A stretch of 64,000 nt of DNA, taken from NCBI GenBank assembly GCA_021805565.1, contig JAJZFA010000013.1, positions 186,001 to 250,000 on the forward strand, read 5' to 3'. Origin of the DNA: Pseudomonadota bacterium (lineage in GTDB: Bacteria; Pseudomonadota; Alphaproteobacteria; Acetobacterales; Acetobacteraceae). A program made the translations under genes and the position numbers. This document shows, in pieces, positions 1-64,000 of the stretch (positions are counted from its first letter, which is position 1; each line of letters opens with the position of its first letter). The notes under the pieces were generated by a model, which had not been told where the DNA came from, made no database searches, and worked only from the letters and a program-made list of their open reading frames with translations.

Positions 1-1017
1 CTGTTCCGCGATCAGGGCATCGACGTGCAAATCGTCATCGAACCCTCGTGGGCGAATATCGCCGATAAACTGACATATGGGCTGCTGGACGCGGCGGTCA
101 TGCTGCCGCCGCTGGCCCTGGCTGCCTGTGCCGGATTGCGCGGCCCGAAGGCGCGAATGGTGGTGCCGATGTCGCTCAGCCGGGGCGGCAACGCCATTGT
201 GGTCAGCAACGCGATCGCCGCCAGCCTGGCCGATGGCGACCCGCGTCCCAGGCCGCGACTGCTGAACTGGCTGCGGTCGCAACCGACCCGCCCGCGTTTC
301 GCGGTAGTGCACGCGTTCTCGACCCATAATCTGCTGCTGCGATACTGGCTGGCATCGGGCGGCGCGGATCCCGATCGCGACATCGAAACCGTTGTGATCC
401 CTCCGGAAACCGTGGTCGCCGCACTGGCCGAGGGCAGCATCGCCGGATTTTGCGCCGGCGCACCCTGGGGAGACGTCGCGGAGCGGGAAGCCGCCGGTCG
501 GGTGCTGATCGGCACGTCGGCGATCTGGCCGTTCCACCCGGAGAAATGCCTTTGCTTTCATGAAGGTTGGGCCAACGCCAACCCGAGGTCGCTGCATCGC
601 TTGCTGCGTGCGGTGCTGCTGGCCCAAATCCGCTGCGACCTGCCCGAAGAAGCGCCGGCGATCGCCGCGCTTTTAGCCGATCCGGATGGGTTGCGGCTGC
701 CGGTGGACTCCAGCCTGGCAGCATTGCCCGGCGGATCGGGGATTGAATCGATCCGGTTCCATACGCGCGAGGCGTGGTTTCCGGCGCACGCGCATGCGGT
801 CTGGTTCCTGGGTCAGATGGTACGATGGGGCTGGCTGGACGGCCGGACCGACCTGAACGGCTTGGCGGCGGCGGTTTACCGGCCGGATTTGCTTGCCCCG
901 GCCGTGGAACGGGAGGGCGTTTACCCTGCCGCTGGCTTGCCCGCGCTTGAAGGGACCGCGATGCTGCCATTGCCTGGAGACGATGCATTTTCTTCAAACG
1001 GCCGCGATCGGCGTTAG
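1..1017 (+). CDS. nasS: NasS-like nitrate sensor / NrtA-family binding protein (5' end outside window)
   Basis: The reading frame is open from the first base and ends at a TAG at 1015-1017, so only the 3' portion of the gene is present. The product resembles CmpA/NrtA nitrate-binding proteins, but no ABC permease or ATPase genes follow it. It lies directly upstream of a nitrate assimilation operon. In alphaproteobacteria this position is usually held by NasS, the cytoplasmic sensor that holds the RNA-binding antiterminator NasT in check when nitrate is absent. The N-terminus, which would show whether there is a signal peptide, is outside the window. NasT would be expected beside it, off the left edge. 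NasS rather than NrtA is therefore an inference from context and from the leader described at 1168-1288. Confidence 0.72.
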   Translation: MFRDQGIDVQIVIEPSWANIADKLTYGLLDAAVMLPPLALAACAGLRGPKARMVVPMSLSRGGNAIVVSNAIAASLADGDPRPRPRLLNWLRSQPTRPRFAVVHAFSTHNLLLRYWLASGGADPDRDIETVVIPPETVVAALAEGSIAGFCAGAPWGDVAEREAAGRVLIGTSAIWPFHPEKCLCFHEGWANANPRSLHRLLRAVLLAQIRCDLPEEAPAIAALLADPDGLRLPVDSSLAALPGGSGIESIRFHTREAWFPAHAHAVWFLGQMVRWGWLDGRTDLNGLAAAVYRPDLLAPAVEREGVYPAAGLPALEGTAMLPLPGDDAFSSNGRDRR

Positions 1018-1141
1018 TGGAGACCAAATATTGAACATAAAATGCCCAAATTGAATTATTTCGGTCAAAAATTGTCTGTTTTTTATTCAATCTGTCCTGG
1101 CCGATTAGATTAAATTGTAATCATATCATCGATCCGCCACT

Positions 1142-1157
1142 TGGCATCGATCTTGCT
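1142..1157 (+). promoter_or_regulatory. Sigma-54 (-24/-12) promoter of the nitrate operon
   Basis: The sequence TGGCATCGATCTTGCT matches the sigma-54 consensus TGGCAC-N5-TTGCW with one mismatch. GG is at 1143-1144 and GC at 1155-1156, giving the required 12-bp spacing. It lies in an AT-rich gap after nasS and predicts a transcript start near 1168. Nitrogen control through NtrC would fit a nitrate assimilation operon; no clear NtrC site was identified by eye. Confidence 0.7.
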
Positions 1158-1192
1158 GCATGTGCTCATAGAGTTTCTGGACTCCGCGGCGC

Positions 1193-1270
1193 AGCCCAAC
1201 GATGGACTAGCACCGATCCCGAAGCGCCCGCGCTTCACGCAATCGACCGGCATGCCAACGACGGCTTGCC
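1193..1270 (+). promoter_or_regulatory. Leader RNA with two ANTAR-type hexaloop hairpins (NasT target)
   Basis: Two short hairpins carry six-base loops with A at position 1 and G at position 4, the signature recognised by ANTAR antiterminators such as NasT/NasR. The first has loop AACGAT (1198-1203) closed by AGCCC/GGACT with one mismatch. The second has loop AACGAC (1257-1262) closed by GCC/GGC and GGCA/TGCC around a T-T mismatch. A separate perfect hairpin GAAGCG-CCCG-CGCTTC (1221-1236) sits between them. The leader would be about 120 nt from the predicted sigma-54 start to the ATG at 1289. No U-run follows the second hairpin, so the mode of termination is unclear. Confidence 0.6.
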
Positions 1271-1288
1271 TCCGCGAGTGATCCGATA

Positions 1289-2497
1289 ATGCACAAGGGC
1301 TTCCTCAAGGCCGGTCATCTGCCGACCCTCTTTGCGTCCTTCCTCTATTTCGATCTCAGCTTCATGGTCTGGGTCCTGCTCGGTCCGCTCGGTGTGGCCA
1401 TCGCCAGGGCGCTGCATCTCGACCCAGCCCATAAAGGTTTGATGGTCGCGACACCGGTCCTCGCCGGAGCGGCCCTGCGAGTCGTGCTCGGGTTGCTGGT
1501 CGATCGGTTCAAGGCCCGGCGCGTCGGCATCGGGGCGCAAATCGTCGTCATCGTCGGACTTCTGACAGCCTGGGCGATCGGGATCGACAGTTTTCCCGCC
1601 ACCCTGTTGCTGGGCTGCGTGCTGGGCCTTGCCGGCGCGTCGTTCGCGGTGGCGCTGCCGCTGGCATCGGCCTGGTATCCCCCCGAATATCAAGGCACCG
1701 CGCTGGGCATCGCCGGGGCCGGCAATTCAGGCACCGTTCTGGCGGCTTTGTTCGCGCCCACCCTGGCCATCGCGTTCGGCTGGCAGAACGTCATCGGACT
1801 GGCGGCAATCCCGCTGACTGTTGTGCTGGCCATCTTCTTTTGGGTGGCCAAGGACAGCCCCAGCACGCCGGCACCCAAGCCGCTTGCCGCATACTTCGCC
1901 TTGCTCAGGATCGGCGATTGCTGGTGGTTCATGTTTTTCTACAGCGTGACCTTCGGCGGATTCGTCGGCCTGGCGTCATCGCTGACCATCTACTTCAACG
2001 ATGCCTACGGCCTGTCGCCGGTGGTGGCAGGATATTGCACGGCGGCGGTGGTCTTCGCCGGGTCGATGGTGCGGCCGCTGGGCGGCGCGGTCGCCGACCG
2101 GGTCGGCGGCGTGCGCGCGCTGGCCGTTCTGTATGCAGTCGCCGCGTGCGCGTTTGCTGCCATCGCCACCGGCCTGCCGACGATCTACATGGCAATGCCC
2201 GTCTTCATTATCGGCATGCTGGCATTAGGCATGGGCAACGGTTCGGTGTTCCAACTGGTGCCGCAACGATTCCGCCGGGAAATCGGCGTCATGACCGGAC
2301 TGGTCGGCATGAGCGGCGGCGTCGGCGGGTTCTACCTGGCGTCCAGCCTCGGCTACGCGAAGCAGATCACCGGCAGCTACGGTCCCGGATTCCTGGTCTT
2401 CGCCATTCTGGCGGCCATCGCCCTGGCCAGCGTCAGCGGCGTGCGCCGCCGCTGGCGCACCACCTGGGGCGAACTCTACGGCGCGGCTCGGGTTTAA
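1289..2497 (+). CDS. narK: MFS nitrate/nitrite transporter (NarK/NasA type)
   Basis: This 402-residue protein is a polytopic major facilitator with about 12 membrane segments. It has the two glycine-rich nitrate signatures of the nitrate/nitrite porter family: GAGNSG at about residue 147, and a second block with GMSGGVGGFY at about residue 340. It would bring nitrate into the cytoplasm for the reductases encoded downstream. No good ribosome binding site precedes the ATG at 1289, but the frame begins there after the structured leader. nirB follows after a 13-bp gap. Its position as first gene after the sigma-54 promoter makes it part of the assimilatory operon rather than a respiratory narK. 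Confidence 0.88.
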   Translation: MHKGFLKAGHLPTLFASFLYFDLSFMVWVLLGPLGVAIARALHLDPAHKGLMVATPVLAGAALRVVLGLLVDRFKARRVGIGAQIVVIVGLLTAWAIGIDSFPATLLLGCVLGLAGASFAVALPLASAWYPPEYQGTALGIAGAGNSGTVLAALFAPTLAIAFGWQNVIGLAAIPLTVVLAIFFWVAKDSPSTPAPKPLAAYFALLRIGDCWWFMFFYSVTFGGFVGLASSLTIYFNDAYGLSPVVAGYCTAAVVFAGSMVRPLGGAVADRVGGVRALAVLYAVAACAFAAIATGLPTIYMAMPVFIIGMLALGMGNGSVFQLVPQRFRREIGVMTGLVGMSGGVGGFYLASSLGYAKQITGSYGPGFLVFAILAAIALASVSGVRRRWRTTWGELYGAARV

Positions 2498-2510
2498 GGA
2501 GAATAGTGTC

Positions 2511-4952
2511 ATGAACAGTATCGCCCCCCGCCGCACCCGCCTTGTCCTGATCGGCAACGGTATGGCCGGTGTCCGCGCCCTGGAGGAAATCCTCAGCCGC
2601 GCACCGCACGATTTTTCCATTACCGTGTTCGGCGCCGAACCGCACGGCAACTACAACCGCATCATGCTGTCGCCCGTGCTGGCGGGCGAAAAGACCTTCG
2701 ACGCGATTACCACCCATCCGCTGGCGTGGTACAAAGAGAACGATATCGAACTGATCGCCGGGGAACCCGTGGTGGGCATCGACCGCGAAGCCCGGACGGT
2801 AACCGGCGCGCTGGGCACCACCCGGCGATACGACGTGCTGCTGCTGGCCACCGGGTCCAACCCGGTGATCATTCCGCTGCCCGGACATAAACTTCCGGGC
2901 GTCATCGGCTTTCGCGATATCGCCGATGTCGAAACGATGATGGCGGCGAGCCAGTCGGGCAAACATGCCGTCGTCATCGGCGGCGGCTTGCTCGGCCTGG
3001 AAGCCGCGAACGGCCTGGCACGGAACGGCATGGACACCACCGTGCTGCACATCATGCCAACGTTGATGGAGCGCCAACTCGATCCTGTGTCCGCCGGTTT
3101 GCTGAAGGCGGATCTGGGCCGCCGCGGCATCAAGGTAATCACCGAGGCCAACACCAAGGCGATCCTGGGCACCGAACGGGTCGAAGGCGTAACACTGGCC
3201 GACGGCACGCATCTGCCGGCCGATATCGTGGTGATGGCGGCGGGTATCCGTCCGAATATCGCGCTCGCCAAGGCGGCCGGTCTGGACTGCGGACGCGGCA
3301 TCCAGGTGAACGACGGAATGCTGACCTCCGATCCGGCCATCTATGCCGTGGGTGAGTGCGTGGAGCATCGCGGCGCTCTGTTCGGCTTGGTCGCACCGCT
3401 TTACGAAATGGCGAAAATCGTTGCCGACCGCGTAACCGGGACGGCAAACAGCGACTATGTGCCGGCGGTGACCGGAACACGGCTGAAAGTTACCGGTATC
3501 GATATGTTCTCGGCCGGCGATTTCATGGGAGACGACAACACCGACGACGTGGTGTTCCGCGATGCCGCGCGCGGTGTGCACAAGAAGCTGGTGATTCGCG
3601 ACGACAAGCTGATCGGCGCTGTGTTGTATGGCGAGGCCGCCGACAGCGCGTGGTATTTCGACCATATCCGTAACGGAACCGATATTTCCGCACTGCGCGA
3701 TACGCTTGTGTTCGGGCCGTCCGCCGGCACCGGCGGCGACGCGCCCGGGGTGGAGGCATTGCCCGACACGGCGGAAATCTGCGGCTGCAACGGCGTCAGC
3801 AAGGGCACCATTCTGGCGGCGATCGGCAAGCACCAACTGAAGACGGTCGATCAGGTGCGCTCGCGCACCAAGGCGTCGGCCTCGTGCGGAAGCTGCACCT
3901 GCCAGGTGGAAAACCTGCTGGCCTATGCCCTTGGCGGGGACTACGACGCGACGCCGAAGGTCAAATCGGTCTGCAAATGCACCTCCGCCGGACACGATGC
4001 GGTACGCAGGGCAATCCTGGACCAAAAGCTGAAAACCATACCGGCGGTGATGCGGGCGATGGGCTGGACATCGCGGGACGGCTGCGCGAGCTGCCGCCCG
4101 GCGCTGAATTACTATCTGCTGTGCGCATGGCCGAGCGAGTATGAGGACGATTCGAGGTCGAGGTTTGTGAATGAGCGGATGCACGCCAACATCCAGAAGG
4201 ACGGCACGTATTCCGTCGTGCCGCGCATGTGGGGCGGCGTGACATCGGCGGCCGAATTGCGGGCGATCGCCGATGTGGTCGATAAGCACGCCATTCCGAC
4301 CGTAAAGGTTACCGGCGGGCAGCGGATCGATCTGCTGGGTGTGCGTAAGGACCAGTTGCCGGACGTTTGGCGGGATTTGAACGCGGCGGGCATGGTGTCC
4401 GGCCATGCCTACGGCAAGGCGCTGCGGACAGTGAAGACGTGCGTCGGGTCCGAATGGTGCCGGTTCGGCACGCAGGATTCCACTGCGATGGGGATCGCCC
4501 TGGAACGGATGACCTGGGGATCGTGGACGCCGCACAAGTTCAAGATGGCGGTGTCGGGGTGCCCGCGGAATTGCGCGGAATCCACCATCAAGGATTTCGG
4601 TGTCATCGCCACGGACAGCGGATGGGATCTGTATGTCGCTGGCAATGGCGGCATCAAGGTGCGGGTCACCGATCTGCTGGCGAAAGTCACGACCGAGGAT
4701 GAAGTGTTGGAATACGCCGCCGCGTTCATGCAGGTTTACCGGGAGGAGGCGTGGTATCTGGAGCGCACCGCGCCATGGGTGGAACGGGTCGGCATCGAAC
4801 ATGTCCGGACGGCCCTGAGCGACCCGGCCGGACGCAGGGCGTTGCGCGACCGGTTTATGGAAAGCCAGCGTTTCGCCCAAACCGATCCGTGGGCGGATCG
4901 GGCAGGGGGGGCCGATGCGCATGAGTTCCAGGCCCTGGCAACGGTGGAATAA
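2511..4952 (+). CDS. nirB: Nitrite reductase [NAD(P)H] large subunit NirB
   Basis: The 813-residue product is a full-length siroheme nitrite reductase that reduces nitrite to ammonium in the cytoplasm. It has an N-terminal FAD/NAD(P)H-binding module starting near LIGNGMAG, then two BFD-like iron-sulfur segments. The first has CGC and CGSC at about residues 422-465, the second CKC and CASC at about 490-530. The C-terminal half carries the siroheme/[4Fe-4S] ligands, a C-x5-C pair in CVGSEWC and a C-x3-C pair in SGCPRNC. AAGGAG lies about 10 bases upstream of the ATG. nirD starts 5 bp after its stop. Confidence 0.96.
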   Translation: MNSIAPRRTRLVLIGNGMAGVRALEEILSRAPHDFSITVFGAEPHGNYNRIMLSPVLAGEKTFDAITTHPLAWYKENDIELIAGEPVVGIDREARTVTGALGTTRRYDVLLLATGSNPVIIPLPGHKLPGVIGFRDIADVETMMAASQSGKHAVVIGGGLLGLEAANGLARNGMDTTVLHIMPTLMERQLDPVSAGLLKADLGRRGIKVITEANTKAILGTERVEGVTLADGTHLPADIVVMAAGIRPNIALAKAAGLDCGRGIQVNDGMLTSDPAIYAVGECVEHRGALFGLVAPLYEMAKIVADRVTGTANSDYVPAVTGTRLKVTGIDMFSAGDFMGDDNTDDVVFRDAARGVHKKLVIRDDKLIGAVLYGEAADSAWYFDHIRNGTDISALRDTLVFGPSAGTGGDAPGVEALPDTAEICGCNGVSKGTILAAIGKHQLKTVDQVRSRTKASASCGSCTCQVENLLAYALGGDYDATPKVKSVCKCTSAGHDAVRRAILDQKLKTIPAVMRAMGWTSRDGCASCRPALNYYLLCAWPSEYEDDSRSRFVNERMHANIQKDGTYSVVPRMWGGVTSAAELRAIADVVDKHAIPTVKVTGGQRIDLLGVRKDQLPDVWRDLNAAGMVSGHAYGKALRTVKTCVGSEWCRFGTQDSTAMGIALERMTWGSWTPHKFKMAVSGCPRNCAESTIKDFGVIATDSGWDLYVAGNGGIKVRVTDLLAKVTTEDEVLEYAAAFMQVYREEAWYLERTAPWVERVGIEHVRTALSDPAGRRALRDRFMESQRFAQTDPWADRAGGADAHEFQALATVE

Positions 4953-4957
4953 AGGGC

Positions 4958-5287
4958 ATGGACGGGACTATTTCCGTGTGGATGGATGTCGGACGGCTGG
5001 ACGATATTCCCCGGATGGGGTCGCGCGTCGTCGCGACTCCGGCCACCGATATCGCGTTGTTCCGGACCGCGGACGACCGCGTGTTCGCGCTGCATGACAC
5101 GTGTCCTCACAAGGCGGGCAAGCTGTCGCAAGGCATCGTGCATGGCGAGTCGGTGACGTGCCCGCTGCATAGCTGGGTGATCGGGCTCGCCGACGGGCAG
5201 GCGCACGAGCCGGATGAGGGCTGTACGCGTACGGTTGCGGTGCGGCTGGAAGATGGGCGCATCCTGCTGGCGGTGGGGTCGGCATGA
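4958..5287 (+). CDS. nirD: Nitrite reductase small subunit NirD, with Rieske ligands
   Basis: This 109-residue Rieske-fold protein is the partner of NirB. The canonical Rieske [2Fe-2S] ligand motifs are intact: C-x-H in CPH near residue 48 and C-x2-H in CPLH near residue 68. Enterobacterial NirD keeps the fold but lacks these ligands, so this form probably carries a cluster, as in NirD proteins closer to ferredoxin-type dioxygenase subunits. The gene overlaps the nitrate reductase start by four bases (ATGA at 5284-5287), which implies translational coupling. Confidence 0.92.
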   Translation: MDGTISVWMDVGRLDDIPRMGSRVVATPATDIALFRTADDRVFALHDTCPHKAGKLSQGIVHGESVTCPLHSWVIGLADGQAHEPDEGCTRTVAVRLEDGRILLAVGSA

Positions 5288-8028
5288 CCGAACCGGTTCA
5301 TACCGCCTGTCCGTATTGCGGTGTTGGCTGCGGGGTGGTGGTGCAACCGGACGAAACCATCAAGGCGGACCCGTTGCATCCGTCCAACCGGGGCCGGCTG
5401 TGTTCCAAGGGGGCTGCGCTGGCGGCGACGCTGGACGACAGTACCCGGCTGACCGTGCCGACGGTGTTCGGCCGGGAAGCGGACTGGGATGACGCGCTGC
5501 GGCTGGTCGCCGATCGCTTCCGCGAGACCATCGCGGCGCATGGGCCGGACAGCGTGGCGTTTTACGTGTCAGGCCAGTGCCTGACGGAAGATTATTACGT
5601 CGCCAACAAACTCATGAAGGGTTTCATCGGCAGCGCCAATATCGATACGAATTCGCGGCTGTGCATGGCGTCTTCGGTCGCCGGCCATGTGCGGGCGTTC
5701 GGCGAGGATGTGGTGCCGGGCGTGTATGAGGACTGGGACGAAGCCGATCTTGTCGTTCTGGTCGGCAGCAACACCGCGTGGTGCCACCCGGTGCTGCACC
5801 AGCGGTTGCAGGCTGCGCGTTCGGCGCATGGAACGAAGGTGGTGGTGCTCGACCCGCGCCGCACGGCGACGGCGGAAACGGCGGACCTGCATATACCGCT
5901 GGCACCCGGCAGCGATGTGGCGCTGTTCAACGGATTGCTGTCGTATCTATACCGCACCGGCAAGGTCGATGCCGCCTGGATCGACCGGCATGCCAGCGGG
6001 TTCGCGGATGCGCTGGAGGCCGCCTCGGCGGTGACGGTGGAAGATAGGCTGTGCCTGGCTGGAGAGTTTGCGTTGGGGCAGCGTCCGGTGGGCAGTCCTT
6101 CGCTTGTCGCGAAGGGCCGTTCGCCGGCCGGGATGGAGACGACGATCGAGACGGTGGCCGCCGAATGCGGCGTCGATCCCGAAGTGCTAGAAACCTTCTT
6201 CGACATGTTCGCGAAGACCGAACGGGTGATGACGGTGTATTCGCAGGGGGTCAATCAGTCATCGAGCGGCACCGATAAAGTCAATGCCATCGTCAACTGC
6301 CATCTGGCGACCGGGCGGATCGGCCGGCCCGGAGCGGGGCCGTTTTCAGTCACCGGACAGCCGAATGCGATGGGCGGGCGCGAGGTGGGCGGCCTGGCCA
6401 ATCAGCTCGCGGCGCATATGCGGTTCGGCGATGCGGCCGACCGGGCGGCGCTGCGGGCCTTCTGGAAGGCGCCCGCGCTGGCGGAAACACCGGGACTGAA
6501 AGCAGTCGAACTGTTCGATGCGGTGCTGGACGGGCGTATCAAGGCGATCTGGATCGTGGCTACCAATCCAGCCGCCAGCATGCCGCGGGCGGGCCGTGTA
6601 AGGGAAGCATTGGCCGCCTGTCCGTTCGTCGTGGTGTCGGATTGCTGGCCGACCGACACGTCCGCCCTGGCACATGTAGTACTCCCGGCGGCGGGGTGGG
6701 GCGAGAAAGACGGGACGGTCACGAATTCGGAACGGCGGATTTCGCGCCAGCGGGCGTTCCGGCGGCCACCCGGCCAGGCGCGTCCCGATTGGCGCCAATT
6801 CGCCGAGGTTGGGCGGCTCATGGGCTGGGCCGATGCCTTCGCATGGCAGACGCCAGCCGCTGTCTTCCGCGAACATGCGGCGTTGTCGGGCCATGCGAAT
6901 GACGGGCGGCGGGTGTTCGATATCAGTGCGATGGCCGATGTGGATGAGGCCGGATACGCCGCGATGCAGCCATTCCGGTGGCCGTTGCCGGCCGGGTCGT
7001 CCAGCGAGGGGGGGCGGTTGTTCGCCAAGGGCGGCTTTCCCACAAGCGACGGGCGAGCGCGTTTTGTGCCGACGCCGTATCGGCCGCTGCCGCGGACAGG
7101 ACTGCTGCTGAACACCGGGCGGATCCGCGATCAGTGGCACACGATGACGCGCACCGGACTGTCGCCGGCCTTGATGAGCCATACGCCGGAACCGATGCTG
7201 GCGATGCATCCGGCCGACGCGGCGGCGGCCGGGATTGTCCAGGGCGCACTGACGCGGCTGACGACGGCCGAGGGCAATGTGCTTCTGCGGGCCGAATTGC
7301 GCCACACCCAACGGCATGGGGAGGTGTTCGCGCCGATGCACTGGACGGACCTGTTCGCCTCTACAGGGCCGGTCGGACGGGTGGTAAGCGCGGCGGTGGA
7401 CCCGATTTCAGGGCAGCCGGACCTGAAGGCGACCGCGGCGACGGCCGAACCCGTCACGGTGTATTTTCACGGGTTGCTGCTGCGCCGGACAGGCGGGGCA
7501 TTGTCCGATATCTGCCATTGGGTCCGGGTGCCGGTCACCGAGGGCCAGATGTACCGGCTGGCCGGTTTGCGGCCGCTGCCGGTGGGCGGGGAACTGACCC
7601 GTTTCGCCTCGGCGTTGCTCGATCTGCCGGCGGGGACCGAGTGGCTGGAGGTGTCGGACAAGCGGCGCGGCGTGCTGCGGGTGGCCGCGGTGTCCGACGG
7701 CGCGTTGGAGGCCTGTCTGTTCCTGGCCGCGGATGCGTCCGGGCTGCCGAATGAGGCGGCGTTGATTCCGATGCTGGGGGCGCCTGTCCCGGATGCGACG
7801 CGGACGAAACTTCTGGCCGGCCGGATGTACGATGCAACGGCGGCCGAGGGACCGAAAGTGTGCGCCTGTTTTGGCGTGACCCGCGATGCTGTTCGCCACG
7901 CGGTGGCCACACACCATCTGGCTTCGGTGCAGCAGATCGGCGTGCTGTTGCGGGCGGGCACGAACTGCGGGTCCTGCATTCCCGAACTGGAGGAAATCGT
8001 GCGGGATGTGCGAATGCCGGCCGGCTGA
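5284..8028 (+). CDS. nasA: Assimilatory nitrate reductase catalytic subunit with C-terminal [2Fe-2S] domain
   Basis: The 914-residue protein is a molybdopterin (bis-MGD) oxidoreductase that reduces nitrate to nitrite. The N-terminus has the [4Fe-4S] ligands CPYCGVGC followed by LCSKG, with the lysine used in electron transfer. The molybdopterin domains and the MopB dinucleotide-binding domain (to about residue 730) follow. The last roughly 60 residues form a BFD-like [2Fe-2S] domain with CAC and CGSC. NasA proteins with this tail accept electrons from an NADH-dependent partner or ferredoxin; no separate electron-transfer subunit is encoded here. It is the last clear gene of the operon. Confidence 0.94.
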   Translation: MTEPVHTACPYCGVGCGVVVQPDETIKADPLHPSNRGRLCSKGAALAATLDDSTRLTVPTVFGREADWDDALRLVADRFRETIAAHGPDSVAFYVSGQCLTEDYYVANKLMKGFIGSANIDTNSRLCMASSVAGHVRAFGEDVVPGVYEDWDEADLVVLVGSNTAWCHPVLHQRLQAARSAHGTKVVVLDPRRTATAETADLHIPLAPGSDVALFNGLLSYLYRTGKVDAAWIDRHASGFADALEAASAVTVEDRLCLAGEFALGQRPVGSPSLVAKGRSPAGMETTIETVAAECGVDPEVLETFFDMFAKTERVMTVYSQGVNQSSSGTDKVNAIVNCHLATGRIGRPGAGPFSVTGQPNAMGGREVGGLANQLAAHMRFGDAADRAALRAFWKAPALAETPGLKAVELFDAVLDGRIKAIWIVATNPAASMPRAGRVREALAACPFVVVSDCWPTDTSALAHVVLPAAGWGEKDGTVTNSERRISRQRAFRRPPGQARPDWRQFAEVGRLMGWADAFAWQTPAAVFREHAALSGHANDGRRVFDISAMADVDEAGYAAMQPFRWPLPAGSSSEGGRLFAKGGFPTSDGRARFVPTPYRPLPRTGLLLNTGRIRDQWHTMTRTGLSPALMSHTPEPMLAMHPADAAAAGIVQGALTRLTTAEGNVLLRAELRHTQRHGEVFAPMHWTDLFASTGPVGRVVSAAVDPISGQPDLKATAATAEPVTVYFHGLLLRRTGGALSDICHWVRVPVTEGQMYRLAGLRPLPVGGELTRFASALLDLPAGTEWLEVSDKRRGVLRVAAVSDGALEACLFLAADASGLPNEAALIPMLGAPVPDATRTKLLAGRMYDATAAEGPKVCACFGVTRDAVRHAVATHHLASVQQIGVLLRAGTNCGSCIPELEEIVRDVRMPAG

Positions 8029-8077
8029 CCGGCGGGCGGGTGGTTCCGGTGGCCGTTCCGTCGCGCTATAAGGCCGC

Positions 8078-8434
8078 ATGGATCGTCTTTGGATCGGATT
8101 AGGGGGGCTGGCCGGGTTCGGTGCGGTGGCGATGGCGGCGTTCGTGGCGCATGGCCTGGGCGATGCGGTCGCCATCCGGATCGTGAGCAGCGGCGTGCAG
8201 ATGCAGGGATGGCACGCGCTGGCATTGTTCGGGGTGGGTTTGTGGGCGCCGCGTGGCGGATGGCTGGCGCATGCGGCGGGCGCCGCATTTGCGACCGGCC
8301 TGATCTTGTTTTGCGGGGCGGTCTATTCTGTGGGTGTGACCGGCATTTCCTGGGGCGTTCTGGCACCGGCCGGGGGTATGTTGTTGATGCTGGGGTGGCT
8401 GCTGCTTGCGGCGTCCGCCCTGCGGTCCCGCTGA
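8078..8434 (+). CDS. DUF423 small membrane protein
   Basis: The 118-residue hydrophobic protein has four predicted membrane segments and the DUF423 (YgdD-like) pattern: an N-terminal GLGGLAGFGAVAMAAFVAHG helix followed by conserved QMQGWHALAL. Its function is unknown. It starts 50 bp after the nitrate reductase stop, so it may be read through from that operon. Its stop codon lies in the first unit of an 18-bp tandem repeat. Confidence 0.85.
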   Translation: MDRLWIGLGGLAGFGAVAMAAFVAHGLGDAVAIRIVSSGVQMQGWHALALFGVGLWAPRGGWLAHAAGAAFATGLILFCGAVYSVGVTGISWGVLAPAGGMLLMLGWLLLAASALRSR

Positions 8435-8477
8435 TTTGTGGGGTCCCGCTGATTTGTGGGGTCCCGCTGATTCGCGC
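8426..8477 (+). repeat. 18-bp tandem repeat, about 2.8 copies
   Basis: The unit TCCCGCTGATTTGTGGGG starts at 8426, 8444 and 8462; the third copy decays after TCCCGCTGATT. The first unit contains the stop codon of the DUF423 gene (TGA 8432-8434). The unit has no obvious dyad symmetry. Confidence 0.9.
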
Positions 8478-8597
8478 CTCTGACGGCAAGATCGGGACGC
8501 AATCGCGGCACGGTCCGGAAACCCACGCAAGCCAGATCCGGTCACCGTCCGGATTCCGCCCCATTGGGGACCGAACCCGGCGATGACCGGAACCGAT

Positions 8598-9143
8598 TCA
8601 GCCGGCCGGCTGTTCGTCCGCCGGGGGGGCGGGCGGCCGGGCGCGCCTGTCCGCCATGAACTGATCGAACTCCGACTTATCCTTGGCAAAACGCAGCCGG
8701 TCCAGGAACGACCCGAAGTCTTTCTGTTCTTCCTCCATCCGCCGTAATGTTTCGGCTTTGTATTCATCGAACGCCCGGTTGCCCGAGGTGGACGCCGGTC
8801 GTTCGCCGGATCCCTGGGCCCAGGCCTTCCAGTGGCTCCATGGACCGCCATTCTGCCAGCCCTGCTGGTTCATCATCCGCCCGCGGCGGCCGAAACATCC
8901 CATGCGGCGACTCCCTAACGTGTAAAACAGCATGGCCAGACCAACCGGCCACCAGAACATAAATCCAAGGATAGTGAACACGATCGCGACTGGGCGACTC
9001 ATGCCCGCCGGATACCAGAACGGCGGTCCCGCCCATGCCTCGTTTCCGGGGCCGCGCTGTTGCCATTGCTGGCCCCAGGCATTTCCCGGCGGGGCTTGGT
9101 TCCAGCCGCCAGAGGCGTAGGCGTCTTGATTGGCTGCGCTCAT
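8598..9143 (-). CDS. DUF2852 family membrane protein
   Basis: This 181-residue protein matches the alphaproteobacterial DUF2852 family. It has a Gln/Gly/Trp-rich N-terminus, one strong membrane segment at about residues 50-76 (with GFMFWWPVGLAMLFY), then an Arg/Met-rich stretch (RMGCFGRRGRMM). The cytoplasmic tail is charged and conserved, ending in FDQFMADRR. Its function is unknown. It is transcribed divergently from the glutathione transferase gene across a 160-bp gap holding an inverted repeat at 9161-9181. Confidence 0.85.
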   Translation of the reverse strand: MSAANQDAYASGGWNQAPPGNAWGQQWQQRGPGNEAWAGPPFWYPAGMSRPVAIVFTILGFMFWWPVGLAMLFYTLGSRRMGCFGRRGRMMNQQGWQNGGPWSHWKAWAQGSGERPASTSGNRAFDEYKAETLRRMEEEQKDFGSFLDRLRFAKDKSEFDQFMADRRARPPAPPADEQPAG

Positions 9144-9160
9144 TGTCGAGGCCTCATGTT

Positions 9161-9181
9161 AATGTAAGACACATTTACATT
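9161..9181. promoter_or_regulatory. Inverted repeat, candidate operator
   Basis: AATGTAA and TTACATT form a perfect 7-bp dyad around a 7-bp spacer. It sits 18 bp upstream of the DUF2852 start, between two divergent genes. The symmetric, AT-rich arms in a GC-rich region suggest a repressor or activator site. The cognate regulator is unknown. Confidence 0.4.
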
Positions 9182-9303
9182 TAGGCAGCACTGGTCCGCG
9201 CGTCAAGGGGAAACCACCGTCCAGGCTCTTGCATCGCAAGCAGGCATCGTTTTCAGTCCTGGCCCAGGCCGCGTATGTGGTCTGAACGTCGAGGAGACGA
9301 CCC

Positions 9304-9939
9304 ATGTTGCGGTTGATCAGCGCCACGCCAAGCCCGTACGCGCGCAAGGTCCGTATCGCCCTGGCCGAAAAGTCGATCCCGTTCGAGCTCATCACCGAAG
9401 TGCCATGGGACAGCACCACCGCCACGCCGGCCTATAACCCGCTGGAGAAACTGCCTGTCCTGATCATGGAAGACGGGTCCGCGATCTACGAATCGCGCTT
9501 CATCCTGGAATACCTGGAAGCCAAGTATCCCGCGCCCCCGTTGCTGCCGCCGGACATCGATGGCCGGCTGGCCGCGCGCCACGCCGAGGTGCTGGCCGAT
9601 GGCGTTTGCGATGCCTGCGTCCTGTTGTTCTGGGAACGCCACCGGCCCGCCGGACAACAAAGCGAGCCTTGGATGGCCCGCCAGCAGCGGAAGGTCGATG
9701 GCGGGCTGGCGGCATTGGCCGGTATTGCCGGCGACCGGGAATGGGCGATCGGCGATGCTTTCGGGCTTGCGGATATCGTTATCGGAACGATGCTTGGTTA
9801 CCTGTCCGTGCGTTTCGCCGCACTGCCTTGGCGGCGGCGCCATCCAAACCTGGCGATGCTGAGCGACCGCCTGGAACAGCGCCCGTCGTTCCGGGATTCA
9901 GTCCCGTATCCGCAAATCATCGGCGACACGGTGGTCTAA
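9304..9939 (+). CDS. Glutathione S-transferase family protein
   Basis: The 211-residue product has a thioredoxin-fold N-terminal domain (about residues 1-78) beginning LRLISATPSPYARKVRIALA. The cis-proline region (EKLPVL) is followed by the ESRFILEYL glutathione-contact segment. A helical C-terminal domain follows. It resembles the YibF/stringent-starvation-like branch of bacterial GSTs. Substrate is unknown. GAGGAG lies just upstream of the ATG. Confidence 0.88.
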   Translation: MLRLISATPSPYARKVRIALAEKSIPFELITEVPWDSTTATPAYNPLEKLPVLIMEDGSAIYESRFILEYLEAKYPAPPLLPPDIDGRLAARHAEVLADGVCDACVLLFWERHRPAGQQSEPWMARQQRKVDGGLAALAGIAGDREWAIGDAFGLADIVIGTMLGYLSVRFAALPWRRRHPNLAMLSDRLEQRPSFRDSVPYPQIIGDTVV

Positions 9940-9980
9940 ATGGTCCCGTATCGATATCCGGAGCCGCCGCCGCGCCCTGC

Positions 9981-10466
9981 CTAACCCGGATGTTTGTGAA
10001 TCGGATCGACCCAGTACACCGCTTCTGGCTGTTCCACCGCATCGATGTCCAGATTGACGACCACCGCCTGATTGTCGCTGCGGACCAGGACGCATTCCAG
10101 CGTTTCGTCCGGCGATGCATTGATTTCCTGATGCGGTACATAGGGCGGAACGAAGATGAAATCGCCGGCTTGGGCCTCGGCGACGTATTCCAGCGCCTCG
10201 CCCCAGCGCATCCGGGCCTTGCCGCGCACGACGTAGATCACGCTTTCAAGTGCGCCATGATGATGCGCGCCGGTCTTGGCGTTGGCATGAATGTTGACCG
10301 TGCCAGCCCAGATCTTTTGCGCGCCAACCCTGGCCAGGTCGATCGCCGCCGCTCGGTTCATCCCCGGTGTCTGCGCCGTATTGGTGTCGAGCTGGTCGCC
10401 CCTGATCACCCGCACGCCGTTCAGCTTCCAATCCACCGGCGCGTCGTGAGAATGGTCGTGACTCAT
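9981..10466 (-). CDS. Cupin-domain protein
   Basis: The 161-residue protein is a single-domain cupin with the metal-binding motif around HANAKTGAHHHG, a downstream acidic residue in ESVIYVVRG, and a second-motif histidine in VPPYVPHQE. The N-terminus is His-rich (MSHDHSHD). The ATG at 10466 is preceded by GGAGCAGG and fits the start of homology; the frame stays open upstream but without family similarity. It lies 25 bp downstream of accC on the same strand and could be co-transcribed. Enzymatic or regulatory role is not predictable. Confidence 0.82.
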   Translation of the reverse strand: MSHDHSHDAPVDWKLNGVRVIRGDQLDTNTAQTPGMNRAAAIDLARVGAQKIWAGTVNIHANAKTGAHHHGALESVIYVVRGKARMRWGEALEYVAEAQAGDFIFVPPYVPHQEINASPDETLECVLVRSDNQAVVVNLDIDAVEQPEAVYWVDPIHKHPG

Positions 10467-10491
10467 GGTCCTGCTCCGATCGGCACGCGGG

Positions 10492-11832
10492 TCAGCCGCC
10501 CGCGACAAATTTTTCCAGCCAGTGAATCGTATAGTCGCCCGCCTGGAAGCCAGGGTCGTTGACGATACGTTGATGCAACGGAATCGTGGTTTTGATGCCA
10601 ACCACCGCGAATTCATCCAGCGCCCGCCGCATTCGGTCGATCGCGCGTTCGCGCGTGGGCGCATGCACGATCAGCTTCGCGACCAGGCTGTCATAGTAAG
10701 GCGGCACGAAATAGCCGGCATACAGCGCCGAATCCACGCGCACACCCAGTCCGCCGGGCGCATGATAGGCCGTTACCCGGCCTGGCGTGGGCATGAACGT
10801 CACCGGATCCTCGGCTGTAATCCGGCATTCGATGGCATGGCCGCTGAAGGTGACGTCGGCCTGTCCGTATCCCAGGGGCGCGCCGGCCGCCACGCGAATC
10901 TGTTCCCGCACCAGATCGACATCGCACAGCATTTCCGTCACCGGATGTTCCACCTGCAAACGGGTGTTCATTTCGATAAACGAGAACAATCCGTCCTGGT
11001 ACAGGAACTCCAGCGTCCCGGCGTTGCGATAACCCAGCGTCCGCAGAGCCGCCGTCGCGGTTTCCCCCAGCGCATCCCGCTGGGCGGCGGTGATTGCCGG
11101 AGAACCGGCTTCTTCCAGCAGCTTTTGATGCCGCCTTTGCAGGCTGCAATCGCGCTCCCCGAAATGCACCACGTTGCCGTGGTTGTCGGCCATCACCTGC
11201 AACTCGATATGCCGCGGGCGATCGAGGTACTTCTCCATGTAAACGGCATCGTTGCCGAATGCGGCGCGGGATTCGGTGCGTGCCATACGGAACGCATCGT
11301 CCAGTTCCGATGCATCCCGCGCGACCTTCATACCGCGGCCGCCACCGCCGGCCGCGGCCTTGATCAGCACCGGGTAGCCGATCCGGCCGGCGACGGACCG
11401 AGCCGTTTCCAGGTCCGGCAACGCGCCGTCGGAACCAGGGACAAGCGGCACGCCGACGGCGGCCATCGCGGTTTTCGCCGCGATCTTGTCGCCCATCATA
11501 CCGATATGCGCGGCCGATGGTCCGATAAAGGTCAGGCCATGGGCATCCACCATGTCCGCGAATCCGGCGTTTTCCGACAGAAAGCCGTAACCGGGATGAA
11601 TCGCGTCCGCTCCGGTGATCGCCGCCGCGGACAGGATGGACGGGATGTTCAGATAGCTGTCCTTGGCTGGCGGAGGTCCGATGCACACGCTTTCGTCGGC
11701 CAGCCGCACATGCATGGCCTCGGCGTCCGCGGTGGAATGCACCGCCACGGTCGCAATTCCCAGTTCCCGGCACGCGCGCTGGACCCGAAGGGCGATTTCG
11801 CCGCGATTGGCGATCAGGATTTTATGAAACAA
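10492..11832 (-). CDS. accC: Acetyl-CoA carboxylase, biotin carboxylase subunit AccC
   Basis: At 446 residues this is close to the usual AccC length (about 449). It has the N-terminal Rossmann-like domain ([17 protein letters not shown]), the ATP-grasp glycine loop [14 protein letters not shown] near residue 160, and the catalytic [13 protein letters not shown] segment near 288. It carboxylates biotin on AccB using ATP and bicarbonate, the first step of fatty acid synthesis. It begins 4 bp after the accB stop in the same operon. Confidence 0.97.
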
Positions 11833-11836
11833 CCGC

Positions 11837-12283
11837 TTATTCCAGGATAATCAGGACTTCGCCGTATTCCACCGGCGCACCGCTCTGCACCAGGATGGAC
11901 GCAACGGTACCCGATTTGTGTGCCTTGATCTGGTTGAAGGTCTTCATCGCCTCGATCAGCAACAGCGTCTGGCCGACGGCGACCTGCTGGCCGATCGTCA
12001 CGAAGACCGGTGCCCCCGGTTCGGGGGACAAATAGGCCACGCCCACCATCGGGCTGGTTACCGCGCCCGGATGGGCGGCCACATCCTGCACAGCGGCCGG
12101 CACAATGGCTGGCGGCAGCGGCGCCGCGGAGGCCACCGGCAGCACGGTTGTTGCGATTCCGCCCCCGCGCACGACGCGGATGCGCGAATCCTTGTCGGCG
12201 ATTTCGATCTCGGTCAGGCCGGTTTCCACCAGCACGGCAGCCAGGGCGCGGATGGTATCGGGATCGATCGGAATGCGAGCCAA
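11837..12283 (-). CDS. accB: Biotin carboxyl carrier protein AccB
   Basis: The 148-residue protein has the usual AccB layout: an N-terminal region, a Pro/Ala-rich flexible linker (about residues 45-70), and a biotinyl domain. The target lysine is K114 in EAMKTF. AccB carries the carboxybiotin made by AccC. It is the first gene of the minus-strand accB-accC pair. Confidence 0.96.
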
Positions 12284-12438
12284 CGTCTATCCTCCAGCAA
12301 ATGGTCCATCGGCGGCGAGGCCGGCATGACGTGTTGGCATGGCCGTAGCATAGCTGTCGCGCCGGGTCCAATGCACCGCGCCGCCCGTCCAACCGATGCC
12401 GGCGCCGGCGCCCACTAGCGGGCGACCGATCCGGCCTG

Positions 12439-13344
12439 TCACCGCTCGACGCGCTTGTATGTCCCAGCCGACCAGCGGAACACGTCCGCACCTTTGCCGC
12501 CGCGGCGGGTCAGCCGCACGTCGAAATAGCCATCCGACGCATGCCGAGCGATGCTCAGCAGTTTCGCCACATCGGTGACCTGGTGGTCGCGGGTTCCGTC
12601 TTTGTGCCAGTCCCCGGCGATATCGCGGTATTCCGACATCGGCGCGGTGAACACCTGCGTCAGCGCGCCGTCGATCGCCGCGAACAGATACAGTGCGCTG
12701 TATTCCGCCATACCGCCCGAATAGCCGTCTTCCCATTTGCCCCGCAGCCCAAAGGCCCGCACCCCGGGGGCGATGACATAGGGCGCAAGATCGAATCCGG
12801 AAAAGCTGGTGGCCGGAATCGAATCCCCGCTGGCGTCTTGCAGCGCATCCGGCGCATCCGGCAGATCGGTATTGCGCCAATCCGCCATGGTATTCACCGC
12901 CACCGGCCGAACCGCCAGCGCGGGCGCGGTTCCCGGAGTCATCCGCAGCAGGCCGGCATAGACCTTCAGCGATTGGACGGCGGCATCGCCGGAATAGGCC
13001 GAACACCTTGCATCGTCGGGACCGGCCGGCACATCCCCGCCGGTGCAGACGATCGCGGCAAACAGCCCCGCCTCTCCTGGAACCGGCTTAACGCCCACCG
13101 CGTTCAGCGGCGCCGCGTTCCCAGGGGGCAGCACCAGCGCGGCCACCGACGCCGCCGTCATGCCCGCCGGCAGCGTCAACCCCAACAGATCCGGCGGTTC
13201 GGCGCCCGCCATCTGCTGCGCGAACGTGCTTTTCCCCTCGGGCGTTTTCAACGCCCCCGGCACCGCGTTCAAGGAGTGAACCGTGTCCGCCGCCATCGCC
13301 GGCCCGCATACCAGCACCATTCCGACAAGCATCCAGCCGCGCAT
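12439..13344 (-). CDS. Secreted protein of unknown function
   Basis: The frame from the ATG at 13344 encodes 301 residues with a clear signal peptide (hydrophobic core [10 protein letters not shown], cleavage after GPAMA). The mature protein is Ala/Pro-rich with two cysteines (IVCTGG and ARCSAY) that could form a disulfide. I do not recognise the family. The longer upstream frame crosses thiS on the other strand and is not used. It sits between accB and the divergent thiSG pair, with no functional link visible. Confidence 0.6.
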
Positions 13345-13399
13345 CGTTGCCCCGCTTACATCCGCGGTGAGTGTGGCGGCGCGGTCCCGGTCATGGCAA

Positions 13400-13453
13400 G
13401 TGGGGCTGGCACGTTTGTGGCTGGCACCGTGGGACTGGCACGTTGGGACTGGT
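13400..13453 (+). repeat. Short degenerate direct repeats around CTGGCAC
   Basis: The motif GTGG(G)-CTGGCAC recurs three times in about 50 bp, with a fourth partial GGGACTGG, in the gap between the secreted-protein gene and thiS. This could be operator repeats or simple slippage. No TPP riboswitch consensus is present before thiS. Confidence 0.4.
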
Positions 13454-13515
13454 TCGGTCGCCGCGACGGCCCTCCGACATTGCCGCCCGGCGTCCGGCGC
13501 ACCATAATCGCTGCC

Positions 13516-13740
13516 ATGCATGATTTTGTTACCCTGACCCTGAACGGCGAAAACCGCGTGTTCGATGGCGTCCCTGACGGCGGGTTGTCCGTCGCGGGGC
13601 TGTTGGTTCTGACCGGTCTGGACACCAGGAAAGTCGCGGTCGAGCGGAATGAGGAAATCGTCCCCCGGTCGCGCTACGCCGAAACCTGGCTGACCAGCGG
13701 CGATTGCCTCGAAATCGTGCATTTCATCGGAGGAGGCTGA
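13516..13740 (+). CDS. thiS: Sulfur carrier protein ThiS
   Basis: The 74-residue ubiquitin-like protein ends in the required C-terminal Gly-Gly (FIGGG), which is adenylated and thiocarboxylated to donate sulfur to the thiazole ring of thiamine. It has an LTLNGENR start and EIVHF near the end, as is usual for ThiS. thiG starts 2 bp after its stop. The ATG at 13516 gives the normal family length; longer in-frame starts run through the opposite-strand gene. Confidence 0.9.
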
Positions 13741-13742
13741 GC

Positions 13743-14546
13743 ATGGACGGATCAATCGCGCCAGACGGGACAATCATCGACACCTGGACGGTGGCGGGAC
13801 GCACATTCTCGTCGCGGCTGATCGTCGGCACCGGACGGTACAAGGACCTGGAGGAAACCGGCCGGGCCATCGAGGCCAGCGGGGCCGAGATCGTCACCGT
13901 GGCGGTGCGGCGCGTCAACCTGTCGGATGCCGGCGCGCCGATGTTGCAGGATTACGTCGATCCGAAAAAATACACCTATCTGCCCAACACCGCCGGCTGT
14001 TTCACCGCCAAGGATGCCGTTCGGACGCTGCGCCTGGCGCGGGAGGCTGGCGGCTGGAATCTGGTGAAGCTGGAAGTGTTGGGTCCGCCGCCGCTGCTGT
14101 ACCCCGATATGCAAGGCACGTTCGAGGCGGCCGAGGCGCTGATCAAGGACGGGTTCGAGGTGATGGTCTATTGCGCCGACGATCCTCTGGCGGCGAGGCG
14201 GCTGCAGGATATGGGCTGCGTGGCGATCATGCCGCTGGGCGCGCCGATCGGATCCGGCCTCGGCCTGCAAAACCCGGCGATGATCGCGATGATGATGGAA
14301 CACGTCACCGTGCCGTTTCTGGTCGATGCCGGCGTTGGCACCGCGTCCGACGCGGCGATTGCAATGGAACTCGGGTGCGACGCGGTGCTGCTGAACTCGG
14401 CGATCGCCCATGCCAGGGATCCGGTCCTGATGGCCCGAGCCATGAAAGCGGCGATCGAGGCCGGACGGCTGGCCTTTCGCGCCGGGCGGATGCCGCGGCG
14501 GATGGGGGCCGATCCGTCCAGCCCGCTGACCGGGTTGATCCGGTAG
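13743..14546 (+). CDS. thiG: Thiazole synthase ThiG
   Basis: The 267-residue TIM-barrel enzyme forms the thiazole phosphate moiety of thiamine from DXP, dehydroglycine and ThiS thiocarboxylate. It shows [12 protein letters not shown] near residue 20, the Schiff-base lysine in NLVKLEVLG, and the phosphate-binding glycines of [12 protein letters not shown]. The ATG at 13743 follows GGAGGAGG in the end of thiS. No thiO or thiE gene is adjacent. Confidence 0.95.
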
Positions 14547-14654
14547 GAAACGCGATGCGGCGTCAATAACCGGGAGCCGTCCGCCAGTTTGACATCCGAC
14601 ATCCCCATCCGGGAGCACACCGGTCGGCGGACGAACCACCGCCACCCGTGGCTG

Positions 14655-14987
14655 TCAATTCTTCGATTTTCCGAAATAGTAGCCCAAAACAAGGGTGACG
14701 ATCGGAACCACGCTGGTTTTTATCACATCGTCGGCATTACTAACCGCCGTTTTCCAGTCTGAAGACGTTTTGACTGCCTCGGCGGCGAGGAAAACGAAAA
14801 CAGTAAGGATCGAAACCGCGTACACCCACAATATGCTTCGCGCGATGAACGACCTGTCGAAGTCGTCCAAATTGCTCGCCGACTCGACCATTTTTACCGA
14901 TTGGTCAGCCGCTTTTTGTACCGCGGCGAACCGGCCTATCGGATCGCCCGGAGCGACAGGCGGATCGGCTTCCGGTGACACCGGCAT
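14655..14987 (-). CDS. Small two-helix membrane protein, unknown
   Basis: The 110-residue protein has an acidic, Pro-rich N-terminus, an amphipathic segment, and two predicted membrane helices (around ILWVYAVSILTVFVFLAA and VVPIVTLVLGYYFG). It has a short charged tail ending GKSKN. No family is recognised. It starts 5 bp after the stop of the gene at 14993-15187, so the two probably form an operon. The local sequence is somewhat less GC-rich than its neighbours. Confidence 0.5.
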   Translation of the reverse strand: MPVSPEADPPVAPGDPIGRFAAVQKAADQSVKMVESASNLDDFDRSFIARSILWVYAVSILTVFVFLAAEAVKTSSDWKTAVSNADDVIKTSVVPIVTLVLGYYFGKSKN

Positions 14988-14992
14988 ACGGA

Positions 14993-15187
14993 TTATTGCG
15001 CCCGGCCTAACGAACTGCTGATTCTCTCGGAGATATCAAGCAGCCGGTTGATCTGCTCCTGTAGCTGGCTTGACGCCGATTGATCGGACAACCGGGATGT
15101 CAGGCCGTACAGCCCTTGGGCAGTATCGATCAGCCGCTGATTTTCAGCCGCTATGGCCGCAAGATCGCTTTTGTAAATGACTGCCAC
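14993..15187 (-). CDS. Small coiled-coil protein, unknown
   Basis: The 64-residue product is almost entirely helical, with heptad-like spacing of Leu/Ile (LQEQINRLLDISERISSSLG). It has no signal peptide or membrane segment. It precedes the two-helix membrane protein by 5 bp, suggesting a cytosolic partner for it. The function is unknown. A further frame at 15151-15354 overlaps its start and looks non-coding. Confidence 0.45.
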   Translation of the reverse strand: MAVIYKSDLAAIAAENQRLIDTAQGLYGLTSRLSDQSASSQLQEQINRLLDISERISSSLGRAQ

Positions 15188-15454
15188 GCCACATTTCTCC
15201 GTTCTGGCCCTGGGTAGCGGAGGCGAACGCGCCGAATGATTGGCTTGAACCGCCGCCCTGTCCAGGACACGACGCTTTTGGGCAGACGGTAGCTGCCGTT
15301 GATTTTCACCAGACTGCTGGCTCTATACATAGGGTTTTCGCGGATTAGCCGCAAGCGGCCGGCCTGGCTTTCGCACGCCGGCCTGGTTCGGCTGGCCGGA
15401 CAGGCTTCGGGTCAGGCAGGGAAACGAGAAAAGTGTCCCGCCGGTCCCCGGACG

Positions 15455-16585
15455 TTACACATAATGCTCCGCCAGCGGCGCGAACCCGTTGAACCCCGTG
15501 CTGCAATACGTCGTGACGTAGGCTCCTGCGGCCAGCAGTTCCACCCGGTCCCCCGAGGTCAGTGCCAGCGGCAGGCGGTAGTTCGACTTTTCGTACAGGA
15601 TATCCGCCCCGTCGCATGTCGGACCGGCGATCGCCACCGGCCCGGTCGCGGAACCGTCATGCGACGTTTTGATCCGATAACGGATCGATTCACCTTCGGT
15701 TTCCGCCAGACCGCCGAACCGGCCGATATCCAGATACACCCAGCGCACCGGATCGTTCTTGTCGCGCTGGCTCACCAGCACGACTTCCGCCTGCACCAGC
15801 CCGGCATCGCCGACAATATACCGGCCTGGCTCGATCGCCATGTCCGGCAGATTGTTGCCGAAATGTGCCGTCATCGCGTTCATGATCGCGTCGCCGAACC
15901 GGTCGATCTCTGGCACTTCGTCGCGATACCGGGTTGGGAAGCCGCCGCCCAGATTCATCATGCGCAGGTTGACCCCGGCGTTCGTCAGGTCGGTGAACAG
16001 CATCGCCACCTTGCCGATGGCCAGTTCATAGGCTTGCGTGGTGGTCTGCTGGCTGCCGACATGAAACGACAGGCCGAACGGATCCAACCCCATGTCGCCG
16101 GCCAGCAGCATCAATTCCCGCGCGCTCTCGATTGTCGTGCCGAATTTGCGCGACAACGGCCAGTCCGCGCCGGCGTTTTCCACCAGGATGCGGCAATAGA
16201 CCCGAGCGCCCGGGGCGTTGCGGGCGAGCTTTTCCAGTTCTTCCCGCGAATCGAACGCGAACATGGTCACGCCCGCCCGGTGAGCGCGCTGGATGGCCGA
16301 CACCTTCTTGATGGTGTTGCCGAAACTGATCGCGGACGGCAACGCGCCCGCGTCCAGGCAGGCTTCTACCTCCTCGATGCCGGCGGCGTCGAAATGACTC
16401 GACAAACCGACAAGCCGCCGCAGCACCTGCCGGGCCGGATTGGCCTTCACGGCGTAATAAATGCGTGCAAGCGGTAACGCATCGCGCAACGCGCGGAAGT
16501 TTTCTTCCACGCGATCGACATCCAAAACCAGGCACGGGGTTGCCGGCTGGTGTTGAGTCAGGAATCGGGCGATCTTCGGGGTCAT
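15455..16585 (-). CDS. Ornithine/lysine decarboxylase, PLP fold type III
   Basis: The 376-residue enzyme belongs to the alanine-racemase-fold decarboxylases (eukaryotic-type ODC), which make putrescine from ornithine. It has the PLP lysine K47 in YAVKANP, the GGGFP phosphate-binding loop, the EPGRY motif and the active-site cysteine of CDGAD at about 324-328. AGGGAGG lies upstream of the ATG at 16585. Its 160-bp leader contains a small ORF and hairpins (separate entries). Lysine may also be a substrate. Confidence 0.93.
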   Translation of the reverse strand: MTPKIARFLTQHQPATPCLVLDVDRVEENFRALRDALPLARIYYAVKANPARQVLRRLVGLSSHFDAAGIEEVEACLDAGALPSAISFGNTIKKVSAIQRAHRAGVTMFAFDSREELEKLARNAPGARVYCRILVENAGADWPLSRKFGTTIESARELMLLAGDMGLDPFGLSFHVGSQQTTTQAYELAIGKVAMLFTDLTNAGVNLRMMNLGGGFPTRYRDEVPEIDRFGDAIMNAMTAHFGNNLPDMAIEPGRYIVGDAGLVQAEVVLVSQRDKNDPVRWVYLDIGRFGGLAETEGESIRYRIKTSHDGSATGPVAIAGPTCDGADILYEKSNYRLPLALTSGDRVELLAAGAYVTTYCSTGFNGFAPLAEHYV

Positions 16586-16607
16586 CGCGCCGGGCCTCCC
16601 TAGTTAG

Positions 16608-16634
16608 ACGCCCGCCTTTCAAGGCGACGGGCGT
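16608..16634 (-). promoter_or_regulatory. Hairpin spanning the leader-ORF stop codon before the decarboxylase
   Basis: On the minus-strand transcript, ACGCC pairs with GGCGT and CGCCT with AGGCG, with a 3-nt bulge and a TGAA loop. The loop contains the TGA stop of the 42-codon leader ORF (16619-16621). The decarboxylase SD and ATG follow within about 25 nt. There is no U-run, so this is not a simple intrinsic terminator. A ribosome stalled near the leader stop would open or block this stem. Confidence 0.6.
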
Positions 16635-16747
16635 AGTTGACGAAACGGTCGAACGAACCAGCGACCAAACGATTGCCAGAACGCTTGACGTCGTTGCGTA
16701 ACCACAGAGGGCCAGAGGCACGTGCGTTGCTGCGTGAAGATCGACAT
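16619..16747 (-). CDS. 42-codon leader ORF of the ornithine decarboxylase (candidate arrest peptide)
   Basis: ATG at 16747 to TGA at 16619 encodes 42 residues rich in Arg, Phe, Trp and Gln. Its C-terminal half contains FGRWFVRPFRQLRPSP. It ends 33 bp before the decarboxylase ATG and its stop codon is in a hairpin loop. A G-rich tract stands in for a ribosome site and is itself inside a hairpin. In Gammaproteobacteria, speF has an ornithine-sensing arrest peptide in its leader (SpeFL). An alphaproteobacterial 'speF' RNA motif upstream of decarboxylase genes has been described. Translation here is inferred. Confidence 0.5.
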   Translation of the reverse strand: MSIFTQQRTCLWPSVVTQRRQAFWQSFGRWFVRPFRQLRPSP

Positions 16748-16749
16748 AG

Positions 16750-16792
16750 GACCCCCACCCCCCCCACGCAATAGGAAATGCGTATGGGGGTC
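16750..16792 (-). promoter_or_regulatory. Long hairpin before the leader ORF
   Basis: GACCCCCA (16750-16757) pairs with TGGGGGTC (16785-16792), and ACGCA (16766-16770) pairs with TGCGT (16779-16783). A run of eight C bulges on one side. On the minus-strand transcript the hairpin lies 2 nt before the leader ATG and would hide its G-rich ribosome site. A run of six T precedes it in that orientation. Confidence 0.5.
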
Positions 16793-16863
16793 AAAAAACC
16801 GGTGCGGACAGGCCACATGGCTGTAACGCCATCGCGACACCGGACAACGGGACATCAGACACA

Positions 16864-17724
16864 ATGCCGAACCCTGCTGCCCCATCCTGGTCCAGCCTCT
16901 TGGCTCGAACCCTGCGGACGAGTACCACCGACAAGATTTCGCTGGCCGCGGCGGGGTGCGCGTTCTACGCCACCCTGGCGCTATTTCCGGCGATCAGTAT
17001 GTTGATTTCCATCTATGGGATGGCTTTCGATCCCATAACGGCCGAAGCGCAGTTGTCGGACCTGTCCGGCCTGCTGCCTGCGCCAGCGTTTATGCTGATC
17101 CAGGATCGGGTGCATCAGCTCGTCGCCCAGAGCAACGGCATGTTGAGCCTGCACCTGGCCATCAGTCTGCTGTTGACGTTCTGGAGCAGTTCCAGCGGCA
17201 GCAAGTCGGTGCTGTCGGCGATCAACGTCGCCTACGATGTCACCGAACAACGGCCTTTCCTGTGGTTTCAGGCAATCGGCATGGGCATGACCCTGATTGC
17301 CATGCTGTGCGCGATCCTGGCGATCGGCGTTTTGCTGGTGTTGCCCGCGGCGATCGGGTTTTTGGGGCTGGCGACCGATGGCGGCGGTTTGATCCACACG
17401 GCGGGCATGGCCATGCTGATCGGATTTTTCTTCGTCGCGATTGCCTTGCTGTATCGCTTCGGGCCCTCGCGGCCATCCCCAGGCCGCGTCAGTATCGCGC
17501 CTGGGGCGGCGCTGGCGACCGTATTATGGCTGATCGCATCGGAGCTGCTGTCGTTCTACGTTGCCAAGATCGGAACGTTTGGTGCGACCTATGGCTCGCT
17601 CGGTGCGGCCGTCGGCGTGATGATGTGGTTTTATGTCTCGGCCTACGCGGTGCTGCTCGGCGCGGAACTGAACGCCCGGTTGGAGGAGCCGGCCGCGGAC
17701 GGTTATACGCCCGTTCGGCCGTGA
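16864..17724 (+). CDS. YihY/UPF0761 family inner-membrane protein
   Basis: The 286-residue protein shows the YihY (BrkB) pattern. An N-terminal amphipathic segment with the conserved AAAGCAFYATLALFPA motif is followed by about six membrane helices, and GATYGSLGAAVGVMMWFY near the end. It was once annotated as ribonuclease BN, which is no longer accepted. Function is unknown; a role in the cell envelope is assumed. It is divergent from the decarboxylase leader. Confidence 0.9.
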   Translation: MPNPAAPSWSSLLARTLRTSTTDKISLAAAGCAFYATLALFPAISMLISIYGMAFDPITAEAQLSDLSGLLPAPAFMLIQDRVHQLVAQSNGMLSLHLAISLLLTFWSSSSGSKSVLSAINVAYDVTEQRPFLWFQAIGMGMTLIAMLCAILAIGVLLVLPAAIGFLGLATDGGGLIHTAGMAMLIGFFFVAIALLYRFGPSRPSPGRVSIAPGAALATVLWLIASELLSFYVAKIGTFGATYGSLGAAVGVMMWFYVSAYAVLLGAELNARLEEPAADGYTPVRP

Positions 17725-17738
17725 TAACATCCGCCCGC

Positions 17739-17763
17739 CCGTCCGGCCGGATATACCGGACGG
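17739..17763. terminator. Hairpin between convergent genes
   Basis: CCGTCCGG (17739-17746) and CCGGACGG (17756-17763) form a perfect 8-bp stem with a 9-nt loop. It lies between the yihY-like stop at 17724 and the convergent DUF6362 gene ending at 17786. There is no T-run on either side, so terminator function is only likely. Confidence 0.4.
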
Positions 17764-17785
17764 CAAGACGGGGCGCGCCGTTTCG

Positions 17786-18277
17786 TTACGGTGCGCACTT
17801 CAGCGCCGCGACGATCGTGGCGATCCCCTTGGCGTGCCAGCGCTGGATCGCCTTGTGGTCGGCACCGAGTGCCGTGCCGAGGCGGCGCCAGGGAAATAAA
17901 TGCCGGTCGGTGATGGGATGCACCAGGCTGCGTGCTCCGACCACGCGGCGCAGCACATAGGTTTCCAGCGGAATCAGCGGGATCCAGCTCATTGCCTCAT
18001 CCATCCGGGTGATTTTTTCCGCCGATGGCACGTGCGGGCGAATTTGGGTCGCGGTCCATCCATACGATTCCAGCGCGGTGCGGACGATATCGAGCGACGA
18101 TGTCCGCAGCCGGGTCGAATAGCCCGTGCCAGGCAGGGCCAGCAGAGTCGCCCCGGCTTCTTCCAGGCGATAGACGACATAGTCGGCATCGATTTCATGG
18201 CCGGTGGTCATGACCGGGCGAACCGGCGGCTTCGGCGCGGCGCAGGCTGGCATCCGGGAGAGTCGGAGAGCCGTCAT
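17786..18277 (-). CDS. DUF6362 family protein (prophage-type)
   Basis: The 163-residue protein matches the DUF6362 pattern seen in alphaproteobacterial prophages: a conserved MDEAMSWIPLIP segment and a C-terminal DHKAIQRWHAKGIATI helix-turn-helix-like region. It may bind DNA. The ATG at 18277 has GGAAGGA upstream. It lies just downstream of an AsnC-like HTH gene on the same strand; this pairing is usual in phage-derived regions. Confidence 0.65.
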   Translation of the reverse strand: MTALRLSRMPACAAPKPPVRPVMTTGHEIDADYVVYRLEEAGATLLALPGTGYSTRLRTSSLDIVRTALESYGWTATQIRPHVPSAEKITRMDEAMSWIPLIPLETYVLRRVVGARSLVHPITDRHLFPWRRLGTALGADHKAIQRWHAKGIATIVAALKCAP

Positions 18278-18308
18278 GGTGTTATCCTTCCGTTGGTTTC
18301 GGCCAGGT

Positions 18309-18614
18309 TCAGCGCAGGGAGCCGAGCGGTTTGAAGGGCACGTTTTCCAGGCTGGTACCGCGATTGATCGCGTTCCAGCTTCCGGAAGCGCCGGCGGGCA
18401 TCGGGTCGCGGCCGGATTCGTCCAGGCTGGCGTTGGCATTCGGGGGCATGTCTTCGGCGCCGATGGCGCGGGCGTGGTCGATCACGGTCGATCGGGCGAG
18501 TCCGAGTGCCAGGGCGACGGCATCCCAGCTTGCGCCTTCGGTACGGAGGCGGCGGATTTGGTTATCCTGCCCACCTGTCCAGACAGTTTTCCTAGGCATT
18601 GGCGTCTCCGACAT
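18309..18614 (-). CDS. Small HTH protein, AsnC/GcrA-like (prophage-type)
   Basis: The 101-residue product begins with a WTGGQDNQIRRLRTEGASWD segment and continues VALALGLARSTVIDHARAIG. This is the helix-turn-helix found in AsnC-like or GcrA-like proteins of acetobacterial prophages. The rest is a low-complexity tail. It is first in a two-gene operon with DUF6362, divergent from the XRE repressor across an AT-rich gap. The real start could be the second Met at about 18599. Confidence 0.65.
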   Translation of the reverse strand: MSETPMPRKTVWTGGQDNQIRRLRTEGASWDAVALALGLARSTVIDHARAIGAEDMPPNANASLDESGRDPMPAGASGSWNAINRGTSLENVPFKPLGSLR

Positions 18615-18906
18615 GAACGAGAAGTGAACATGACGTTAGTTAGTAAAAATAACAGGCGTCGTCAATCACTATAACGATTAAATAGGTAATATTTCCATAA
18701 ATCAGCCTGACGGCTGGGTTGCGCCCATTCCGGAGGGGAGTGGCGTGCTACTGTTCGTCCCGTGGACGCGGCTATTTCCGGCTATTTCTGCCGAATATAT
18801 TCAATTTTTTGACAAAATTTGAACAGTCTGTAACGAGACGATGTAAAGCTATTTTACCTTTTCCCTTGCAGATATGGGCCGCAATTTTATCTGGATTTCA
18901 CCCTAA
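18615..18906. other. AT-rich divergent intergenic region of the phage remnant
   Basis: These 292 bp lie between the divergent HTH gene and XRE repressor and are far richer in A+T than the surroundings. TTGACA occurs at 18809-18814 without a convincing -10 element 17 bp further on. This is probably the operator/promoter region of a phage-type switch. No gene is seen in it. Confidence 0.5.
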
Positions 18907-19260
18907 ATGTCATATAAACTAACAAATATGGAAACATGTCAGGATATCGGCACACGCATCCGGGCTGCCCGGGTCGATCGCGGCCTCACGCAGGACGAAC
19001 TCGCCGGGCGCGTGGGGGTGTCACGTAGTGCGGTCGCGCAGTGGGAAACCGGGCGCGCCGGTCAGATCACCGGCAACCTGTCCCGCATCGCCGGCGTGCT
19101 TGGGGTGAACGTCGAATACCTGATGTTCGGCGACAGCAAGCACGCGCCCGCGGCGGCCGGGCAGGGCGACGAACTCGCGTTGCTGCGCCTGTATCGCGCG
19201 TGCGACCCCGAAGACCGCCAAATGCTGCTGCGCACCGCCCGCCGCCTTGCGCGCGACTGA
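18907..19260 (+). CDS. XRE-family repressor
   Basis: The 117-residue protein has an HTH_3 (lambda Cro/C1-like) domain at about residues 10-66. It includes GLTQDELAGRVGVSRSAVAQ and WETGRAGQITGNLSRIAGVL, ending with the typical LGVNVEYLMFG. A short helical tail follows and there is no peptidase domain. Alternative starts are at 18907 or the downstream ATG at 18928. It faces two minus-strand prophage-type genes, so it may be the immunity-like repressor of a remnant. Confidence 0.82.
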   Translation: MSYKLTNMETCQDIGTRIRAARVDRGLTQDELAGRVGVSRSAVAQWETGRAGQITGNLSRIAGVLGVNVEYLMFGDSKHAPAAAGQGDELALLRLYRACDPEDRQMLLRTARRLARD

Positions 19261-19342
19261 ACGCGCGGACACTCCGGATAACCGAGCGATATCGGGCGCC
19301 AGTCCTGCTATAGCGGGGGATCGACAGACAGGACGACGCGGC

Positions 19343-20098
19343 ATGCTCGATAGGTCCCCATCTCACGCCGGCAAGGTTCCAGCGGTCACGCTTGGGTTCT
19401 GGGTCATCAAGATCGCCGCCACCACGCTGGGCGAAACCGGCGGCGACACGCTGTCCATGTCCATGGGGCTGGGCTATGCCGTCAGCACCGTCATCGTTTT
19501 CGCTATTTTTCTGCTGGCAGCCGGCGCGCAAATCCGCGCGCGTGCCCTCCATCCGTTTCTGTACTGGGCAACGATCGTCGCTGCGACGACCGCCGGTACC
19601 ACGATGGCCGACTTCGCCGACCGCTCGCTGGGTATTGGCTATATTGGCGGATCCGTGTTGCTGTTCGCGCTGTTGATGGCGGTTCTGCTGGCCTGGTGGA
19701 AAACGGCCGGCACCGTATCCGTGACCGCCATCGTCACCCCCAAGGCCGAAGCGTTCTACTGGGCCGCGATTTTTGCCTCCAACACACTCGGTACGGCACT
19801 CGGGGATTTTCTTGCCGACGATTCCGGTCTTGGTTTTGCCGGCGGCGCCCTGGTTTTTGCCAGCCTGCTGGCGATCGTCGCGGCGGGCTACCGCTTCATC
19901 GGTGTCTCCCACACCCTGCTGTTTTGGACGGCTTTCATCCTGACCCGTCCGCTGGGTGCGACGGTGGGCGATCTGCTGACCAAATCGCACGACGATGGCG
20001 GTTTTGGGCTGAGCCGATCCGGTTCCACCGCGATCCTCGCGGTGTTCATCGTTGCCGGTATTCTGTTTGTCCGGCCCCGGGGGCCAAGGGCAGCATAG
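19343..20098 (+). CDS. DUF347-repeat membrane protein (COG4705)
   Basis: The 251-residue polytopic protein contains repeated DUF347 units of the form FW(V/A)IKIAATTLGETGGD, seen near residues 18, 75, 135 and 190, each beginning a membrane helix pair. Such proteins are uncharacterised membrane-anchored proteins. The ATG at 19343 follows GGACGACGCGGC. The stop codon at 20096-20098 lies inside the edge of a structured repeat (20088-20192), so the last codons derive from or adjoin that element. Confidence 0.82.
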   Translation: MLDRSPSHAGKVPAVTLGFWVIKIAATTLGETGGDTLSMSMGLGYAVSTVIVFAIFLLAAGAQIRARALHPFLYWATIVAATTAGTTMADFADRSLGIGYIGGSVLLFALLMAVLLAWWKTAGTVSVTAIVTPKAEAFYWAAIFASNTLGTALGDFLADDSGLGFAGGALVFASLLAIVAAGYRFIGVSHTLLFWTAFILTRPLGATVGDLLTKSHDDGGFGLSRSGSTAILAVFIVAGILFVRPRGPRAA

Positions 20099-20192
20099 GC
20101 ATAGGTGCGTCGGCACGCCGATGAAGCTGCCCGTTCAAACAAAGATTTAGGTCATGCTCGATGCCGCAATCCGAAGCGAGCATGGCCTAAAG
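20088..20192 (-). repeat. Structured repeat family 1, copy a
   Basis: Palindrome TTAGGTCATGCTCG (20147-20160) and CGAGCATGGCCTAA (20177-20190) forms 14 pairs with one G-T. The adjoining tail carries GGGCAGC/GCTGCCC around a GTGC-CGAC-GCAC hairpin. Read on the minus strand it aligns along its length with the copies at 26668, 28097 and 54231, sharing CGGATTGCGG in the loop with the copy at 28097. It follows the 3' end of the DUF347 gene. Confidence 0.8.
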
Positions 20193-20273
20193 GCCGAGCG
20201 GCGGTCGTCAAACCGGCCGGCGCCCCCGTCCGCGCATTGACGCGGCGGGCGGCAGGGTCCACCGCTGATACCC

Positions 20274-22145
20274 ATGTTGCGCCGCTTCGAAGCCCTGCTG
20301 AATCCCACCGCCGGCACGCCGGCCCCCCCACCGGATGCCGGCCTGGTTGGATTTTACTGGTTTTATATCCGGCAGGTGCGAGCCTTGACGGCCGCGCTGT
20401 TCATCTTCGGCGGCCTGATCGCCATTTTGGACACGATGATCCCGGCATTTATCGGCCGTGTCGTCGGCCTCGTGTCATCCAACACACCGGCCACTTTATT
20501 CCGCGATCACGGTGCCGTGCTGCTGGGGATGGCCTTCACGATGCTGATCCTGCGCCCGCTGGTTGCCCTGGGCCATGGCGTGCTGGTGAACCAGATCGTC
20601 AACCCTGGCTTTTCCAACATGATTCGCTGGCAAAACCACTGGCATGTGGTGCGGCAAAGCTGGACGTTTTTCCAGAACGATTTCGCCGGCCGTATCGCCA
20701 ACCGGGTTCTGCAGACCGGCCCGGCGTTGCGAGAAAGTCTGGTCATGGCGTTCGATGCCGCGTGGTACATCCTGGTGTATGGCTCCAGCGCGCTGGTGTT
20801 GCTGGGGCGGCTGGACTGGCGGCTGATGCTGCCGATGCTGCTGTGGTTTGCCTGCTATGCCGGGATGCTGCGCTATTTCGTACCGCGCTTGCGCGACCGG
20901 TCGCGCCGCGTGTCGGAAATGCGCTCCACCCTGACCGGCCGGGTTGTCGATAGCTACACCAATATTTTAACGGTCAAGCTGTTCGCCCGGTCTCGCGACG
21001 AGGACGCGTTCGTGCGCGACGCGATCGACGAGCATACCGGCGTGTTCCGCGATCAGACGCGCCTGACGACGGGATACACCGCCACGCTGATGACGATGAA
21101 CGCGTGGCTGATCGTGTCGATGGCGGCGGTCGCGCTGTGGCAATGGTCCGCCGGTCATATCGCGATCGGCGCCGTTGCCACCGCCATTCCGCTGGCGTGG
21201 CAACTGAATAATATCGCCGGGTGGGTGGCCCGCAGCGTGACCTCGATTTTCGAGAATATCGGCACCGTGCAGGACGGTATGCGGTCCATCGACGTGCCAA
21301 GGCAGCTACCCGATCCGCCGGATGCGGCCGAACTGGTGGTGACAGGCGGCGAGATTCGCGTCGAAAACCTGCATTTCGATTACGGACGCATCCGTGAGGC
21401 CTCAAGCGGGCGTTTTCCCGCCGTCCTGCATGGTATCGACCTGACGATCGCGCCTGGCGAGCGGGTCGGCCTGATCGGCCCGTCCGGCGCCGGCAAATCG
21501 ACATTCGTCAATCTGCTGCTGCATTTTTTCGATCCGGCGTCGGGCCGGATCCTGATCGACGGCCAGGACATCGCCGGCGTCGCCCAGGAAAGCCTGCGCC
21601 GGCACATCGCCATGGTGACCCAGGATACATCGTTGCTGCATCGATCGATCCGGGAAAACATCCGCTACGGACAGCCGCGGGCATCCGACGCACAGATTGC
21701 CGCCGCCGCGAAACAGGCCCACGCGCACGACTTCATCCTCGGCCTGGAAGACTGGCATGGCCGCACCGGCTACGACGCGCATGTGGGGGAGCGCGGGGTG
21801 AAACTGTCCGGCGGTCAACGCCAGCGTGTCGCGCTCGCGCGCGTGATCCTGAAGAACGCACCGATCCTGATCCTGGACGAAGCGACATCGGCCCTGGATT
21901 CCGAGGTCGAGGCCGCAATTCAGGAGCAACTGGACACGCTGATGGAGGGCCGCACCGTGATCGCCATCGCTCACCGGCTATCGACCATTGCCAGGATGGA
22001 CCGGCTGATCGTGCTGGACCAGGGACGCATCGCCGAATCCGGTTCCCACGCTGAATTGCTGCGCCGGGATGGCACCTATGCGCGGCTGTGGCGTCGGCAA
22101 TCGGGGGCCTTCGGCAGTGCGGGCGAAGGTGCGATTGCCGTCTGA
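20274..22145 (+). CDS. ABC exporter, fused permease-ATPase half-transporter
   Basis: The 623-residue protein has an N-terminal type IV exporter membrane domain (about six helices, residues 30-330) and a nucleotide-binding domain. The latter shows Walker A GPSGAGKST, signature LSGGQRQR and Walker B ILILDEATSALD. It works as a dimer. It resembles MsbA-like and YheI/YheH-like multidrug or lipid exporters; substrate cannot be told. The stop codon overlaps the start of repeat family 2 copy 1. Confidence 0.9.
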   Translation: MLRRFEALLNPTAGTPAPPPDAGLVGFYWFYIRQVRALTAALFIFGGLIAILDTMIPAFIGRVVGLVSSNTPATLFRDHGAVLLGMAFTMLILRPLVALGHGVLVNQIVNPGFSNMIRWQNHWHVVRQSWTFFQNDFAGRIANRVLQTGPALRESLVMAFDAAWYILVYGSSALVLLGRLDWRLMLPMLLWFACYAGMLRYFVPRLRDRSRRVSEMRSTLTGRVVDSYTNILTVKLFARSRDEDAFVRDAIDEHTGVFRDQTRLTTGYTATLMTMNAWLIVSMAAVALWQWSAGHIAIGAVATAIPLAWQLNNIAGWVARSVTSIFENIGTVQDGMRSIDVPRQLPDPPDAAELVVTGGEIRVENLHFDYGRIREASSGRFPAVLHGIDLTIAPGERVGLIGPSGAGKSTFVNLLLHFFDPASGRILIDGQDIAGVAQESLRRHIAMVTQDTSLLHRSIRENIRYGQPRASDAQIAAAAKQAHAHDFILGLEDWHGRTGYDAHVGERGVKLSGGQRQRVALARVILKNAPILILDEATSALDSEVEAAIQEQLDTLMEGRTVIAIAHRLSTIARMDRLIVLDQGRIAESGSHAELLRRDGTYARLWRRQSGAFGSAGEGAIAV

Positions 22146-22260
22146 TACCAACCGGCGGAAAGGATGACTCTCCATCCTTTCCGCCGGTTGGTATCGCGCG
22201 CCGCGTTGGACGGCGGCGGCGCGCCAAAAAAAGACCGATACCACCCGCCCGCATGTTGAA
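22144..22260 (+). repeat. Palindromic repeat family 2, copy 1
   Basis: A perfect 23-bp stem (22144-22166 with 22173-22195, loop ACTCTC) begins inside the TGA of the ABC exporter gene. A second perfect 9-bp stem GCGCGCCGC/GCGGCGCGC and a run of seven A follow. The whole stretch aligns with 51921-52030, including TATCGCGCGCCG and TTGGACGG. Confidence 0.8.
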
Positions 22261-22353
22261 GGATCGGTCATAATCCGGTTCTCCACAGGCCCCGGCAACC
22301 GTGCCATGATCCTGGTGTTACCGGTCGAGTCCATCGTCACCCGGGAGGCACCC

Positions 22354-22707
22354 ATGGCACGCGCGAAACCCAGCCCATCCAACCCCAACCCCCTGGCGGA
22401 CGACCCGGCGCGCGAGCAGCGCATCCGCGAGCGCGCCTATCATCTGTGGGAGACAGACGGCCGGCCGCATGGCCGGGACATCGAATACTGGGAGCGCGCA
22501 CGCGAACTGACCGGTATGGCGGAAAGCGTCGGCAGCGGCCTGCTGCCCAATCCGCAAACCGCGCCCGGCCGGATCGATCAGGCGGATATCACCGAGGCCG
22601 ATATTCAGGAAAACCTCGGCGAATTTCCCGGTCGCCTGACCGATCGGGGCGACATACAGGCCACGCCAAAGCGCCGCGCCCGCGCCAAACCGAAAAAACC
22701 GGCGTGA
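22354..22707 (+). CDS. DUF2934 family protein
   Basis: The 117-residue cytoplasmic protein has the DUF2934 core at about residues 19-48: IRERAYHLWETDGRPHGRD, ending EYWERARE. A charged, low-complexity tail follows with a Lys/Arg/Pro-rich C-terminus. The ATG at 22354 has CGGGAGG upstream. Function is unknown; such genes often lie near stress or envelope genes in alphaproteobacteria. Confidence 0.85.
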   Translation: MARAKPSPSNPNPLADDPAREQRIRERAYHLWETDGRPHGRDIEYWERARELTGMAESVGSGLLPNPQTAPGRIDQADITEADIQENLGEFPGRLTDRGDIQATPKRRARAKPKKPA

Positions 22708-22827
22708 TGCCATCACGCTCTGGTGACATGGCCGGATATTAATCCGGTCTGCCCATTTCGTGCCACACAGACACCCCATCCTGCCCTGACACAAACGCAG
22801 ACATTCGGTCTCCGCAAGGACAGGCAG

Positions 22828-24606
22828 ATGCGATTCTTTAAGGTTTATGGGCGCGTTCTCGGACTGCTGGGGCGGGATATCCGGGTCGCCGGATGTGTTG
22901 CCGTCGCCAGTATGGTGGCCGCCGGTCTCCAGTTTCTCGACCCGGTACTGTTCGGCCGGGTCGTCACCCTGCTGTCGCGGTCTGACACGCTGCCGCACGG
23001 CGCCCTTTGGCACGACGCAACCGTGTTGCTGGGAATCTGGGTCACGGTCGGCATCGGCGGTATTGTTAGCAATATCGCGGTCGCTTTGCTCGCCGAACGT
23101 CTCGCGCATCGTCACCGGATTAAATCGATGGGCCGGTATTTCCAGCATGTGCTGGCCCTGCCGCTGTCTTTTCACGGATCGACGCACTCGGGCCGCATCA
23201 TCAAAGGGATGCTGACCGGAACCGATGGCTTGTTCGGCACCTGGCTGCTGTTTTTCCGCGATCAGCTTTCTACCATTTTATCCGCGTTTGTTCTGCTCCC
23301 GATGACACTTTTTCTGAACTGGCGGCTCGGTTTGGTGCTGATCGTGCTCGTTTCGCTTTTTCTGGTCTTTACCGCTATCGTGGTGCGGAAAACGGAAACC
23401 GCGCAGCGCCGGATCGAGGGGCTGAATTCCAACCTGGCCGGCACCGCGCAGGACGCGATCAGCAACGTCATGGTGGTGCAATCCTTCAATCGCCTGTCGG
23501 CCGAGGGCCGCCTGTTCGGCGACATCGCCAACCAGGTCATTCGCAATCAATTCCCGGTGCTGAACTGGTGGGCGCTGGTGAACGTCATGACGCGGGCATC
23601 CAGCACGCTGGCGATTATCGCGATCGTCGTCGTCGGCACCTGGTTGCATATGAACGGCCTTGCCAGCGTCGGCGAAATCGTCAGCTTCATGGGGTTCGCG
23701 ATGCTGCTGATCGGCCGCCTGGAAACCGCCGCGTCGTTCGTTTCGTCGCTGTTCTTCAAGCTGCCCGCGCTGGAGGACTTCTTCGCGGTTCTGGACGAAC
23801 GCAGTTCGGTGCCGGAAAAAGACAATGCCCGCACGCTATGGGCGCCGCGCGGCGAAGTGCGCTTCGAAAACGTCGGCTTCGCCTATCCCGCCAACGACGC
23901 GCGGGTCCTGACAGATGTCAGTTTCACGGCGAAACCCGGCACGTGCGTTGCCCTGGTGGGTCATACCGGCGCCGGCAAATCCACCGCGATGACCCTGCTC
24001 CAACGCCTGTGGGATCCGACGTCCGGCCAGATCGCAATCGATGGGCAGGACCTTCGCGATATCTCGCTGGACAGCCTGCGCGACAATATCGGCGTGGTGT
24101 TCCAGGAAAGCCTGCTGTTCAACCGATCGATCCGCGACAATGTGTTGGTTGGCCGGCCCGGCGCCACCGACGAGGAAATCGAACGGGCCTGCCGCATGGC
24201 CGACGCACATGAATTCATCGTTCGCCAGCAGAACGGGTACGACACCATGATCGGCGAACGCGGCACCACCCTGTCCGGCGGACAGAAGCAGCGTCTCGCT
24301 ATCGCCCGGGCCTTGTTGAAAAACCCGCCGATCCTGATCCTCGACGAAGCCACCAGCGCGCTGGACGCCGCGACCGAGGCGCGTGTCGGCAAGGCGCTGA
24401 AAACACTGATGGCGGGCCGCACGACCTTTATCATCGCGCACCGCCTGTCCACGGTGCGCGATGCCGACGAAATTCTGGTGTTCGATGACGGGCGAATTGT
24501 CGAGCAGGGTAGCTTCGACGCCTTGCTGGCCCGTCAGGGGCATTTCGCACAGCTTGTCGAAACCCAGCTTTCGCCCGCCGTGCCACACCTGATGGCGGCG
24601 GAGTGA
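22828..24606 (+). CDS. ndvA: NdvA/ChvA-like glucan ABC exporter
   Basis: The 592-residue fused permease-ATPase is close in length to NdvA/ChvA (about 588), which exports cyclic beta-1,2-glucan to the periplasm. It begins MRFFKVYGRVL with about six membrane helices to residue 300. The ATPase has GHTGAGKST, LSGGQKQR and ILILDEATSALD. AAGGA lies 10 bp before the ATG at 22828. No cyclic glucan synthase (ndvB) is in the window, so the substrate is inferred from overall resemblance only. Confidence 0.78.
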   Translation: MRFFKVYGRVLGLLGRDIRVAGCVAVASMVAAGLQFLDPVLFGRVVTLLSRSDTLPHGALWHDATVLLGIWVTVGIGGIVSNIAVALLAERLAHRHRIKSMGRYFQHVLALPLSFHGSTHSGRIIKGMLTGTDGLFGTWLLFFRDQLSTILSAFVLLPMTLFLNWRLGLVLIVLVSLFLVFTAIVVRKTETAQRRIEGLNSNLAGTAQDAISNVMVVQSFNRLSAEGRLFGDIANQVIRNQFPVLNWWALVNVMTRASSTLAIIAIVVVGTWLHMNGLASVGEIVSFMGFAMLLIGRLETAASFVSSLFFKLPALEDFFAVLDERSSVPEKDNARTLWAPRGEVRFENVGFAYPANDARVLTDVSFTAKPGTCVALVGHTGAGKSTAMTLLQRLWDPTSGQIAIDGQDLRDISLDSLRDNIGVVFQESLLFNRSIRDNVLVGRPGATDEEIERACRMADAHEFIVRQQNGYDTMIGERGTTLSGGQKQRLAIARALLKNPPILILDEATSALDAATEARVGKALKTLMAGRTTFIIAHRLSTVRDADEILVFDDGRIVEQGSFDALLARQGHFAQLVETQLSPAVPHLMAAE

Positions 24607-24699
24607 TCGCCGGTCAATCGAGTGTGACTGTCAGCTGCGACGATACGATGTTTAATTCGGCGGCATTATCGTATTGGTCGCGGAAAAGGGAAAAACATC

Positions 24700-24873
24700 A
24701 TGCTTCGGTTGGCCTTGTTCTTTCTTGTTGTTTCAATCGTGGCGGCGATATTCGGCTTTGGCGGAGTCGCCGCCGCTTCGGCCAGCATCGCCCGGATCCT
24801 GTTTTTCATCGCGATCGTGGTGTTCGTGGTGCTGTTGATTGCCGGCCTGATGACGGGCAGCACGCTGATGTAA
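24700..24873 (+). CDS. DUF1328 small membrane protein
   Basis: This 57-residue protein (ATG 24700, TAA 24871-24873) has two membrane helices with the DUF1328/YtjA pattern. It has a [19 protein letters not shown] start, an Ala-rich turn, then [30 protein letters not shown] precedes the start. Members are often stress-induced small membrane proteins of unknown function. Confidence 0.88.
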
Positions 24874-25029
24874 TAGTGTTTGCTGCACCGCACAGCTAAA
24901 AGTTGCATTTGATTCTCTGGAAAGCGCATGCTGTGTTTCTGTAAGGATGCGGGTGCGCGATCAGGCGTAAAGTTTTCGTGAATACACGTGACTTGGGCGC
25001 CCCCGGCCGAACAAGCAAAGGGCAGGACA

Positions 25030-25467
25030 ATGTCAACAGTTGCCGCGATCCTCAAGCATAAGGGCTATCAGGTTTCCACCGTCGATCCCACCGCTCGCGT
25101 GGCCGATGTCGTATCGTTGCTGGCGGATCGCCGTATCGGCGCTGTCCTGGTGATGGACCGGGCGGAACAAATGCTCGGTATCGTCAGCGAACGGGACATC
25201 GTCCGGGCGCTGGCGGCTAACGGAGCCGCTACGCTGGACATGACAGCCGGCCAGTTGATGACGCGGGCCGTGCAGGTGGCGCACCCAGGAACAACCACGG
25301 ATCAGGCGATGCAGATGATGACCGCCGGCCGGTTCCGGCACCTTCCGGTTACCGATCGGGATACGCTGATCGGGCTGATCAGCATCGGCGATGTGGTCAA
25401 GGCCCGCATTACGCAACAGGATGCGGCAGTGGAAAGCCTGACCGCCTATGTTGCCGGATCGGCCTGA
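25030..25467 (+). CDS. CBS-domain pair protein
   Basis: The 145-residue protein consists of two CBS domains (about residues 8-68 and 75-135), with IGAVLVMD and GIVSERDIVRAL in the first and FRHLPVTD and GLISIGDVVKARI in the second. Stand-alone CBS pairs bind adenosine nucleotides and regulate partners. The ATG at 25030 follows AAAGGGCAGG. It appears monocistronic. Confidence 0.9.
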   Translation: MSTVAAILKHKGYQVSTVDPTARVADVVSLLADRRIGAVLVMDRAEQMLGIVSERDIVRALAANGAATLDMTAGQLMTRAVQVAHPGTTTDQAMQMMTAGRFRHLPVTDRDTLIGLISIGDVVKARITQQDAAVESLTAYVAGSA

Positions 25468-25526
25468 TGTAAATCGAAATAACACCGAATACTCCCGGAC
25501 TGCCGATCATGGCTTCGGCGGCCCGG

Positions 25527-26828
25527 TTACGGCATCGCCCGCCAGTCCCAGACCGGTGCGGCCGTATAGACCAGCGTCACCGCCTCCCCGGGCCGCACCG
25601 CGATGGTGCCTTGAGTCAGCGAATAGACCGACGCGCCGGCCGACATGCCAGACACCGCGCCGCCAGACACCACGACAAGAACCGATCGGCCAGTGCTGTT
25701 GACAAGGGCGGTACCGCTTGGCGGGACGGGCGGCGTGGCAACCTCCGCACCGAACTGCTGTAGCCACAGGCCGGCCGAACCGGCGACCGGAACGCCGCCG
25801 GGGTAGGGCGATATGTTCGGGTTGGTGACGACGTTGGCCGACCCGGCCTTAAAGTCCAGACCGGTCATCGCCACGAACTGGCCGCCAATGAAAGTGTTGC
25901 GTTCCGCACGCGGACTATCGATCGAAATGCCGGTATTGACGACCTCGGCATCCACTGCCTCGAAGACGTTTCCGAATACGTAGCCGCCAGTCAAATGAAC
26001 GCCCGTCCCGGCATTGGAAAAGCTGCCCATGAAGCGACTGAACGCCGCATAGCGCACTTGCAGCGAAACCCCCTTGCCGTTGCCGGTTGTGGATCCGCCG
26101 CCGGTGTTCGCGACCACACCCTGAAAGTCGCAGTTGAAGCACCCGTTGATCCGCAAGGCGACCGTTGCGGTATCGTTTGCGACATTCTTGAACTCGATCC
26201 GGGCGAAGGTGAAACCGTTGATGGCATCGGTCAGATCGGATTTGCCGAGTTGCACGCCTGCTCCGGCCGTATCGGTCAGGACAGTGAAGTCCGAAAAATC
26301 GCCATAGAACAGCGCTCGGTTTCCGGTGATCAGCAACGGCGTTCCGGCTCGTACCGCACGCAGGTCAAGCACCGATTGCCCCTGCCCAGCCCCCGCGATG
26401 CGAACACCGTCCGGCCGCTGGGACATATCCCAGACGAGGGGGGATCGCACGATGCAGGTGCCCGGCGGCAAGGCTCCGGCACCACCCAGGCGCATCAGGG
26501 TGGACCACCAGGCCTGTATCGCCGCGGTATCGTCGGTCTTGCCGTTGCATTTCGCACCTGCATCGATCGGGCTGTAGCCGAGCGCTGGGCCGGGCGGCAC
26601 GGACATGCGCTGTTGCCGCGTTCCGGCCGGTTGCGCGTTGGCCAGACATGGCGCCATCGCGATGGCACTTAGGAATTGCCCGACAATAATCGCTACAAGC
26701 GGCAGCGTCGGGCAATCCCTAAGCTCATGCTTTGCACGGCAACTTCGCCGGCGTGCTGACGCACTTATTTGCCAGCGTTGCCTCACCAAGCCGCGACGGA
26801 TGGCACCCGTCGGCCGGGCTGACCGCAT
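25527..26828 (-). CDS. Right-handed beta-helix (pectate-lyase-like) exported protein
   Basis: The protein carries the pectate-lyase-3 start PIDAGAKCNGKTDDTAAIQ, followed by repeated beta-helix coils and short Asn/Gly-rich turns, with a small C-terminal beta domain. A signal-like stretch (VAIIVGQFLSAIAMAPCLANA) precedes the domain. The ATG at 26828 lies 6 bp after the flippase stop, and the frame then runs through structured repeat family 1 copy b, which encodes RQRWQISASAR and KHELR. A later ATG at 26657 would give a shorter start without a full signal peptide. It may modify or bind the exopolysaccharide. The start is uncertain. Confidence 0.65.
   Translation of the reverse strand: MRSARPTGAIRRGLVRQRWQISASARRRSCRAKHELRDCPTLPLVAIIVGQFLSAIAMAPCLANAQPAGTRQQRMSVPPGPALGYSPIDAGAKCNGKTDDTAAIQAWWSTLMRLGGAGALPPGTCIVRSPLVWDMSQRPDGVRIAGAGQGQSVLDLRAVRAGTPLLITGNRALFYGDFSDFTVLTDTAGAGVQLGKSDLTDAINGFTFARIEFKNVANDTATVALRINGCFNCDFQGVVANTGGGSTTGNGKGVSLQVRYAAFSRFMGSFSNAGTGVHLTGGYVFGNVFEAVDAEVVNTGISIDSPRAERNTFIGGQFVAMTGLDFKAGSANVVTNPNISPYPGGVPVAGSAGLWLQQFGAEVATPPVPPSGTALVNSTGRSVLVVVSGGAVSGMSAGASVYSLTQGTIAVRPGEAVTLVYTAAPVWDWRAMP
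26668..26785 (+). repeat. Structured repeat family 1, copy b
   Basis: Arms CTTAGGAATTGCCCGAC (26668-26684) and GTCGGGCAATCCCTAAG (26707-26723) pair over 17 positions with one mismatch. The tail holds GGCAAC/GTTGCC, GCCGGC/GCCAGC and GTGC-TGAC-GCAC. It is the same length through the palindrome as the copy at 28097 (59 bp) with paired changes. It lies 3' of the flippase gene and inside the open frame of the beta-helix gene. Confidence 0.85.
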
Positions 26829-26833
26829 CGTTG

Positions 26834-28084
26834 TCACAGTACCGCCGCCCGGACGCCGAATCCGCCGGTCAAAGGCCGGATCATGCCGACGCCCAGTGCC
26901 CTGGCGTTCGCCCACAGGCTGTACGGGCTGACCAGAATCTGGCTGATCGTCCAGATCATCGCCGCGTGCCAGGGATCCGCGGGCCGGAACAACAGCACCC
27001 CGGCGGCACTGACGGCCAGCCCGGCGAGATTGGCATACAGTGTGAACCGCACCTGGCCAGCGGCGACCAGCGCCACGCCGGATGGAAACGATAGCACCGA
27101 CCAGGCCATCAAGCCGACCAGGGGCACCGCCGCCTGGCCGGTTTCCGCCCAGACCGGCCCCATCGACACCGCGACGACCCGTGTCAGCCCGAGACCCAGC
27201 ACCGCGCACAACGGAAAAACCGCCGCGACGCAGCGGCGCAGCCAGCGGTCCACCTGCTCCAGCGTGGCCGCGCGGTCGTGCTGACAGTCCGAAAAAACCG
27301 GCAGCATCAGCCGCCACAGCGCGGTGAAAATCAGCTCCCGCACGGTATCCACCAGCCGGAACGCGATATGGACCTGCGCCAGCGCGGCGGGCCCGGCGGT
27401 TCCGCCGATCAATACCGCGAACAGCCGGTAACGGCCGATCAGCACCAGGGTGGAGGCGGTCAGCGGCGCGCCCACCGTCAGCAGTGCCCGCACGGACCCC
27501 CAGTCCAGGCGGCCGGACGGTAGCCAACTCCGGCCAACCAGCAGGGCGAGCGCTCCGATACCGGTGGTGACGGCCTGCTGATATACCACCGCCCAGGCAC
27601 CCGCGCCGTACAACGCCGAGACGACGCCAACGGCGGTGCCCAGTCCCTGGCCGATCAGCGTGCGCAGGGCCAGGTTACGATAGGCTCGTTCTCGCGTCAG
27701 CAGTCCCTGAATAACGCCCGCCGCACCGGCCAGCGGCAGCGGCGCGGCCAGTACCAGGCCCATCGCCAAAAGGCGGGGATCCCGGAATAGGATCGACAGC
27801 CCCCAGCCGGCGGCGCCCTGGATCAGCATGGCGACGCAGCCAACGCCGGTGGAGGCCCAGAACGCACTGGACATAATGCGGTCGTCGATCGATGGCCGCT
27901 GCACCACCGCATCGGCGAACAGCCCGTTCACCACGACCCACAACAGCACATGCACCGCCGTCGCCGCCGCGCCGATGCCAAACGCGGCGGGGCCGGCGAT
28001 GCGGGCCACCACGAAAGACGTCACGACCGACAGGATCGCGGACATGGCGGCCTCCAGCCCCGACCAGAACGCATCGCGCTTCAT
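26834..28084 (-). CDS. Polysaccharide flippase (MOP superfamily, Wzx-like)
   Basis: The 416-residue protein has about 12 membrane segments and the GLEAAMSAILSVVTSFVVARIAGPAAFGIGA start typical of Wzx/PST flippases, which move lipid-linked sugars across the inner membrane. The ATG at 28084 overlaps the stop of the upstream gene by four bases (ATGA). Upstream in-frame codons fall in repeat copy c and are not used. With galE, BY-kinase and export lipoprotein it forms an exopolysaccharide locus. Confidence 0.82.
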   Translation of the reverse strand: MKRDAFWSGLEAAMSAILSVVTSFVVARIAGPAAFGIGAAATAVHVLLWVVVNGLFADAVVQRPSIDDRIMSSAFWASTGVGCVAMLIQGAAGWGLSILFRDPRLLAMGLVLAAPLPLAGAAGVIQGLLTRERAYRNLALRTLIGQGLGTAVGVVSALYGAGAWAVVYQQAVTTGIGALALLVGRSWLPSGRLDWGSVRALLTVGAPLTASTLVLIGRYRLFAVLIGGTAGPAALAQVHIAFRLVDTVRELIFTALWRLMLPVFSDCQHDRAATLEQVDRWLRRCVAAVFPLCAVLGLGLTRVVAVSMGPVWAETGQAAVPLVGLMAWSVLSFPSGVALVAAGQVRFTLYANLAGLAVSAAGVLLFRPADPWHAAMIWTISQILVSPYSLWANARALGVGMIRPLTGGFGVRAAVL

Positions 28085-29562
28085 GCGCGCCGCCGCCTTA
28101 GGCCATGCCCAACAACCATCGTTTCGGATTGCGGTGTCGGGCATGCCCTAAGCTCATGTTTTGCAGGGCAACTTTGCTGGCGTGCTGACGCACTTGTTTG
28201 CCAGCGTTGCCTTAGCGCGGCGAGGGACAGGACGGCACTAAAGGGCGGCAGCCACATGATGCGGGCCTGGTACCGGTCGTGCGGCGCCGATAGCCCGCCG
28301 GTAATAGCGGCGCTCAGCGGCAGGGCGATCAGCACGGCCAGCAGAAGGACGGCGCAGGCGCTTCGGCGGCGGATCGCGGCGGGCAGCAGAAGGACGCAGC
28401 CGGCGACGCCGCTGACCGCGACGATGCGATGGATCCAGGCCAGCAGGGGCGGCACCGACAACGATCCGGCCTGTTGCCGCGCGGCGGTATAGGCGGCCAG
28501 TTCCCGAGCGGGAAAGTCCCTGGCGATGACGGGCGATACCTGATCCGGCCATGCGGTCAGGCCATCGCCGCTTTGGAAGCGCACCAATTGCCGCAGCGTG
28601 TTGTCCAGTGCCGCTCGGGCCTCGCCGACCGGATCGGCGCGCAAGGCGCTCCGGATGATCGCATCGGCGTCCCTGGAGACGATTTTCGGGCCGCCCGCAC
28701 GGTTCAGCGGACTGTCCGGAGTCCACAGAAAGTCGTCCGACGTGGGCGGAAAAGTGGAGAGGAACGGGCATAGCCGCCAGTGGATTGAGGGGCAGTCGCG
28801 GCGGAGGGCGGTCATGCCAGGCCCGTCGTAGATGACCCGCGCGAGCATGAAAATATTGCCAAAGGGGGAGACACCGAAGCGCCCATGCGCCGCGAGGTTG
28901 ACCACGCACAGACCGGTCACGGCCAACACGGGCGGGGCGATAAGCAGCAGCCAGCGGCGGTTTGGGCTGGGGTTGGCCCTGCCGGCATCGCAACAGGCGC
29001 CTGGGGGGGAAGCGGTATCCAGCGTGCAAGCCGGTGCCGAACGCATGAATCCCAGCACCATCGCCAGCCCGCAGGCCAGCGGCAGACTGGACAACTGCGT
29101 TGCGATCATGAACGCGGCAAGAACGGCCAGCAGCATCGGCTGCCGGGGCGGTCCCAGCGCCAGAAGGCACATCAGCAGCACCATCAGCGGCGTGAACAGG
29201 TCCGGCATCGCTTCGCTGACCAAAAACGGCAGCCATGTGCCAGCCGCAAGCAGGCCGGCCCCACCGATGAACAGCGGCGCCGTAACACCCGGCACGAACG
29301 TCCGGCAAACGAGCCATAACACCCAGGCGGTGAGCAGCGCCTGGGCGATCGCGACCGGCCATAGCGTTACCGTCGCATGCAGCGGAAACATGAACATCGA
29401 ATAGAAGACCGGCCGGTCCCACCCGGCATATCGATGGATCGCCTGCGACAAATACGTACCGGTATCGGCGAACACGATCGGATACCCGTTCCACAGCGCC
29501 GGCCACAGCAACAACGCCGCGGCGGCCGGGACAACGAACCAGGTGCGCCGGTCAGCCGCCAT
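28081..29562 (-). CDS. Polytopic membrane protein of the EPS locus, with repeat-encoded C-terminus
   Basis: The 493-residue protein has about 9-10 membrane segments after an N-terminal signal-anchor (FVVPAAAALLLWPALWNG) and a periplasmic DTGTYLSQAIH segment. Layout resembles GT-C-type glycosyltransferases or polymerases, but no family motif is certain. The last 40 or so residues (RQRWQTSASAR and KHELRACP) are encoded by repeat family 1 copy c. The frame closes in an ATGA overlap with the flippase. It overlaps galE by 11 bp. Confidence 0.6.
   Translation of the reverse strand: MAADRRTWFVVPAAAALLLWPALWNGYPIVFADTGTYLSQAIHRYAGWDRPVFYSMFMFPLHATVTLWPVAIAQALLTAWVLWLVCRTFVPGVTAPLFIGGAGLLAAGTWLPFLVSEAMPDLFTPLMVLLMCLLALGPPRQPMLLAVLAAFMIATQLSSLPLACGLAMVLGFMRSAPACTLDTASPPGACCDAGRANPSPNRRWLLLIAPPVLAVTGLCVVNLAAHGRFGVSPFGNIFMLARVIYDGPGMTALRRDCPSIHWRLCPFLSTFPPTSDDFLWTPDSPLNRAGGPKIVSRDADAIIRSALRADPVGEARAALDNTLRQLVRFQSGDGLTAWPDQVSPVIARDFPARELAAYTAARQQAGSLSVPPLLAWIHRIVAVSGVAGCVLLLPAAIRRRSACAVLLLAVLIALPLSAAITGGLSAPHDRYQARIMWLPPFSAVLSLAALRQRWQTSASARQQSCPAKHELRACPTPQSETMVVGHGLRRRRA
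28097..28214 (+). repeat. Structured repeat family 1, copy c
   Basis: Arms CTTAGGCCATGCCC and GGGCATGCCCTAAG flank a loop with CGGATTGCGG. The tail has GGCAAC/GTTGCC and a perfect GCTGGC/GCCAGC around GTGC-TGAC-GCAC. Relative to copy b, two arm base pairs differ on both sides (A-T to C-G and T-A to A-T). It lies within the 3' end of the membrane protein gene and ends 12 bp before the flippase start. Confidence 0.85.
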
Positions 29563-30538
29563 AGCCGTCCGGGTGCGATTGGCGCCACACGAACGCGGTT
29601 TGCACGATCGCGTCCAGCTCGCCGAGCGCCGGCCGCCAGCCGGCTTGTCGGGCGCGTTCCGACGATGCCACCAACACGGCCGCGTCGCCCGCCCGGCGCG
29701 CCATCATCCGATAGGGCACGGTCAGTCCCGATACACGCTCCACCGACGCGATGACCTGGCGCACCGAATGACCGGCGCCGTTGCCCAGGTTCCAGACCAC
29801 CGAATCCCGATGAAGCGCGTCCAGTGCCAGCAGATGTGCGCTGGCGAGGTCGGACACATGCACATAATCGCGGATGCACGTGCCGTCCGCCGTCGGATAA
29901 TCCGAACCATAAACCTCCAGCGCCGGACGCCGCCCCAGGGCGGCATCGATCACCAGCGGGATCAGGTGCGATTCCGGCCGGTGGTCTTCGCCCAGCCGCC
30001 CCGCCGGATCGGCACCGGCCGCGTTGAAATACCGCAGGCACGCATAGCGCAGCCCGTGGACCTGGCCGGCCCATCGCAAGGCCCGCTCGATCATCCATTT
30101 GCTGTCGCCATAGGGCGATTGCGGATCGATCGGCGCATCCTCGGGGATCGGCTTGTCGCTGTCGAGGTTGAACAGGGCGGCGGTCGATGACAGCACGAAC
30201 CGGCTCACGCCATGCCGCACGCAGGCATCGATCAGCGCGATGCCGTTCGCCGCGTTGTCCAGCAGGTAGCGCATCGGCATCCGCATGCTTTCGCCGACCT
30301 GCGACAGCGAGGCGAAATGAAACACCGCGTCCCATGGTCCGCCGCCCAGAACGCTATCGACGGCGGCGGCATCCGCGAGGTCGGCGACCGCCAGCCTTGC
30401 TCCGGTGGGAACCGCGGCCCGGTGCCCGGTTCGCAGGTTATCCAGAACGGTGACGGCGGCGCCCCGGTCGATCAGCGCCGCGACCAGATGGCTACCGACG
30501 TAACCAGCGCCGCCCGTTACAAGAAAGTGTTGCTTCAT
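29552..30538 (-). CDS. galE: UDP-glucose 4-epimerase
   Basis: The 328-residue SDR-family enzyme has the NAD motif TGGAGYVGSH, the SSTAAL serine loop and the YGDSK catalytic Tyr-Lys pair near residue 148. It ends with the usual substrate-binding region. It interconverts UDP-glucose and UDP-galactose, supplying precursors for the polysaccharide made by the flanking genes. It starts 6 bp after the BY-kinase stop. Confidence 0.93.
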   Translation of the reverse strand: MKQHFLVTGGAGYVGSHLVAALIDRGAAVTVLDNLRTGHRAAVPTGARLAVADLADAAAVDSVLGGGPWDAVFHFASLSQVGESMRMPMRYLLDNAANGIALIDACVRHGVSRFVLSSTAALFNLDSDKPIPEDAPIDPQSPYGDSKWMIERALRWAGQVHGLRYACLRYFNAAGADPAGRLGEDHRPESHLIPLVIDAALGRRPALEVYGSDYPTADGTCIRDYVHVSDLASAHLLALDALHRDSVVWNLGNGAGHSVRQVIASVERVSGLTVPYRMMARRAGDAAVLVASSERARQAGWRPALGELDAIVQTAFVWRQSHPDGYGG

Positions 30539-30544
30539 CGTCCG

Positions 30545-32746
30545 CTATCCCCGGAAATACGCTTTGTAGCGGCGGTGATATACCCCCGCATCGGCGTAGC
30601 CCGACCGAAGATGCACGCGCGGATCGACTCTTGTCAGCACTGTACCGATAATTTTGGCGTGGGCGTCGCGCAGCACCTCCCGAGCATGCATCAGTGCCTT
30701 GGTTGGGGTGGACCGCCACCGGACGCACAGCAAGGCGGTGTCTGCCAGGGCCGCGGCGATGCGGGCCTCGGTCATCGCTTCCAGCGGCGGCGTGTCCAGC
30801 AGGATCAGATCGTATTGTTCGCGTGCCTCGGCCAGCAGTTGCCGCATTTCGTCCGATAGAAACAGGCCCATCGCATCGCCGCCGGGCTTGCCGGCCACGA
30901 TGAAATGCATCCCGGTCACCCCGTCGGTCCGCACCGTGTCCGGCCAGTCGGCGTCGCCGCGCAGCGCATCCATCAGTCCGGGTGCGGCATCCCCGCCCAA
31001 CCGGAAGCGGAACGACGGTTGGCGCGCGTCGCACTCGATGGCCAGTACGCGCTCCCCGGCCTGCTGCGCCGACCGGCCTAGCGCCAGGGTCAGCACCGAT
31101 TTGCCTTCGGCCGCCCGCGCGGCGACGATGGCGACAACCTGGGGATGGCCGGGGTCGAGCGTCAGGCCCGCGCGCAACGCGCGGATTTGTTCGGCGAACG
31201 CCGTCAGCGGCCGCAGCGCTGCATAATCCTGGATCGTTAACCGCCCCAGGGCGCGCTTGCCGGCCTCGGGGATCGACGCCAGGCAGGGTATGCCGGTGAT
31301 CGAACGCACATCCTCGCCGGTGTGCAGCGTCGTGTCGGTCAGGTGCAGCCCGTGGATCAGCAGCAGGCCCAGGAAAATACCCGCCGCCAGCGACGCCGCC
31401 ATGGCCTGTGTCGTCCGCGGCGAACTCGGATGGCCGGGGGGCACCGCCTCGGAGATTTCATGCGCCTCGGACGATTCGATCGCCGCCTGCTGCGCGGTCT
31501 GTTCGATGCGTTCCAACACCGCCTGCAACTCGCCCCTGGCCGCGTCCAGATCGCGGGTCATCGCGTGCAGCGGAATTTGCGCCCGGGCCGATGTTTCCGC
31601 CGCCGTCTTGGCCTGTTCCAGCACGGCTTTCAGCGTTTCCACCCGTTCGGCCGCGGCGTGCTGTTCGGCGTCCGTCGCGGCGACAACGCGGGCGATTTCG
31701 GCGTTCAGGGCGCGTTGGCCATCGGCATACTGGCGGATCAGGATTTGCGCATCGGGATGGGCGCTGCCCAACCGGACCTGCTGGCCCTTGATCTGGCCGG
31801 CGAGTTGCTCCTGCTGTGCGCGCAATGCGGCGACCGAGGCCTCGACCGCGGCCTGGGCCTCGGCGCCCTGCCGGCCGCGGGCGGCATCCAGGCGCGCGGT
31901 CGCCGTCGCTTTTTCGGACTGGGCTTTCACCAGATCTTCGGTCAGGTGAGTGATTTCCTCCGTTTCGGTGCCGGCGTGCATGCCCTGGCTGACCGCATGG
32001 CCGGTGCGGTAGGCCGACATGCGTTCTTCCGCGTCATGCACCTGGCCCCTTAACGCGCGGGCCTGACGTTCCAGCAGTTGCGTGGCGCTTTCCACCGCTC
32101 GGTGCTTCGCCGCGTACTGCTCCTTGATATAGGCGTCCATAGCCTGATTGACCGCCGCGGCCGCCGTCACCGGGTCGCTGGCGGCGAACGTCACCTCCAC
32201 GACGTTAGATCCGCGGACGGTGGCCGCATGCAGTGCGTCCTGCACCGCCAGCAGCGTTTGTTCGCGCGCGCGATCCCGCACCGGGCCATAGATGTCCTCG
32301 GCCGGCGCGTCGGTCTCCATGCCCAGCAGCCAGCGTACCGTGGCGACGATCCGGGTCAACGCGCCGGGCGGTCGCAGTGCGGGGTTGAAGGCGGGATCGG
32401 CATACAGATTTCCGCGTTCGGCGATCTTCTCGGCGATCTCCAGGCTGTGCAGGATCTCTGCCTGGCTTGCCATGCGCGATTCGGTGGTGGGGCCGCTGCG
32501 AAGGATGCTTTGCAACTCCCGCGGGGCAAATTCGCTGGGGTCGTAGATCAGCGAACCGGTTGCGGTATAGAGCGGTGTAACCTGCTGTAGCGTCAAATAG
32601 GTACATAGTGGTACCAGCACGATCGTGGCGATCAGCACCGAACGCCGCTGGCGGACGATTGCCAGAAATCCGGTCAGGCCGTCGCGCGGCGGTCCGCGAT
32701 CCGGGACGGGTATGGCCGTCGCGTTTTCGGCGTCCCGGTCGAGCAT
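30545..32746 (-). CDS. Polysaccharide chain-length / tyrosine autokinase (Wzc, ExoP-like)
   Basis: Two membrane helices flank a long periplasmic Wzz/coiled-coil domain (about residues 40-420, rich in Ala/Gln/Arg). A cytoplasmic BY-kinase domain follows. It shows a divergent Walker A (AARAAEGKS, about 540), Walker A' (LAIECDARQPS, with Glu where Asp is usual) and Walker B (YDLILLDTPP). The C-terminus has a tyrosine cluster (SGYADAGVYHRRYKAYF) for autophosphorylation. A TTG at 32833 would add 29 residues but has no ribosome site; the ATG at 32746 has AAAGGA upstream. Confidence 0.85.
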   Translation of the reverse strand: MLDRDAENATAIPVPDRGPPRDGLTGFLAIVRQRRSVLIATIVLVPLCTYLTLQQVTPLYTATGSLIYDPSEFAPRELQSILRSGPTTESRMASQAEILHSLEIAEKIAERGNLYADPAFNPALRPPGALTRIVATVRWLLGMETDAPAEDIYGPVRDRAREQTLLAVQDALHAATVRGSNVVEVTFAASDPVTAAAAVNQAMDAYIKEQYAAKHRAVESATQLLERQARALRGQVHDAEERMSAYRTGHAVSQGMHAGTETEEITHLTEDLVKAQSEKATATARLDAARGRQGAEAQAAVEASVAALRAQQEQLAGQIKGQQVRLGSAHPDAQILIRQYADGQRALNAEIARVVAATDAEQHAAAERVETLKAVLEQAKTAAETSARAQIPLHAMTRDLDAARGELQAVLERIEQTAQQAAIESSEAHEISEAVPPGHPSSPRTTQAMAASLAAGIFLGLLLIHGLHLTDTTLHTGEDVRSITGIPCLASIPEAGKRALGRLTIQDYAALRPLTAFAEQIRALRAGLTLDPGHPQVVAIVAARAAEGKSVLTLALGRSAQQAGERVLAIECDARQPSFRFRLGGDAAPGLMDALRGDADWPDTVRTDGVTGMHFIVAGKPGGDAMGLFLSDEMRQLLAEAREQYDLILLDTPPLEAMTEARIAAALADTALLCVRWRSTPTKALMHAREVLRDAHAKIIGTVLTRVDPRVHLRSGYADAGVYHRRYKAYFRG

Positions 32747-32833
32747 CCGCCTGCGTGGGTCCTTTTGACTGTTGCCTGGTTGACTGTTGGCGGCTGACGA
32801 TTGGCGGGGCGTTTTGCCGCCGGCGGCATCCAA

Positions 32834-33011
32834 TGAATGCTGTCGTAGGCCGCAAAGTTTAAGATTTTGCTAACGCGCTGCTGGAACGCGGTTACGTTCG
32901 CAAAAAATAGTTGTCTGGCGTTAACCGGTTGTTAGCTATCGCGCCGGTAGGTTGGGGGCGACCGGAAATCCGGTGCCGTGACCGCAACCCTAAAACAGGG
33001 TTTTTCTTATC
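32834..33011. promoter_or_regulatory. Divergent promoter region of the EPS locus
   Basis: The 178-bp gap separates the minus-strand kinase operon from the plus-strand export lipoprotein. It is less GC-rich than average, and contains an AACCGGTT palindrome within CGTTAACCGGTTGTTAGC (about 32918-32935). Shared control of both directions is likely. Confidence 0.4.
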
Positions 33012-33563
33012 GTGAGGGCACTTGCCTGGCTTTTTCTCAGCGTAACGCTTCTGGCCTGCGCACCCGGACGCGGTCTGCCGGACCTGCCGGCGGCCGCTCC
33101 TGGCCCGTATCGGCTGGGTTCGGGCGATGCGGTGCGGGTGATCACGGTCGGCGACGACGAGCTGACCGGGGAGTTCAGGGTTAACGACGGCGGTACGATC
33201 GCGCTGCCCCGTCTGGGTGCGGTGCGGGCGGCGGGGCTGACTCCGGATGCGCTGGCAGGCGGTATCCGCGACGCGCTGGTAAAGGCCAACCTGTACACCG
33301 CGCCGTCGGTGTCCGTGGAAGTCACCGCATACCGGCCGATTTTCGTGCTGGGCGAGGTCGGTAAGCCTGGCCAGTATCCGTTTCAGCCCGGCATGACGGT
33401 GGTGACGGCCGTGGCGGTCGCGGGCGGCTTCACATACCGGGCGATCGATGCGTATGCTTCGGTGGTTCGGACGGCGGACGGCATCGCCACCGAAGGCAAG
33501 GCCGCCCGTCAGGCGTTTGTCCAGCCGAACGATGTGATCACCATTTTCGAGCGCAGGTTTTGA
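33012..33563 (+). CDS. Polysaccharide export lipoprotein (Wza/GumB family)
   Basis: The 183-residue precursor has a lipoprotein signal peptide with lipobox LLAC (Cys at about residue 16). The Poly_export domain (YRLGSGDAVRVITVGDDELT) and a SLBB-like domain with FVLGEVGKPGQYPF follow. It would form the outer-membrane channel for the exopolysaccharide. The start codon is GTG at 33012. Its stop overlaps the TTG start of the next gene. Confidence 0.9.
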   Translation: MRALAWLFLSVTLLACAPGRGLPDLPAAAPGPYRLGSGDAVRVITVGDDELTGEFRVNDGGTIALPRLGAVRAAGLTPDALAGGIRDALVKANLYTAPSVSVEVTAYRPIFVLGEVGKPGQYPFQPGMTVVTAVAVAGGFTYRAIDAYASVVRTADGIATEGKAARQAFVQPNDVITIFERRF

Positions 33564-34363
33564 AGTTTTATCTGTTGGCGCTGGTTCCGCCGATCGCTGT
33601 GGCGGCGGCGGGACAAATAGGCCCCGCGCCAGGGCCGTTGCGCGTGATCGGCGGTCCCGCGACCGGCGGCTGCATTGCCGGCGCGGTCAGCCTGCCGCCG
33701 GACGGCGTGGGGTTTCAAACCATCCACCCGGATCGCAGCGCCTTCTGGGGCACGCCGCAAACCATCGCCGGCCTTCAGTTTTTGGCTCGGCAGGCCGCGG
33801 CCGCCGGCCTGCCGTCGTTACTGATGGAGGATATTTCCCGCGCCCGGGGCGGGCCGATGCCCGGCGGGCATATCAGCCACCAGATGGGGTTGGATGCCGA
33901 TGTCGGGCTCGATATGCGTCCCCGGCCACCGCTGTCGCAAGCGGAACGGCAGACGATCGAACTCCGGTCCATGGTGCGGCCGGACGGGCGCGAGGTCGAT
34001 CCGTCCGCGTGGTCGCCAGCCGTGGTGTCGCTGCTGCATATGGCGGCCGGACTGCCGGACGTGGATCGCATCCTGGTGAACCCGGCGATCAAGCAGCAAC
34101 TGTGCCGGGAGGTAACGACAGATCGCTCCTGGCTGCACGTTATCCGGCCCTGGTATGGGCACGCGGCGCATATGCACATTCATTTCCGCTGCCCGGCCGG
34201 TCAGGACGCATGCCAGGAACTCGCGGCGCCGCCGCCGGGCGACGGCTGCGACGCCTCGCTGCAATGGTGGTTCGACCGGCTTGACGCGCCGGCCAGGCCA
34301 ACTGTCCCGCACAGGCCGCCGCCGGCGCCCGCGGCGTGCGCGGCGATTGTGTCGGGCGGCTGA
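33560..34363 (+). CDS. mepA: Penicillin-insensitive murein endopeptidase (MepA)
   Basis: The 267-residue protein has an N-terminal signal peptide and the LAS-metallopeptidase zinc motifs of MepA: GGHISHQMGLDADVGLD (H-x6-D) and AHMHIHFRCP. It cleaves D-Ala-mDAP cross-links in peptidoglycan. The start is a TTG at 33560 overlapping the stop of the export lipoprotein gene by four bases. This implies coupled synthesis, perhaps to open peptidoglycan for the export channel. Confidence 0.9.
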   Translation: MKFYLLALVPPIAVAAAGQIGPAPGPLRVIGGPATGGCIAGAVSLPPDGVGFQTIHPDRSAFWGTPQTIAGLQFLARQAAAAGLPSLLMEDISRARGGPMPGGHISHQMGLDADVGLDMRPRPPLSQAERQTIELRSMVRPDGREVDPSAWSPAVVSLLHMAAGLPDVDRILVNPAIKQQLCREVTTDRSWLHVIRPWYGHAAHMHIHFRCPAGQDACQELAAPPPGDGCDASLQWWFDRLDAPARPTVPHRPPPAPAACAAIVSGG

Positions 34364-34395
34364 CGCGGTCGCGACGGGACTGGTTCCGGGCGCCG

Positions 34396-36408
34396 TCAGG
34401 CCGCTGCCGCCGTGGCCGCGATCCTGTCCATGGCCCGAACAACCCGAAGCAGTGCCGCGGGATCCTGCCGGAAAGCCACGGTCAGTCCATCGCCCGTCCT
34501 GCCGGTCGCGCGCGACGGCACGGTTTCGGTATCGCCTGGAAACAGGATCGCGATTTCCGTGCCGGCGCCGCAATCCCAGTCGCACGACAGAGAGGCGCCG
34601 CCCAGGGATATGTCGATCAGCAGCGCCCGGCACGACCCATGGATGGGGCTGGTTGCAAGGACATCCGTCCGGTTGCCGGAAACCCGCTCATACCGGCGGC
34701 GTTCGCCGCTTTGCTGGCTGGTTTGCATCGCCGCGAGGAAATAATCGACCTCCGAACGCAGCGTTTCGGAGATCGTGCTGACGTGTCCGGCGGCCGCCAG
34801 CACCGACTGGCTGGTATCGCCCGAGCGGGCGGCGGTGCGCGCGGCATCCTTCATTGCCCGCGTCGCTTCCCCGGTGGCTTGTGCGACCGATTGCACTTGG
34901 CCGGCGATTTCGCGGGTCGCGCCGATTTGGTCCTCAACGGCGGCGGCGATGGCGTTGGCCACGTCGCTGACCCGGCCGATCGCGGCGGCAACCTTGCTCA
35001 CCGCTGCCGCCGCGTTGCCCGTGGCTGCCTGTATCGCCTGCACCTGGGTGCCGATCTGGCGGGTGGCGAGGCTGGTCTGGGTCGCGAGCTGCTTGACCTC
35101 GCTGGCCACGACGGCAAAGCCCTTGCCGGCGTCGCCGGCGCGCGCGGCCTCGATCGTGGCATTCAATGCCAACAGATTCGTCTGGCCCGCGATCGAGCCG
35201 ATCAGGGTCAGCACATCGCCGATCTGCCCGGCCGCCTCGCTCAGGCCGCGCACCGTGGTGTCGGTCGCCAGGGCCTGTTCCACGGCTTCGCGGGATGCGG
35301 CGGCCGCCTGACCGGCCTGGCGGGAAATTTCGCCCGCGCTGGCGGTCAGGGCATCGGCCGCCGTCGCCGCGCGCGCCAGATTTTCCGACGACCGTTCGGC
35401 TGCGTCCGCGGTCGCGGACATTCCGGAGCGGGTATATTCGGCCGCGTCCGCCATGTCTGTCGACGCAGTCCGCATGCCGGCGCCTGACTCGACCAAACCG
35501 GACAAGACACCGGAGACAGACACGGCGAAGTCCCGCGTCAAAAGGTCCATCGAGTCCTGCTGCCTGATTTTGGCGGCGCGTTCCACGGCGGCGTCGCTTT
35601 CCGTACACTGCGCCTGAATCGCCTTTTGCCGGAGCCGCTCCACCGCGCGCCCGATATCGCCGAGTTGGTCGCCTCGTCCGGCGCAGGGTACCGTGACATC
35701 GAGTTGTCCGTCGCCGATCGTGTTGACCGCCCCGGCCAGCGCCCGCAGCGGTCGCAGGGCCGCGCGCAGCATCAGCAGCCCAATGCAGATGACGGCGCCG
35801 GTTACGATCAGGCCCGCCAGGATGCTGTGCCAAAGGATTTTATCGAGGATCGCCTGCACGGCGGCCTGCGACACGCCGACGAACAGGATACCGATCTGCC
35901 GTCCGGCCGCGTCGCGAAACGGTTCGTACACGGTGAAATATCGCACGCCCAGGATATCGTTCATGCCGCGATAGGTTTGGCCGTGGCCGATCGCGGCATC
36001 GCGCGCCGGGCCTGGCGCGAGCCTGGTGCCGGTGGCCGGTGACCCGTCCGGCCGCGGCACCGTGGTGGCCATACGGGTATCGCCGGCGAATATCGTAATA
36101 ACACCGCCGGCGATGCGGCCGGTGTCTTTGACGACCTTGTCAAGTCCGCTGGCAACCTGTCCATCGCGGGTCAGTTGGCCGTCGGCGTTCAGGCCCCAGT
36201 CGGTCCCGAGTTGCTCCACTTCGTGCCGGAGGATGCCGAGGGTCACATCGAGTTGCGCCTGCGCCGCCGCATATTCCGATTGTCCGACGATGTGCAACGT
36301 CCACGCCTGCACCACCGCGACGGCGATGACGACCGCCAGGGAGGATGCGGCCAGCAGCCGGGGGATAATGCCCGGCTGGAACCGCGCGATTTTCGAAAAC
36401 CTGTTCAT
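34396..36408 (-). CDS. Methyl-accepting chemotaxis protein with C-terminal PilZ domain
   Basis: The 670-residue receptor has an N-terminal membrane helix, a periplasmic single-Cache domain (about 36-180, with [20 protein letters not shown]), and a second membrane helix near 195. A HAMP domain with [20 protein letters not shown] comes next. The MCP signalling tip is [20 protein letters not shown]. The last 100 residues form a PilZ-like domain ([10 protein letters not shown], then [11 protein letters not shown]) that binds cyclic di-GMP in other proteins. No other chemotaxis genes are nearby. Confidence 0.92.
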
Positions 36409-36559
36409 GGACCGGCCGACCCGTCATTTAGGGCGACCAGACTGTCATGAATTTATGAACAAATCGTTATCGTCCAAGCACTGGGCGAAAGGCGTCGAGC
36501 AGTTCTTTCGGATACAACGGCACGCCTTAGCCGGGACCATGGATTCGCGGTCGCCGGGG

Positions 36560-37954
36560 TCACGCCGCCAGCGCCGGACGGCTGGCGCGCCAAGCAGTCG
36601 CCATTTCATAGGCATGACCGGCCTGAAACACGGTGGCCTCGGCGAACGGCTTGCCGACGATTTGCATGGCGACCGGCAATCCGCCCGCACCGTAACCGGT
36701 GCAGAGGCTTAAGGCCGGCAGACCGGTCAGATTGAACGGCATGGTAAAATTGGGCCGCTCGAACATGCCCCATTTCGGCACATCGGCTATGTTGGGCGCC
36801 TCGGCGGGCGCGGACGCGGTGATCAGGATGTCCAGGTCCGCCATCGCCGCCGCCATTTCCAGGCACAGCACCCGGCGGCGGCGCAGCGCCTGCACATAGG
36901 CGCTGGCGGGCAACAGCGCCCCGAACGCGAGCCGATCCCGCAGCAGTTCGCCGTAATCGTTGAAGCGTTCCTTCAACCAAGGTTCGTGGACCGCGTAAGC
37001 CTCGGCCGTTAAAATCACCCAGCCGGGCGCGTTGTAATCCATCATCGGCGATAGCGTTACATCGCTAACGATCGCGCCTTGGGAGCGGAAAATCTCCAGC
37101 GCGTCGTCGATGCCCTGGCGTGTAGCGGGGCTGACCGGATAGTCGGTTTCATGGAAATGCCGGATGACGCCGATGCGTAACCCCCGGATGCCGGTGCCAA
37201 GGTCGGCGGTGAAATCCGCCACCGGACGGTTGGCGCTGGCCGGATCGAACGGATCGTGGCCGGCCATCGCTTGCAGCAGCAGGGCGCAGTCCTGGACGGT
37301 CCATGCCATCGGCCCGGTATGATCCAGGGTTTGCGACAGCGGCAGCACGCCGCGCCGGCTGGACAGGCCATAGGTCGGCTTAATGCCGGCGATGCCGCAC
37401 AACGCCGAGGGTCCACGGATCGAACCGCCGGTATCGGACCCGGTTCCGCCCAGCACCAGACCCGCGGCAACGGCGGCACCGGTTCCCGACGACGACCCGG
37501 CGGTGAAACAATCCGTATTCCACGGATTACGCGCCGGAGGCCATGGCAAGTCGAACGAGGGGCCGCCGATGGCGAATTCGTGTGTCGCCAGCTTGCCCAT
37601 CATGACCGACCCGGCATCGGCCCATTTCGCCACCACAACAGAATCATGGTCCGGAACATTATGTTCCAGTAATTTCGAATGAGCCGTCGTCCGGATTCCG
37701 GCGGTATTATAAATATCTTTGTGCGCGACCGGAATGCCGTCCAGCGGGCCTTTCAGCGTTCCCGCCATCATTCGCTGTTCGGCCGCCTTCGCGTCCCGCA
37801 TAGCCCGGTCTTCGGTGACCAACAAGAAACTGTGCAGCACCGGATCGAGTTTTTTCACGCGGTCCAGGCAAGCAACGGTCAGTTCGACCGGCGATAATTG
37901 CTTCGCGGCGATTAGCGCGCCGGCCTCGGCAATGGTCGGGAATGGGATATTCAT
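36560..37954 (-). CDS. Amidase-signature hydrolase (AtzE/GatA-like)
   Basis: The 464-residue enzyme has the amidase Ser-cisSer-Lys triad: Lys in IPVAHKD (about residue 82), cis-Ser and nucleophile in AGSSSGTGAAVAAG and GSDTGGSIR. It starts in an ATGA overlap with a small AtzG-like gene, as do AtzE-type amidases that need an AtzG partner. Substrate is unknown; AtzE hydrolyses 1-carboxybiuret, but related amidases act on many amides. Confidence 0.88.
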   Translation of the reverse strand: MNIPFPTIAEAGALIAAKQLSPVELTVACLDRVKKLDPVLHSFLLVTEDRAMRDAKAAEQRMMAGTLKGPLDGIPVAHKDIYNTAGIRTTAHSKLLEHNVPDHDSVVVAKWADAGSVMMGKLATHEFAIGGPSFDLPWPPARNPWNTDCFTAGSSSGTGAAVAAGLVLGGTGSDTGGSIRGPSALCGIAGIKPTYGLSSRRGVLPLSQTLDHTGPMAWTVQDCALLLQAMAGHDPFDPASANRPVADFTADLGTGIRGLRIGVIRHFHETDYPVSPATRQGIDDALEIFRSQGAIVSDVTLSPMMDYNAPGWVILTAEAYAVHEPWLKERFNDYGELLRDRLAFGALLPASAYVQALRRRRVLCLEMAAAMADLDILITASAPAEAPNIADVPKWGMFERPNFTMPFNLTGLPALSLCTGYGAGGLPVAMQIVGKPFAEATVFQAGHAYEMATAWRASRPALAA

Positions 37955-38127
37955 TTCACCTCCGGCGCGAACATGACCGCCGGTTCGGCTTCGCGTGGCA
38001 TCGGCGGCGTCGCGCGCGCGACCATTGCCTGAAACAGCGGATAGGCCGCGAAAAGAACCGATTTTTGCTCGTGCGAGAGCGTCAGCCCCGTCCGGTCCAT
38101 GATGATACTGAATTCGTCCTTGCCCAT
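37951..38127 (-). CDS. AtzG-like small subunit (DUF4089)
   Basis: This 58-residue protein (ATG 38127, TGA 37951-37953) fits the AtzG-like/DUF4089 family: short helical protein with SHEQKSVLFAAYPLFQAMVA and a final EPAVMFAPE. AtzG forms an AtzE2-AtzG2 complex in cyanuric acid degradation. The stop overlaps the amidase start (ATGA). AGGGGCAC lies upstream of the start. Confidence 0.65.
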   Translation of the reverse strand: MGKDEFSIIMDRTGLTLSHEQKSVLFAAYPLFQAMVARATPPMPREAEPAVMFAPEVK

Positions 38128-38160
38128 TATGTGCCCCTGTGCCCGGTCTTGGTTATGTCG

Positions 38161-38757
38161 CTACGCGGCGACGACATCGTTGACCCGCGCGCAGCGGGCC
38201 ATGGCGCCGGCTTCCGTCGTGACGACCGGAATATCGCCTTGCCGGCACGCATCGGCCGCGTACCGGCATCGTGGCGCGAAGGCACATCCCGGCGGCAGGT
38301 CCGCCAAATTTGGCGGACTGCCCGGTATGGTTTCCAACGCACGTCCTCGCATCCCGCCATTTACGGTAGAAGACAGCAACCCCCGCGTATAGGGGTGCAT
38401 CGGATTGCGCATGACCTGCCGGACTGTGCCCATTTCGATAAAGCGTCCGGCGTACATCACCGCGATCCGGTTCGAGAATTCCGCCGCCACCCCGGCATCG
38501 TGCCTAACGAATGGCCGCAGCCCTTGTGTTGCACGATCGTTTCGGCGATTTGTTGGCTGATCGTATAGAACGGATCGGGCGCGGCCATCGGTTCCTGGAA
38601 AATCATCGAAACCGGCCCGTCGCGCAGCTTGGCCAGCGCCGCGGCCGATTTCCTGGCCGTTCAGCCATACCTTGCCGGACACCCCGGCGTAGGCCGGCAA
38701 CAGCCCCGTCAGCGCCTTGAGGCTGACGCTTTTGCCCGACCCGGATTTACCCAGAAT
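38161..38757 (-). pseudogene. Decayed oligopeptide ABC transporter ATPase (OppD/DppD-like)
   Basis: The Walker A (GKSGSGKS) and the C-terminal oligopeptide-transporter ATPase domain (MYAGRFIEMG to the Cys-rich CAFAPRCRYAADAC) are recognisable. The middle is broken. The segment with MIFQEPMAAPDPFYTISQQI is in a different frame from the flanks, and the signature LSGG and Walker B regions are missing. The N-terminus before Walker A is also lost, close to tRNA-Thr. This is the remnant of a peptide or amide importer that may once have served the amidase. Confidence 0.8.
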
Positions 38758-38840
38758 GGTTAGTGTCTCGCTGTCATGGCTTGAACCGTCGTTCGGACGC
38801 GGTTTGCCGCCCACCGCCTGGAACGCGGCGACGGCAAGGC

Positions 38841-38915
<75 letters not shown>

Positions 38916-39055
38916 GCCGGGGTATCGGGTGGTGGGTGTCCTAGCGGGTTGATTCGGTCCATGCAACCCTGAAACGCCGCGTGTTAGCACGGCGCGGAAC
39001 GGTCTCCGTTTTGGGCTGTGCCCGATGGGGGGATGGCGGGCCGGTGTTCGCAGCG

Positions 39056-39072
39056 CTGTTCCGAAGTGGCGG
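39056..39072 (+). repeat. Direct repeat, left copy (candidate att site)
   Basis: CTGTTCCGAAGTGGCGG is identical to 44869-44885, 5.8 kb away. Adding 10 bp on the left gives an imperfect 27-bp match (GTTCGC shared, three mismatches). Confidence 0.65.
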
Positions 39073-39142
39073 GCTATGGCCGATAGCGATGATCGCTCCG
39101 TTTACGCCATAGGCCTTTGATCCACCGACGCAGTGGTGCCAG

Positions 39143-41803
39143 TTACCCGCCAATCTTATCCTGTAGCTGCCCGCGCATGTCTCGGTCGCCAAGCTGCTTC
39201 TCGATCATCCCGAACAGGCCCATGCCGCTGCTGTTCCGCTCCCACAGACGGCCGATGGCTCGCTTCTCGTTCGTGTCGTCCACGCCGCCGCCCGCCAGAA
39301 GCGCGCCCTTGTATTCGATGACCATCATGCGGTCGTCATTCAGCCGCGCCACGAAGTCGGGATAGAACTTGCCGGCGGCGGTCGGCAGCCAGAACGACTC
39401 GGTATTCTTCGCCACATTCCGCAGCCAAAATTTTACTTCGGGCAGGCTGTCGATGGCCTGAGCGCATTGAAATTCCTCGCCGTCCTCGACGCCATCGAAC
39501 GCGGGCAAGCCATCCGCCCCCAGGAAGTGCTTGCGGGGCTTCCATCGCCCGCCGCGCTGCTTTTTCACGTCCCGGTACATGCCATCGCGAAACTGGAAGC
39601 CGTTCTCGAACGACACTTGAACCCGGGCATCCGGCGCGAAGAGGTAGCGCTGATAGGCGGCCTGCTGTTCGGCCAGCCGCGCCGAGACGAGACGTTCCCG
39701 TAGCTTGCGGGCAAGAATGAACTTGGTCCGCATCAGCGCCGCGATATGGATTTTGCGCGGCCCGATCAGATGGCCGATGGCGTCCGTCAGCCATTTCAGC
39801 AGGTCGGATGGATTGATATCCGGCTGGCGTAACTGGCGGTCCAGCCATAGTACCAAGCTTTGCGGCGACCATCCGTCCACATCGACATCGAGTGCCAGTT
39901 GCTCATTTTCGCTGGCGAACTGGTAGGCGACCCGGCCGCCGTCAACGTCGATTTCAAAGCTGCGTGCCGTCTCGCGGATGGCGAATGCAGCCTCATCCAG
40001 CCGCACCGGGTGGGACGCAAGCGACCAGTCATGGAACTCCATAAAAATGTCGGAATCGGCGAACTCGAAGCTACCCTGAATCTCCGTCATCAGCCGCGGC
40101 ACACCGAAACTCTCGCCATGCTCGGCAGGGGTAAGTCGATCCTCGATTTCGAAGCGGTATCTCCGCACTGCCTCGACGAAACCCGCACGGGCAGGGGCTG
40201 GCATAGCGGCGGCAAGCGTCGCTTCCAGCCGGGGTGCCACCCGGCCGGTCACCGCGATGTCGACCGTGCCGCCTCCCCCGGCGACAACAGATACACCCTC
40301 GCTCGTCCCGGCCGAAATCAGAGCGGCGGTCGCATCCGGCGTCGCCCCGACGCTGTAATGGAACACCGGCGCAGCTCGCTCGCGCGGTGCGAACAGGCCG
40401 GTATCGTCCAGATGGCCTTGAGCCGGCTCGATGACGTCCTTGGCTTCCTGCTCGTCGAAGCCCATGGCCACCAGCTTATCGGCGAGCGCCGACGCGGCGG
40501 CGCCGAACGACGGTTCGGAGACATGCGCGAACGCCCGGTTCAGCGCGTCCGTCTTACGGCGTTGCGCGTAGGGCATGCGGAGCACCCGACCGAGCAACTG
40601 CTCCACGTCGGTGGCGCTTTGAATGCGCGAGACCGAACAGAACACATAGGCGAAGGAGCAATCCCAGCCCTCCTTCAGCGCCTCGATGGTGACGATGTAT
40701 TCGATGCGGCACTTCGGATCGAACAGGTCGATGCCGTCCAACTCGCGCTGGTTGCCGGTGGCGATGGCGATCCGTTCTTCCGGGATCTGTTCCACGTCCA
40801 TCAGGTGCTTCTTCAGCACCTCGGTCGTGACCTCCTGATTGCGGGGTTGAGCCTGGAACAGGACGAGGGGGCGAATGTAATCCGCCTCCCCCTTGGCCGC
40901 TTCCGCCAATGCCGCGCGGCTGGCGATCGCGCCGTTCACCGCCGTTTGCCAGCTATCGTGTTCGGCCAGGACGATCGGCAGCTTGATCATCTCCGCCGCT
41001 TTTAGTTCCTGTGCGGTAACACTGTGCAGAATGTTGGAGTTGAAACGCGGTGTCGCGGTGAACTCCACAATGGCGCAGGGATTGACGCGCCCCTGCATGT
41101 CGCGCGTCAGGCCTGTGACAGCATTATGGGCCTCATCCACGATCATCAGCGGCCGATGGACGTGCAGCAGATTGGCGAAGGAAAAGCGGGGGTTGCCTGT
41201 CGCGTCAGGGTCGCCGTTGACCTGCTCCAGCCCGGCCATGGTCTTCGGCACCGTGCTGAAATGTGGCTCCATGTTCTCGTTGTGCGCATAGGCCTTGCGG
41301 CCTTCGGTGTTGTTCACCCGCAGCGTCTGGATCGTGCCGACGACGATGCACGCGTTGTCCCGGATATCGTGTGGCCGGATCGTCGTGAAGTCGGCGATGT
41401 CGAACACCCGCACCCGGCCCTCGAACTGCGCATCGAGCGCCTGACGGTAGGGATGGCGCGTATTGCGCAGAGCCTCCACCGTTTGCAGCCTGATGGTGTT
41501 CGACGGCACCAGCCACAGAACAAGCGGATAATCCTTCTCCACCCAGGCGTCGCGCGCCACGCCGATGGCGTGCGCGGCCAGGATGGTCTTGCCGCCGCCG
41601 GTTGGCAACCGCAGACAGACATAGGGCGCGCCGGGCAGTCCATCGAGCGGCGTATAGTCCGTCCGGTAGCGCCCTAGCCGCCTGGCCTGCTCTGGCGTCC
41701 TGGTGACAGTATCGTAGGCGTTCTTCGGGCCGGCGACCCGCGCCTCTTCCAGAAAGCGGCGCAGAATGTCGAGCGTATCGGTCTGATACTGTTTGAGCTT
41801 CAT
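39143..41803 (-). CDS. Type III restriction enzyme Res-like helicase-nuclease
   Basis: The 886-residue protein has a superfamily 2 helicase core: Walker A LPTGGGKT (about residue 68), DEAH box IVDEAHN and motif III-like TATPRF. A C-terminal PD-(D/E)xK nuclease-like motif, YPDFVARL then VIEYKG (about 820-845), follows. It lies 9 bp downstream of a beta-class Mod methyltransferase, the standard type III arrangement. It would cut DNA with unmodified inverted sites after ATP-dependent sliding. Confidence 0.87.
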   Translation of the reverse strand: MKLKQYQTDTLDILRRFLEEARVAGPKNAYDTVTRTPEQARRLGRYRTDYTPLDGLPGAPYVCLRLPTGGGKTILAAHAIGVARDAWVEKDYPLVLWLVPSNTIRLQTVEALRNTRHPYRQALDAQFEGRVRVFDIADFTTIRPHDIRDNACIVVGTIQTLRVNNTEGRKAYAHNENMEPHFSTVPKTMAGLEQVNGDPDATGNPRFSFANLLHVHRPLMIVDEAHNAVTGLTRDMQGRVNPCAIVEFTATPRFNSNILHSVTAQELKAAEMIKLPIVLAEHDSWQTAVNGAIASRAALAEAAKGEADYIRPLVLFQAQPRNQEVTTEVLKKHLMDVEQIPEERIAIATGNQRELDGIDLFDPKCRIEYIVTIEALKEGWDCSFAYVFCSVSRIQSATDVEQLLGRVLRMPYAQRRKTDALNRAFAHVSEPSFGAAASALADKLVAMGFDEQEAKDVIEPAQGHLDDTGLFAPRERAAPVFHYSVGATPDATAALISAGTSEGVSVVAGGGGTVDIAVTGRVAPRLEATLAAAMPAPARAGFVEAVRRYRFEIEDRLTPAEHGESFGVPRLMTEIQGSFEFADSDIFMEFHDWSLASHPVRLDEAAFAIRETARSFEIDVDGGRVAYQFASENEQLALDVDVDGWSPQSLVLWLDRQLRQPDINPSDLLKWLTDAIGHLIGPRKIHIAALMRTKFILARKLRERLVSARLAEQQAAYQRYLFAPDARVQVSFENGFQFRDGMYRDVKKQRGGRWKPRKHFLGADGLPAFDGVEDGEEFQCAQAIDSLPEVKFWLRNVAKNTESFWLPTAAGKFYPDFVARLNDDRMMVIEYKGALLAGGGVDDTNEKRAIGRLWERNSSGMGLFGMIEKQLGDRDMRGQLQDKIGG

Positions 41804-41812
41804 GACCGTTCC

Positions 41813-43354
41813 TCAGCGCCTTGCTTTGACGTCGTAAGGGGTCTGTTTGAACGTCACGGCCGCGCGGTTCAGGGTGGGCGCGGCGATGCGGGATTGTTCG
41901 CCATAAACGGTGACTGGCCCCGCGAACGCGGCATCGGCCTTGGCGATGGCGGCGCGGATCAAGGCGAGCGTCGCGCGCGTCAGCACATTGCCCCCCGCCG
42001 GCCGCTTGTCGCCGAGGATACCGTTGTAGAGCAGCGCGAATGCCCGGCCCTCGCGAATGCCAAGGAATGGCGTAAGCTGCGTTGCCGACCAGGGCGTCGC
42101 CGTCTCGCTGAACCAGATATGTGCGGCCAGCACCGGGAAGGCGATATCGCGGCGGATGCGGCCTTCTTCGTCGAACACCGGCGGACCGAGGCGATAGAAG
42201 CGAAATCCGCCGCCGCCCTTCCAGCCAACGCTTTCCGAGATGCCGCCTTGTTCGCCGTCGATGACCTTCATCAGGCGCGGCACGCAGTGGGTGACGGCGT
42301 GTTCGCCCATTTCGATGCCGATATAGCGACGGCCCATCTTGTGCGCCACCGCCGCCGTGGTGCCGGAACCAAGAAAGGAGTCGAGAACGAGATCGCTGGG
42401 GCTGGTCGCAATGTGAAGGATGCGATGGATTAGGCGTTCCGGCTTGGGTGTTGCAAAAATATCATCGCCAAACAGACGCACAATTTCTTTCTTTGCATCT
42501 TGCGTATGCCCCACCTCGGAATAATCCCAAAATGTTTGAGGTGTTCGACCCGCTTTTACCTCGCTCAGGAAACGCTTCAATTGCGGAATTGCGCTCTGAT
42601 TTTTACCCCACCAAATTCGATTGTCCCGGTCAAGTTCAGCCATTTTTTCCGCGCTTGTTGACCAATATCGACCTTTCGGAGGTCCATCGATCACCCGTCC
42701 AGATGGAGTCGTTACCGGGTAAATCCCCGAGCTATACGGGTTGCGGGCTGAGAGGTCACTTGTTTTCCAAATGCCGCGCTTATCAATATCCGGGTTTTTG
42801 TACGCTGAATCTTGCTCCACTGTCCTCGGCAGAAGATTTGGGGACCAGACGGCGGCATTTCGCGCATATATCGTAATATAATCATGATCTTCTGATAGAT
42901 GCTTCGCGCTAGATTTTGGCGAATAATTCTTCCGCCAAATTACATTCGTAATGAAGTTATTTCTGCCAAATATTTCATCCATAATGACCTTGAGATAGTG
43001 CCCCTCGTTGTCGTCGATCGATACGTAAATAGAGCCATCTTCGGCCAGCAGTTCACGCAGCAATTCCAGCCTTGGCCACATCAAGGCCAACCATTGCGAA
43101 TGCTCAAGATTGTCGTCGTAATGTTCAAAGGCTGAGCGGGTGTTATAAGGTGGGTCGATATAGATGCACTTCACCTGCCCCGCATAAAACGGCAGCAGCG
43201 CCTTGAGCGCATCGAGATTGTCGCCCTGGATCAACATATTTCCCGCCGCCGGATCGCCTGCCGACAGCGCAGGGGCTTCCTCCAGCAAGCGGTATGGCAC
43301 GCGCTGCGCGGCCCGGATATCGTCGTCTCGGGTAAGCCAATCCAGGACGGGCAT
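41813..43354 (-). CDS. Type III DNA N6-adenine/N4-cytosine methyltransferase Mod
   Basis: The 513-residue protein has motif IV DPPYNT (about residue 67) before motif I LDSFLGSGTT (about 325), the beta-class order used by type III Mod proteins. The target-recognition domain lies between, and its DNA (about 42440-42960) is visibly less GC-rich than the conserved parts. It pairs with Res downstream and starts directly after the Phd-like gene with no gap. Confidence 0.92.
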   Translation of the reverse strand: MPVLDWLTRDDDIRAAQRVPYRLLEEAPALSAGDPAAGNMLIQGDNLDALKALLPFYAGQVKCIYIDPPYNTRSAFEHYDDNLEHSQWLALMWPRLELLRELLAEDGSIYVSIDDNEGHYLKVIMDEIFGRNNFITNVIWRKNYSPKSSAKHLSEDHDYITIYARNAAVWSPNLLPRTVEQDSAYKNPDIDKRGIWKTSDLSARNPYSSGIYPVTTPSGRVIDGPPKGRYWSTSAEKMAELDRDNRIWWGKNQSAIPQLKRFLSEVKAGRTPQTFWDYSEVGHTQDAKKEIVRLFGDDIFATPKPERLIHRILHIATSPSDLVLDSFLGSGTTAAVAHKMGRRYIGIEMGEHAVTHCVPRLMKVIDGEQGGISESVGWKGGGGFRFYRLGPPVFDEEGRIRRDIAFPVLAAHIWFSETATPWSATQLTPFLGIREGRAFALLYNGILGDKRPAGGNVLTRATLALIRAAIAKADAAFAGPVTVYGEQSRIAAPTLNRAAVTFKQTPYDVKARR

Positions 43355-43558
43355 TCAACTCTTCTTCTCGTTCCGCGCCGTCCGCCGATCCGCCATGGGC
43401 TTGCCGGACAACCGCTCATAATTTTTCACCGAGATGCCCACCACGACGCCCCGCCCGTGCTTTTCGATCGGCACCGGCTCCGCACGCGCGGTGTCGATCA
43501 TCAGTCCAAAGGCGTTCTTCGCCGCGCGTGCCGACATGGCTTTCATGACCAGGGCCAT
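43355..43558 (-). CDS. Phd/YefM-type antitoxin-like protein
   Basis: The 67-residue protein has the Phd/YefM N-terminal DNA-binding pattern (KAMSARAAKNAFGLMIDTAR, then PVPIEKHGRGVVVGIS) and a short basic tail. No Doc, YoeB or other toxin gene is next to it. Its stop codon abuts the ATG of mod, so it is the first gene of the phd-mod-res operon. It may be an orphan antitoxin or a transcriptional regulator of the restriction system. Confidence 0.78.
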   Translation of the reverse strand: MALVMKAMSARAAKNAFGLMIDTARAEPVPIEKHGRGVVVGISVKNYERLSGKPMADRRTARNEKKS

Positions 43559-43561
43559 CGC

Positions 43562-44010
43562 ATATAGAATTTTTCAGCGTCTAAACGACTGGAGAGCGCT
43601 TGTTTTTGGGATATGTGACCGACTCTGGCCGACCAGAATGACTGAAGGACCGCAAAGTTGGCGATAGAGTTCCATATGCGATAGCCCTGCTTTCATGACC
43701 GATTCCCGTAGCGATCCATTCGCCATTTAGGGCAGAATGAGTCTTTTTGGCAACGGCGACGTTGGGCTTCGATCCGGGACTATGGGCGTGTTCCAGGGTC
43801 GAAATCAGATCCGAATAAGAGAGGGAGATACAGGCCGCGAGGTGCGGCTTGGAGCGATCGTCATTTTTCATTACTTTATGAACTATTTTTCGATATTCGA
43901 GAAATGACCCCCACCTCATTGGTCCGGAAAGGGCCGGAAAGGGGGGCTAGTTCGTCCCCTGGTAACGATACGCGGTGAAAGGATTGGCGAAGTCCGGCAG
44001 TTCATGGTAG
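43562..44010. other. Stretch without a convincing gene
   Basis: About 450 bp between the Phd-like gene and the mazE operator. One minus-strand frame (43581-43919, 112 codons) is open but matches no family and has mixed codon use. The base composition is lower in GC than average. This may be decayed coding sequence. Confidence 0.4.
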
Positions 44011-44022
44011 GTTACATGTAAC
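44011..44022. promoter_or_regulatory. Palindrome GTTACATGTAAC, candidate autoregulatory operator
   Basis: A perfect 12-bp palindrome lies 17 bp before the antitoxin ATG at 44040, where a MazE-type antitoxin would be expected to bind for autoregulation. Confidence 0.5.
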
Positions 44023-44039
44023 TTCATCGGAGACTTGTC

Positions 44040-44264
44040 ATGGCCTCGGCATCAAACGCCAAGCCCTCGCGCATCAAGGTGCGGGAACATCGCAACCGGC
44101 TGCGCGCTCAGGGTCTGCGCCCGATCCAGATTTGGGTGCCGGACGTGCGCTCCCCCACCTTCCGTTCCGAAGCGCATCGTCAGTCAGTCGTCATCGCCGC
44201 CAGCGCTCATGCGGTAAACGATCAGGCGTTCATCGACGCCGTCGCGGACTGGGGCGATGAGTGA
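44040..44264 (+). CDS. MazE-type antitoxin (DUF3018)
   Basis: The 74-residue protein matches the DUF3018 antitoxin family: KVREHRNRLRAQGLRPIQIW, then VPDVRSP near residue 35, and an acidic C-terminal toxin-binding end (FIDAVADWGDE). It overlaps the toxin gene by four bases (ATGA). CGGAGA is the ribosome site. Confidence 0.9.
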   Translation: MASASNAKPSRIKVREHRNRLRAQGLRPIQIWVPDVRSPTFRSEAHRQSVVIAASAHAVNDQAFIDAVADWGDE

Positions 44265-44614
44265 GGCGCGGCGACATCTGGACCGTTGCCGGCGGCAAGA
44301 ACTACGCGGGCAAACCGCGTCCCGTCGTCATCGTTCAAGACGATAGTTTCGACGCGACCGACTCGATCTCCATCTGCGCCTTCACCAAGGATGAGACGGA
44401 CGCGCCGCTGTTCCGCCTGCCAGTGCAGCCCAACGAGCGGAATGGCCTGCGGGCGGCGTGCCGTTTGATGGTGGACAAGATTTCTACCGTCCCAAAGACC
44501 AAAGTCGGCGCGCGCGTTGGCAGGTTGGACGATGAGGATATTCTGCGGCTCAATCAGGCCGTTCTCGTGTTCCTGGGGCTGGCTGTCTCGCCGAGGACCA
44601 GGCAGGAGTCGTGA
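44261..44614 (+). CDS. MazF/PemK-type mRNA interferase toxin
   Basis: The 117-residue protein has the PemK/MazF fold: N-terminal RRGDIWTVAG, KPRPVVIVQDD with the catalytic arginine, and a later conserved core (DKISTVPKTKVGARVGRLDD). It would cleave mRNA at specific short sites and is neutralised by the upstream antitoxin. Confidence 0.92.
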   Translation: MRRGDIWTVAGGKNYAGKPRPVVIVQDDSFDATDSISICAFTKDETDAPLFRLPVQPNERNGLRAACRLMVDKISTVPKTKVGARVGRLDDEDILRLNQAVLVFLGLAVSPRTRQES

Positions 44615-44868
44615 CGTGCAATGGTCCAAAGCCTAGCCACGGCGAGGATCGGGCCGTTCCACTTGTTGTCCGCTCGCGCGATTTTGCCGAAATGTCTCCG
44701 CACCGCTCCCCTTTACTCGGCCGCGCCACGTTGGGCGAACTGCCGCCCGATCTTTATGTCGTGCCCTCTACCTGGCCTTCGTGTTCGGCCACTGCAACGA
44801 GCGAACCGAGCGCCGTCGCGAGCATAGCGCCTCAGGCGTAAAATCGGCTACGCCCTGCGTTCGCGGTT
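44615..44868. other. Non-coding stretch before tRNA-Ser
   Basis: About 250 bp follow the toxin gene. Short plus-strand frames exist but none resembles a known protein, and no integrase remnant is recognisable. Confidence 0.4.
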
Positions 44869-44885
44869 CTGTTCCGAAGTGGCGG
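44869..44885 (+). repeat. Direct repeat, right copy (overlaps tRNA-Ser 3' end)
   Basis: Identical to 39056-39072. Read on the minus strand it begins with the last six bases of the tRNA (CCGCCA) and runs 11 bases downstream. Confidence 0.65.
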
Positions 44886-44969
44886 ACGGAGTGGGATTCG
44901 AACCCACGGTGGGCTCACACCCACGCCAGTTTTCAAGACTGGTGCCTTCAACCGCTCGGCCATCCGTCC
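44880..44969 (-). tRNA. tRNA-Ser (TGA)
   Basis: A 90-nt class II tRNA: acceptor GGACGGA/TCCGTCC, anticodon stem CCAGT/ACTGG with loop CTTGAAA (anticodon TGA), a long variable arm (CGTGGGTG...), T-loop TTCGAAT. Discriminator G and encoded CCA (44880-44882) follow. Confidence 0.95.
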
Positions 44970-45219
44970 AATCGAAAAATTAAACTAGCGGCCGCCTTCG
45001 CAACCCTCAAGACCTATCGCGGAACCGCAAACCCCGGTGGCGGTTTTCGCGCGGCGATAACGCTTGCCAGGCAATCGTCATCCCACGCGGCGACCAACGT
45101 CCATCGCTGGACGAAGACCGGGCGTCCCGTCGCCCGCGTCGATGCAGCGGTGCCCAGACCGTGCCGCCAGGTCGCGAACTCGTTTCAAAAGCGGCTGCGT
45201 CGCGATCGCCCAAAGCCGG

Positions 45220-46971
45220 TCATGCGCCTAGCAGGCTCTGGCTTCGTACCAGCCGAGCGTACAGGCCGTCATGCTCCATCAGTTCGGCGTGGGTGCCGCT
45301 TTCCTGTGCGCGCCCCTCGGCCAGCGCAACGACAAGATCGGCGTCCCGCACCGTGGACAGCCGGTGAGCGATAACAATCGTGGTGCGGCCCTTGCGCAGC
45401 GTGGCCAGCGCCATCTGCACGGCGGCCTCGCTTTCGGTATCCAGTGCACTGGTCGCCTCATCCAACAGCAGAATACGGGGATCGCGCAGCAGCGCGCGCG
45501 CCAGGGCCACACGCTGGCGCTGCCCGCCGGACAGGCGCTGACCGCCCGGTCCGACGACGGTATCGTAGCCCAGCGGCAGCGCGGCGATAAATCCGGCGGC
45601 CGCGGCGGCCGTGGCCGCGGCCTCGATCGCGGGCCGAGCGGCACCCGGCCTGCCCATCGCGATATTGGCGGCCACGGTATCGTCGAACAGCAGCGCGTCC
45701 TGGCCGACATAGGCGATGCTGTCGCGCAAGCTGGCAAGCGTGACTGTCCGCACATCGGAACCGTCGATGCGAACCGCACCGCCGGTCGCGTCGTGCAGGC
45801 GCGGAATAAGTGCCAGAGCGGTGGATTTTCCGCCACCCGACGGACCAACCAGCGCGACGGTGGTGCCGGGCCGCGCGTGAAACGACAATCCGGCCAGTCC
45901 GGTGCGGCCGTCGGGATAGACGAACCCCACCGCGTCGAACACGACATCGCCGGGTCCGGCGGGCAGCGGTCTGGCATCCGGCGCGTCGGCGATGGTGGCA
46001 TGTTCATCGATAATGGCGAACACGCGCACCATCCCGGCCAGGCCTTCCTGCAAGGCCGCGTTCAGCGACCCCAGTGCGCGAAGCGGCCGGGCGGCGATCA
46101 GCAAGGCGGCGACGAAGCCGGTGAAATCGCCGAGTGCATGGTCGCTGACCGCGGCGCGCCAGCCCTCGAACCCGATCACCGCCGCGACGGCGGCACCGCC
46201 CAGCACTTCCAGCACGGGTTCGACGCGCGACCGGCTTTTGGTCATCCGCAGCAGCGACTTGTAAAGGTGCTGGAAAGCGGCCTCCGCCCGGCGCGATTCG
46301 CTGGATTCCAGGCGATAGGCACGAACGGTACGCGCCTGGGCGAAGCTTTCGTTCAGCAGGGCCGCTGTTTCGCCAACCCGTTCCTGCATGCCGCCCGACG
46401 CTCGGCGTACCCGCCGTCCGATCCGCTCGATCGGCATGATGGCCAGCGGATAAAGCGCGGCGGCGATCAGCGACAGCAGCCAGTTCAGATAGATCATGCT
46501 GCCGACCAGCCCGATCACGGTGACCACGTCGGCGGTGCCGTTGACCGTGCGGGTCAGTGCCTCGCGGATCGTCGCGGCATCCGTGGTAAAATGCGCGGCA
46601 AGCTGGGCCGGTGCCTCGCGTTCCAGGCGCGCGAGATCGGCATTGGTCAGATGGGCGAACATGCGGCCTTGCAGGTCGCGGATCGTCATCAGCACGATCT
46701 GCTGCACCTGAACGTTCTGAAAATACTGCGCCAGCGCCTTAACGCCGGTGATCGCCACGACCAAAGCCGGAATCTGATACAGAATGCGGCGGTCGTGATC
46801 GGTGAACATGTCGAACGCGTGGTTGATGACCACCGGATACAGCGCGGTTGTGCCGGCCATCAGCAGGGTGAGCGCCAGCACCAGTGCCAAACGCGGCTTG
46901 TGATGGAGCAGATGTTCGCGCCAGAGCCGTCCGAGGAGTTCGGAGGTCCGGTCGGATCGCTTTTTGGTCAT
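45220..46971 (-). CDS. ABC exporter, MsbA-like half-transporter
   Basis: The 583-residue fused permease-ATPase has about six membrane helices to residue 310. Its ATPase domain shows GPSGGGKST, LSGGQRQR and ILLLDEATSALD. The length matches MsbA-type lipid flippases and multidrug exporters. No lipid A biosynthesis genes are adjacent, so the substrate is unknown. This is the third exporter of this type in the window. Confidence 0.9.
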   Translation of the reverse strand: MTKKRSDRTSELLGRLWREHLLHHKPRLALVLALTLLMAGTTALYPVVINHAFDMFTDHDRRILYQIPALVVAITGVKALAQYFQNVQVQQIVLMTIRDLQGRMFAHLTNADLARLEREAPAQLAAHFTTDAATIREALTRTVNGTADVVTVIGLVGSMIYLNWLLSLIAAALYPLAIMPIERIGRRVRRASGGMQERVGETAALLNESFAQARTVRAYRLESSESRRAEAAFQHLYKSLLRMTKSRSRVEPVLEVLGGAAVAAVIGFEGWRAAVSDHALGDFTGFVAALLIAARPLRALGSLNAALQEGLAGMVRVFAIIDEHATIADAPDARPLPAGPGDVVFDAVGFVYPDGRTGLAGLSFHARPGTTVALVGPSGGGKSTALALIPRLHDATGGAVRIDGSDVRTVTLASLRDSIAYVGQDALLFDDTVAANIAMGRPGAARPAIEAAATAAAAAGFIAALPLGYDTVVGPGGQRLSGGQRQRVALARALLRDPRILLLDEATSALDTESEAAVQMALATLRKGRTTIVIAHRLSTVRDADLVVALAEGRAQESGTHAELMEHDGLYARLVRSQSLLGA

Positions 46972-47058
46972 GACGCGGACGTTTATCAGCGAACGCGCGC
47001 TTTCGCCATGCGGGTATCCGCGGAAACGGCGGGATGACCGCTCGTCGCAAGCACTGCC

Positions 47059-48321
47059 CTATGGCCGGAATCGCGTCGCCGCATATGGGGTCAGCACGAA
47101 CGGCGCCGGCCGGGCGGCGACAAGGCCGGCGACGATTTTGCCGGTCATCGCGGCGGCGGTCAGCCCGACATGACCGTGTCCGAACGCATGAACCACATCC
47201 GGGCATCCGGACGCCAGTCCCAGCACCGGTAATCCGTCCGGCGTGGACGGGCGGTGCCCCATCCATCGCGTCACCCGCTCCGGCGGCGGATCGGCGGGCA
47301 ACCCTGGATACACGGTGCGGGCAAACGCCAGCAATGCATCGGCGCGCCTCCAGTCCGGCGGGTCGTCCAGTCCCGCCAGTTCCACCTGGCCCGCCACGCG
47401 CAGTCCGGCCGGCGTCATCGCGCAGGCCATCTTTCCGTCGCTGGGTATCGCCGGATAACGCGGCTCGATTCCCGGATCGGCGATCGTCACATGATAGCCG
47501 CGTTCGGTTTGCAGCCAGACGCGGTCGCCGGCCGCCGCGGCCAGCGGTTCCGACCAGGCGCCCGCCGCGATGACGGCCTTGTCGCAGGCGACATCCCCGT
47601 TTTGGGTCGTCACCGCCTGAAGTCGTCCGGAACGCATGCGGAACCCGGTCGCCCGGTTCGGCACGATCGTCGCCCCCAGCGCCGCCGCATGCCGAGCAAG
47701 GGCCGCCACATACGCACCGGGGTCGCGACACTGGCCGTTTTCAGTGGCAAGCAGCCCGAAGGTGTAACGCGGGTTCAGCGATGGCTCCCGCTGACGCAGT
47801 TCGTCCGCATCCAGTTCCAGCCAGCGTATGCCGTTATCGTGGCGCACGCGCCATGACAGTGCTTCGGCCGCGAATGCCGTCCGGCTGGGGAAGACGAACA
47901 ACACCCCCTGGCGGTCGATCAGGTCGCCCACGCCAGCGTCCTGGGCGAGCGCCAGATGCAGCGCCGGGGCGTCCGCCAGCAGTGGACGCAGCGCCCGCGC
48001 GATGGCCGCGACCTTGGCGGGGGTCGCGCCAGCGGCGGCGAATCGCGACAGCCATGGCAGCAGGGCGGGCAGATACGACCAGCGGATGGTCAACGGGCCG
48101 TCGCGGTTCATCAGATATCCTGGAATCTTCCGCCACAATCCGGGGCAGGAAACCGGAATGACCGAACTGGGATTGAGCAGTGTGCCGTTGCCATGACTGG
48201 CAGCTTGCGAACCGCCGAACGGGCCTGGCTCGATCAGCGAAACGGAGTGTCCGTCGCGCAGCAGTTCCAGGGTGCAGGCCAGGCCCACCGAACCGCCGCC
48301 GATGACGGCGACCCGGCTCAT
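47059..48321 (-). CDS. FAD-dependent D-amino acid dehydrogenase / oxidase (DadA-like)
   Basis: The 420-residue DAO-family protein starts with the FAD motif VAVIGGGSVGLACTLELLRDG and has conserved GFRMRSGRL-like and GHGHVGLTAAA C-terminal segments. It would oxidise a D-amino acid or N-methyl amino acid. The ATG at 48321 overlaps the stop of the upstream methyltransferase gene by four bases (ATGA). A longer frame upstream is in the methyltransferase gene and is not coding. Confidence 0.87.
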   Translation of the reverse strand: MSRVAVIGGGSVGLACTLELLRDGHSVSLIEPGPFGGSQAASHGNGTLLNPSSVIPVSCPGLWRKIPGYLMNRDGPLTIRWSYLPALLPWLSRFAAAGATPAKVAAIARALRPLLADAPALHLALAQDAGVGDLIDRQGVLFVFPSRTAFAAEALSWRVRHDNGIRWLELDADELRQREPSLNPRYTFGLLATENGQCRDPGAYVAALARHAAALGATIVPNRATGFRMRSGRLQAVTTQNGDVACDKAVIAAGAWSEPLAAAAGDRVWLQTERGYHVTIADPGIEPRYPAIPSDGKMACAMTPAGLRVAGQVELAGLDDPPDWRRADALLAFARTVYPGLPADPPPERVTRWMGHRPSTPDGLPVLGLASGCPDVVHAFGHGHVGLTAAAMTGKIVAGLVAARPAPFVLTPYAATRFRP

Positions 48322-49115
48322 CCGGCGGCGGAGATGACATGTGCCCGCATCGGGGCGGCAACCGGACCGGATCCGAACCTGGCTTCCAGTGCGGCGGTGG
48401 CGGCTTGCAAAATCGATTCCATGCCGTTGGGCGACCGGGCGTAAAGCTGGGACCGAAGCGGCGTTCCAAGACAATAAGCGGCCGCGGCGTCGCGCGCGGA
48501 CTGCGCCGCGAACGGCCGTTCCACGCTGGTGTAGATCGCGTCGGTGTAACCGGCTTCGGTCAGATCGTCGTCCACGGCATCGTTGTCGGCGTAGCCGTGC
48601 AGCACGTGGGTCAGGAAGTCCGGCGGGTCGTGCGGGAACAGGTCCTGCAAGACATTGTCCAGGCAGGCGGCAACGGGGTTGAGCCGGATCGCGCCGGGTA
48701 TGCTGAACACGAACCGGCCGTTCGGCTTGATCGCCCGCCTGATTTCCCGATAGACGCGAACCCGGTTCGCCAGTCCGGTGACGCCGAAATGGCAGGTCAC
48801 CATGCCGAACGCGGCGTCCGGAAACGACAGCGCGTCGGGATGGGCCACCTGCCAGTTGATCCTCGCCATGCCAGGCTTGGCAGCGGCATGGTCGATCGCC
48901 GTCCGGTTTGGGTCGGTGGCGACAATGGTCAGGCCGGCCGACAGCGACGATGCCATCGCCTGGGTGAGCACACCGGTGTCGCACATGACTTCCAGCAGCG
49001 GTCCCATGGTCAGGCGCATCAGCCGGCGCGCGACATCGTCCACGAACGGTGCCAGAACGCTGGGGGCGAAGTAACGATCTCGTTCGCGGAGAAAGGCGCT
49101 GTTGGTTTCGGACAT
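48318..49115 (-). CDS. SAM-dependent class I methyltransferase
   Basis: The 265-residue protein has motif I LLEVMCDTGVLTQAMA, motif II-like IVATDPNRTAIDHAA and a FGMVTCHFGV core. It resembles UbiE/Methyltransf_11 small-molecule enzymes. The ATG at 49115 follows GGTAGGTAG. It is translationally coupled to the FAD oxidase gene, so the pair may act on one amino-acid-derived substrate, which is not identifiable. Confidence 0.82.
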   Translation of the reverse strand: MSETNSAFLRERDRYFAPSVLAPFVDDVARRLMRLTMGPLLEVMCDTGVLTQAMASSLSAGLTIVATDPNRTAIDHAAAKPGMARINWQVAHPDALSFPDAAFGMVTCHFGVTGLANRVRVYREIRRAIKPNGRFVFSIPGAIRLNPVAACLDNVLQDLFPHDPPDFLTHVLHGYADNDAVDDDLTEAGYTDAIYTSVERPFAAQSARDAAAAYCLGTPLRSQLYARSPNGMESILQAATAALEARFGSGPVAAPMRAHVISAAG

Positions 49116-49184
49116 GCTACCTACCATCATCGGATGTCGCGCGGCATTGTTCAATCCATAGATTGCAGCCGGCAATGCGGCGAT

Positions 49185-50030
49185 TCAGGCGCTCGGTGGG
49201 CCGGAAGACAGCGCCGCGGCGATCAGCGGCGCCGCGGCGGCGGACATGCGCCGCCCGTCATGCCCAACATTGGGCACGTCGATAACGGTCCACCGCGGAA
49301 CGATCCCCAATGCGGCGGCCGCGGTTTGGCCGCGGCGCAGATAAGCATGCGCGCGTGCGTGCCGTGTCGGGCCTTGTTTCAACGAGTTCGGTCCCTTGGG
49401 AAAGTAACGCCCGGTGGTTTTGGTATCGTCCGTGCCGGCCATGACCGTCAGCGGAAACGCCAGCCACGCCCCCAGATCGTCCGGCGACAGGCCCGTGCCG
49501 CCCAGGCCCCAAGGCCAGCCGATCGTCAGATCGGGCATCGCATAGGTGCCGGCGTTCGCGCTGACCGCGACCGCCACCCGATCGCGGTAGCCGAACGACA
49601 GCATGCGGTGAACAAATTGCCCGCCGGCGGAGTGGCCAAACAGGCCGTACCGGGGGACGGTTGTCAGGCCTTGCGCGCACAAGGCGTCGAACAGGCGGTC
49701 ATCTATGCCGAAAGTCCATCGGTCTCGCGGGTTCTCGGCGCCGCCCGCGGTATGCAGGTTACCGAAATTATACCAGAGATATTCGGGAAAACTGGCCTCG
49801 GGGAACTCGATCGCGATGGCCAGCATGCGGCCGGCATCGACATGGGGCAGCCAGAAATCGCGATAATCCTTGCCATTGCGGGCGACGCCGTGATGGACGA
49901 ACAGGATGGGCATGCCAGGGTGCCACCCGCCCGGACGGGCGGCGTGAAGCACCAGCGGCCGGTCTGGAAACGCCGGATCGGTATAGGGCAGGGACGAAGC
50001 GCCGGCGGTCAGCGGTGACAGGTCTGTCAT
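49185..50030 (-). CDS. Alpha/beta hydrolase (poly(3-hydroxybutyrate) depolymerase-like)
   Basis: The 281-residue hydrolase has the nucleophile elbow GHSAGG at about residue 134, an oxyanion-hole segment VHHGVARNGKDY, a putative catalytic Asp in AGTDDTKTTG and a His in NVGHDGR. It lacks a signal peptide. The fold and motifs resemble PHB depolymerase/feruloyl esterase-like proteins; substrate unknown. Confidence 0.78.
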   Translation of the reverse strand: MTDLSPLTAGASSLPYTDPAFPDRPLVLHAARPGGWHPGMPILFVHHGVARNGKDYRDFWLPHVDAGRMLAIAIEFPEASFPEYLWYNFGNLHTAGGAENPRDRWTFGIDDRLFDALCAQGLTTVPRYGLFGHSAGGQFVHRMLSFGYRDRVAVAVSANAGTYAMPDLTIGWPWGLGGTGLSPDDLGAWLAFPLTVMAGTDDTKTTGRYFPKGPNSLKQGPTRHARAHAYLRRGQTAAAALGIVPRWTVIDVPNVGHDGRRMSAAAAPLIAAALSSGPPSA

Positions 50031-50084
50031 TGTCGTTCCTGGCAGACAGCCGCGCGTGCGGACGATTGCGAACGCGCCACCGGG

Positions 50085-50945
50085 TCAGTCGCCGAGACGC
50101 GCCGCGAACGCTTCGACGACGCTGTCGCCGGTCATGTCGGCGACTTTGGGCTTTACGACCATCCGCGCGAAATCGGACGTTATATAGCGGAAATGCGGCG
50201 TTTCGGCCTGGGCGGCGGCCAGAATGATCCGGGCGATGTCGTCGCCGGTTTGCCCATACTGGGCGAAGACCCCGGCGGAAGCACCGATATAGGCATTGAA
50301 CATGCGGTCGTAGGGAGGCAGGAGGACGGCGGCGGTTCCTGCGCTGGCCGCACGGACATTGGCGACGAATTCGGTGTTGACCGGGCCAGGTTCGATCAGG
50401 CTGACGTGGAGTCCCATCCGGCGGGCGAGGGGTGCGAAGCCTTCCATCATGCCCTCGACCGCGAATTTCGCGGCGCAGTATGCCTCGTTGAACGGCTGGC
50501 CGATCAGCCCGCCGATGCTGGTAACGCTGATGATCCTGCCGGATCCGCGCTGGCGCATGTGCGGTACGACGGCCTTGGCGGTGTTCCAGACCCCGAAGAA
50601 ATTGACCTGCATGATTCGCCGCAGGTCGTCGTCGCCGGTCTGTTCGATGCTGCCGATGAACCCCGCGCCGGCGTTGTTCACCAGGACATCGATGCCGCCG
50701 AATTCGGCGATCGCGCCGTCAACGGTATCCTGGATCGAAGCCTGCCGGACGACATCGAGCGGCCGAACGATGACTTGCACGGACGCGGCCTTGGCCAAAT
50801 CCAGCAATTCGGCGGCCTTGCCCGTGTCGCGCATCGTCGCGATGGTGCGGTAACCGGCGCCGGCAAAACGCAGCGCGGTACAAAGGCCGACGCCGGTGGA
50901 TGTGCCGGTTATCAGCACGGTGGGCTGGGATGGCGTGGACGGCAT
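50085..50945 (-). CDS. SDR family oxidoreductase
   Basis: The 286-residue classical SDR has TGTSTGVG near residue 12, NNAGAG near 90 and the catalytic Ser/Tyr/Lys as SVTS and YCAAK near 140-160. AGGGATTG precedes the ATG at 50945. It is NAD(P)-dependent; substrate unknown. A frame extension upstream has no homology. Confidence 0.9.
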   Translation of the reverse strand: MPSTPSQPTVLITGTSTGVGLCTALRFAGAGYRTIATMRDTGKAAELLDLAKAASVQVIVRPLDVVRQASIQDTVDGAIAEFGGIDVLVNNAGAGFIGSIEQTGDDDLRRIMQVNFFGVWNTAKAVVPHMRQRGSGRIISVTSIGGLIGQPFNEAYCAAKFAVEGMMEGFAPLARRMGLHVSLIEPGPVNTEFVANVRAASAGTAAVLLPPYDRMFNAYIGASAGVFAQYGQTGDDIARIILAAAQAETPHFRYITSDFARMVVKPKVADMTGDSVVEAFAARLGD

Positions 50946-51158
50946 GACAATCCCTGACGGTGCCAATTCGATGTGGGACGGGATTTCTGAAAATGAAGGC
51001 CGCGCGCCGCCGGAATTGCCGTCGTTGCGGCGGGCCACGCCCAGCATCGGTCAGCCGCACGATCCGGGCAAGCGGCGCCGGCCTATTAAAGGACTTGCGA
51101 ACGCGAGCCTTGCATAGCTATTTAAGGCTCAAGAATTGACTGTCCGTCGGAGGCGAAC

Positions 51159-51401
51159 GTGAGACAATTGGCCGTAAGGTTGGGATTGCTGATGGCGGTT
51201 GGCGCGCTGGGCGGCTGCATGGGCGGATTCGAGCCTGGCGGTTATGGAATGGGCGGCTACGGCGGCGAAGGCTTTGGTGGCGGTGGCTATGGCTATGGCG
51301 GCGACGATGAAATGGGCGGCTTCGGCGGACCAGGCATGTTCGCCCCATCGTTTGGCGGGTTTGGATTTGGCGGCGACGGCGGCGGTGACGACGACGATTG
51401 A
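51159..51401 (+). CDS. Gly/Tyr-rich small lipoprotein with poly-Asp tail
   Basis: The 80-residue precursor has a lipoprotein-type signal (LLMAVGALGGC). It is then almost all Gly with Tyr/Phe in GGYG and GGFGG units, ending in GGGDDDD. A GTG start follows GTCGGAGG. The family is not recognised. Tail and context suggest an outer envelope component or metal-binding peptide. A Spy-like gene follows 80 bp downstream. Confidence 0.65.
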   Translation: MRQLAVRLGLLMAVGALGGCMGGFEPGGYGMGGYGGEGFGGGGYGYGGDDEMGGFGGPGMFAPSFGGFGFGGDGGGDDDD

Positions 51402-51481
51402 GTCCGATCGGCTGAAACAACCTTGAAGGCGTCGGGCCGGGCGTATGGCCCGATGTTCGCGATGGTGAGGAGAACGAAAGC

Positions 51482-51922
51482 GTGACGATGAAATCGATGA
51501 CCTCCATGGCCTTGATGGCGGCTCTGCTGACAATGCCGGTTGTTGCCGGCGCGCAAACGCCGCCGGCGGGTGCTTCGCTCTCCGCCCCGGACGTGTCGGC
51601 GCGTATGGAACACCGGCTGGCCCGGATGCATGCCGAAATTGGCATAACCCCAGCCCAGGAATCGTTATGGGCGCACTATGCCGGCGTTGTCGGCACCAAC
51701 GCCCAGGATATGGGGGCGATGATGGTGCGCCGCCGAACCGATCTCGCGACCATGACCGCTCCTCAAAATATCCAATCCCTCACCGACATCGCCGCTCGGC
51801 ATGCTGCGAATATGCAACAACTTAATGGCGCATTTTCAGCGTTGTATGGCGCTTTGTCGCCTGATCAGAAGATGAAAGCCGACGCGGCGCTCCGCCAGCA
51901 CGGAAAACACGCGAATCCGTGA
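51482..51922 (+). CDS. Spy/CpxP (LTxxQ) family periplasmic protein
   Basis: The 146-residue protein has a signal peptide (ALMAALLTMPVVAGAQ) and helical repeats with the LTxxQ-like pattern (GITPAQESLW, then LSPDQKMKAD). Spy/CpxP members are periplasmic chaperones or metal-responsive proteins. Start is GTG at 51482 or ATG at 51488. The stop codon begins a copy of repeat family 2. Confidence 0.8.
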   Translation: MTMKSMTSMALMAALLTMPVVAGAQTPPAGASLSAPDVSARMEHRLARMHAEIGITPAQESLWAHYAGVVGTNAQDMGAMMVRRRTDLATMTAPQNIQSLTDIAARHAANMQQLNGAFSALYGALSPDQKMKADAALRQHGKHANP

Positions 51923-52030
51923 TGCCAGGTGGCGGAACGGATGACCGAGCCATCCATTCGGCCGAATTGTATCGCGCGCCGGCTTGGACGGTAACGCTAA
52001 AAATAACCCCTACCGGCCCGCGTTGACCTG
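51921..52030 (+). repeat. Palindromic repeat family 2, copy 2 (degenerate)
   Basis: The stretch begins GATGCCA inside the TGA of the Spy-like gene and keeps GGATGAC...CCATCC, TTGTATCGCGCGCCG, TTGGACGG, an A-rich run and TACCGGCCCGC. It aligns with 22144-22260. The palindrome is no longer perfect. Confidence 0.65.
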
Positions 52031-52086
52031 TTCTACCTGGGTCAATCCGGTCTGGTATGGCACGACCCTGTTCCCGCGAAGGCCGG

Positions 52087-52401
52087 TCACTCCTGGGGGT
52101 CGGGATTCTGAATGACCCGCACGAATCCCGGATCGGCCACAAGGCGCCAGTAATACCCGGTGCAGACCAGCGGGGACGGAAGCGACGGATGCAACCCCCG
52201 AGCAGTGTCGGCGGCGATAAAATCCCCGGTCGGTGGAATAAGCGAAACGCCCGTCGGTGACACCGTCATCGGGTCGGAGCCGGTTTCGATGCGCAACGCC
52301 GCCGAGGCCAACGCACCGCAAGCATCGCCGCTGACCTCCGCCGCCAGCGGATAAAGCCAGATTATCGCAAGGATGAGCAGTGCGGAAAGTGCGAATTTCA
52401 T
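52087..52401 (-). CDS. Small secreted or membrane-anchored protein, unknown
   Basis: From the ATG at 52401 the frame encodes 104 residues with an N-terminal hydrophobic segment (KFALSALLILAIIWLYPLA) that may be a signal peptide. Two cysteines follow (GDACGAL, LVCTGYY). The family is not recognised. It is divergent from the MarR gene, which starts 110 bp away. Confidence 0.5.
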   Translation of the reverse strand: MKFALSALLILAIIWLYPLAAEVSGDACGALASAALRIETGSDPMTVSPTGVSLIPPTGDFIAADTARGLHPSLPSPLVCTGYYWRLVADPGFVRVIQNPDPQE

Positions 52402-52511
52402 TCGCACAAGGGTAGTCCCGCCAACGCCGGGCGCAATGCCAGCCGGCCGCGGCGGCCGGTGCATGAAGGTCGTTTGCAGACGAACGACCGAGCGGATATG
52501 AACGCTGTGCG

Positions 52512-52997
52512 ATGAGATATGCAAACCGGTCGGAGTTGCCGCCTTCTCAGCCTGCCGGAACCGAGCGATCCGGTGGCGTATTCGGCGGCTATGTCGTCGA
52601 GGATCAGGTGGGCTTCCTGCTGCGGCGCGCCCACCAGCGGCACACCGCCATCTTCGCCGGCGGCATGACCGGCGCCGATTTGACGCCGACGCAGTTTACC
52701 GCGCTGATCAAAATCGTGGAACTTAAGCGTGTCACGCAGAATCAACTCGGCCGCCTCTCCGCCATGGACCCGGCCACCATCCAAGGGGTGGTGCGTCGCC
52801 TTATGGATCGCTCGCTGGTGACCCGGACGGCCGATCCGTCCGACCGACGGACGATCGTGCTGGCCCCGGCGCCCGCTGGCGTGGCGCTCGCCGCGCAAGC
52901 CGTCATCGAGGCAAGGCAGATCACGCAGGCGACACTCGATCCGCTGACTGGGGACGAACAGCAGCACCTGCTGGCCCTGCTGCGCAAACTTGGCTGA
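52512..52997 (+). CDS. MarR family transcriptional regulator
   Basis: The 161-residue protein has the MarR winged helix: LTPTQFTALIKI, then GRLSAMDPATIQGVVRRLMD recognition helix, and the wing RTADPSDRRTIVLAPA. It precedes the enamidase gene by about 25 bp on the same strand and faces the nicotinate-type operon. It is the likely ligand-responsive repressor of this pathway; that role is inferred from position. Confidence 0.88.
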   Translation: MRYANRSELPPSQPAGTERSGGVFGGYVVEDQVGFLLRRAHQRHTAIFAGGMTGADLTPTQFTALIKIVELKRVTQNQLGRLSAMDPATIQGVVRRLMDRSLVTRTADPSDRRTIVLAPAPAGVALAAQAVIEARQITQATLDPLTGDEQQHLLALLRKLG

Positions 52998-53022
52998 CCG
53001 GCACAAAAAAAGGAACGATGGC

Positions 53023-54219
53023 ATGGCATTGACCGCGGGTCCGGAACGGCAAACCGGCAAACTGGTGATCGGCAATATCGGCCTGCTGCTGTCCGGCGCG
53101 CTGGAAGCACCCATCCTGGATGCGGATACGATCGTCGTGGAAGACGGCCGCATCGCCGCCGTTGGAAAGCGGGCGGATTGCGACATCGGCGACGCCCGCG
53201 TCACCATCGATGCGCATGGCTGCGCCGTGTCGCCCGGCCTGATCGACAGCCACGTTCATCCGGTGTTCGGCGATTGGACGCCGCGGCAGGGACAGTTCGG
53301 CTGGATCGATTCGTTCCTGCATGGCGGCGTAACGACGATGGTTTCGGCCGGCGAAGTGCATCTGCCCGGCCGGCCGCGCGACATCGTCGGGGTCAAGGCG
53401 CTGGCGATTACCGCTCAGCGGGCGTACGAGAATTTCCGGCCCGGCGGCGTGAAAGTGCTGGGCGGCGCGCCGGTGATCGAAAAGGGCATGGTGGAGAGCG
53501 ATTTCGTGGAACTGGCGCAAGCCGGTGTGCGGCTGCTGGGCGAGGTCGGGCTGGGCAGCGTGAAAGCCGGGTATGAGGCCAAGGAGATGGTCGCCTGGGC
53601 CCGCAAGGCCGGCATTCAAAGCACCATTCATACCGGCGGCCCATCGGTGCCGGGATCGGGCTATATCGATGCCGACACGGTGCTGGAGGCCGATGCCGAC
53701 ATCATCGGCCACATCAACGGCGGCCATACGGCCCTGCCGCTGTCGCAAATCCGCTGCCTGTGCGAAGGCTGTTCGCGCGGCATCGAAATCGTGCATAATG
53801 GCAACGAACTGGCCGGGCTGATGGCGCTGCGATATGCGCGCGAACTGGGGCAGATGGAACGGGTGATCCTGGGGACCGACAGTCCGGCCGGATCGGGCGT
53901 GCAGCCGCTGGGGATCCTGCGGATGATCGCGCTGCTGTCATCGGTGGGGGACATGCCGGCCGAAACCTTGTTCTGCTGCGCCACCGGCAATACCGCCCGG
54001 ATGCGGAGCCTGGATTGCGGCCTGATCGAACCCGGCCGGGCGGCCGATCTGGTGTTTTTGGACCGGGCGCAGCATTCGGCGGGGACCGATTTGCTCGACA
54101 GCGTGCGCAAGGGCGATCTGCCGGGGATTGGCATGGTGGTGATCGACGGGATCGTCCGCTGCGGCCGCAGCCGGAATACGCCCCCGGCCGAACGGGTGCC
54201 GGAAGTAGTGGGCGGATAG
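53023..54219 (+). CDS. Amidohydrolase, enamidase-like (nicotinate pathway)
   Basis: The 398-residue metal-dependent hydrolase has the DSHVHP zinc motif, an LLGEVGLGS segment with the likely bridging Glu, and downstream TIHTGGPSVPG and HINGGHTAL histidines, ending in GTDSPAGSG. It resembles the enamidase of Eubacterium barkeri, which opens 1,4,5,6-tetrahydro-6-oxonicotinate to 2-formylglutarate. The neighbouring 6-hydroxynicotinate reductase would make that substrate. The ATG at 53023 has AAAGGA upstream. Confidence 0.8.
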   Translation: MALTAGPERQTGKLVIGNIGLLLSGALEAPILDADTIVVEDGRIAAVGKRADCDIGDARVTIDAHGCAVSPGLIDSHVHPVFGDWTPRQGQFGWIDSFLHGGVTTMVSAGEVHLPGRPRDIVGVKALAITAQRAYENFRPGGVKVLGGAPVIEKGMVESDFVELAQAGVRLLGEVGLGSVKAGYEAKEMVAWARKAGIQSTIHTGGPSVPGSGYIDADTVLEADADIIGHINGGHTALPLSQIRCLCEGCSRGIEIVHNGNELAGLMALRYARELGQMERVILGTDSPAGSGVQPLGILRMIALLSSVGDMPAETLFCCATGNTARMRSLDCGLIEPGRAADLVFLDRAQHSAGTDLLDSVRKGDLPGIGMVVIDGIVRCGRSRNTPPAERVPEVVGG

Positions 54220-54230
54220 CGCCGCCCCGG

Positions 54231-54310
54231 CTCAGGCCATGCCCTAAGCTCGTGTTTTGCTCGGCAACTGTGCTGGCGTGCTGACGCACTTATTTGCCAG
54301 CGTCGCCTAA
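54231..54310 (+). repeat. Structured repeat family 1, copy d (loop-deleted)
   Basis: CTCAGGCCATGCCCTAAGCT looks like the left and right palindrome arms of copy c fused through their shared CATGCCC, with the loop lost. The tail (GGCAACTGTGCTGGC, GTGCTGACGCAC, GCCAGC) is intact. It lies between convergent genes and ends at the livF stop. Confidence 0.8.
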
Positions 54311-55008
54311 ACCGCCAGATAAGCGGATCGCGCTGCCTCATCCGCCTGCAACGCGGCCATGGTTCCGGTCCAGACGATCCTGCCTTGCTCGATCACCGTC
54401 GCCCGGTCCGCGACGCGGGCGGCGAAGTGCGGGTTCTGTTCGGCCAGGAAAACGGTCACGCCTTCCTGCTTCAGCGCCAGGATAGCGTTCGCCATTTCTT
54501 CCACGATCACCGGCGCCAGTCCCTCGCTGGGTTCGTCGAGCAGCAGCAGGCGGGGATTGCCCATCAGCGTCCTGGCGATGGCCAGCATCTGCTGTTCCCC
54601 GCCGCTCATGCGCCCTCCCGTCCGGTTTCGCATGCGCCCGAGGTTGGGGAACAGGGCAAACAGCCGGTCCGGGGTCCAGGGCGGCCGGTTGTCGCGGGCC
54701 GGCTGGCGACCGACTTCCAGATTTTCCATCACCGTCAGATCGGTGAAGATCCGGCGTTCCTCCGGCACGTATCCCAGGCCGGCGCGGGCGATCCGGTGGG
54801 TGTCCCACCCCGCGATGTCCGCGCCGGCAAATTCGATACGACCCTGGGCCGGCCGCACGATGCCGATCAGCGTTTTCATCGTGGTGCTTTTGCCCGCGCC
54901 GTTGCGTCCGAGCAGGACCATGACCGCGCCCGCCGGAAGCGCGAACGATACGCCCTGCAAAATATGCGCCCGTCCATAATAGCTGTGAACATCGGCGACA
55001 TTCAGCAT
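54307..55008 (-). CDS. livF: Branched-chain-type ABC transporter ATPase LivF
   Basis: The 233-residue ATPase has Walker A GRNGAGKST, MSGGEQQM signature, Walker B LLLLDEPSEGLAP, the hallmark of LivF. It is the last gene of the minus-strand operon and overlaps livG by 7 bp. With the fused permease and binding protein it forms a complete importer, probably for nicotinate or a related acid, inferred from context. Confidence 0.93.
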   Translation of the reverse strand: MLNVADVHSYYGRAHILQGVSFALPAGAVMVLLGRNGAGKSTTMKTLIGIVRPAQGRIEFAGADIAGWDTHRIARAGLGYVPEERRIFTDLTVMENLEVGRQPARDNRPPWTPDRLFALFPNLGRMRNRTGGRMSGGEQQMLAIARTLMGNPRLLLLDEPSEGLAPVIVEEMANAILALKQEGVTVFLAEQNPHFAARVADRATVIEQGRIVWTGTMAALQADEAARSAYLAV

Positions 55009-55766
55009 CGGTGACCGCCGCTCGTTACGCCGGAGCCAAGATAGACCGCCCGCACGCGGGGGTCGGCCCGGATCGTGGGGCCGTCGCCCTCGGCGATGAG
55101 TTCGCCGCGGTTGAGCACGACGATCCGGGTGGCGACGCCGAACACCACGTCCATATCGTGTTCGGTGAACAGCACGGCGAGTCCCTGCCGCGATGCCAGC
55201 GAGCGGGTGAGCTGCATCAGCGCCGTCCGTTCGGCCGGGGCCATGCCGGCGGTGGGTTCGTCCATCAGCAGCAGCCGGGGCGCGTTGGCCAGGGCGATTG
55301 CCAGTTCCAGCCGTTTCAGGTCGCCATAGGCCAGCACGCTGGCGGCGCGTTCGGCCTGATCGCGCATGCCCACCTGGGTCAGCAGCGCGTCCGCTTCCGG
55401 CACGAACCAGGCGGCGGCGGGGCGCCAAAAGCGCCAGATGTGGCGGCGATGGGCCAGCAGTGCGACCTGCACGTTCTCCCGCACGGTCATCGACGCGAAG
55501 GTTGCGGCGATCTGGAAGGTGCGTCCCACGCCCAGCCGCCAGACGCGGTTCGGCGACAATCCGGCGATGTTACGGCCGTTCAGCGCGATGCGGCCGGAAT
55601 CGGGCTTGATCTGGCCGTTCAGCATATTGAAGCAGGTGGATTTGCCGGCCCCGTTCGGGCCGATCAGGGCCAGCATCTCGCCCGCCGCCACGCTGAAGGA
55701 CACGCCATTCACCGCCTGGACGCCGCCGAAGCTTTTGACGAGACCGGCAACCGCCAGGACGGTCAT
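55002..55766 (-). CDS. livG: Branched-chain-type ABC transporter ATPase LivG
   Basis: The 254-residue ATPase has Walker A GPNGAGKST, a LivG-like insert (RRHIWRFWRPAAAWF) and Walker B LLLMDEPTAGMAP. The usual LSGG signature is replaced by VLAYGDLKR, as in other LivG proteins. The ATG at 55766 overlaps the permease stop by four bases. Confidence 0.93.
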   Translation of the reverse strand: MTVLAVAGLVKSFGGVQAVNGVSFSVAAGEMLALIGPNGAGKSTCFNMLNGQIKPDSGRIALNGRNIAGLSPNRVWRLGVGRTFQIAATFASMTVRENVQVALLAHRRHIWRFWRPAAAWFVPEADALLTQVGMRDQAERAASVLAYGDLKRLELAIALANAPRLLLMDEPTAGMAPAERTALMQLTRSLASRQGLAVLFTEHDMDVVFGVATRIVVLNRGELIAEGDGPTIRADPRVRAVYLGSGVTSGGHRC

Positions 55767-57604
55767 GCTTCCCGCCCGCGCAGCCACAGGCGATGGACGG
55801 TGCCGGCGATGCCCTGCGGGAATATCAGCACCAGCGCAACGATCGACAGTCCCAGCACCAATCTCCACAGATCGGTGACCATCAGCAGGATGTCGAACAG
55901 GCCGGTATAGACAAGTGCGCCGGCGACCGGGCCGGCCATGCTCTGCACCCCGCCCAGCAGCACCATCAGCAGCGCATCGACGGATCGGCCGATGGAGACA
56001 TAGCCGGGAAAGACGCTGCCCTTGGCGAAGGCGGTTAGCCCGCCGGCCAGCCCGGCGGCGGCACCGGCCATGACCAGCGCGGCCAGCCGCAGCCAGGCCG
56101 CGTTCAGTCCGATAGCGGCGGCCCGCGTTTCGGAATCGCGTGCCGCGCGCAGGGCGTAACCGAACGGCGCATACAAGATACGGCGCAGCAGCAGCACACC
56201 GGCGGTGCAGATGGCCAGTGTCAGCCAGTAGTAGGTCCGCGGGTCCGTTGCCCATGCGGCGGGCCAGACGCCCAGGATGCCGTTGTCGCCACCGGTAACC
56301 GATACCGCCTGGAACATGATGGCCCAGACAATCTGGGCGAACGCCAGCGTCAGCATTGCCAGATACACGCCGGACAACCGCACCACGAAGCCTCCGAACA
56401 GCAGGGCCGCGAGCGCCGCGCCGGCCGGGGCAATGATCAGGGCCGCCGGCATCGATAGGGCCAGGCCCTTGACCGCGAATGCCGCTCCATAAGCCCCCAG
56501 GCCGAACCATGCGGCGTGGCCGAAGCTGACCATGCCGCCGGGCCCCATCATCGCGTGCAGGGACGCCGCGAACAGCATCGCGATCGCCATTTCCGTCAGC
56601 ACCGACAGCGCGAACGGGCCGGCGAACAGCGGCGCCAGGGCGGCCAGCAGCAGCACAGCCGCGCCAAGCCAGCGCAGAGCCGGAACGGCGGCCCTGACCA
56701 GGGCCGGTGTGTTGGCATCGCCTCGCGCGGCGGCCAGCGGGCGACCGAGCAGACCGTTGGGCCGCAGCACCAGGACGACGGCCATGACGATGAAGACCAG
56801 GACCAGGGTGATTTTTGGAAACAGAACGATTCCGAAGGCCTGGAGCAGGGCGATTGTCAGGCTGGCCAGAAAGGCACCCGGCAGGCTGCCGAGACCGCCG
56901 ACCACGACCACCACGAAGGCATCGGTGATGACGGTCAGGTCCATCTGGCCGTTGGCCGATCCGTCCGGCAGGGCCAGGGCGCCGCCAATTCCGGCCAATC
57001 CGGCGCCGAGGGCGAAGACGGCGGTGAACAGCCGCCGCTGATCGACGCCCAGCGCGGCAACCATCTCCCGGTCCTGAGTCGCCGCTCGGACCAGGGTGCC
57101 CCAGCGGGTGCGGGTGAACAGCAGCCACAGGCCCAGCAACATAAGCGGGCCGATGGCGATCGTCAGCAGATCGTAAACCGGCACGCGCTGATCCGCGATG
57201 GTAACGAAGGCGCGCATCCACCGGGGTCTTGGCAGCGTCAGATCGTCCGGACCCCAGACCTTCAGCACCACGTCCTGCACGATCAGGACGACGCCGAACG
57301 TCGCCAGCAGTTGCAGCAGTTCGGGGGCTTTGTAGATACGGCGTAGTAACGTCGTTTCGATCGTCATGCCAATGGCGGCGACGCCCGCTCCGGTCAGGAC
57401 CACACCCAACGCGAACCACGCCGGATCCCTTGGCAATGCGGACAGGATGGTCCAGCCGAGGTAGGCACCCAGCATATACAGCGAGCCGTGCGCGAAGTTG
57501 ACGACGCGGGTGACGCCGAAGATCACGGTCAGCCCGGCCGCGACCAGGAACAGCGACGATGCGCTGGCCAGTCCCGTCAGGAACTGAACAAGGATGAAGC
57601 CCAC
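55763..57604 (-). CDS. Fused branched-chain-type ABC permease (LivH-LivM)
   Basis: The 613-residue protein joins a LivH permease (residues 1-280, beginning VGFILVQFLTGLASASSLFL) to a LivM permease (about 310-610, with FGHAAWFGLGAYGAAFA). Each half has its own EAA-like loop. In most systems these are separate genes. A GTG at 57604, two bases after the binding-protein stop, begins the homology. Confidence 0.88.
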   Translation of the reverse strand: MGFILVQFLTGLASASSLFLVAAGLTVIFGVTRVVNFAHGSLYMLGAYLGWTILSALPRDPAWFALGVVLTGAGVAAIGMTIETTLLRRIYKAPELLQLLATFGVVLIVQDVVLKVWGPDDLTLPRPRWMRAFVTIADQRVPVYDLLTIAIGPLMLLGLWLLFTRTRWGTLVRAATQDREMVAALGVDQRRLFTAVFALGAGLAGIGGALALPDGSANGQMDLTVITDAFVVVVVGGLGSLPGAFLASLTIALLQAFGIVLFPKITLVLVFIVMAVVLVLRPNGLLGRPLAAARGDANTPALVRAAVPALRWLGAAVLLLAALAPLFAGPFALSVLTEMAIAMLFAASLHAMMGPGGMVSFGHAAWFGLGAYGAAFAVKGLALSMPAALIIAPAGAALAALLFGGFVVRLSGVYLAMLTLAFAQIVWAIMFQAVSVTGGDNGILGVWPAAWATDPRTYYWLTLAICTAGVLLLRRILYAPFGYALRAARDSETRAAAIGLNAAWLRLAALVMAGAAAGLAGGLTAFAKGSVFPGYVSIGRSVDALLMVLLGGVQSMAGPVAGALVYTGLFDILLMVTDLWRLVLGLSIVALVLIFPQGIAGTVHRLWLRGREA

Positions 57605-57606
57605 GT

Positions 57607-58809
57607 TCAGGCGGGGCGCATCTTTGCGACCGCGGCATCGGACGGCAATGCGGATGCGCCATCGACGTAGCGCCAGTCGGTCATTGCCGGCTTGCCGTCT
57701 TTCAGCGCGGTCTTCCCGACATAGGTGCCAAGGGTGCTTTGATGATCGATGCCGCGCCACAAGGCCGGGCCGAACGGCGTTTCGAAGCTGGTGCCGCCGA
57801 AGGCATCGGCCATCTTTTCGGTATCGGCGGAGCCGGCTTTCGCGATACCCGCCACGATGGAATTGATCAGTGCATAGCCGACGACGGAGCCCATTTTCGG
57901 CAATTCGTTGTATTTCGCCTTGTAGGCGTCGATGAATTTTTTATTGGCGGGGTCGGTCAGGCTATCGACGGGATATCCGGTAACGATCCAGCCGCCCGGC
58001 GTTTCTTCGCCGAGCGGCAACAGGTATTCGGGTTCGCCGGTCAGGACGGAGACGACGCCGCGACCGTCGAACAGGCCGCGGGTGTTGCCCTGGCGGACGA
58101 AATTGGTCAGGTCGGCGCCGAACGTAACGTTATAGATCGCGTCGGGCTTTAATTCCGCCAGTGCGGAAACCGTGGCGCCGGCGTCGATTTTTCCCAGTGC
58201 GGGCCACTGTTCGCCGACGAATTCCACGTCCGGCTGGCGTTCGGTCAGCAACTGTTTGAACCATTTGACCGCGGATTGGCCGTATTCGTAGTTGGGGGCG
58301 ACGGTGACCCAGCGTTTGGCCTTCAGTTTGGCGGCGTCATCGGCCAGCATGGCGGCCTGCATATAGGTGGAGGGGCGCAGGCGATAGGTGTAACGATTGC
58401 CCTTGGCCCAGACCAGCGCATCGGTCAGCGGCTCTCCGGCGACAAACAGTTTCTTGTTCTGGAGGGCGAAGTCGCCGATGGCCAGGCCGATATTCGACAG
58501 GAACGTTCCGGCGAGCAGGTCCACCTTCCGGTCGTTGATCAGTTCGCCGGCGAGACGGATCGCGTCGGGCGGATGGCCGGCATCGTCGCGGCTGACCACC
58601 TCGATCGTGCGGCCGAGGACCCCGCCGGCCGCGTTAACATGCTCGGCCGCCAGTTGCCATCCGTTGCGATACGGCAGGGTAAAGGCGGGGACGGCGGTGT
58701 AGGAGTTGATTTCGCCGATGCGGATGGGCGTATCGCCCTGTGCCCGGACGATCGCGGGTGCGGCGAGCGTGGCGGCGGTGGCGAGTAACGTGCGACGGCG
58801 GAGGTGCAT
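57607..58809 (-). CDS. ABC transporter substrate-binding protein (LivK-like)
   Basis: The 400-residue periplasmic protein has a signal peptide (RRRTLLATAATLAAPAIVRA, possibly Tat type from its twin arginines). The Peripla_BP_6 fold (IRIGEINSYTAVPAF, then VDLLAGTFLSNIG) follows. It is first of the importer genes in the operon. Ligand may be nicotinate or 6-hydroxynicotinate, by context only. Confidence 0.88.
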   Translation of the reverse strand: MHLRRRTLLATAATLAAPAIVRAQGDTPIRIGEINSYTAVPAFTLPYRNGWQLAAEHVNAAGGVLGRTIEVVSRDDAGHPPDAIRLAGELINDRKVDLLAGTFLSNIGLAIGDFALQNKKLFVAGEPLTDALVWAKGNRYTYRLRPSTYMQAAMLADDAAKLKAKRWVTVAPNYEYGQSAVKWFKQLLTERQPDVEFVGEQWPALGKIDAGATVSALAELKPDAIYNVTFGADLTNFVRQGNTRGLFDGRGVVSVLTGEPEYLLPLGEETPGGWIVTGYPVDSLTDPANKKFIDAYKAKYNELPKMGSVVGYALINSIVAGIAKAGSADTEKMADAFGGTSFETPFGPALWRGIDHQSTLGTYVGKTALKDGKPAMTDWRYVDGASALPSDAAVAKMRPA

Positions 58810-58875
58810 CGGGGTTTATCTCCTGACTGGGTTGCGGGGTGTGCGCGTCATGGCCGAACCTCGGCGATTGCCATC

Positions 58876-59451
58876 CTAACGCAGCCCATCCTTGCCTTCG
58901 ATCTGGTCCACGCTCAGTCCGCCGATGCGCGGCAAGGGGCGGCCGCTGTCGGTGACCGCCACGGCGACCACGATTTCGTCGCGCCGCGGCGCGTCGGGCA
59001 CGCGGATTTCCATCGCGTCGAAATGGCTGCGCACGAAGGCGGCGTCCTTGTGACCGAGCGGAACATCGATGGCGGTGCCCATGCCGCCGCGCTTCTTGGC
59101 GCTGGGGACCAGGGCGGCGCCTTGCTCCACGGCCAGGCGCAGCGGGGCGCCGAGTTTCGGATGCAGGATGGCGGCGGCGTGTTCAAGCTCCCCGTCCTCG
59201 CCCACGATCGCCGCCTTGCCATAGCTTTGCGCATCGGCCGGCGCGATGCCCAGGGCGGCAACGGCGCGCTGACCCAGCAGGGCACCGAGATGCGCGCCGG
59301 TTTCGATGAGCGCGGACAAATCGGCGGAGTGGCGGCCGGCGTGCGGGTTGCCGATCACCGCGATGGCGGCGGCCTTGCGCGTTGGCGGCGCGATGGTCTG
59401 GCCGGCTTCCTGGTGGGTTTCCTCGACGATAACGAACAGTTTGCGGATCAT
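58876..59451 (-). CDS. DUF1185 / 'amino acid synthesis' family protein
   Basis: The 191-residue protein matches the AA_synth (DUF1185) family: KLFVIVEETHQEAGQ, IGNPHAGRH and GTAIDVPLGHKDAAFVRSHF. The family has no firm activity. Here the gene overlaps UPF0280 by four bases and lies in the nicotinate-type operon, as in other proteobacteria, so it probably acts on a ring-opened or reduced intermediate. Confidence 0.85.
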   Translation of the reverse strand: MIRKLFVIVEETHQEAGQTIAPPTRKAAAIAVIGNPHAGRHSADLSALIETGAHLGALLGQRAVAALGIAPADAQSYGKAAIVGEDGELEHAAAILHPKLGAPLRLAVEQGAALVPSAKKRGGMGTAIDVPLGHKDAAFVRSHFDAMEIRVPDAPRRDEIVVAVAVTDSGRPLPRIGGLSVDQIEGKDGLR

Positions 59452-60338
59452 GCGGGTTCCAGCATCGCCGGGGTTGGAAGACGGACGCGCAACCGGCCGC
59501 GCAGCGCCAGGACGGCGCCCGCGATCAGCCCGGTTCGGAGCAATGTATCGGCCATCGTTTCTCCGGCGTCGAGGGCGGTGTTCGCGTCATCTTCCGACAG
59601 CGGGCCAACGCCGAAGGTAACCAGCCGGTCGCCGAGGTCGCTGGCGGGATCGATTCCGCTGGCGGGACGGCGGGTTATGGCCGGGTGGCCGGGCAGATCG
59701 ACGGCATTGCCTACGATGGTTGCGGCAGCGTCGGCCTGCGCGGCGGTGCGGGCCAGGATGGTCACGGAGTCCGCGATCCCCAGGGAAAAGCTCCGTCCCC
59801 CCTGTCCCTTGCACGCTCTGCCCGACGTGGCGATGCCCCGGGCGGGATGGGCGGCGGACAGAAGGAAGGTGCCATCCGAACCAAGGGTTTCTCCGTCGCC
59901 GGCAGGCGCATGGATCGAAATATCCGTTACCAGCGCACACCGCAACGATGTGCGCGGCGTCAGGTGGAACGCGATATCGCCGCCATTGTTGACGAACGCA
60001 CGGGTTACCGCCCGGTCCTGGATCATCGCCGCCAGAACCGCGTCCGCGACCGCGCCGGCAACGGCGGCCATCGGGGTGATGAAACGGCCGGCGAACGGCA
60101 GGCAGGCGGCGTGCATCGCGCGCGCCACCGCCCCGGCCGGCCGGGGGGCGGGCAGCGGCGTGCGCAACAGCGGCAACTCGCCGCACAGATCGTTCAAAAC
60201 GCCGGCGAAAAACCCGGCCGCCTGGCGGTAAGCGGCGGCGATCTCCGCCGGGTCGCCCCACGCCCGGCACAGGCAGTCGATGGGGCCGTGTTGCAGGTGC
60301 AGGCGTCCGTCCGGCAGCAGGGCGGCGACCGCGCTCAT
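59448..60338 (-). CDS. UPF0280 family protein
   Basis: The 296-residue protein belongs to UPF0280, which is related to the flavin transferase ApbE. It has FVNNGGDIAFHL, ATSGRACKGQGGRSFSLGIADSVTILA and a NAVDLPGHPAI segment. Starts and stops overlap both neighbours (ATGA at each side), so it is made together with the 6-hydroxynicotinate reductase. A cofactor-attachment or maturation role is possible but unproven. Confidence 0.85.
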   Translation of the reverse strand: MSAVAALLPDGRLHLQHGPIDCLCRAWGDPAEIAAAYRQAAGFFAGVLNDLCGELPLLRTPLPAPRPAGAVARAMHAACLPFAGRFITPMAAVAGAVADAVLAAMIQDRAVTRAFVNNGGDIAFHLTPRTSLRCALVTDISIHAPAGDGETLGSDGTFLLSAAHPARGIATSGRACKGQGGRSFSLGIADSVTILARTAAQADAAATIVGNAVDLPGHPAITRRPASGIDPASDLGDRLVTFGVGPLSEDDANTALDAGETMADTLLRTGLIAGAVLALRGRLRVRLPTPAMLEPA

Positions 60339-61819
60339 GGCACCGGAAAAACCGTTCCGGCGGGCAGCAGCACGGATCGGGGCCGGTGGGCGCGCACGAT
60401 CTCGTCCAGGCGGCGAATGCGTCCGGCATGCCCGCCCAGGCGCAGGTAATCGGCCAGCGGCAGGGTAAATTCGATAGGCGCTACCAGCGCCGGAGTCGGT
60501 ACGCTGCCGAATGCATTGGCGGGCATGCGGGCGACATCGGTCATGTAGGTGATGCCGCCGCCGGGCCAGATATAAACGGGCGCGCCGCCGCTGGTGACGC
60601 GGGTGCGGCCGGCCTGCACCGACCGGGTCAGCAGCACGGGATTGTCGGTGGCACCCGCCCGCAGCGACCCGCCGGCCCCGGCCATGAACAACACGGTGCA
60701 TAATGCCGGTTCGCAGTTCTCGCCGATCCGCGCGACGGCATTGGCGATGGCGTCCGGCATCGGTTCGGGCCGCGGGGTCAGGGTGTCGTCCAGCACGAAC
60801 CAGGCGGCGTGTTCCCCGGTGGTGGACACCATCAGCAGCCGCAGTCCCGGCCAGGCGATTTTCGGGTCGATGCGTTCGATAATCGCCAGCGGGTCCTGGA
60901 TGTCGGTGCCGCCCCAGCCCATGCCGGGATTGGCGACCTGGAAATAGCGGCCGGGGGTGGACCGCCGGCCGCGCACCCGCAGTCCGGCGGGCCGCATATC
61001 CAGAAACCGCCCGGCCTGATGTTCGGTCAGCACTCCGGTGATGTGGTCGTCCACGACGATGACCTCATCCGCGTGGCCCAGCCATTGATTGGCGAAGATG
61101 CCGATGGTCGCCGATCCGCAGCCGACGCGCATCCGTTGTTCGGGCACGCCATCGACAACCGGCGGCTGGCCGGACTGCACGATCACGCCGGCGCCCCCGT
61201 CGATGGTCAGTTCCAGCGGGTCGCCATTGGCAAGCCGCAGCATCGTGTCGCAGGTCGCCACACCTTCCTTCTTGCTGCCGCCCGTCAGGCGATGCACGCC
61301 GCCGATGCTGAGCATCTGGCTGCCGTATTCGGCGGTGGTGACGTGTCCGACCGCCTCGCCGCCGGATCGAACCGTCGCGGTTTCCGCGCCCAGATGACGG
61401 TCGGTGTCGATCTTCACCTTCAGGCCGCAGTAGGAGAACACGCCCTCCGACACCACGGTGACCATGTCGGCGCCGTCGATCTCGCTGCCGACGATGAACG
61501 GAGCCGGTTTGTAGTCCGGATAGGTCGTGCCGGCGCCGATGGCGGTGACGAACAAATCCTTGCCGGCGATGGGATTGCCGGACCAGTCGTCGCCCGCGAA
61601 ACGCACCAGGTCCGGCGTGCGCGCCACCAGCGTCAGCGGGTCCATCCGGGTCAGCACGCCGCCGCGGTTGCCATACCGATCGCAGGCGCCGGTTTTGTCG
61701 GGGCGGATGCGGCACAGCACGGGGCAGGCATCGCATGTCACGATGCCGGGTTCGGCGGCCTTGGCCGCGACCAGCGCGGCTTCCTCGGGCGCGTCCGTGG
61801 CGGCATGGTTGTTGGTCAT
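60335..61819 (-). CDS. 6-hydroxynicotinate reductase-like iron-sulfur protein
   Basis: The 494-residue protein has N-terminal [4Fe-4S] cysteines C29, C32, C36 and C46 (CDACPVLC, then GACDRYG). Conserved blocks follow: AIGAGTTYPDYKPAPFIVGS, SEGVFSYCGLKVKID and SGGAPVYIWPGGGITYM. It matches proteins annotated as 6-hydroxynicotinate reductase, which make 1,4,5,6-tetrahydro-6-oxonicotinate using ferredoxin. The ATG at 61819 overlaps the dehydrogenase stop. A longer frame on this strand (to 63901) is spurious. Confidence 0.8.
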   Translation of the reverse strand: MTNNHAATDAPEEAALVAAKAAEPGIVTCDACPVLCRIRPDKTGACDRYGNRGGVLTRMDPLTLVARTPDLVRFAGDDWSGNPIAGKDLFVTAIGAGTTYPDYKPAPFIVGSEIDGADMVTVVSEGVFSYCGLKVKIDTDRHLGAETATVRSGGEAVGHVTTAEYGSQMLSIGGVHRLTGGSKKEGVATCDTMLRLANGDPLELTIDGGAGVIVQSGQPPVVDGVPEQRMRVGCGSATIGIFANQWLGHADEVIVVDDHITGVLTEHQAGRFLDMRPAGLRVRGRRSTPGRYFQVANPGMGWGGTDIQDPLAIIERIDPKIAWPGLRLLMVSTTGEHAAWFVLDDTLTPRPEPMPDAIANAVARIGENCEPALCTVLFMAGAGGSLRAGATDNPVLLTRSVQAGRTRVTSGGAPVYIWPGGGITYMTDVARMPANAFGSVPTPALVAPIEFTLPLADYLRLGGHAGRIRRLDEIVRAHRPRSVLLPAGTVFPVP

Positions 61820-64000
61820 GCGGCGGCCCCGGCGGCTTGCAGCGCGGCCAGCACGCGGGCGGGCGTGGCCGGCACCTGGGTCAGCCGCACGCCGGTTGCG
61901 GCGGCAATGGCATTCAGGATCGCCGGGGCGGTGGCGATCAGGGCCGGTTCTCCAACGCCCTTGGCGCCGTACGGGCCCAGCGGATCGGGACGTTCGATCA
62001 CGATCGTCTCGATCGGCGGAATATCGCCGATGGTCGGAATCAGATAGTCGTGCAGGTTGTCGGTGCGTCCGGGCACGAATTCCTCCATCAGCGCCAGGCC
62101 GAGGCCCTGGGCGATCCCGCCATGAATCTGCCCCTCCACCTGTTGCGGGTTGATCGCTCGGCCGACATCGTGTGCCGCGACAATGTGCAGGCACTGTACC
62201 GTGCCGAGTTCGATATCGACCTGCACCAGCGCCGCCTGCGCTGCGAAGGCATAGCTGGCATAGGGACTGCCCTGGCCATCCGCGTCCAGCGGCGTGGTCG
62301 GCGGATCGAATGTTCCCTCGCCGCGCAGCACAAGCCCGTGTGCGTCGGCCGGCATCGCGGCGGGGTCGAGGCTGGTGCCATCGACCTCGATAACCCCGTC
62401 CGTTATCGCGATCGCCGCGTCCGGCCCGGCATTGGTCCGGCGCAAAATCTCCTCGCGCAGCGCCGTGGCGGCCCGGTAAACAGCGTTGCCGCTGACGAAG
62501 GTCTGGCGCGACGCGCTGGTCTTGCCGGCATCGCGGGTCAGATCGGTATCGCCGGTCACCAGATCGATGCTGTCCATCGGCACCCCCAGCGCATCGGCGG
62601 CGATTTGCGACATGACGGTATCGGACCCCTGGCCGATATCGACGGCGCCGGAAAACAGCACCACGCGGCCGGTGCGGGTAATGCCGATGACCATCTCCGA
62701 CGGATTGGACAGGCTGGTGTTGCCGATCCCGTACCACATGCAGGCGATGCCCGCCCCTTGCCGCAAATGTGCGGGTGCGGTTGCGTTGAAGGCGGCCACC
62801 CGAACCAGCAACGCCTGCCAGCGCGGTCGCAATGCGTCGAGGCAGTCCGCCAGCGCCGCGCCTTCGCCTAGAATCTGGCCGGTGGCGGTGCTGTCGCCGG
62901 CGCCCAGCGCGTTGCGGCGGCGGAAGTCCAGCGGATCGAGACCGAGGCGGGCGGCGAGGCTGTCCATCAGGGCCTCGCCGGCGATGGCGGCCTGCGGCAC
63001 GCCGAACCCGCGGAACGCGCCGGATGGCGGGCCGTTGGTGTGGATGGCGGCGGTGGTGCAGCGGACGTTCGGCACGGCATAGGGCCCGGCCGCGTGGACC
63101 GGCACGCGGTTGGCCACGGTGGGGCCCCAGCTTGCATAGGCGCCGGTATCGTAATCGCCATGGAAACAGAAGGCGGTCAGCCTGCCGTCCACATCGGCCG
63201 CGGCGCTGGCGGTTATCCGCGACGGATGGCGTTTCGTGGTCGCCGCCATGCTTTCGGCCCGCGTATAAACCATCCGCACCGGCCGGCGCAGCAGCCACGC
63301 GGCGATCGCCGTCAGCGGCTGCACGGACAGATCGAGCTTGCCGCCGAAGCCGCCGCCGACGGCGGTGGGGATAATCCGTACGTCGTGCGGCCGGATGCCC
63401 AAGATCGGCGCCAGCTCGTCGCGGTCCATATAAGGGGTTTGCGTGCTGGCGACGATCTCGATTCGGTCGCCCACCCGCCGCGCGTAGCCGGCTTCGGATT
63501 CGATATAGGTGTGCTCGACGAAACCGGTGGCGATTGCGATGTCCGCCCGGATCGTCGCGGCGGACAGGGCGGCATCGGCATCGCCGCGCACGACGCGCCC
63601 TCGGCACAGCACGTTGCCAGGGGCGTGGGCGTGCAGATCGAGCGAACCGGTGGCATTGGCGAAGGTTATTTCGGGCAGAACCTCCCACACCACCGGCACG
63701 TCCGCGTCGCGGATGGCGGCCAGCGTGGCGGCATCGCCGACCAGGGCACAGATCGGCTCGCCGCGATGGCGGACGTGGCGTTCCGCCAGAACCGGCTGGT
63801 CCTTGCCTGTGGGGTAGATGCCATACAGGTTGCGCCCAGGCACATCGGCCGCTGTCAGCACGCGGATCAGGCCGGGATGGGCCGCCAGCAGCGGCGCGCA
63901 ATCGCCCAGTGTAAACCGGGCGTGCGCGTGCGGGCTACGGATCGCGCGCAACGACAGCGCGGGTTCGTCCGGCCGTACGTCGGCGCCGAACCGGTCGCTG
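61816..64000 (-). CDS. Xanthine dehydrogenase-family molybdopterin subunit (nicotinate hydroxylase-like; 5' end outside window)
   Basis: About 728 residues are present and the frame is open to the window edge. Motifs of the xanthine oxidase large subunit are present: AIRSPHAHARF near the start, the molybdopterin loop VGGGFGGKLD, and the catalytic Glu in GAKGVGEPALI near the C-terminus. With the enamidase and 6-hydroxynicotinate reductase genes, it most likely hydroxylates nicotinate at C6. The [2Fe-2S] and FAD subunits would be off the right edge. Confidence 0.87.
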   Translation of the reverse strand, partial: SDRFGADVRPDEPALSLRAIRSPHAHARFTLGDCAPLLAAHPGLIRVLTAADVPGRNLYGIYPTGKDQPVLAERHVRHRGEPICALVGDAATLAAIRDADVPVVWEVLPEITFANATGSLDLHAHAPGNVLCRGRVVRGDADAALSAATIRADIAIATGFVEHTYIESEAGYARRVGDRIEIVASTQTPYMDRDELAPILGIRPHDVRIIPTAVGGGFGGKLDLSVQPLTAIAAWLLRRPVRMVYTRAESMAATTKRHPSRITASAAADVDGRLTAFCFHGDYDTGAYASWGPTVANRVPVHAAGPYAVPNVRCTTAAIHTNGPPSGAFRGFGVPQAAIAGEALMDSLAARLGLDPLDFRRRNALGAGDSTATGQILGEGAALADCLDALRPRWQALLVRVAAFNATAPAHLRQGAGIACMWYGIGNTSLSNPSEMVIGITRTGRVVLFSGAVDIGQGSDTVMSQIAADALGVPMDSIDLVTGDTDLTRDAGKTSASRQTFVSGNAVYRAATALREEILRRTNAGPDAAIAITDGVIEVDGTSLDPAAMPADAHGLVLRGEGTFDPPTTPLDADGQGSPYASYAFAAQAALVQVDIELGTVQCLHIVAAHDVGRAINPQQVEGQIHGGIAQGLGLALMEEFVPGRTDNLHDYLIPTIGDIPPIETIVIERPDPLGPYGAKGVGEPALIATAPAILNAIAAATGVRLTQVPATPARVLAALQAAGAAA

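What the first reader, a model, noticed from the sequence alone, without database searches (positions are those of the whole stretch)
20088..54310. Family of four structured repeats, each at the 3' end of a gene in the same relative orientation
Copies at 20088-20192 (minus), 26668-26785, 28097-28214 and 54231-54310 (plus) align over most of their length. Each has a long palindrome ending in CCTAA(G) and a tail of nested stems GGCAAC/GTTGCC and GCTGGC/GCCAGC around GTGC-TGAC-GCAC. Pairs change on both sides between copies: ATTGCCC/GGGCAAT versus CATGCCC/GGGCATG, and GGCAAC/GTTGCC versus GGCAGC/GCTGCC. This supports selection on structure. In all four cases the element begins at or just after the stop of a gene transcribed into its tail end. 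This could be a REP/MITE-like mobile element, a 3'-end processing or stability element, or both. I do not know it as a described family.
Basis: partly seen in the sequence, partly recalled or inferred. Interest (0 to 1): 0.8.

Follow-up and report, generated by a model that had tools for sequence, protein, structure and literature searches.

The report
Mobile hairpin repeat targeting stop codons
The four repeats belong to a small non-coding mobile element, present in about 150 copies in this bacterium, that inserts at or near the ends of genes, very often exactly at the stop codon, which it duplicates so that the gene still ends properly.

Summary
The repeat is a ~111-bp unit of two hairpins joined by a T-rich linker. 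The source genome has at least 151 matches to a model of hairpin B; the 150 listed form 127 sites. It is a mobile element: 31 of 32 near-identical copies in another MAG have the same 3 bp on both sides. One insertion lies exactly at the stop of pstB; in the 11 congener loci read, pstB ends at the same TGA without the element. Of 127 sites, 53 lie exactly on the stop codon of a called gene, against 100 of 876 non-coding TWA control sites. Stems differ between lineages but stay paired (two of five measures do not exceed shuffles). Within lineages, stem changes are mostly one-sided (159 against 12 compensated), so inserted copies show little sign of being kept as RNA. Layout and some model hits place it with the two-armed alphaproteobacterial repeats (CIR/RIME type). 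A review dated December 2007 lists the CIR duplication as '?'. The enzyme that moves it was not found. Best reading: a recently active variant of that kind, with a measured duplication and a stop-codon preference.

The parts
20085..20190 (-). Copy c1 (subfamily 2): left TSD TTA 20188-20190, element 20088-20187 with shortened A hairpin, right triplet 20085-20087 reads TTG (mutated TSD, inferred); DUF347 gene 19343-20098(+) ends inside the element tail
26669..26785 (+). Copy c2: left triplet TTA 26669-26671, element 26672-26782, right triplet TCA 26783-26785; 48 bp beyond the stop of minus gene 26834-28144 (Polysacc_synt_3)
28098..28214 (+). Copy c3: left TSD TTA 28098-28100, element 28101-28211, right TSD TTA 28212-28214; inserted in frame in the last codons of minus ORF 28081-29562
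54232..54310 (+). Copy c4: left TCA 54232-54234, collapsed A hairpin 54235-54244, TAA 54245-54247, linker and B hairpin to 54307, right TAA 54308-54310; stop TAG of minus ABC-transporter gene 54307-55008 is at 54307-54309
26672..26719 (+). Module A (left hairpin, 48 nt) of c2, the model case
26720..26782 (+). Linker plus module B (63 nt; right hairpin with GTGC-TGAC-GCAC apex) of c2

Best explanation
A non-autonomous mobile DNA element of about 111 bp: hairpin A, a T-rich linker, hairpin B. An enzyme supplied in trans (not identified; a DDE-type transposase is the simplest reading of the constant 3-bp duplication) inserts it into C-TNA-G/C sites and duplicates the TNA. Relative to the available TWA sites, stop codons are used about 5-11 times, and the 15 bp after them about 2.5-6 times, more often than other non-coding sites. 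TNA covers TAA and TGA read on either strand. Because the element starts with G and ends with C, a TAG overlapping the site is rebuilt too. So a gene running into either end can keep its stop. Shown: copy number, 3-bp duplication, one empty site, recent burst, stop enrichment, stems that change in paired fashion between lineages. Inferred: the trans enzyme, that palindromic ends are needed for mobility, and that the stop preference is at least partly targeting and not only survival.
For: At least 151 model matches in the genome (150 candidates scored, 150 listed); 127 sites, 19 of them tandem arrays. Equal 3-bp flanks in 31 of the 32 G020 copies with both ends in the contig (36 copies examined), including one ATA/ATA; in 48 of 56 own sites with TNA at both ends (the border search there favoured TNA). 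G020 copies are 99.5% identical in B (33 copies). Empty site: pstB ends ..TGRFG-TGA in own and in the 11 congener loci read, of 19 congeners searched; flanks are contiguous without the 114 bp in G006, G008 and G697; the PstB model matches to its last position. Stops: own 53 of 127, G021 24 of 46, G020 8 of 36, or 7 of the 17 with gene calls on both sides. Controls: in 400 kb of own genome 100 stop and 776 other non-coding TWA sites, Fisher p = 4e-15; in the insertion loci themselves, outside elements, TWA 54:1101 and CTNAG 11:88. Motif-matched: CTWA without G 10:4 against 30:133, p = 6e-5; CTWAG 9:15 against 0:21, p = 0.002. Sites used per control TWA site: 0.53 at the stop, 0.27 at 1-15 bp, 0.05-0.11 beyond. 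Compensated cells 121 against 42.9 shuffled.
Against: No gene for the moving enzyme was tied to it: 33 of 34 left ends in G020 pair with a B module and the last is at a contig edge, so no autonomous copy shows; the two IS5-type elements whose ends were found do not carry both element ends. Terminal repeats are weak (10-13 of 23). Own-genome borders were found with a rule that favours TNA; 8 of 56 TNA pairs differ. Genes were called by a simple codon-usage script trained on the window, with thresholds 15 (own, G021), 10 (G020) and 12 (distant genera). At 36 of 127 sites a called gene runs open across one or both borders (22 left only, 9 right only, 5 both); where hairpin A was not recognised the left border was a guess. 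One insertion only was checked against empty sites; the window's c4 gave no orthologous site. In the pstB case the right triplet reads TAA against TGA on the left. In one search two of five covariation measures (pairs with double changes 11 against 10.0; pair types 26 against 30.2) do not exceed the shuffles. In an Asticcacaulis plasmid 1 of 7 related hits lies exactly at an annotated stop.
Confidence: 0.85

Rival explanations
1. The element inserts at any C-TNA-G/C site and natural selection removes copies except at harmless 3' ends; there is no true stop-codon targeting.
For: Flanking genes are convergent at 46 sites and divergent at 12; only 5 of 127 sites have a gene open across both borders.
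Against: Sites 16-50 and 51-150 bp past a stop, which should be about as harmless, are used no more often than sites with no gene pointing in (0.08 and 0.10 against 0.107). The youngest set (G020, 99.5% identical) already has 7 of 17 at stops.
Confidence: 0.3
2. A structured 3'-end RNA (terminator, stability or processing element) kept by selection at each site.
For: Two strong hairpins, paired changes between lineages, position at 3' ends; the B apex stem is nearly invariant.
Against: Within-lineage stem changes are 159 one-sided, 12 compensated, 6 double uncompensated, in 81 own-1, 45 own-2 and 45 G021 copies counted; G-T against A-C 20 to 30 in own, 9 to 10 in G021, not significant; both orientations occur at gene ends; no match in 9 of 11 congeners of the first search.
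Confidence: 0.1
3. A REP element moved by a REP-associated tyrosine transposase (Y1 HUH).
For: Palindromic, intergenic, high copy, modular arrays; one Y1_Tnp gene in the source genome.
Against: No Y1_Tnp match in G020 or G021 (draft MAGs), which carry 37 and 69 copies; a 3-bp target duplication is not made by HUH enzymes (established knowledge).
Confidence: 0.03
4. Specifically an IS5-family MITE (IS1031/IS427-like, TNA or TA duplication).
For: IS5-type (PF13340) genes occur in all three genomes; one own copy, L189, has ends GGGCCTGTC.. next to TA, close to the A4 consensus left end GGGCCTGTTC. That IS1031 duplicates TNA is recalled.
Against: Right ends do not match; the two IS5 copies whose ends were found (L188, L189) look bordered by TA, not TNA; PF13340 matches number 3, 2 and 3 per genome.
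Confidence: 0.3

Closest known systems
CIR elements of Caulobacter/Brucella (Chen & Shapiro 2003; seen only through passages of PMC2229807, original not held)
   Same: About 110 bp, two long inverted repeats joined by a linker, TA at the termini, intergenic, GANTC in a hairpin apex (GANTC present in G021 20 of 23 copies with hairpin A, distant genera 12 of 21)
   Different: GANTC in 11 of 150 own copies; here a 3-bp TNA duplication, stop-codon preference and a recent burst are shown, whereas the review lists CIR duplication as '?'
RIME1 of Rhizobium (Osteras 1995, not held; sequence and layout recalled)
   Same: Two palindromes about 108 bp; read in reverse complement the same order hairpin - (C)TCTTTGTTT linker - hairpin. 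Model R2 matches an Asticcacaulis and a Bradyrhizobium repeat end to end
   Different: R2 does not match the two Rhizobium repeats fetched (L289 E 0.34, L288 none). Stem sequences differ; stop preference not established there
MIRU of Mycobacterium (recalled)
   Same: Short repeat reported to insert at overlapping stop/start codons
   Different: Unrelated sequence, direct repeat without two hairpins; not tested here
Correia/NEMIS, RUP, ERIC (passages of PMC2229807)
   Same: Small non-autonomous elements with TA at the ends and target duplications
   Different: Those have end-to-end terminal repeats; here each end is its own hairpin and the ends match in only 10-13 of 23

Membership tests
CIR/RIME two-armed alphaproteobacterial repeat | About 100-117 bp with two hairpin arms and a linker | tested here: met
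CIR/RIME two-armed alphaproteobacterial repeat | Detectable homology to such repeats outside Acetobacteraceae | tested here: inconclusive
   Of four plasmid loci, R2 matches two: Asticcacaulis full length (E 1.3e-6 in 12 kb; 2.5e-5 in 250 kb) and Bradyrhizobium (E 4e-4); not the two Rhizobium loci. That any of these is the published CIR or RIME is recalled, not read
CIR/RIME two-armed alphaproteobacterial repeat | GANTC at a hairpin apex | tested here: inconclusive
   GANTC anywhere in the element: G021 20 of 23, distant genera 12 of 21, own 11 of 150
CIR/RIME two-armed alphaproteobacterial repeat | Intergenic location | tested here: met
   91 of 127 sites have no called gene open across a border, 31 across one, 5 across both; left borders partly guessed. 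c3 is an in-frame exception
DDE-transposon-derived MITE | Fixed-length target site duplication | tested here: met
DDE-transposon-derived MITE | Terminal inverted repeats | tested here: inconclusive
   10-13 of 23, shuffle p 0.0002-0.047
DDE-transposon-derived MITE | Autonomous element sharing the ends | tested here: inconclusive
   none seen in G020 or at the two IS5 elements whose ends were found; MAG assemblies may drop multi-copy IS
REP / RAYT | Y1 transposase present with the repeat | tested here: not met
   no match in G020 and G021; one gene in the source genome
Rfam RNA families | Match at gathering score | tested here: not met
   only two tRNAs in the window; a sub-threshold BASRCI27 match (26.8 against 59.8 bits) overlaps a distant copy, L285

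The most novel reading that the evidence does not exclude
The CIR/RIME superfamily is a transposition system that actively recognises gene termination sites: insertion is directed to the stop codon or the few bases after it, and the duplicated TNA with the element's terminal G and C rebuilds TAA, TGA or TAG for genes on both sides, a built-in safe-site strategy used across Acetobacteraceae and perhaps Alphaproteobacteria (13 of 21 distant-genus copies also abut a stop, no control run; in Asticcacaulis 1 of 7).
Probability: 0.4. Interest if true: 0.8.

Novelty: new variant of a known kind. Interest (0 to 1): 0.6.

Why it matters
For the CIR-type repeats a review stated that more information is needed on how they move (PMC2229807, passages read). 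Here a duplication, an exact empty site and a target are measured, which makes the search for the enzyme a defined problem. A mobile element that prefers stop codons and restores them would show how a genome can carry about 130 insertions near gene ends with little damage, and would explain why such repeats look like 3'-UTR elements.

Tried and rejected
REP/RAYT: disfavoured. Intrinsic terminator: in window 19500-28500 16 terminator-like sites were found (7.2 in shuffles), one of them inside a copy (c2's A hairpin, minus strand). RNA under selection: tested by strand asymmetry and compensation, not supported. IS5 source: seven IS5-type loci scanned for inverted ends, found for two, and the right side does not match. 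Phage carriage: 0 exact matches of a 19-letter pattern in viral contigs. Class-wide search: 2 of 385 genomes, namely the source genome and one marginal match (E 8e-4), with strict filters and 9 candidates scored each, so distant members are under-counted. The family search found 42 of 299 genomes, 26 of 102 genera, the source included (12 candidates scored each). Empty site for window copy c4: the query met mostly partial transporter-gene matches and other copies of the repeat. A second rhizobial query found 8 places in 7 records. Literature: searches; in the titles and abstract starts shown I saw no bacterial MITE with a stop-codon preference. The original CIR and RIME papers are not held, so they may report gene-end positions.

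Full report
Observation. The four copies align as stated. The full form is hairpin A (arms such as GGAATTGCCC/GGGCAATCCC), a linker CTAAGCTCATGTTTTG, and hairpin B (GGCAAC-GCTGGC-GTGC-TGAC-GCAC-GCCAGC-GTTGCC); c1 belongs to a second subfamily and c4 has a collapsed A. The core 15-mer at up to 1 mismatch occurs 139 times in the source genome, and once for the reversed control. A covariance model of B from 33 copies (R1) gives 151 matches at E up to 0.001, a lower bound because 150 candidates were scored. I used the 150 listed. They form 127 sites: 108 single, 16 double, 2 triple, 1 quadruple. Tandem spacings read from the positions are mostly 62-63 bp (B) and 114 bp (A+B).

Distribution. Of 11 same-genus genomes in the first relatives search, two had matches (3 and 1); none of 8 from other families had any. 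Two named MAGs carry many copies: Acetobacteraceae bacterium 338R_metabat_61 (G020, 37) and Rhodospirillales bacterium REEB358 (G021, 69). A family-wide search with a two-hairpin model (R2) hit 42 of 299 genomes in 26 of 102 genera, the source included; two congeners there have 12 and 10 matches among the 12 candidates scored, and four others listed have none. By matching contig coordinates, G590 there is G020 (so G020 is a congener) and G573 is G021; this is inference. Class-wide, 2 of 385 genomes were hit with strict filters: the source genome and one marginal.

It is mobile. In G020 the copies are 99.5% identical in B (33 copies). Of 36 copies examined, 32 have both ends in the contig and 31 of these are flanked by identical triplets: TTA, TAA or, once, ATA. 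In the source genome both ends were recognised at 73 of 127 sites and 48 are equal; where both are TNA, 48 of 56 are equal. The right border was searched with a pattern that favours TNA, so the G020 figure is the cleaner one. In G021, 46 copies from 40 fetched stretches were used (two weak or cut hits dropped); 24 have TNA at both ends and 17 are equal overall. The target from the 48 equal own sites is C (39 of 48), T, T/A/G (31/15/2), A, then G (29) or C (12), with nothing clear beyond.

Empty site. The copy at G000:C27:34287 lies exactly after ..GGC CGG TTC GGC TGA, the end of a protein that the PstB model matches to its last position (248 of 248); 18 bases beyond the inserted 114 bp a PhoU gene starts. 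Of 19 congeners searched, the 11 whose loci were returned and read (L297-L307) end the gene at the same TGA and lack the element; in G006, G008 and G697 the two flanks are contiguous. Four of the 11 (L301, L302, L306, L307) read CTGAG there, the expected target. The right-hand triplet in the source genome is TAA, so one copy of the duplication has probably mutated.

Stop codons. With genes called by codon usage, 33 sites have a minus-strand gene stopping exactly at the right border and 20 a plus-strand gene stopping at the left border: 53 of 127. Some have ends I recognise as native, such as ..TGSEVHIDGGQRV (SDR-like) and ..EKRKPVFTGR (enoyl-CoA-hydratase-like); these names are recalled. In 400 kb of the same genome, 100 of 2979 TWA sites are at stops and 776 in other non-coding DNA. 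Those stretches hold none of the listed copies. In the insertion loci themselves, outside elements, the figures are 54 and 1101. Against non-coding sites of the 400 kb the enrichment is 53:74 to 100:776 (p = 4e-15; the 74 include 5 genic). With the target motif matched it is 10:4 to 30:133 (CTWA without G, p = 6e-5) and 9:15 to 0:21 (CTWAG, p = 0.002); the matched sets come from those of the 48 equal sites that have C before the triplet, less one genic, and include two TGA sites. Sites used per control TWA site are 0.53 at the stop, 0.27 at 1-15 bp, 0.08 at 16-50, 0.10 at 51-150, 0.05 beyond, and 0.107 where no gene points in (a relative index, since the control covers 400 kb only). G021 has 24 of 46 at stops. 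G020 has 8 of 36, or 7 of 17 with genes called on both sides (counted by hand). At 36 of 127 own sites a called gene runs open across one or both borders, partly because left borders without a recognised hairpin A were guessed. Because young copies already show the preference and positions further downstream do not, I lean to targeting, but survival bias is not excluded.

Why it is mild. The left end begins with G and the right end ends with C in the typical copy. TNA duplicated on both sides therefore leaves TAA or TGA in place, and rebuilds TAG where the site overlaps one, for a gene entering from either side. This follows from the sequence. In window copy c3 the 114-bp insertion is in frame inside the end of a gene, and the ORF runs through it.

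Structure. Across 40 copies from three genomes 93.6% of cells pair; 121 cells show compensated double changes against 42.9 in shuffles (0 of 500 reach it), and sliding the partner gives at most 23. Two measures do not exceed the shuffles: pairs with a double change (11 against 10.0) and pair types (26 against 30.2). So the covariation rests on a few lineage-level changes inherited by many copies. Inside a lineage, one-sided changes are 74, 57 and 28, compensated 3, 8 and 1, double uncompensated 2, 4 and 0 (own subfamily 1: 81 copies; own subfamily 2: 45 of 49 counted; G021: 45). Twenty of the 150 own hits had other lengths and were left out. G-T and A-C departures are 20 and 30 in own, 9 and 10 in G021. 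So the palindromes appear to be kept in the copies that move, not in those that sit. The A interior is inverted in L015, L201 and L202.

Relatives. Twenty stretches from eight genomes in seven further genera gave 22 hits; 21 were used and one weak overlapping hit dropped. They read C/TTAGAGC..GCTCTA-linker-..GCTCTA or close variants; 13 of 21 abut a stop codon (counted by hand), without a control. In G020 the element also lies beside or inside a second two-hairpin repeat of that look. Of four plasmid loci fetched with a recalled rhizobial repeat, R2 matches an Asticcacaulis and a Bradyrhizobium repeat end to end (E 1.3e-6 and 4e-4 in 12 kb) but not the two Rhizobium ones. In 250 kb of the Asticcacaulis plasmid R2 finds 7 places at E up to 1, four of them below 0.001; one lies exactly at an annotated stop. 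The CIR description (about 110 bp, two arms and a linker, TA ends, duplication '?', mobility unexplained) was read in passages of PMC2229807. RIME was seen only as mentions in PMC2573895 (passages). Br-REP1 and Br-REP2 of Bradyrhizobium lie in 3'-UTRs (PMC5082802, passages and one section read).

What moves it. Y1 transposase gave no match in two of the three genomes. IS5-type genes are in all three; the two whose ends were found do not carry both element ends. In G020, 33 of 34 left ends pair with a B module and the last is at a contig edge. The two ends of the element resemble each other in 10-13 of 23 bases. The enzyme remains unknown.

Noticed in passing
window 28081-29562 (-) and 28101-28211: Copy c3 is translated in frame: 114 bp is 38 codons, so the upstream gene's ORF passes through the element and ends at a TGA overlapping the next gene's ATG.
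   Followed up: yes
L031, L042, L063, L069, L071, L036 (G020): A second two-hairpin repeat, about CTAGAGCGTGATC...GATCATGGTCTAG, into or beside which the first family has inserted.
   Followed up: partly
L196 (G000:C58:172880), about 13 kb left of the window: A Y1_Tnp (RAYT-like) gene in the source genome; its own repeats were not sought.
   Followed up: no
L005 and L010 (G000 contigs C2 and C4 ends): The same kind of sequence (TTTGAGAAAATCACATTCCCGC) follows the element's right TAA at two contig ends, as if an unassembled repeated element lies there.
   Followed up: no
L188 (G021:C242): An IS5-type element with perfect 16-bp ends sits directly at the end of a called gene, so stop-adjacent insertion may not be limited to the hairpin repeat.
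   Followed up: no
L285:2957-3117: A distant copy overlaps a sub-threshold Rfam match to BASRCI27 (Brucella sRNA), hinting that some annotated sRNAs are such repeats.
   Followed up: no
L201, L202, L015: The interior of hairpin A is inverted relative to hairpin B.
   Followed up: partly
L285:5070-5260: A tandem glycine riboswitch (two aptamers) in the fetched stretch of genome G532.
   Followed up: no
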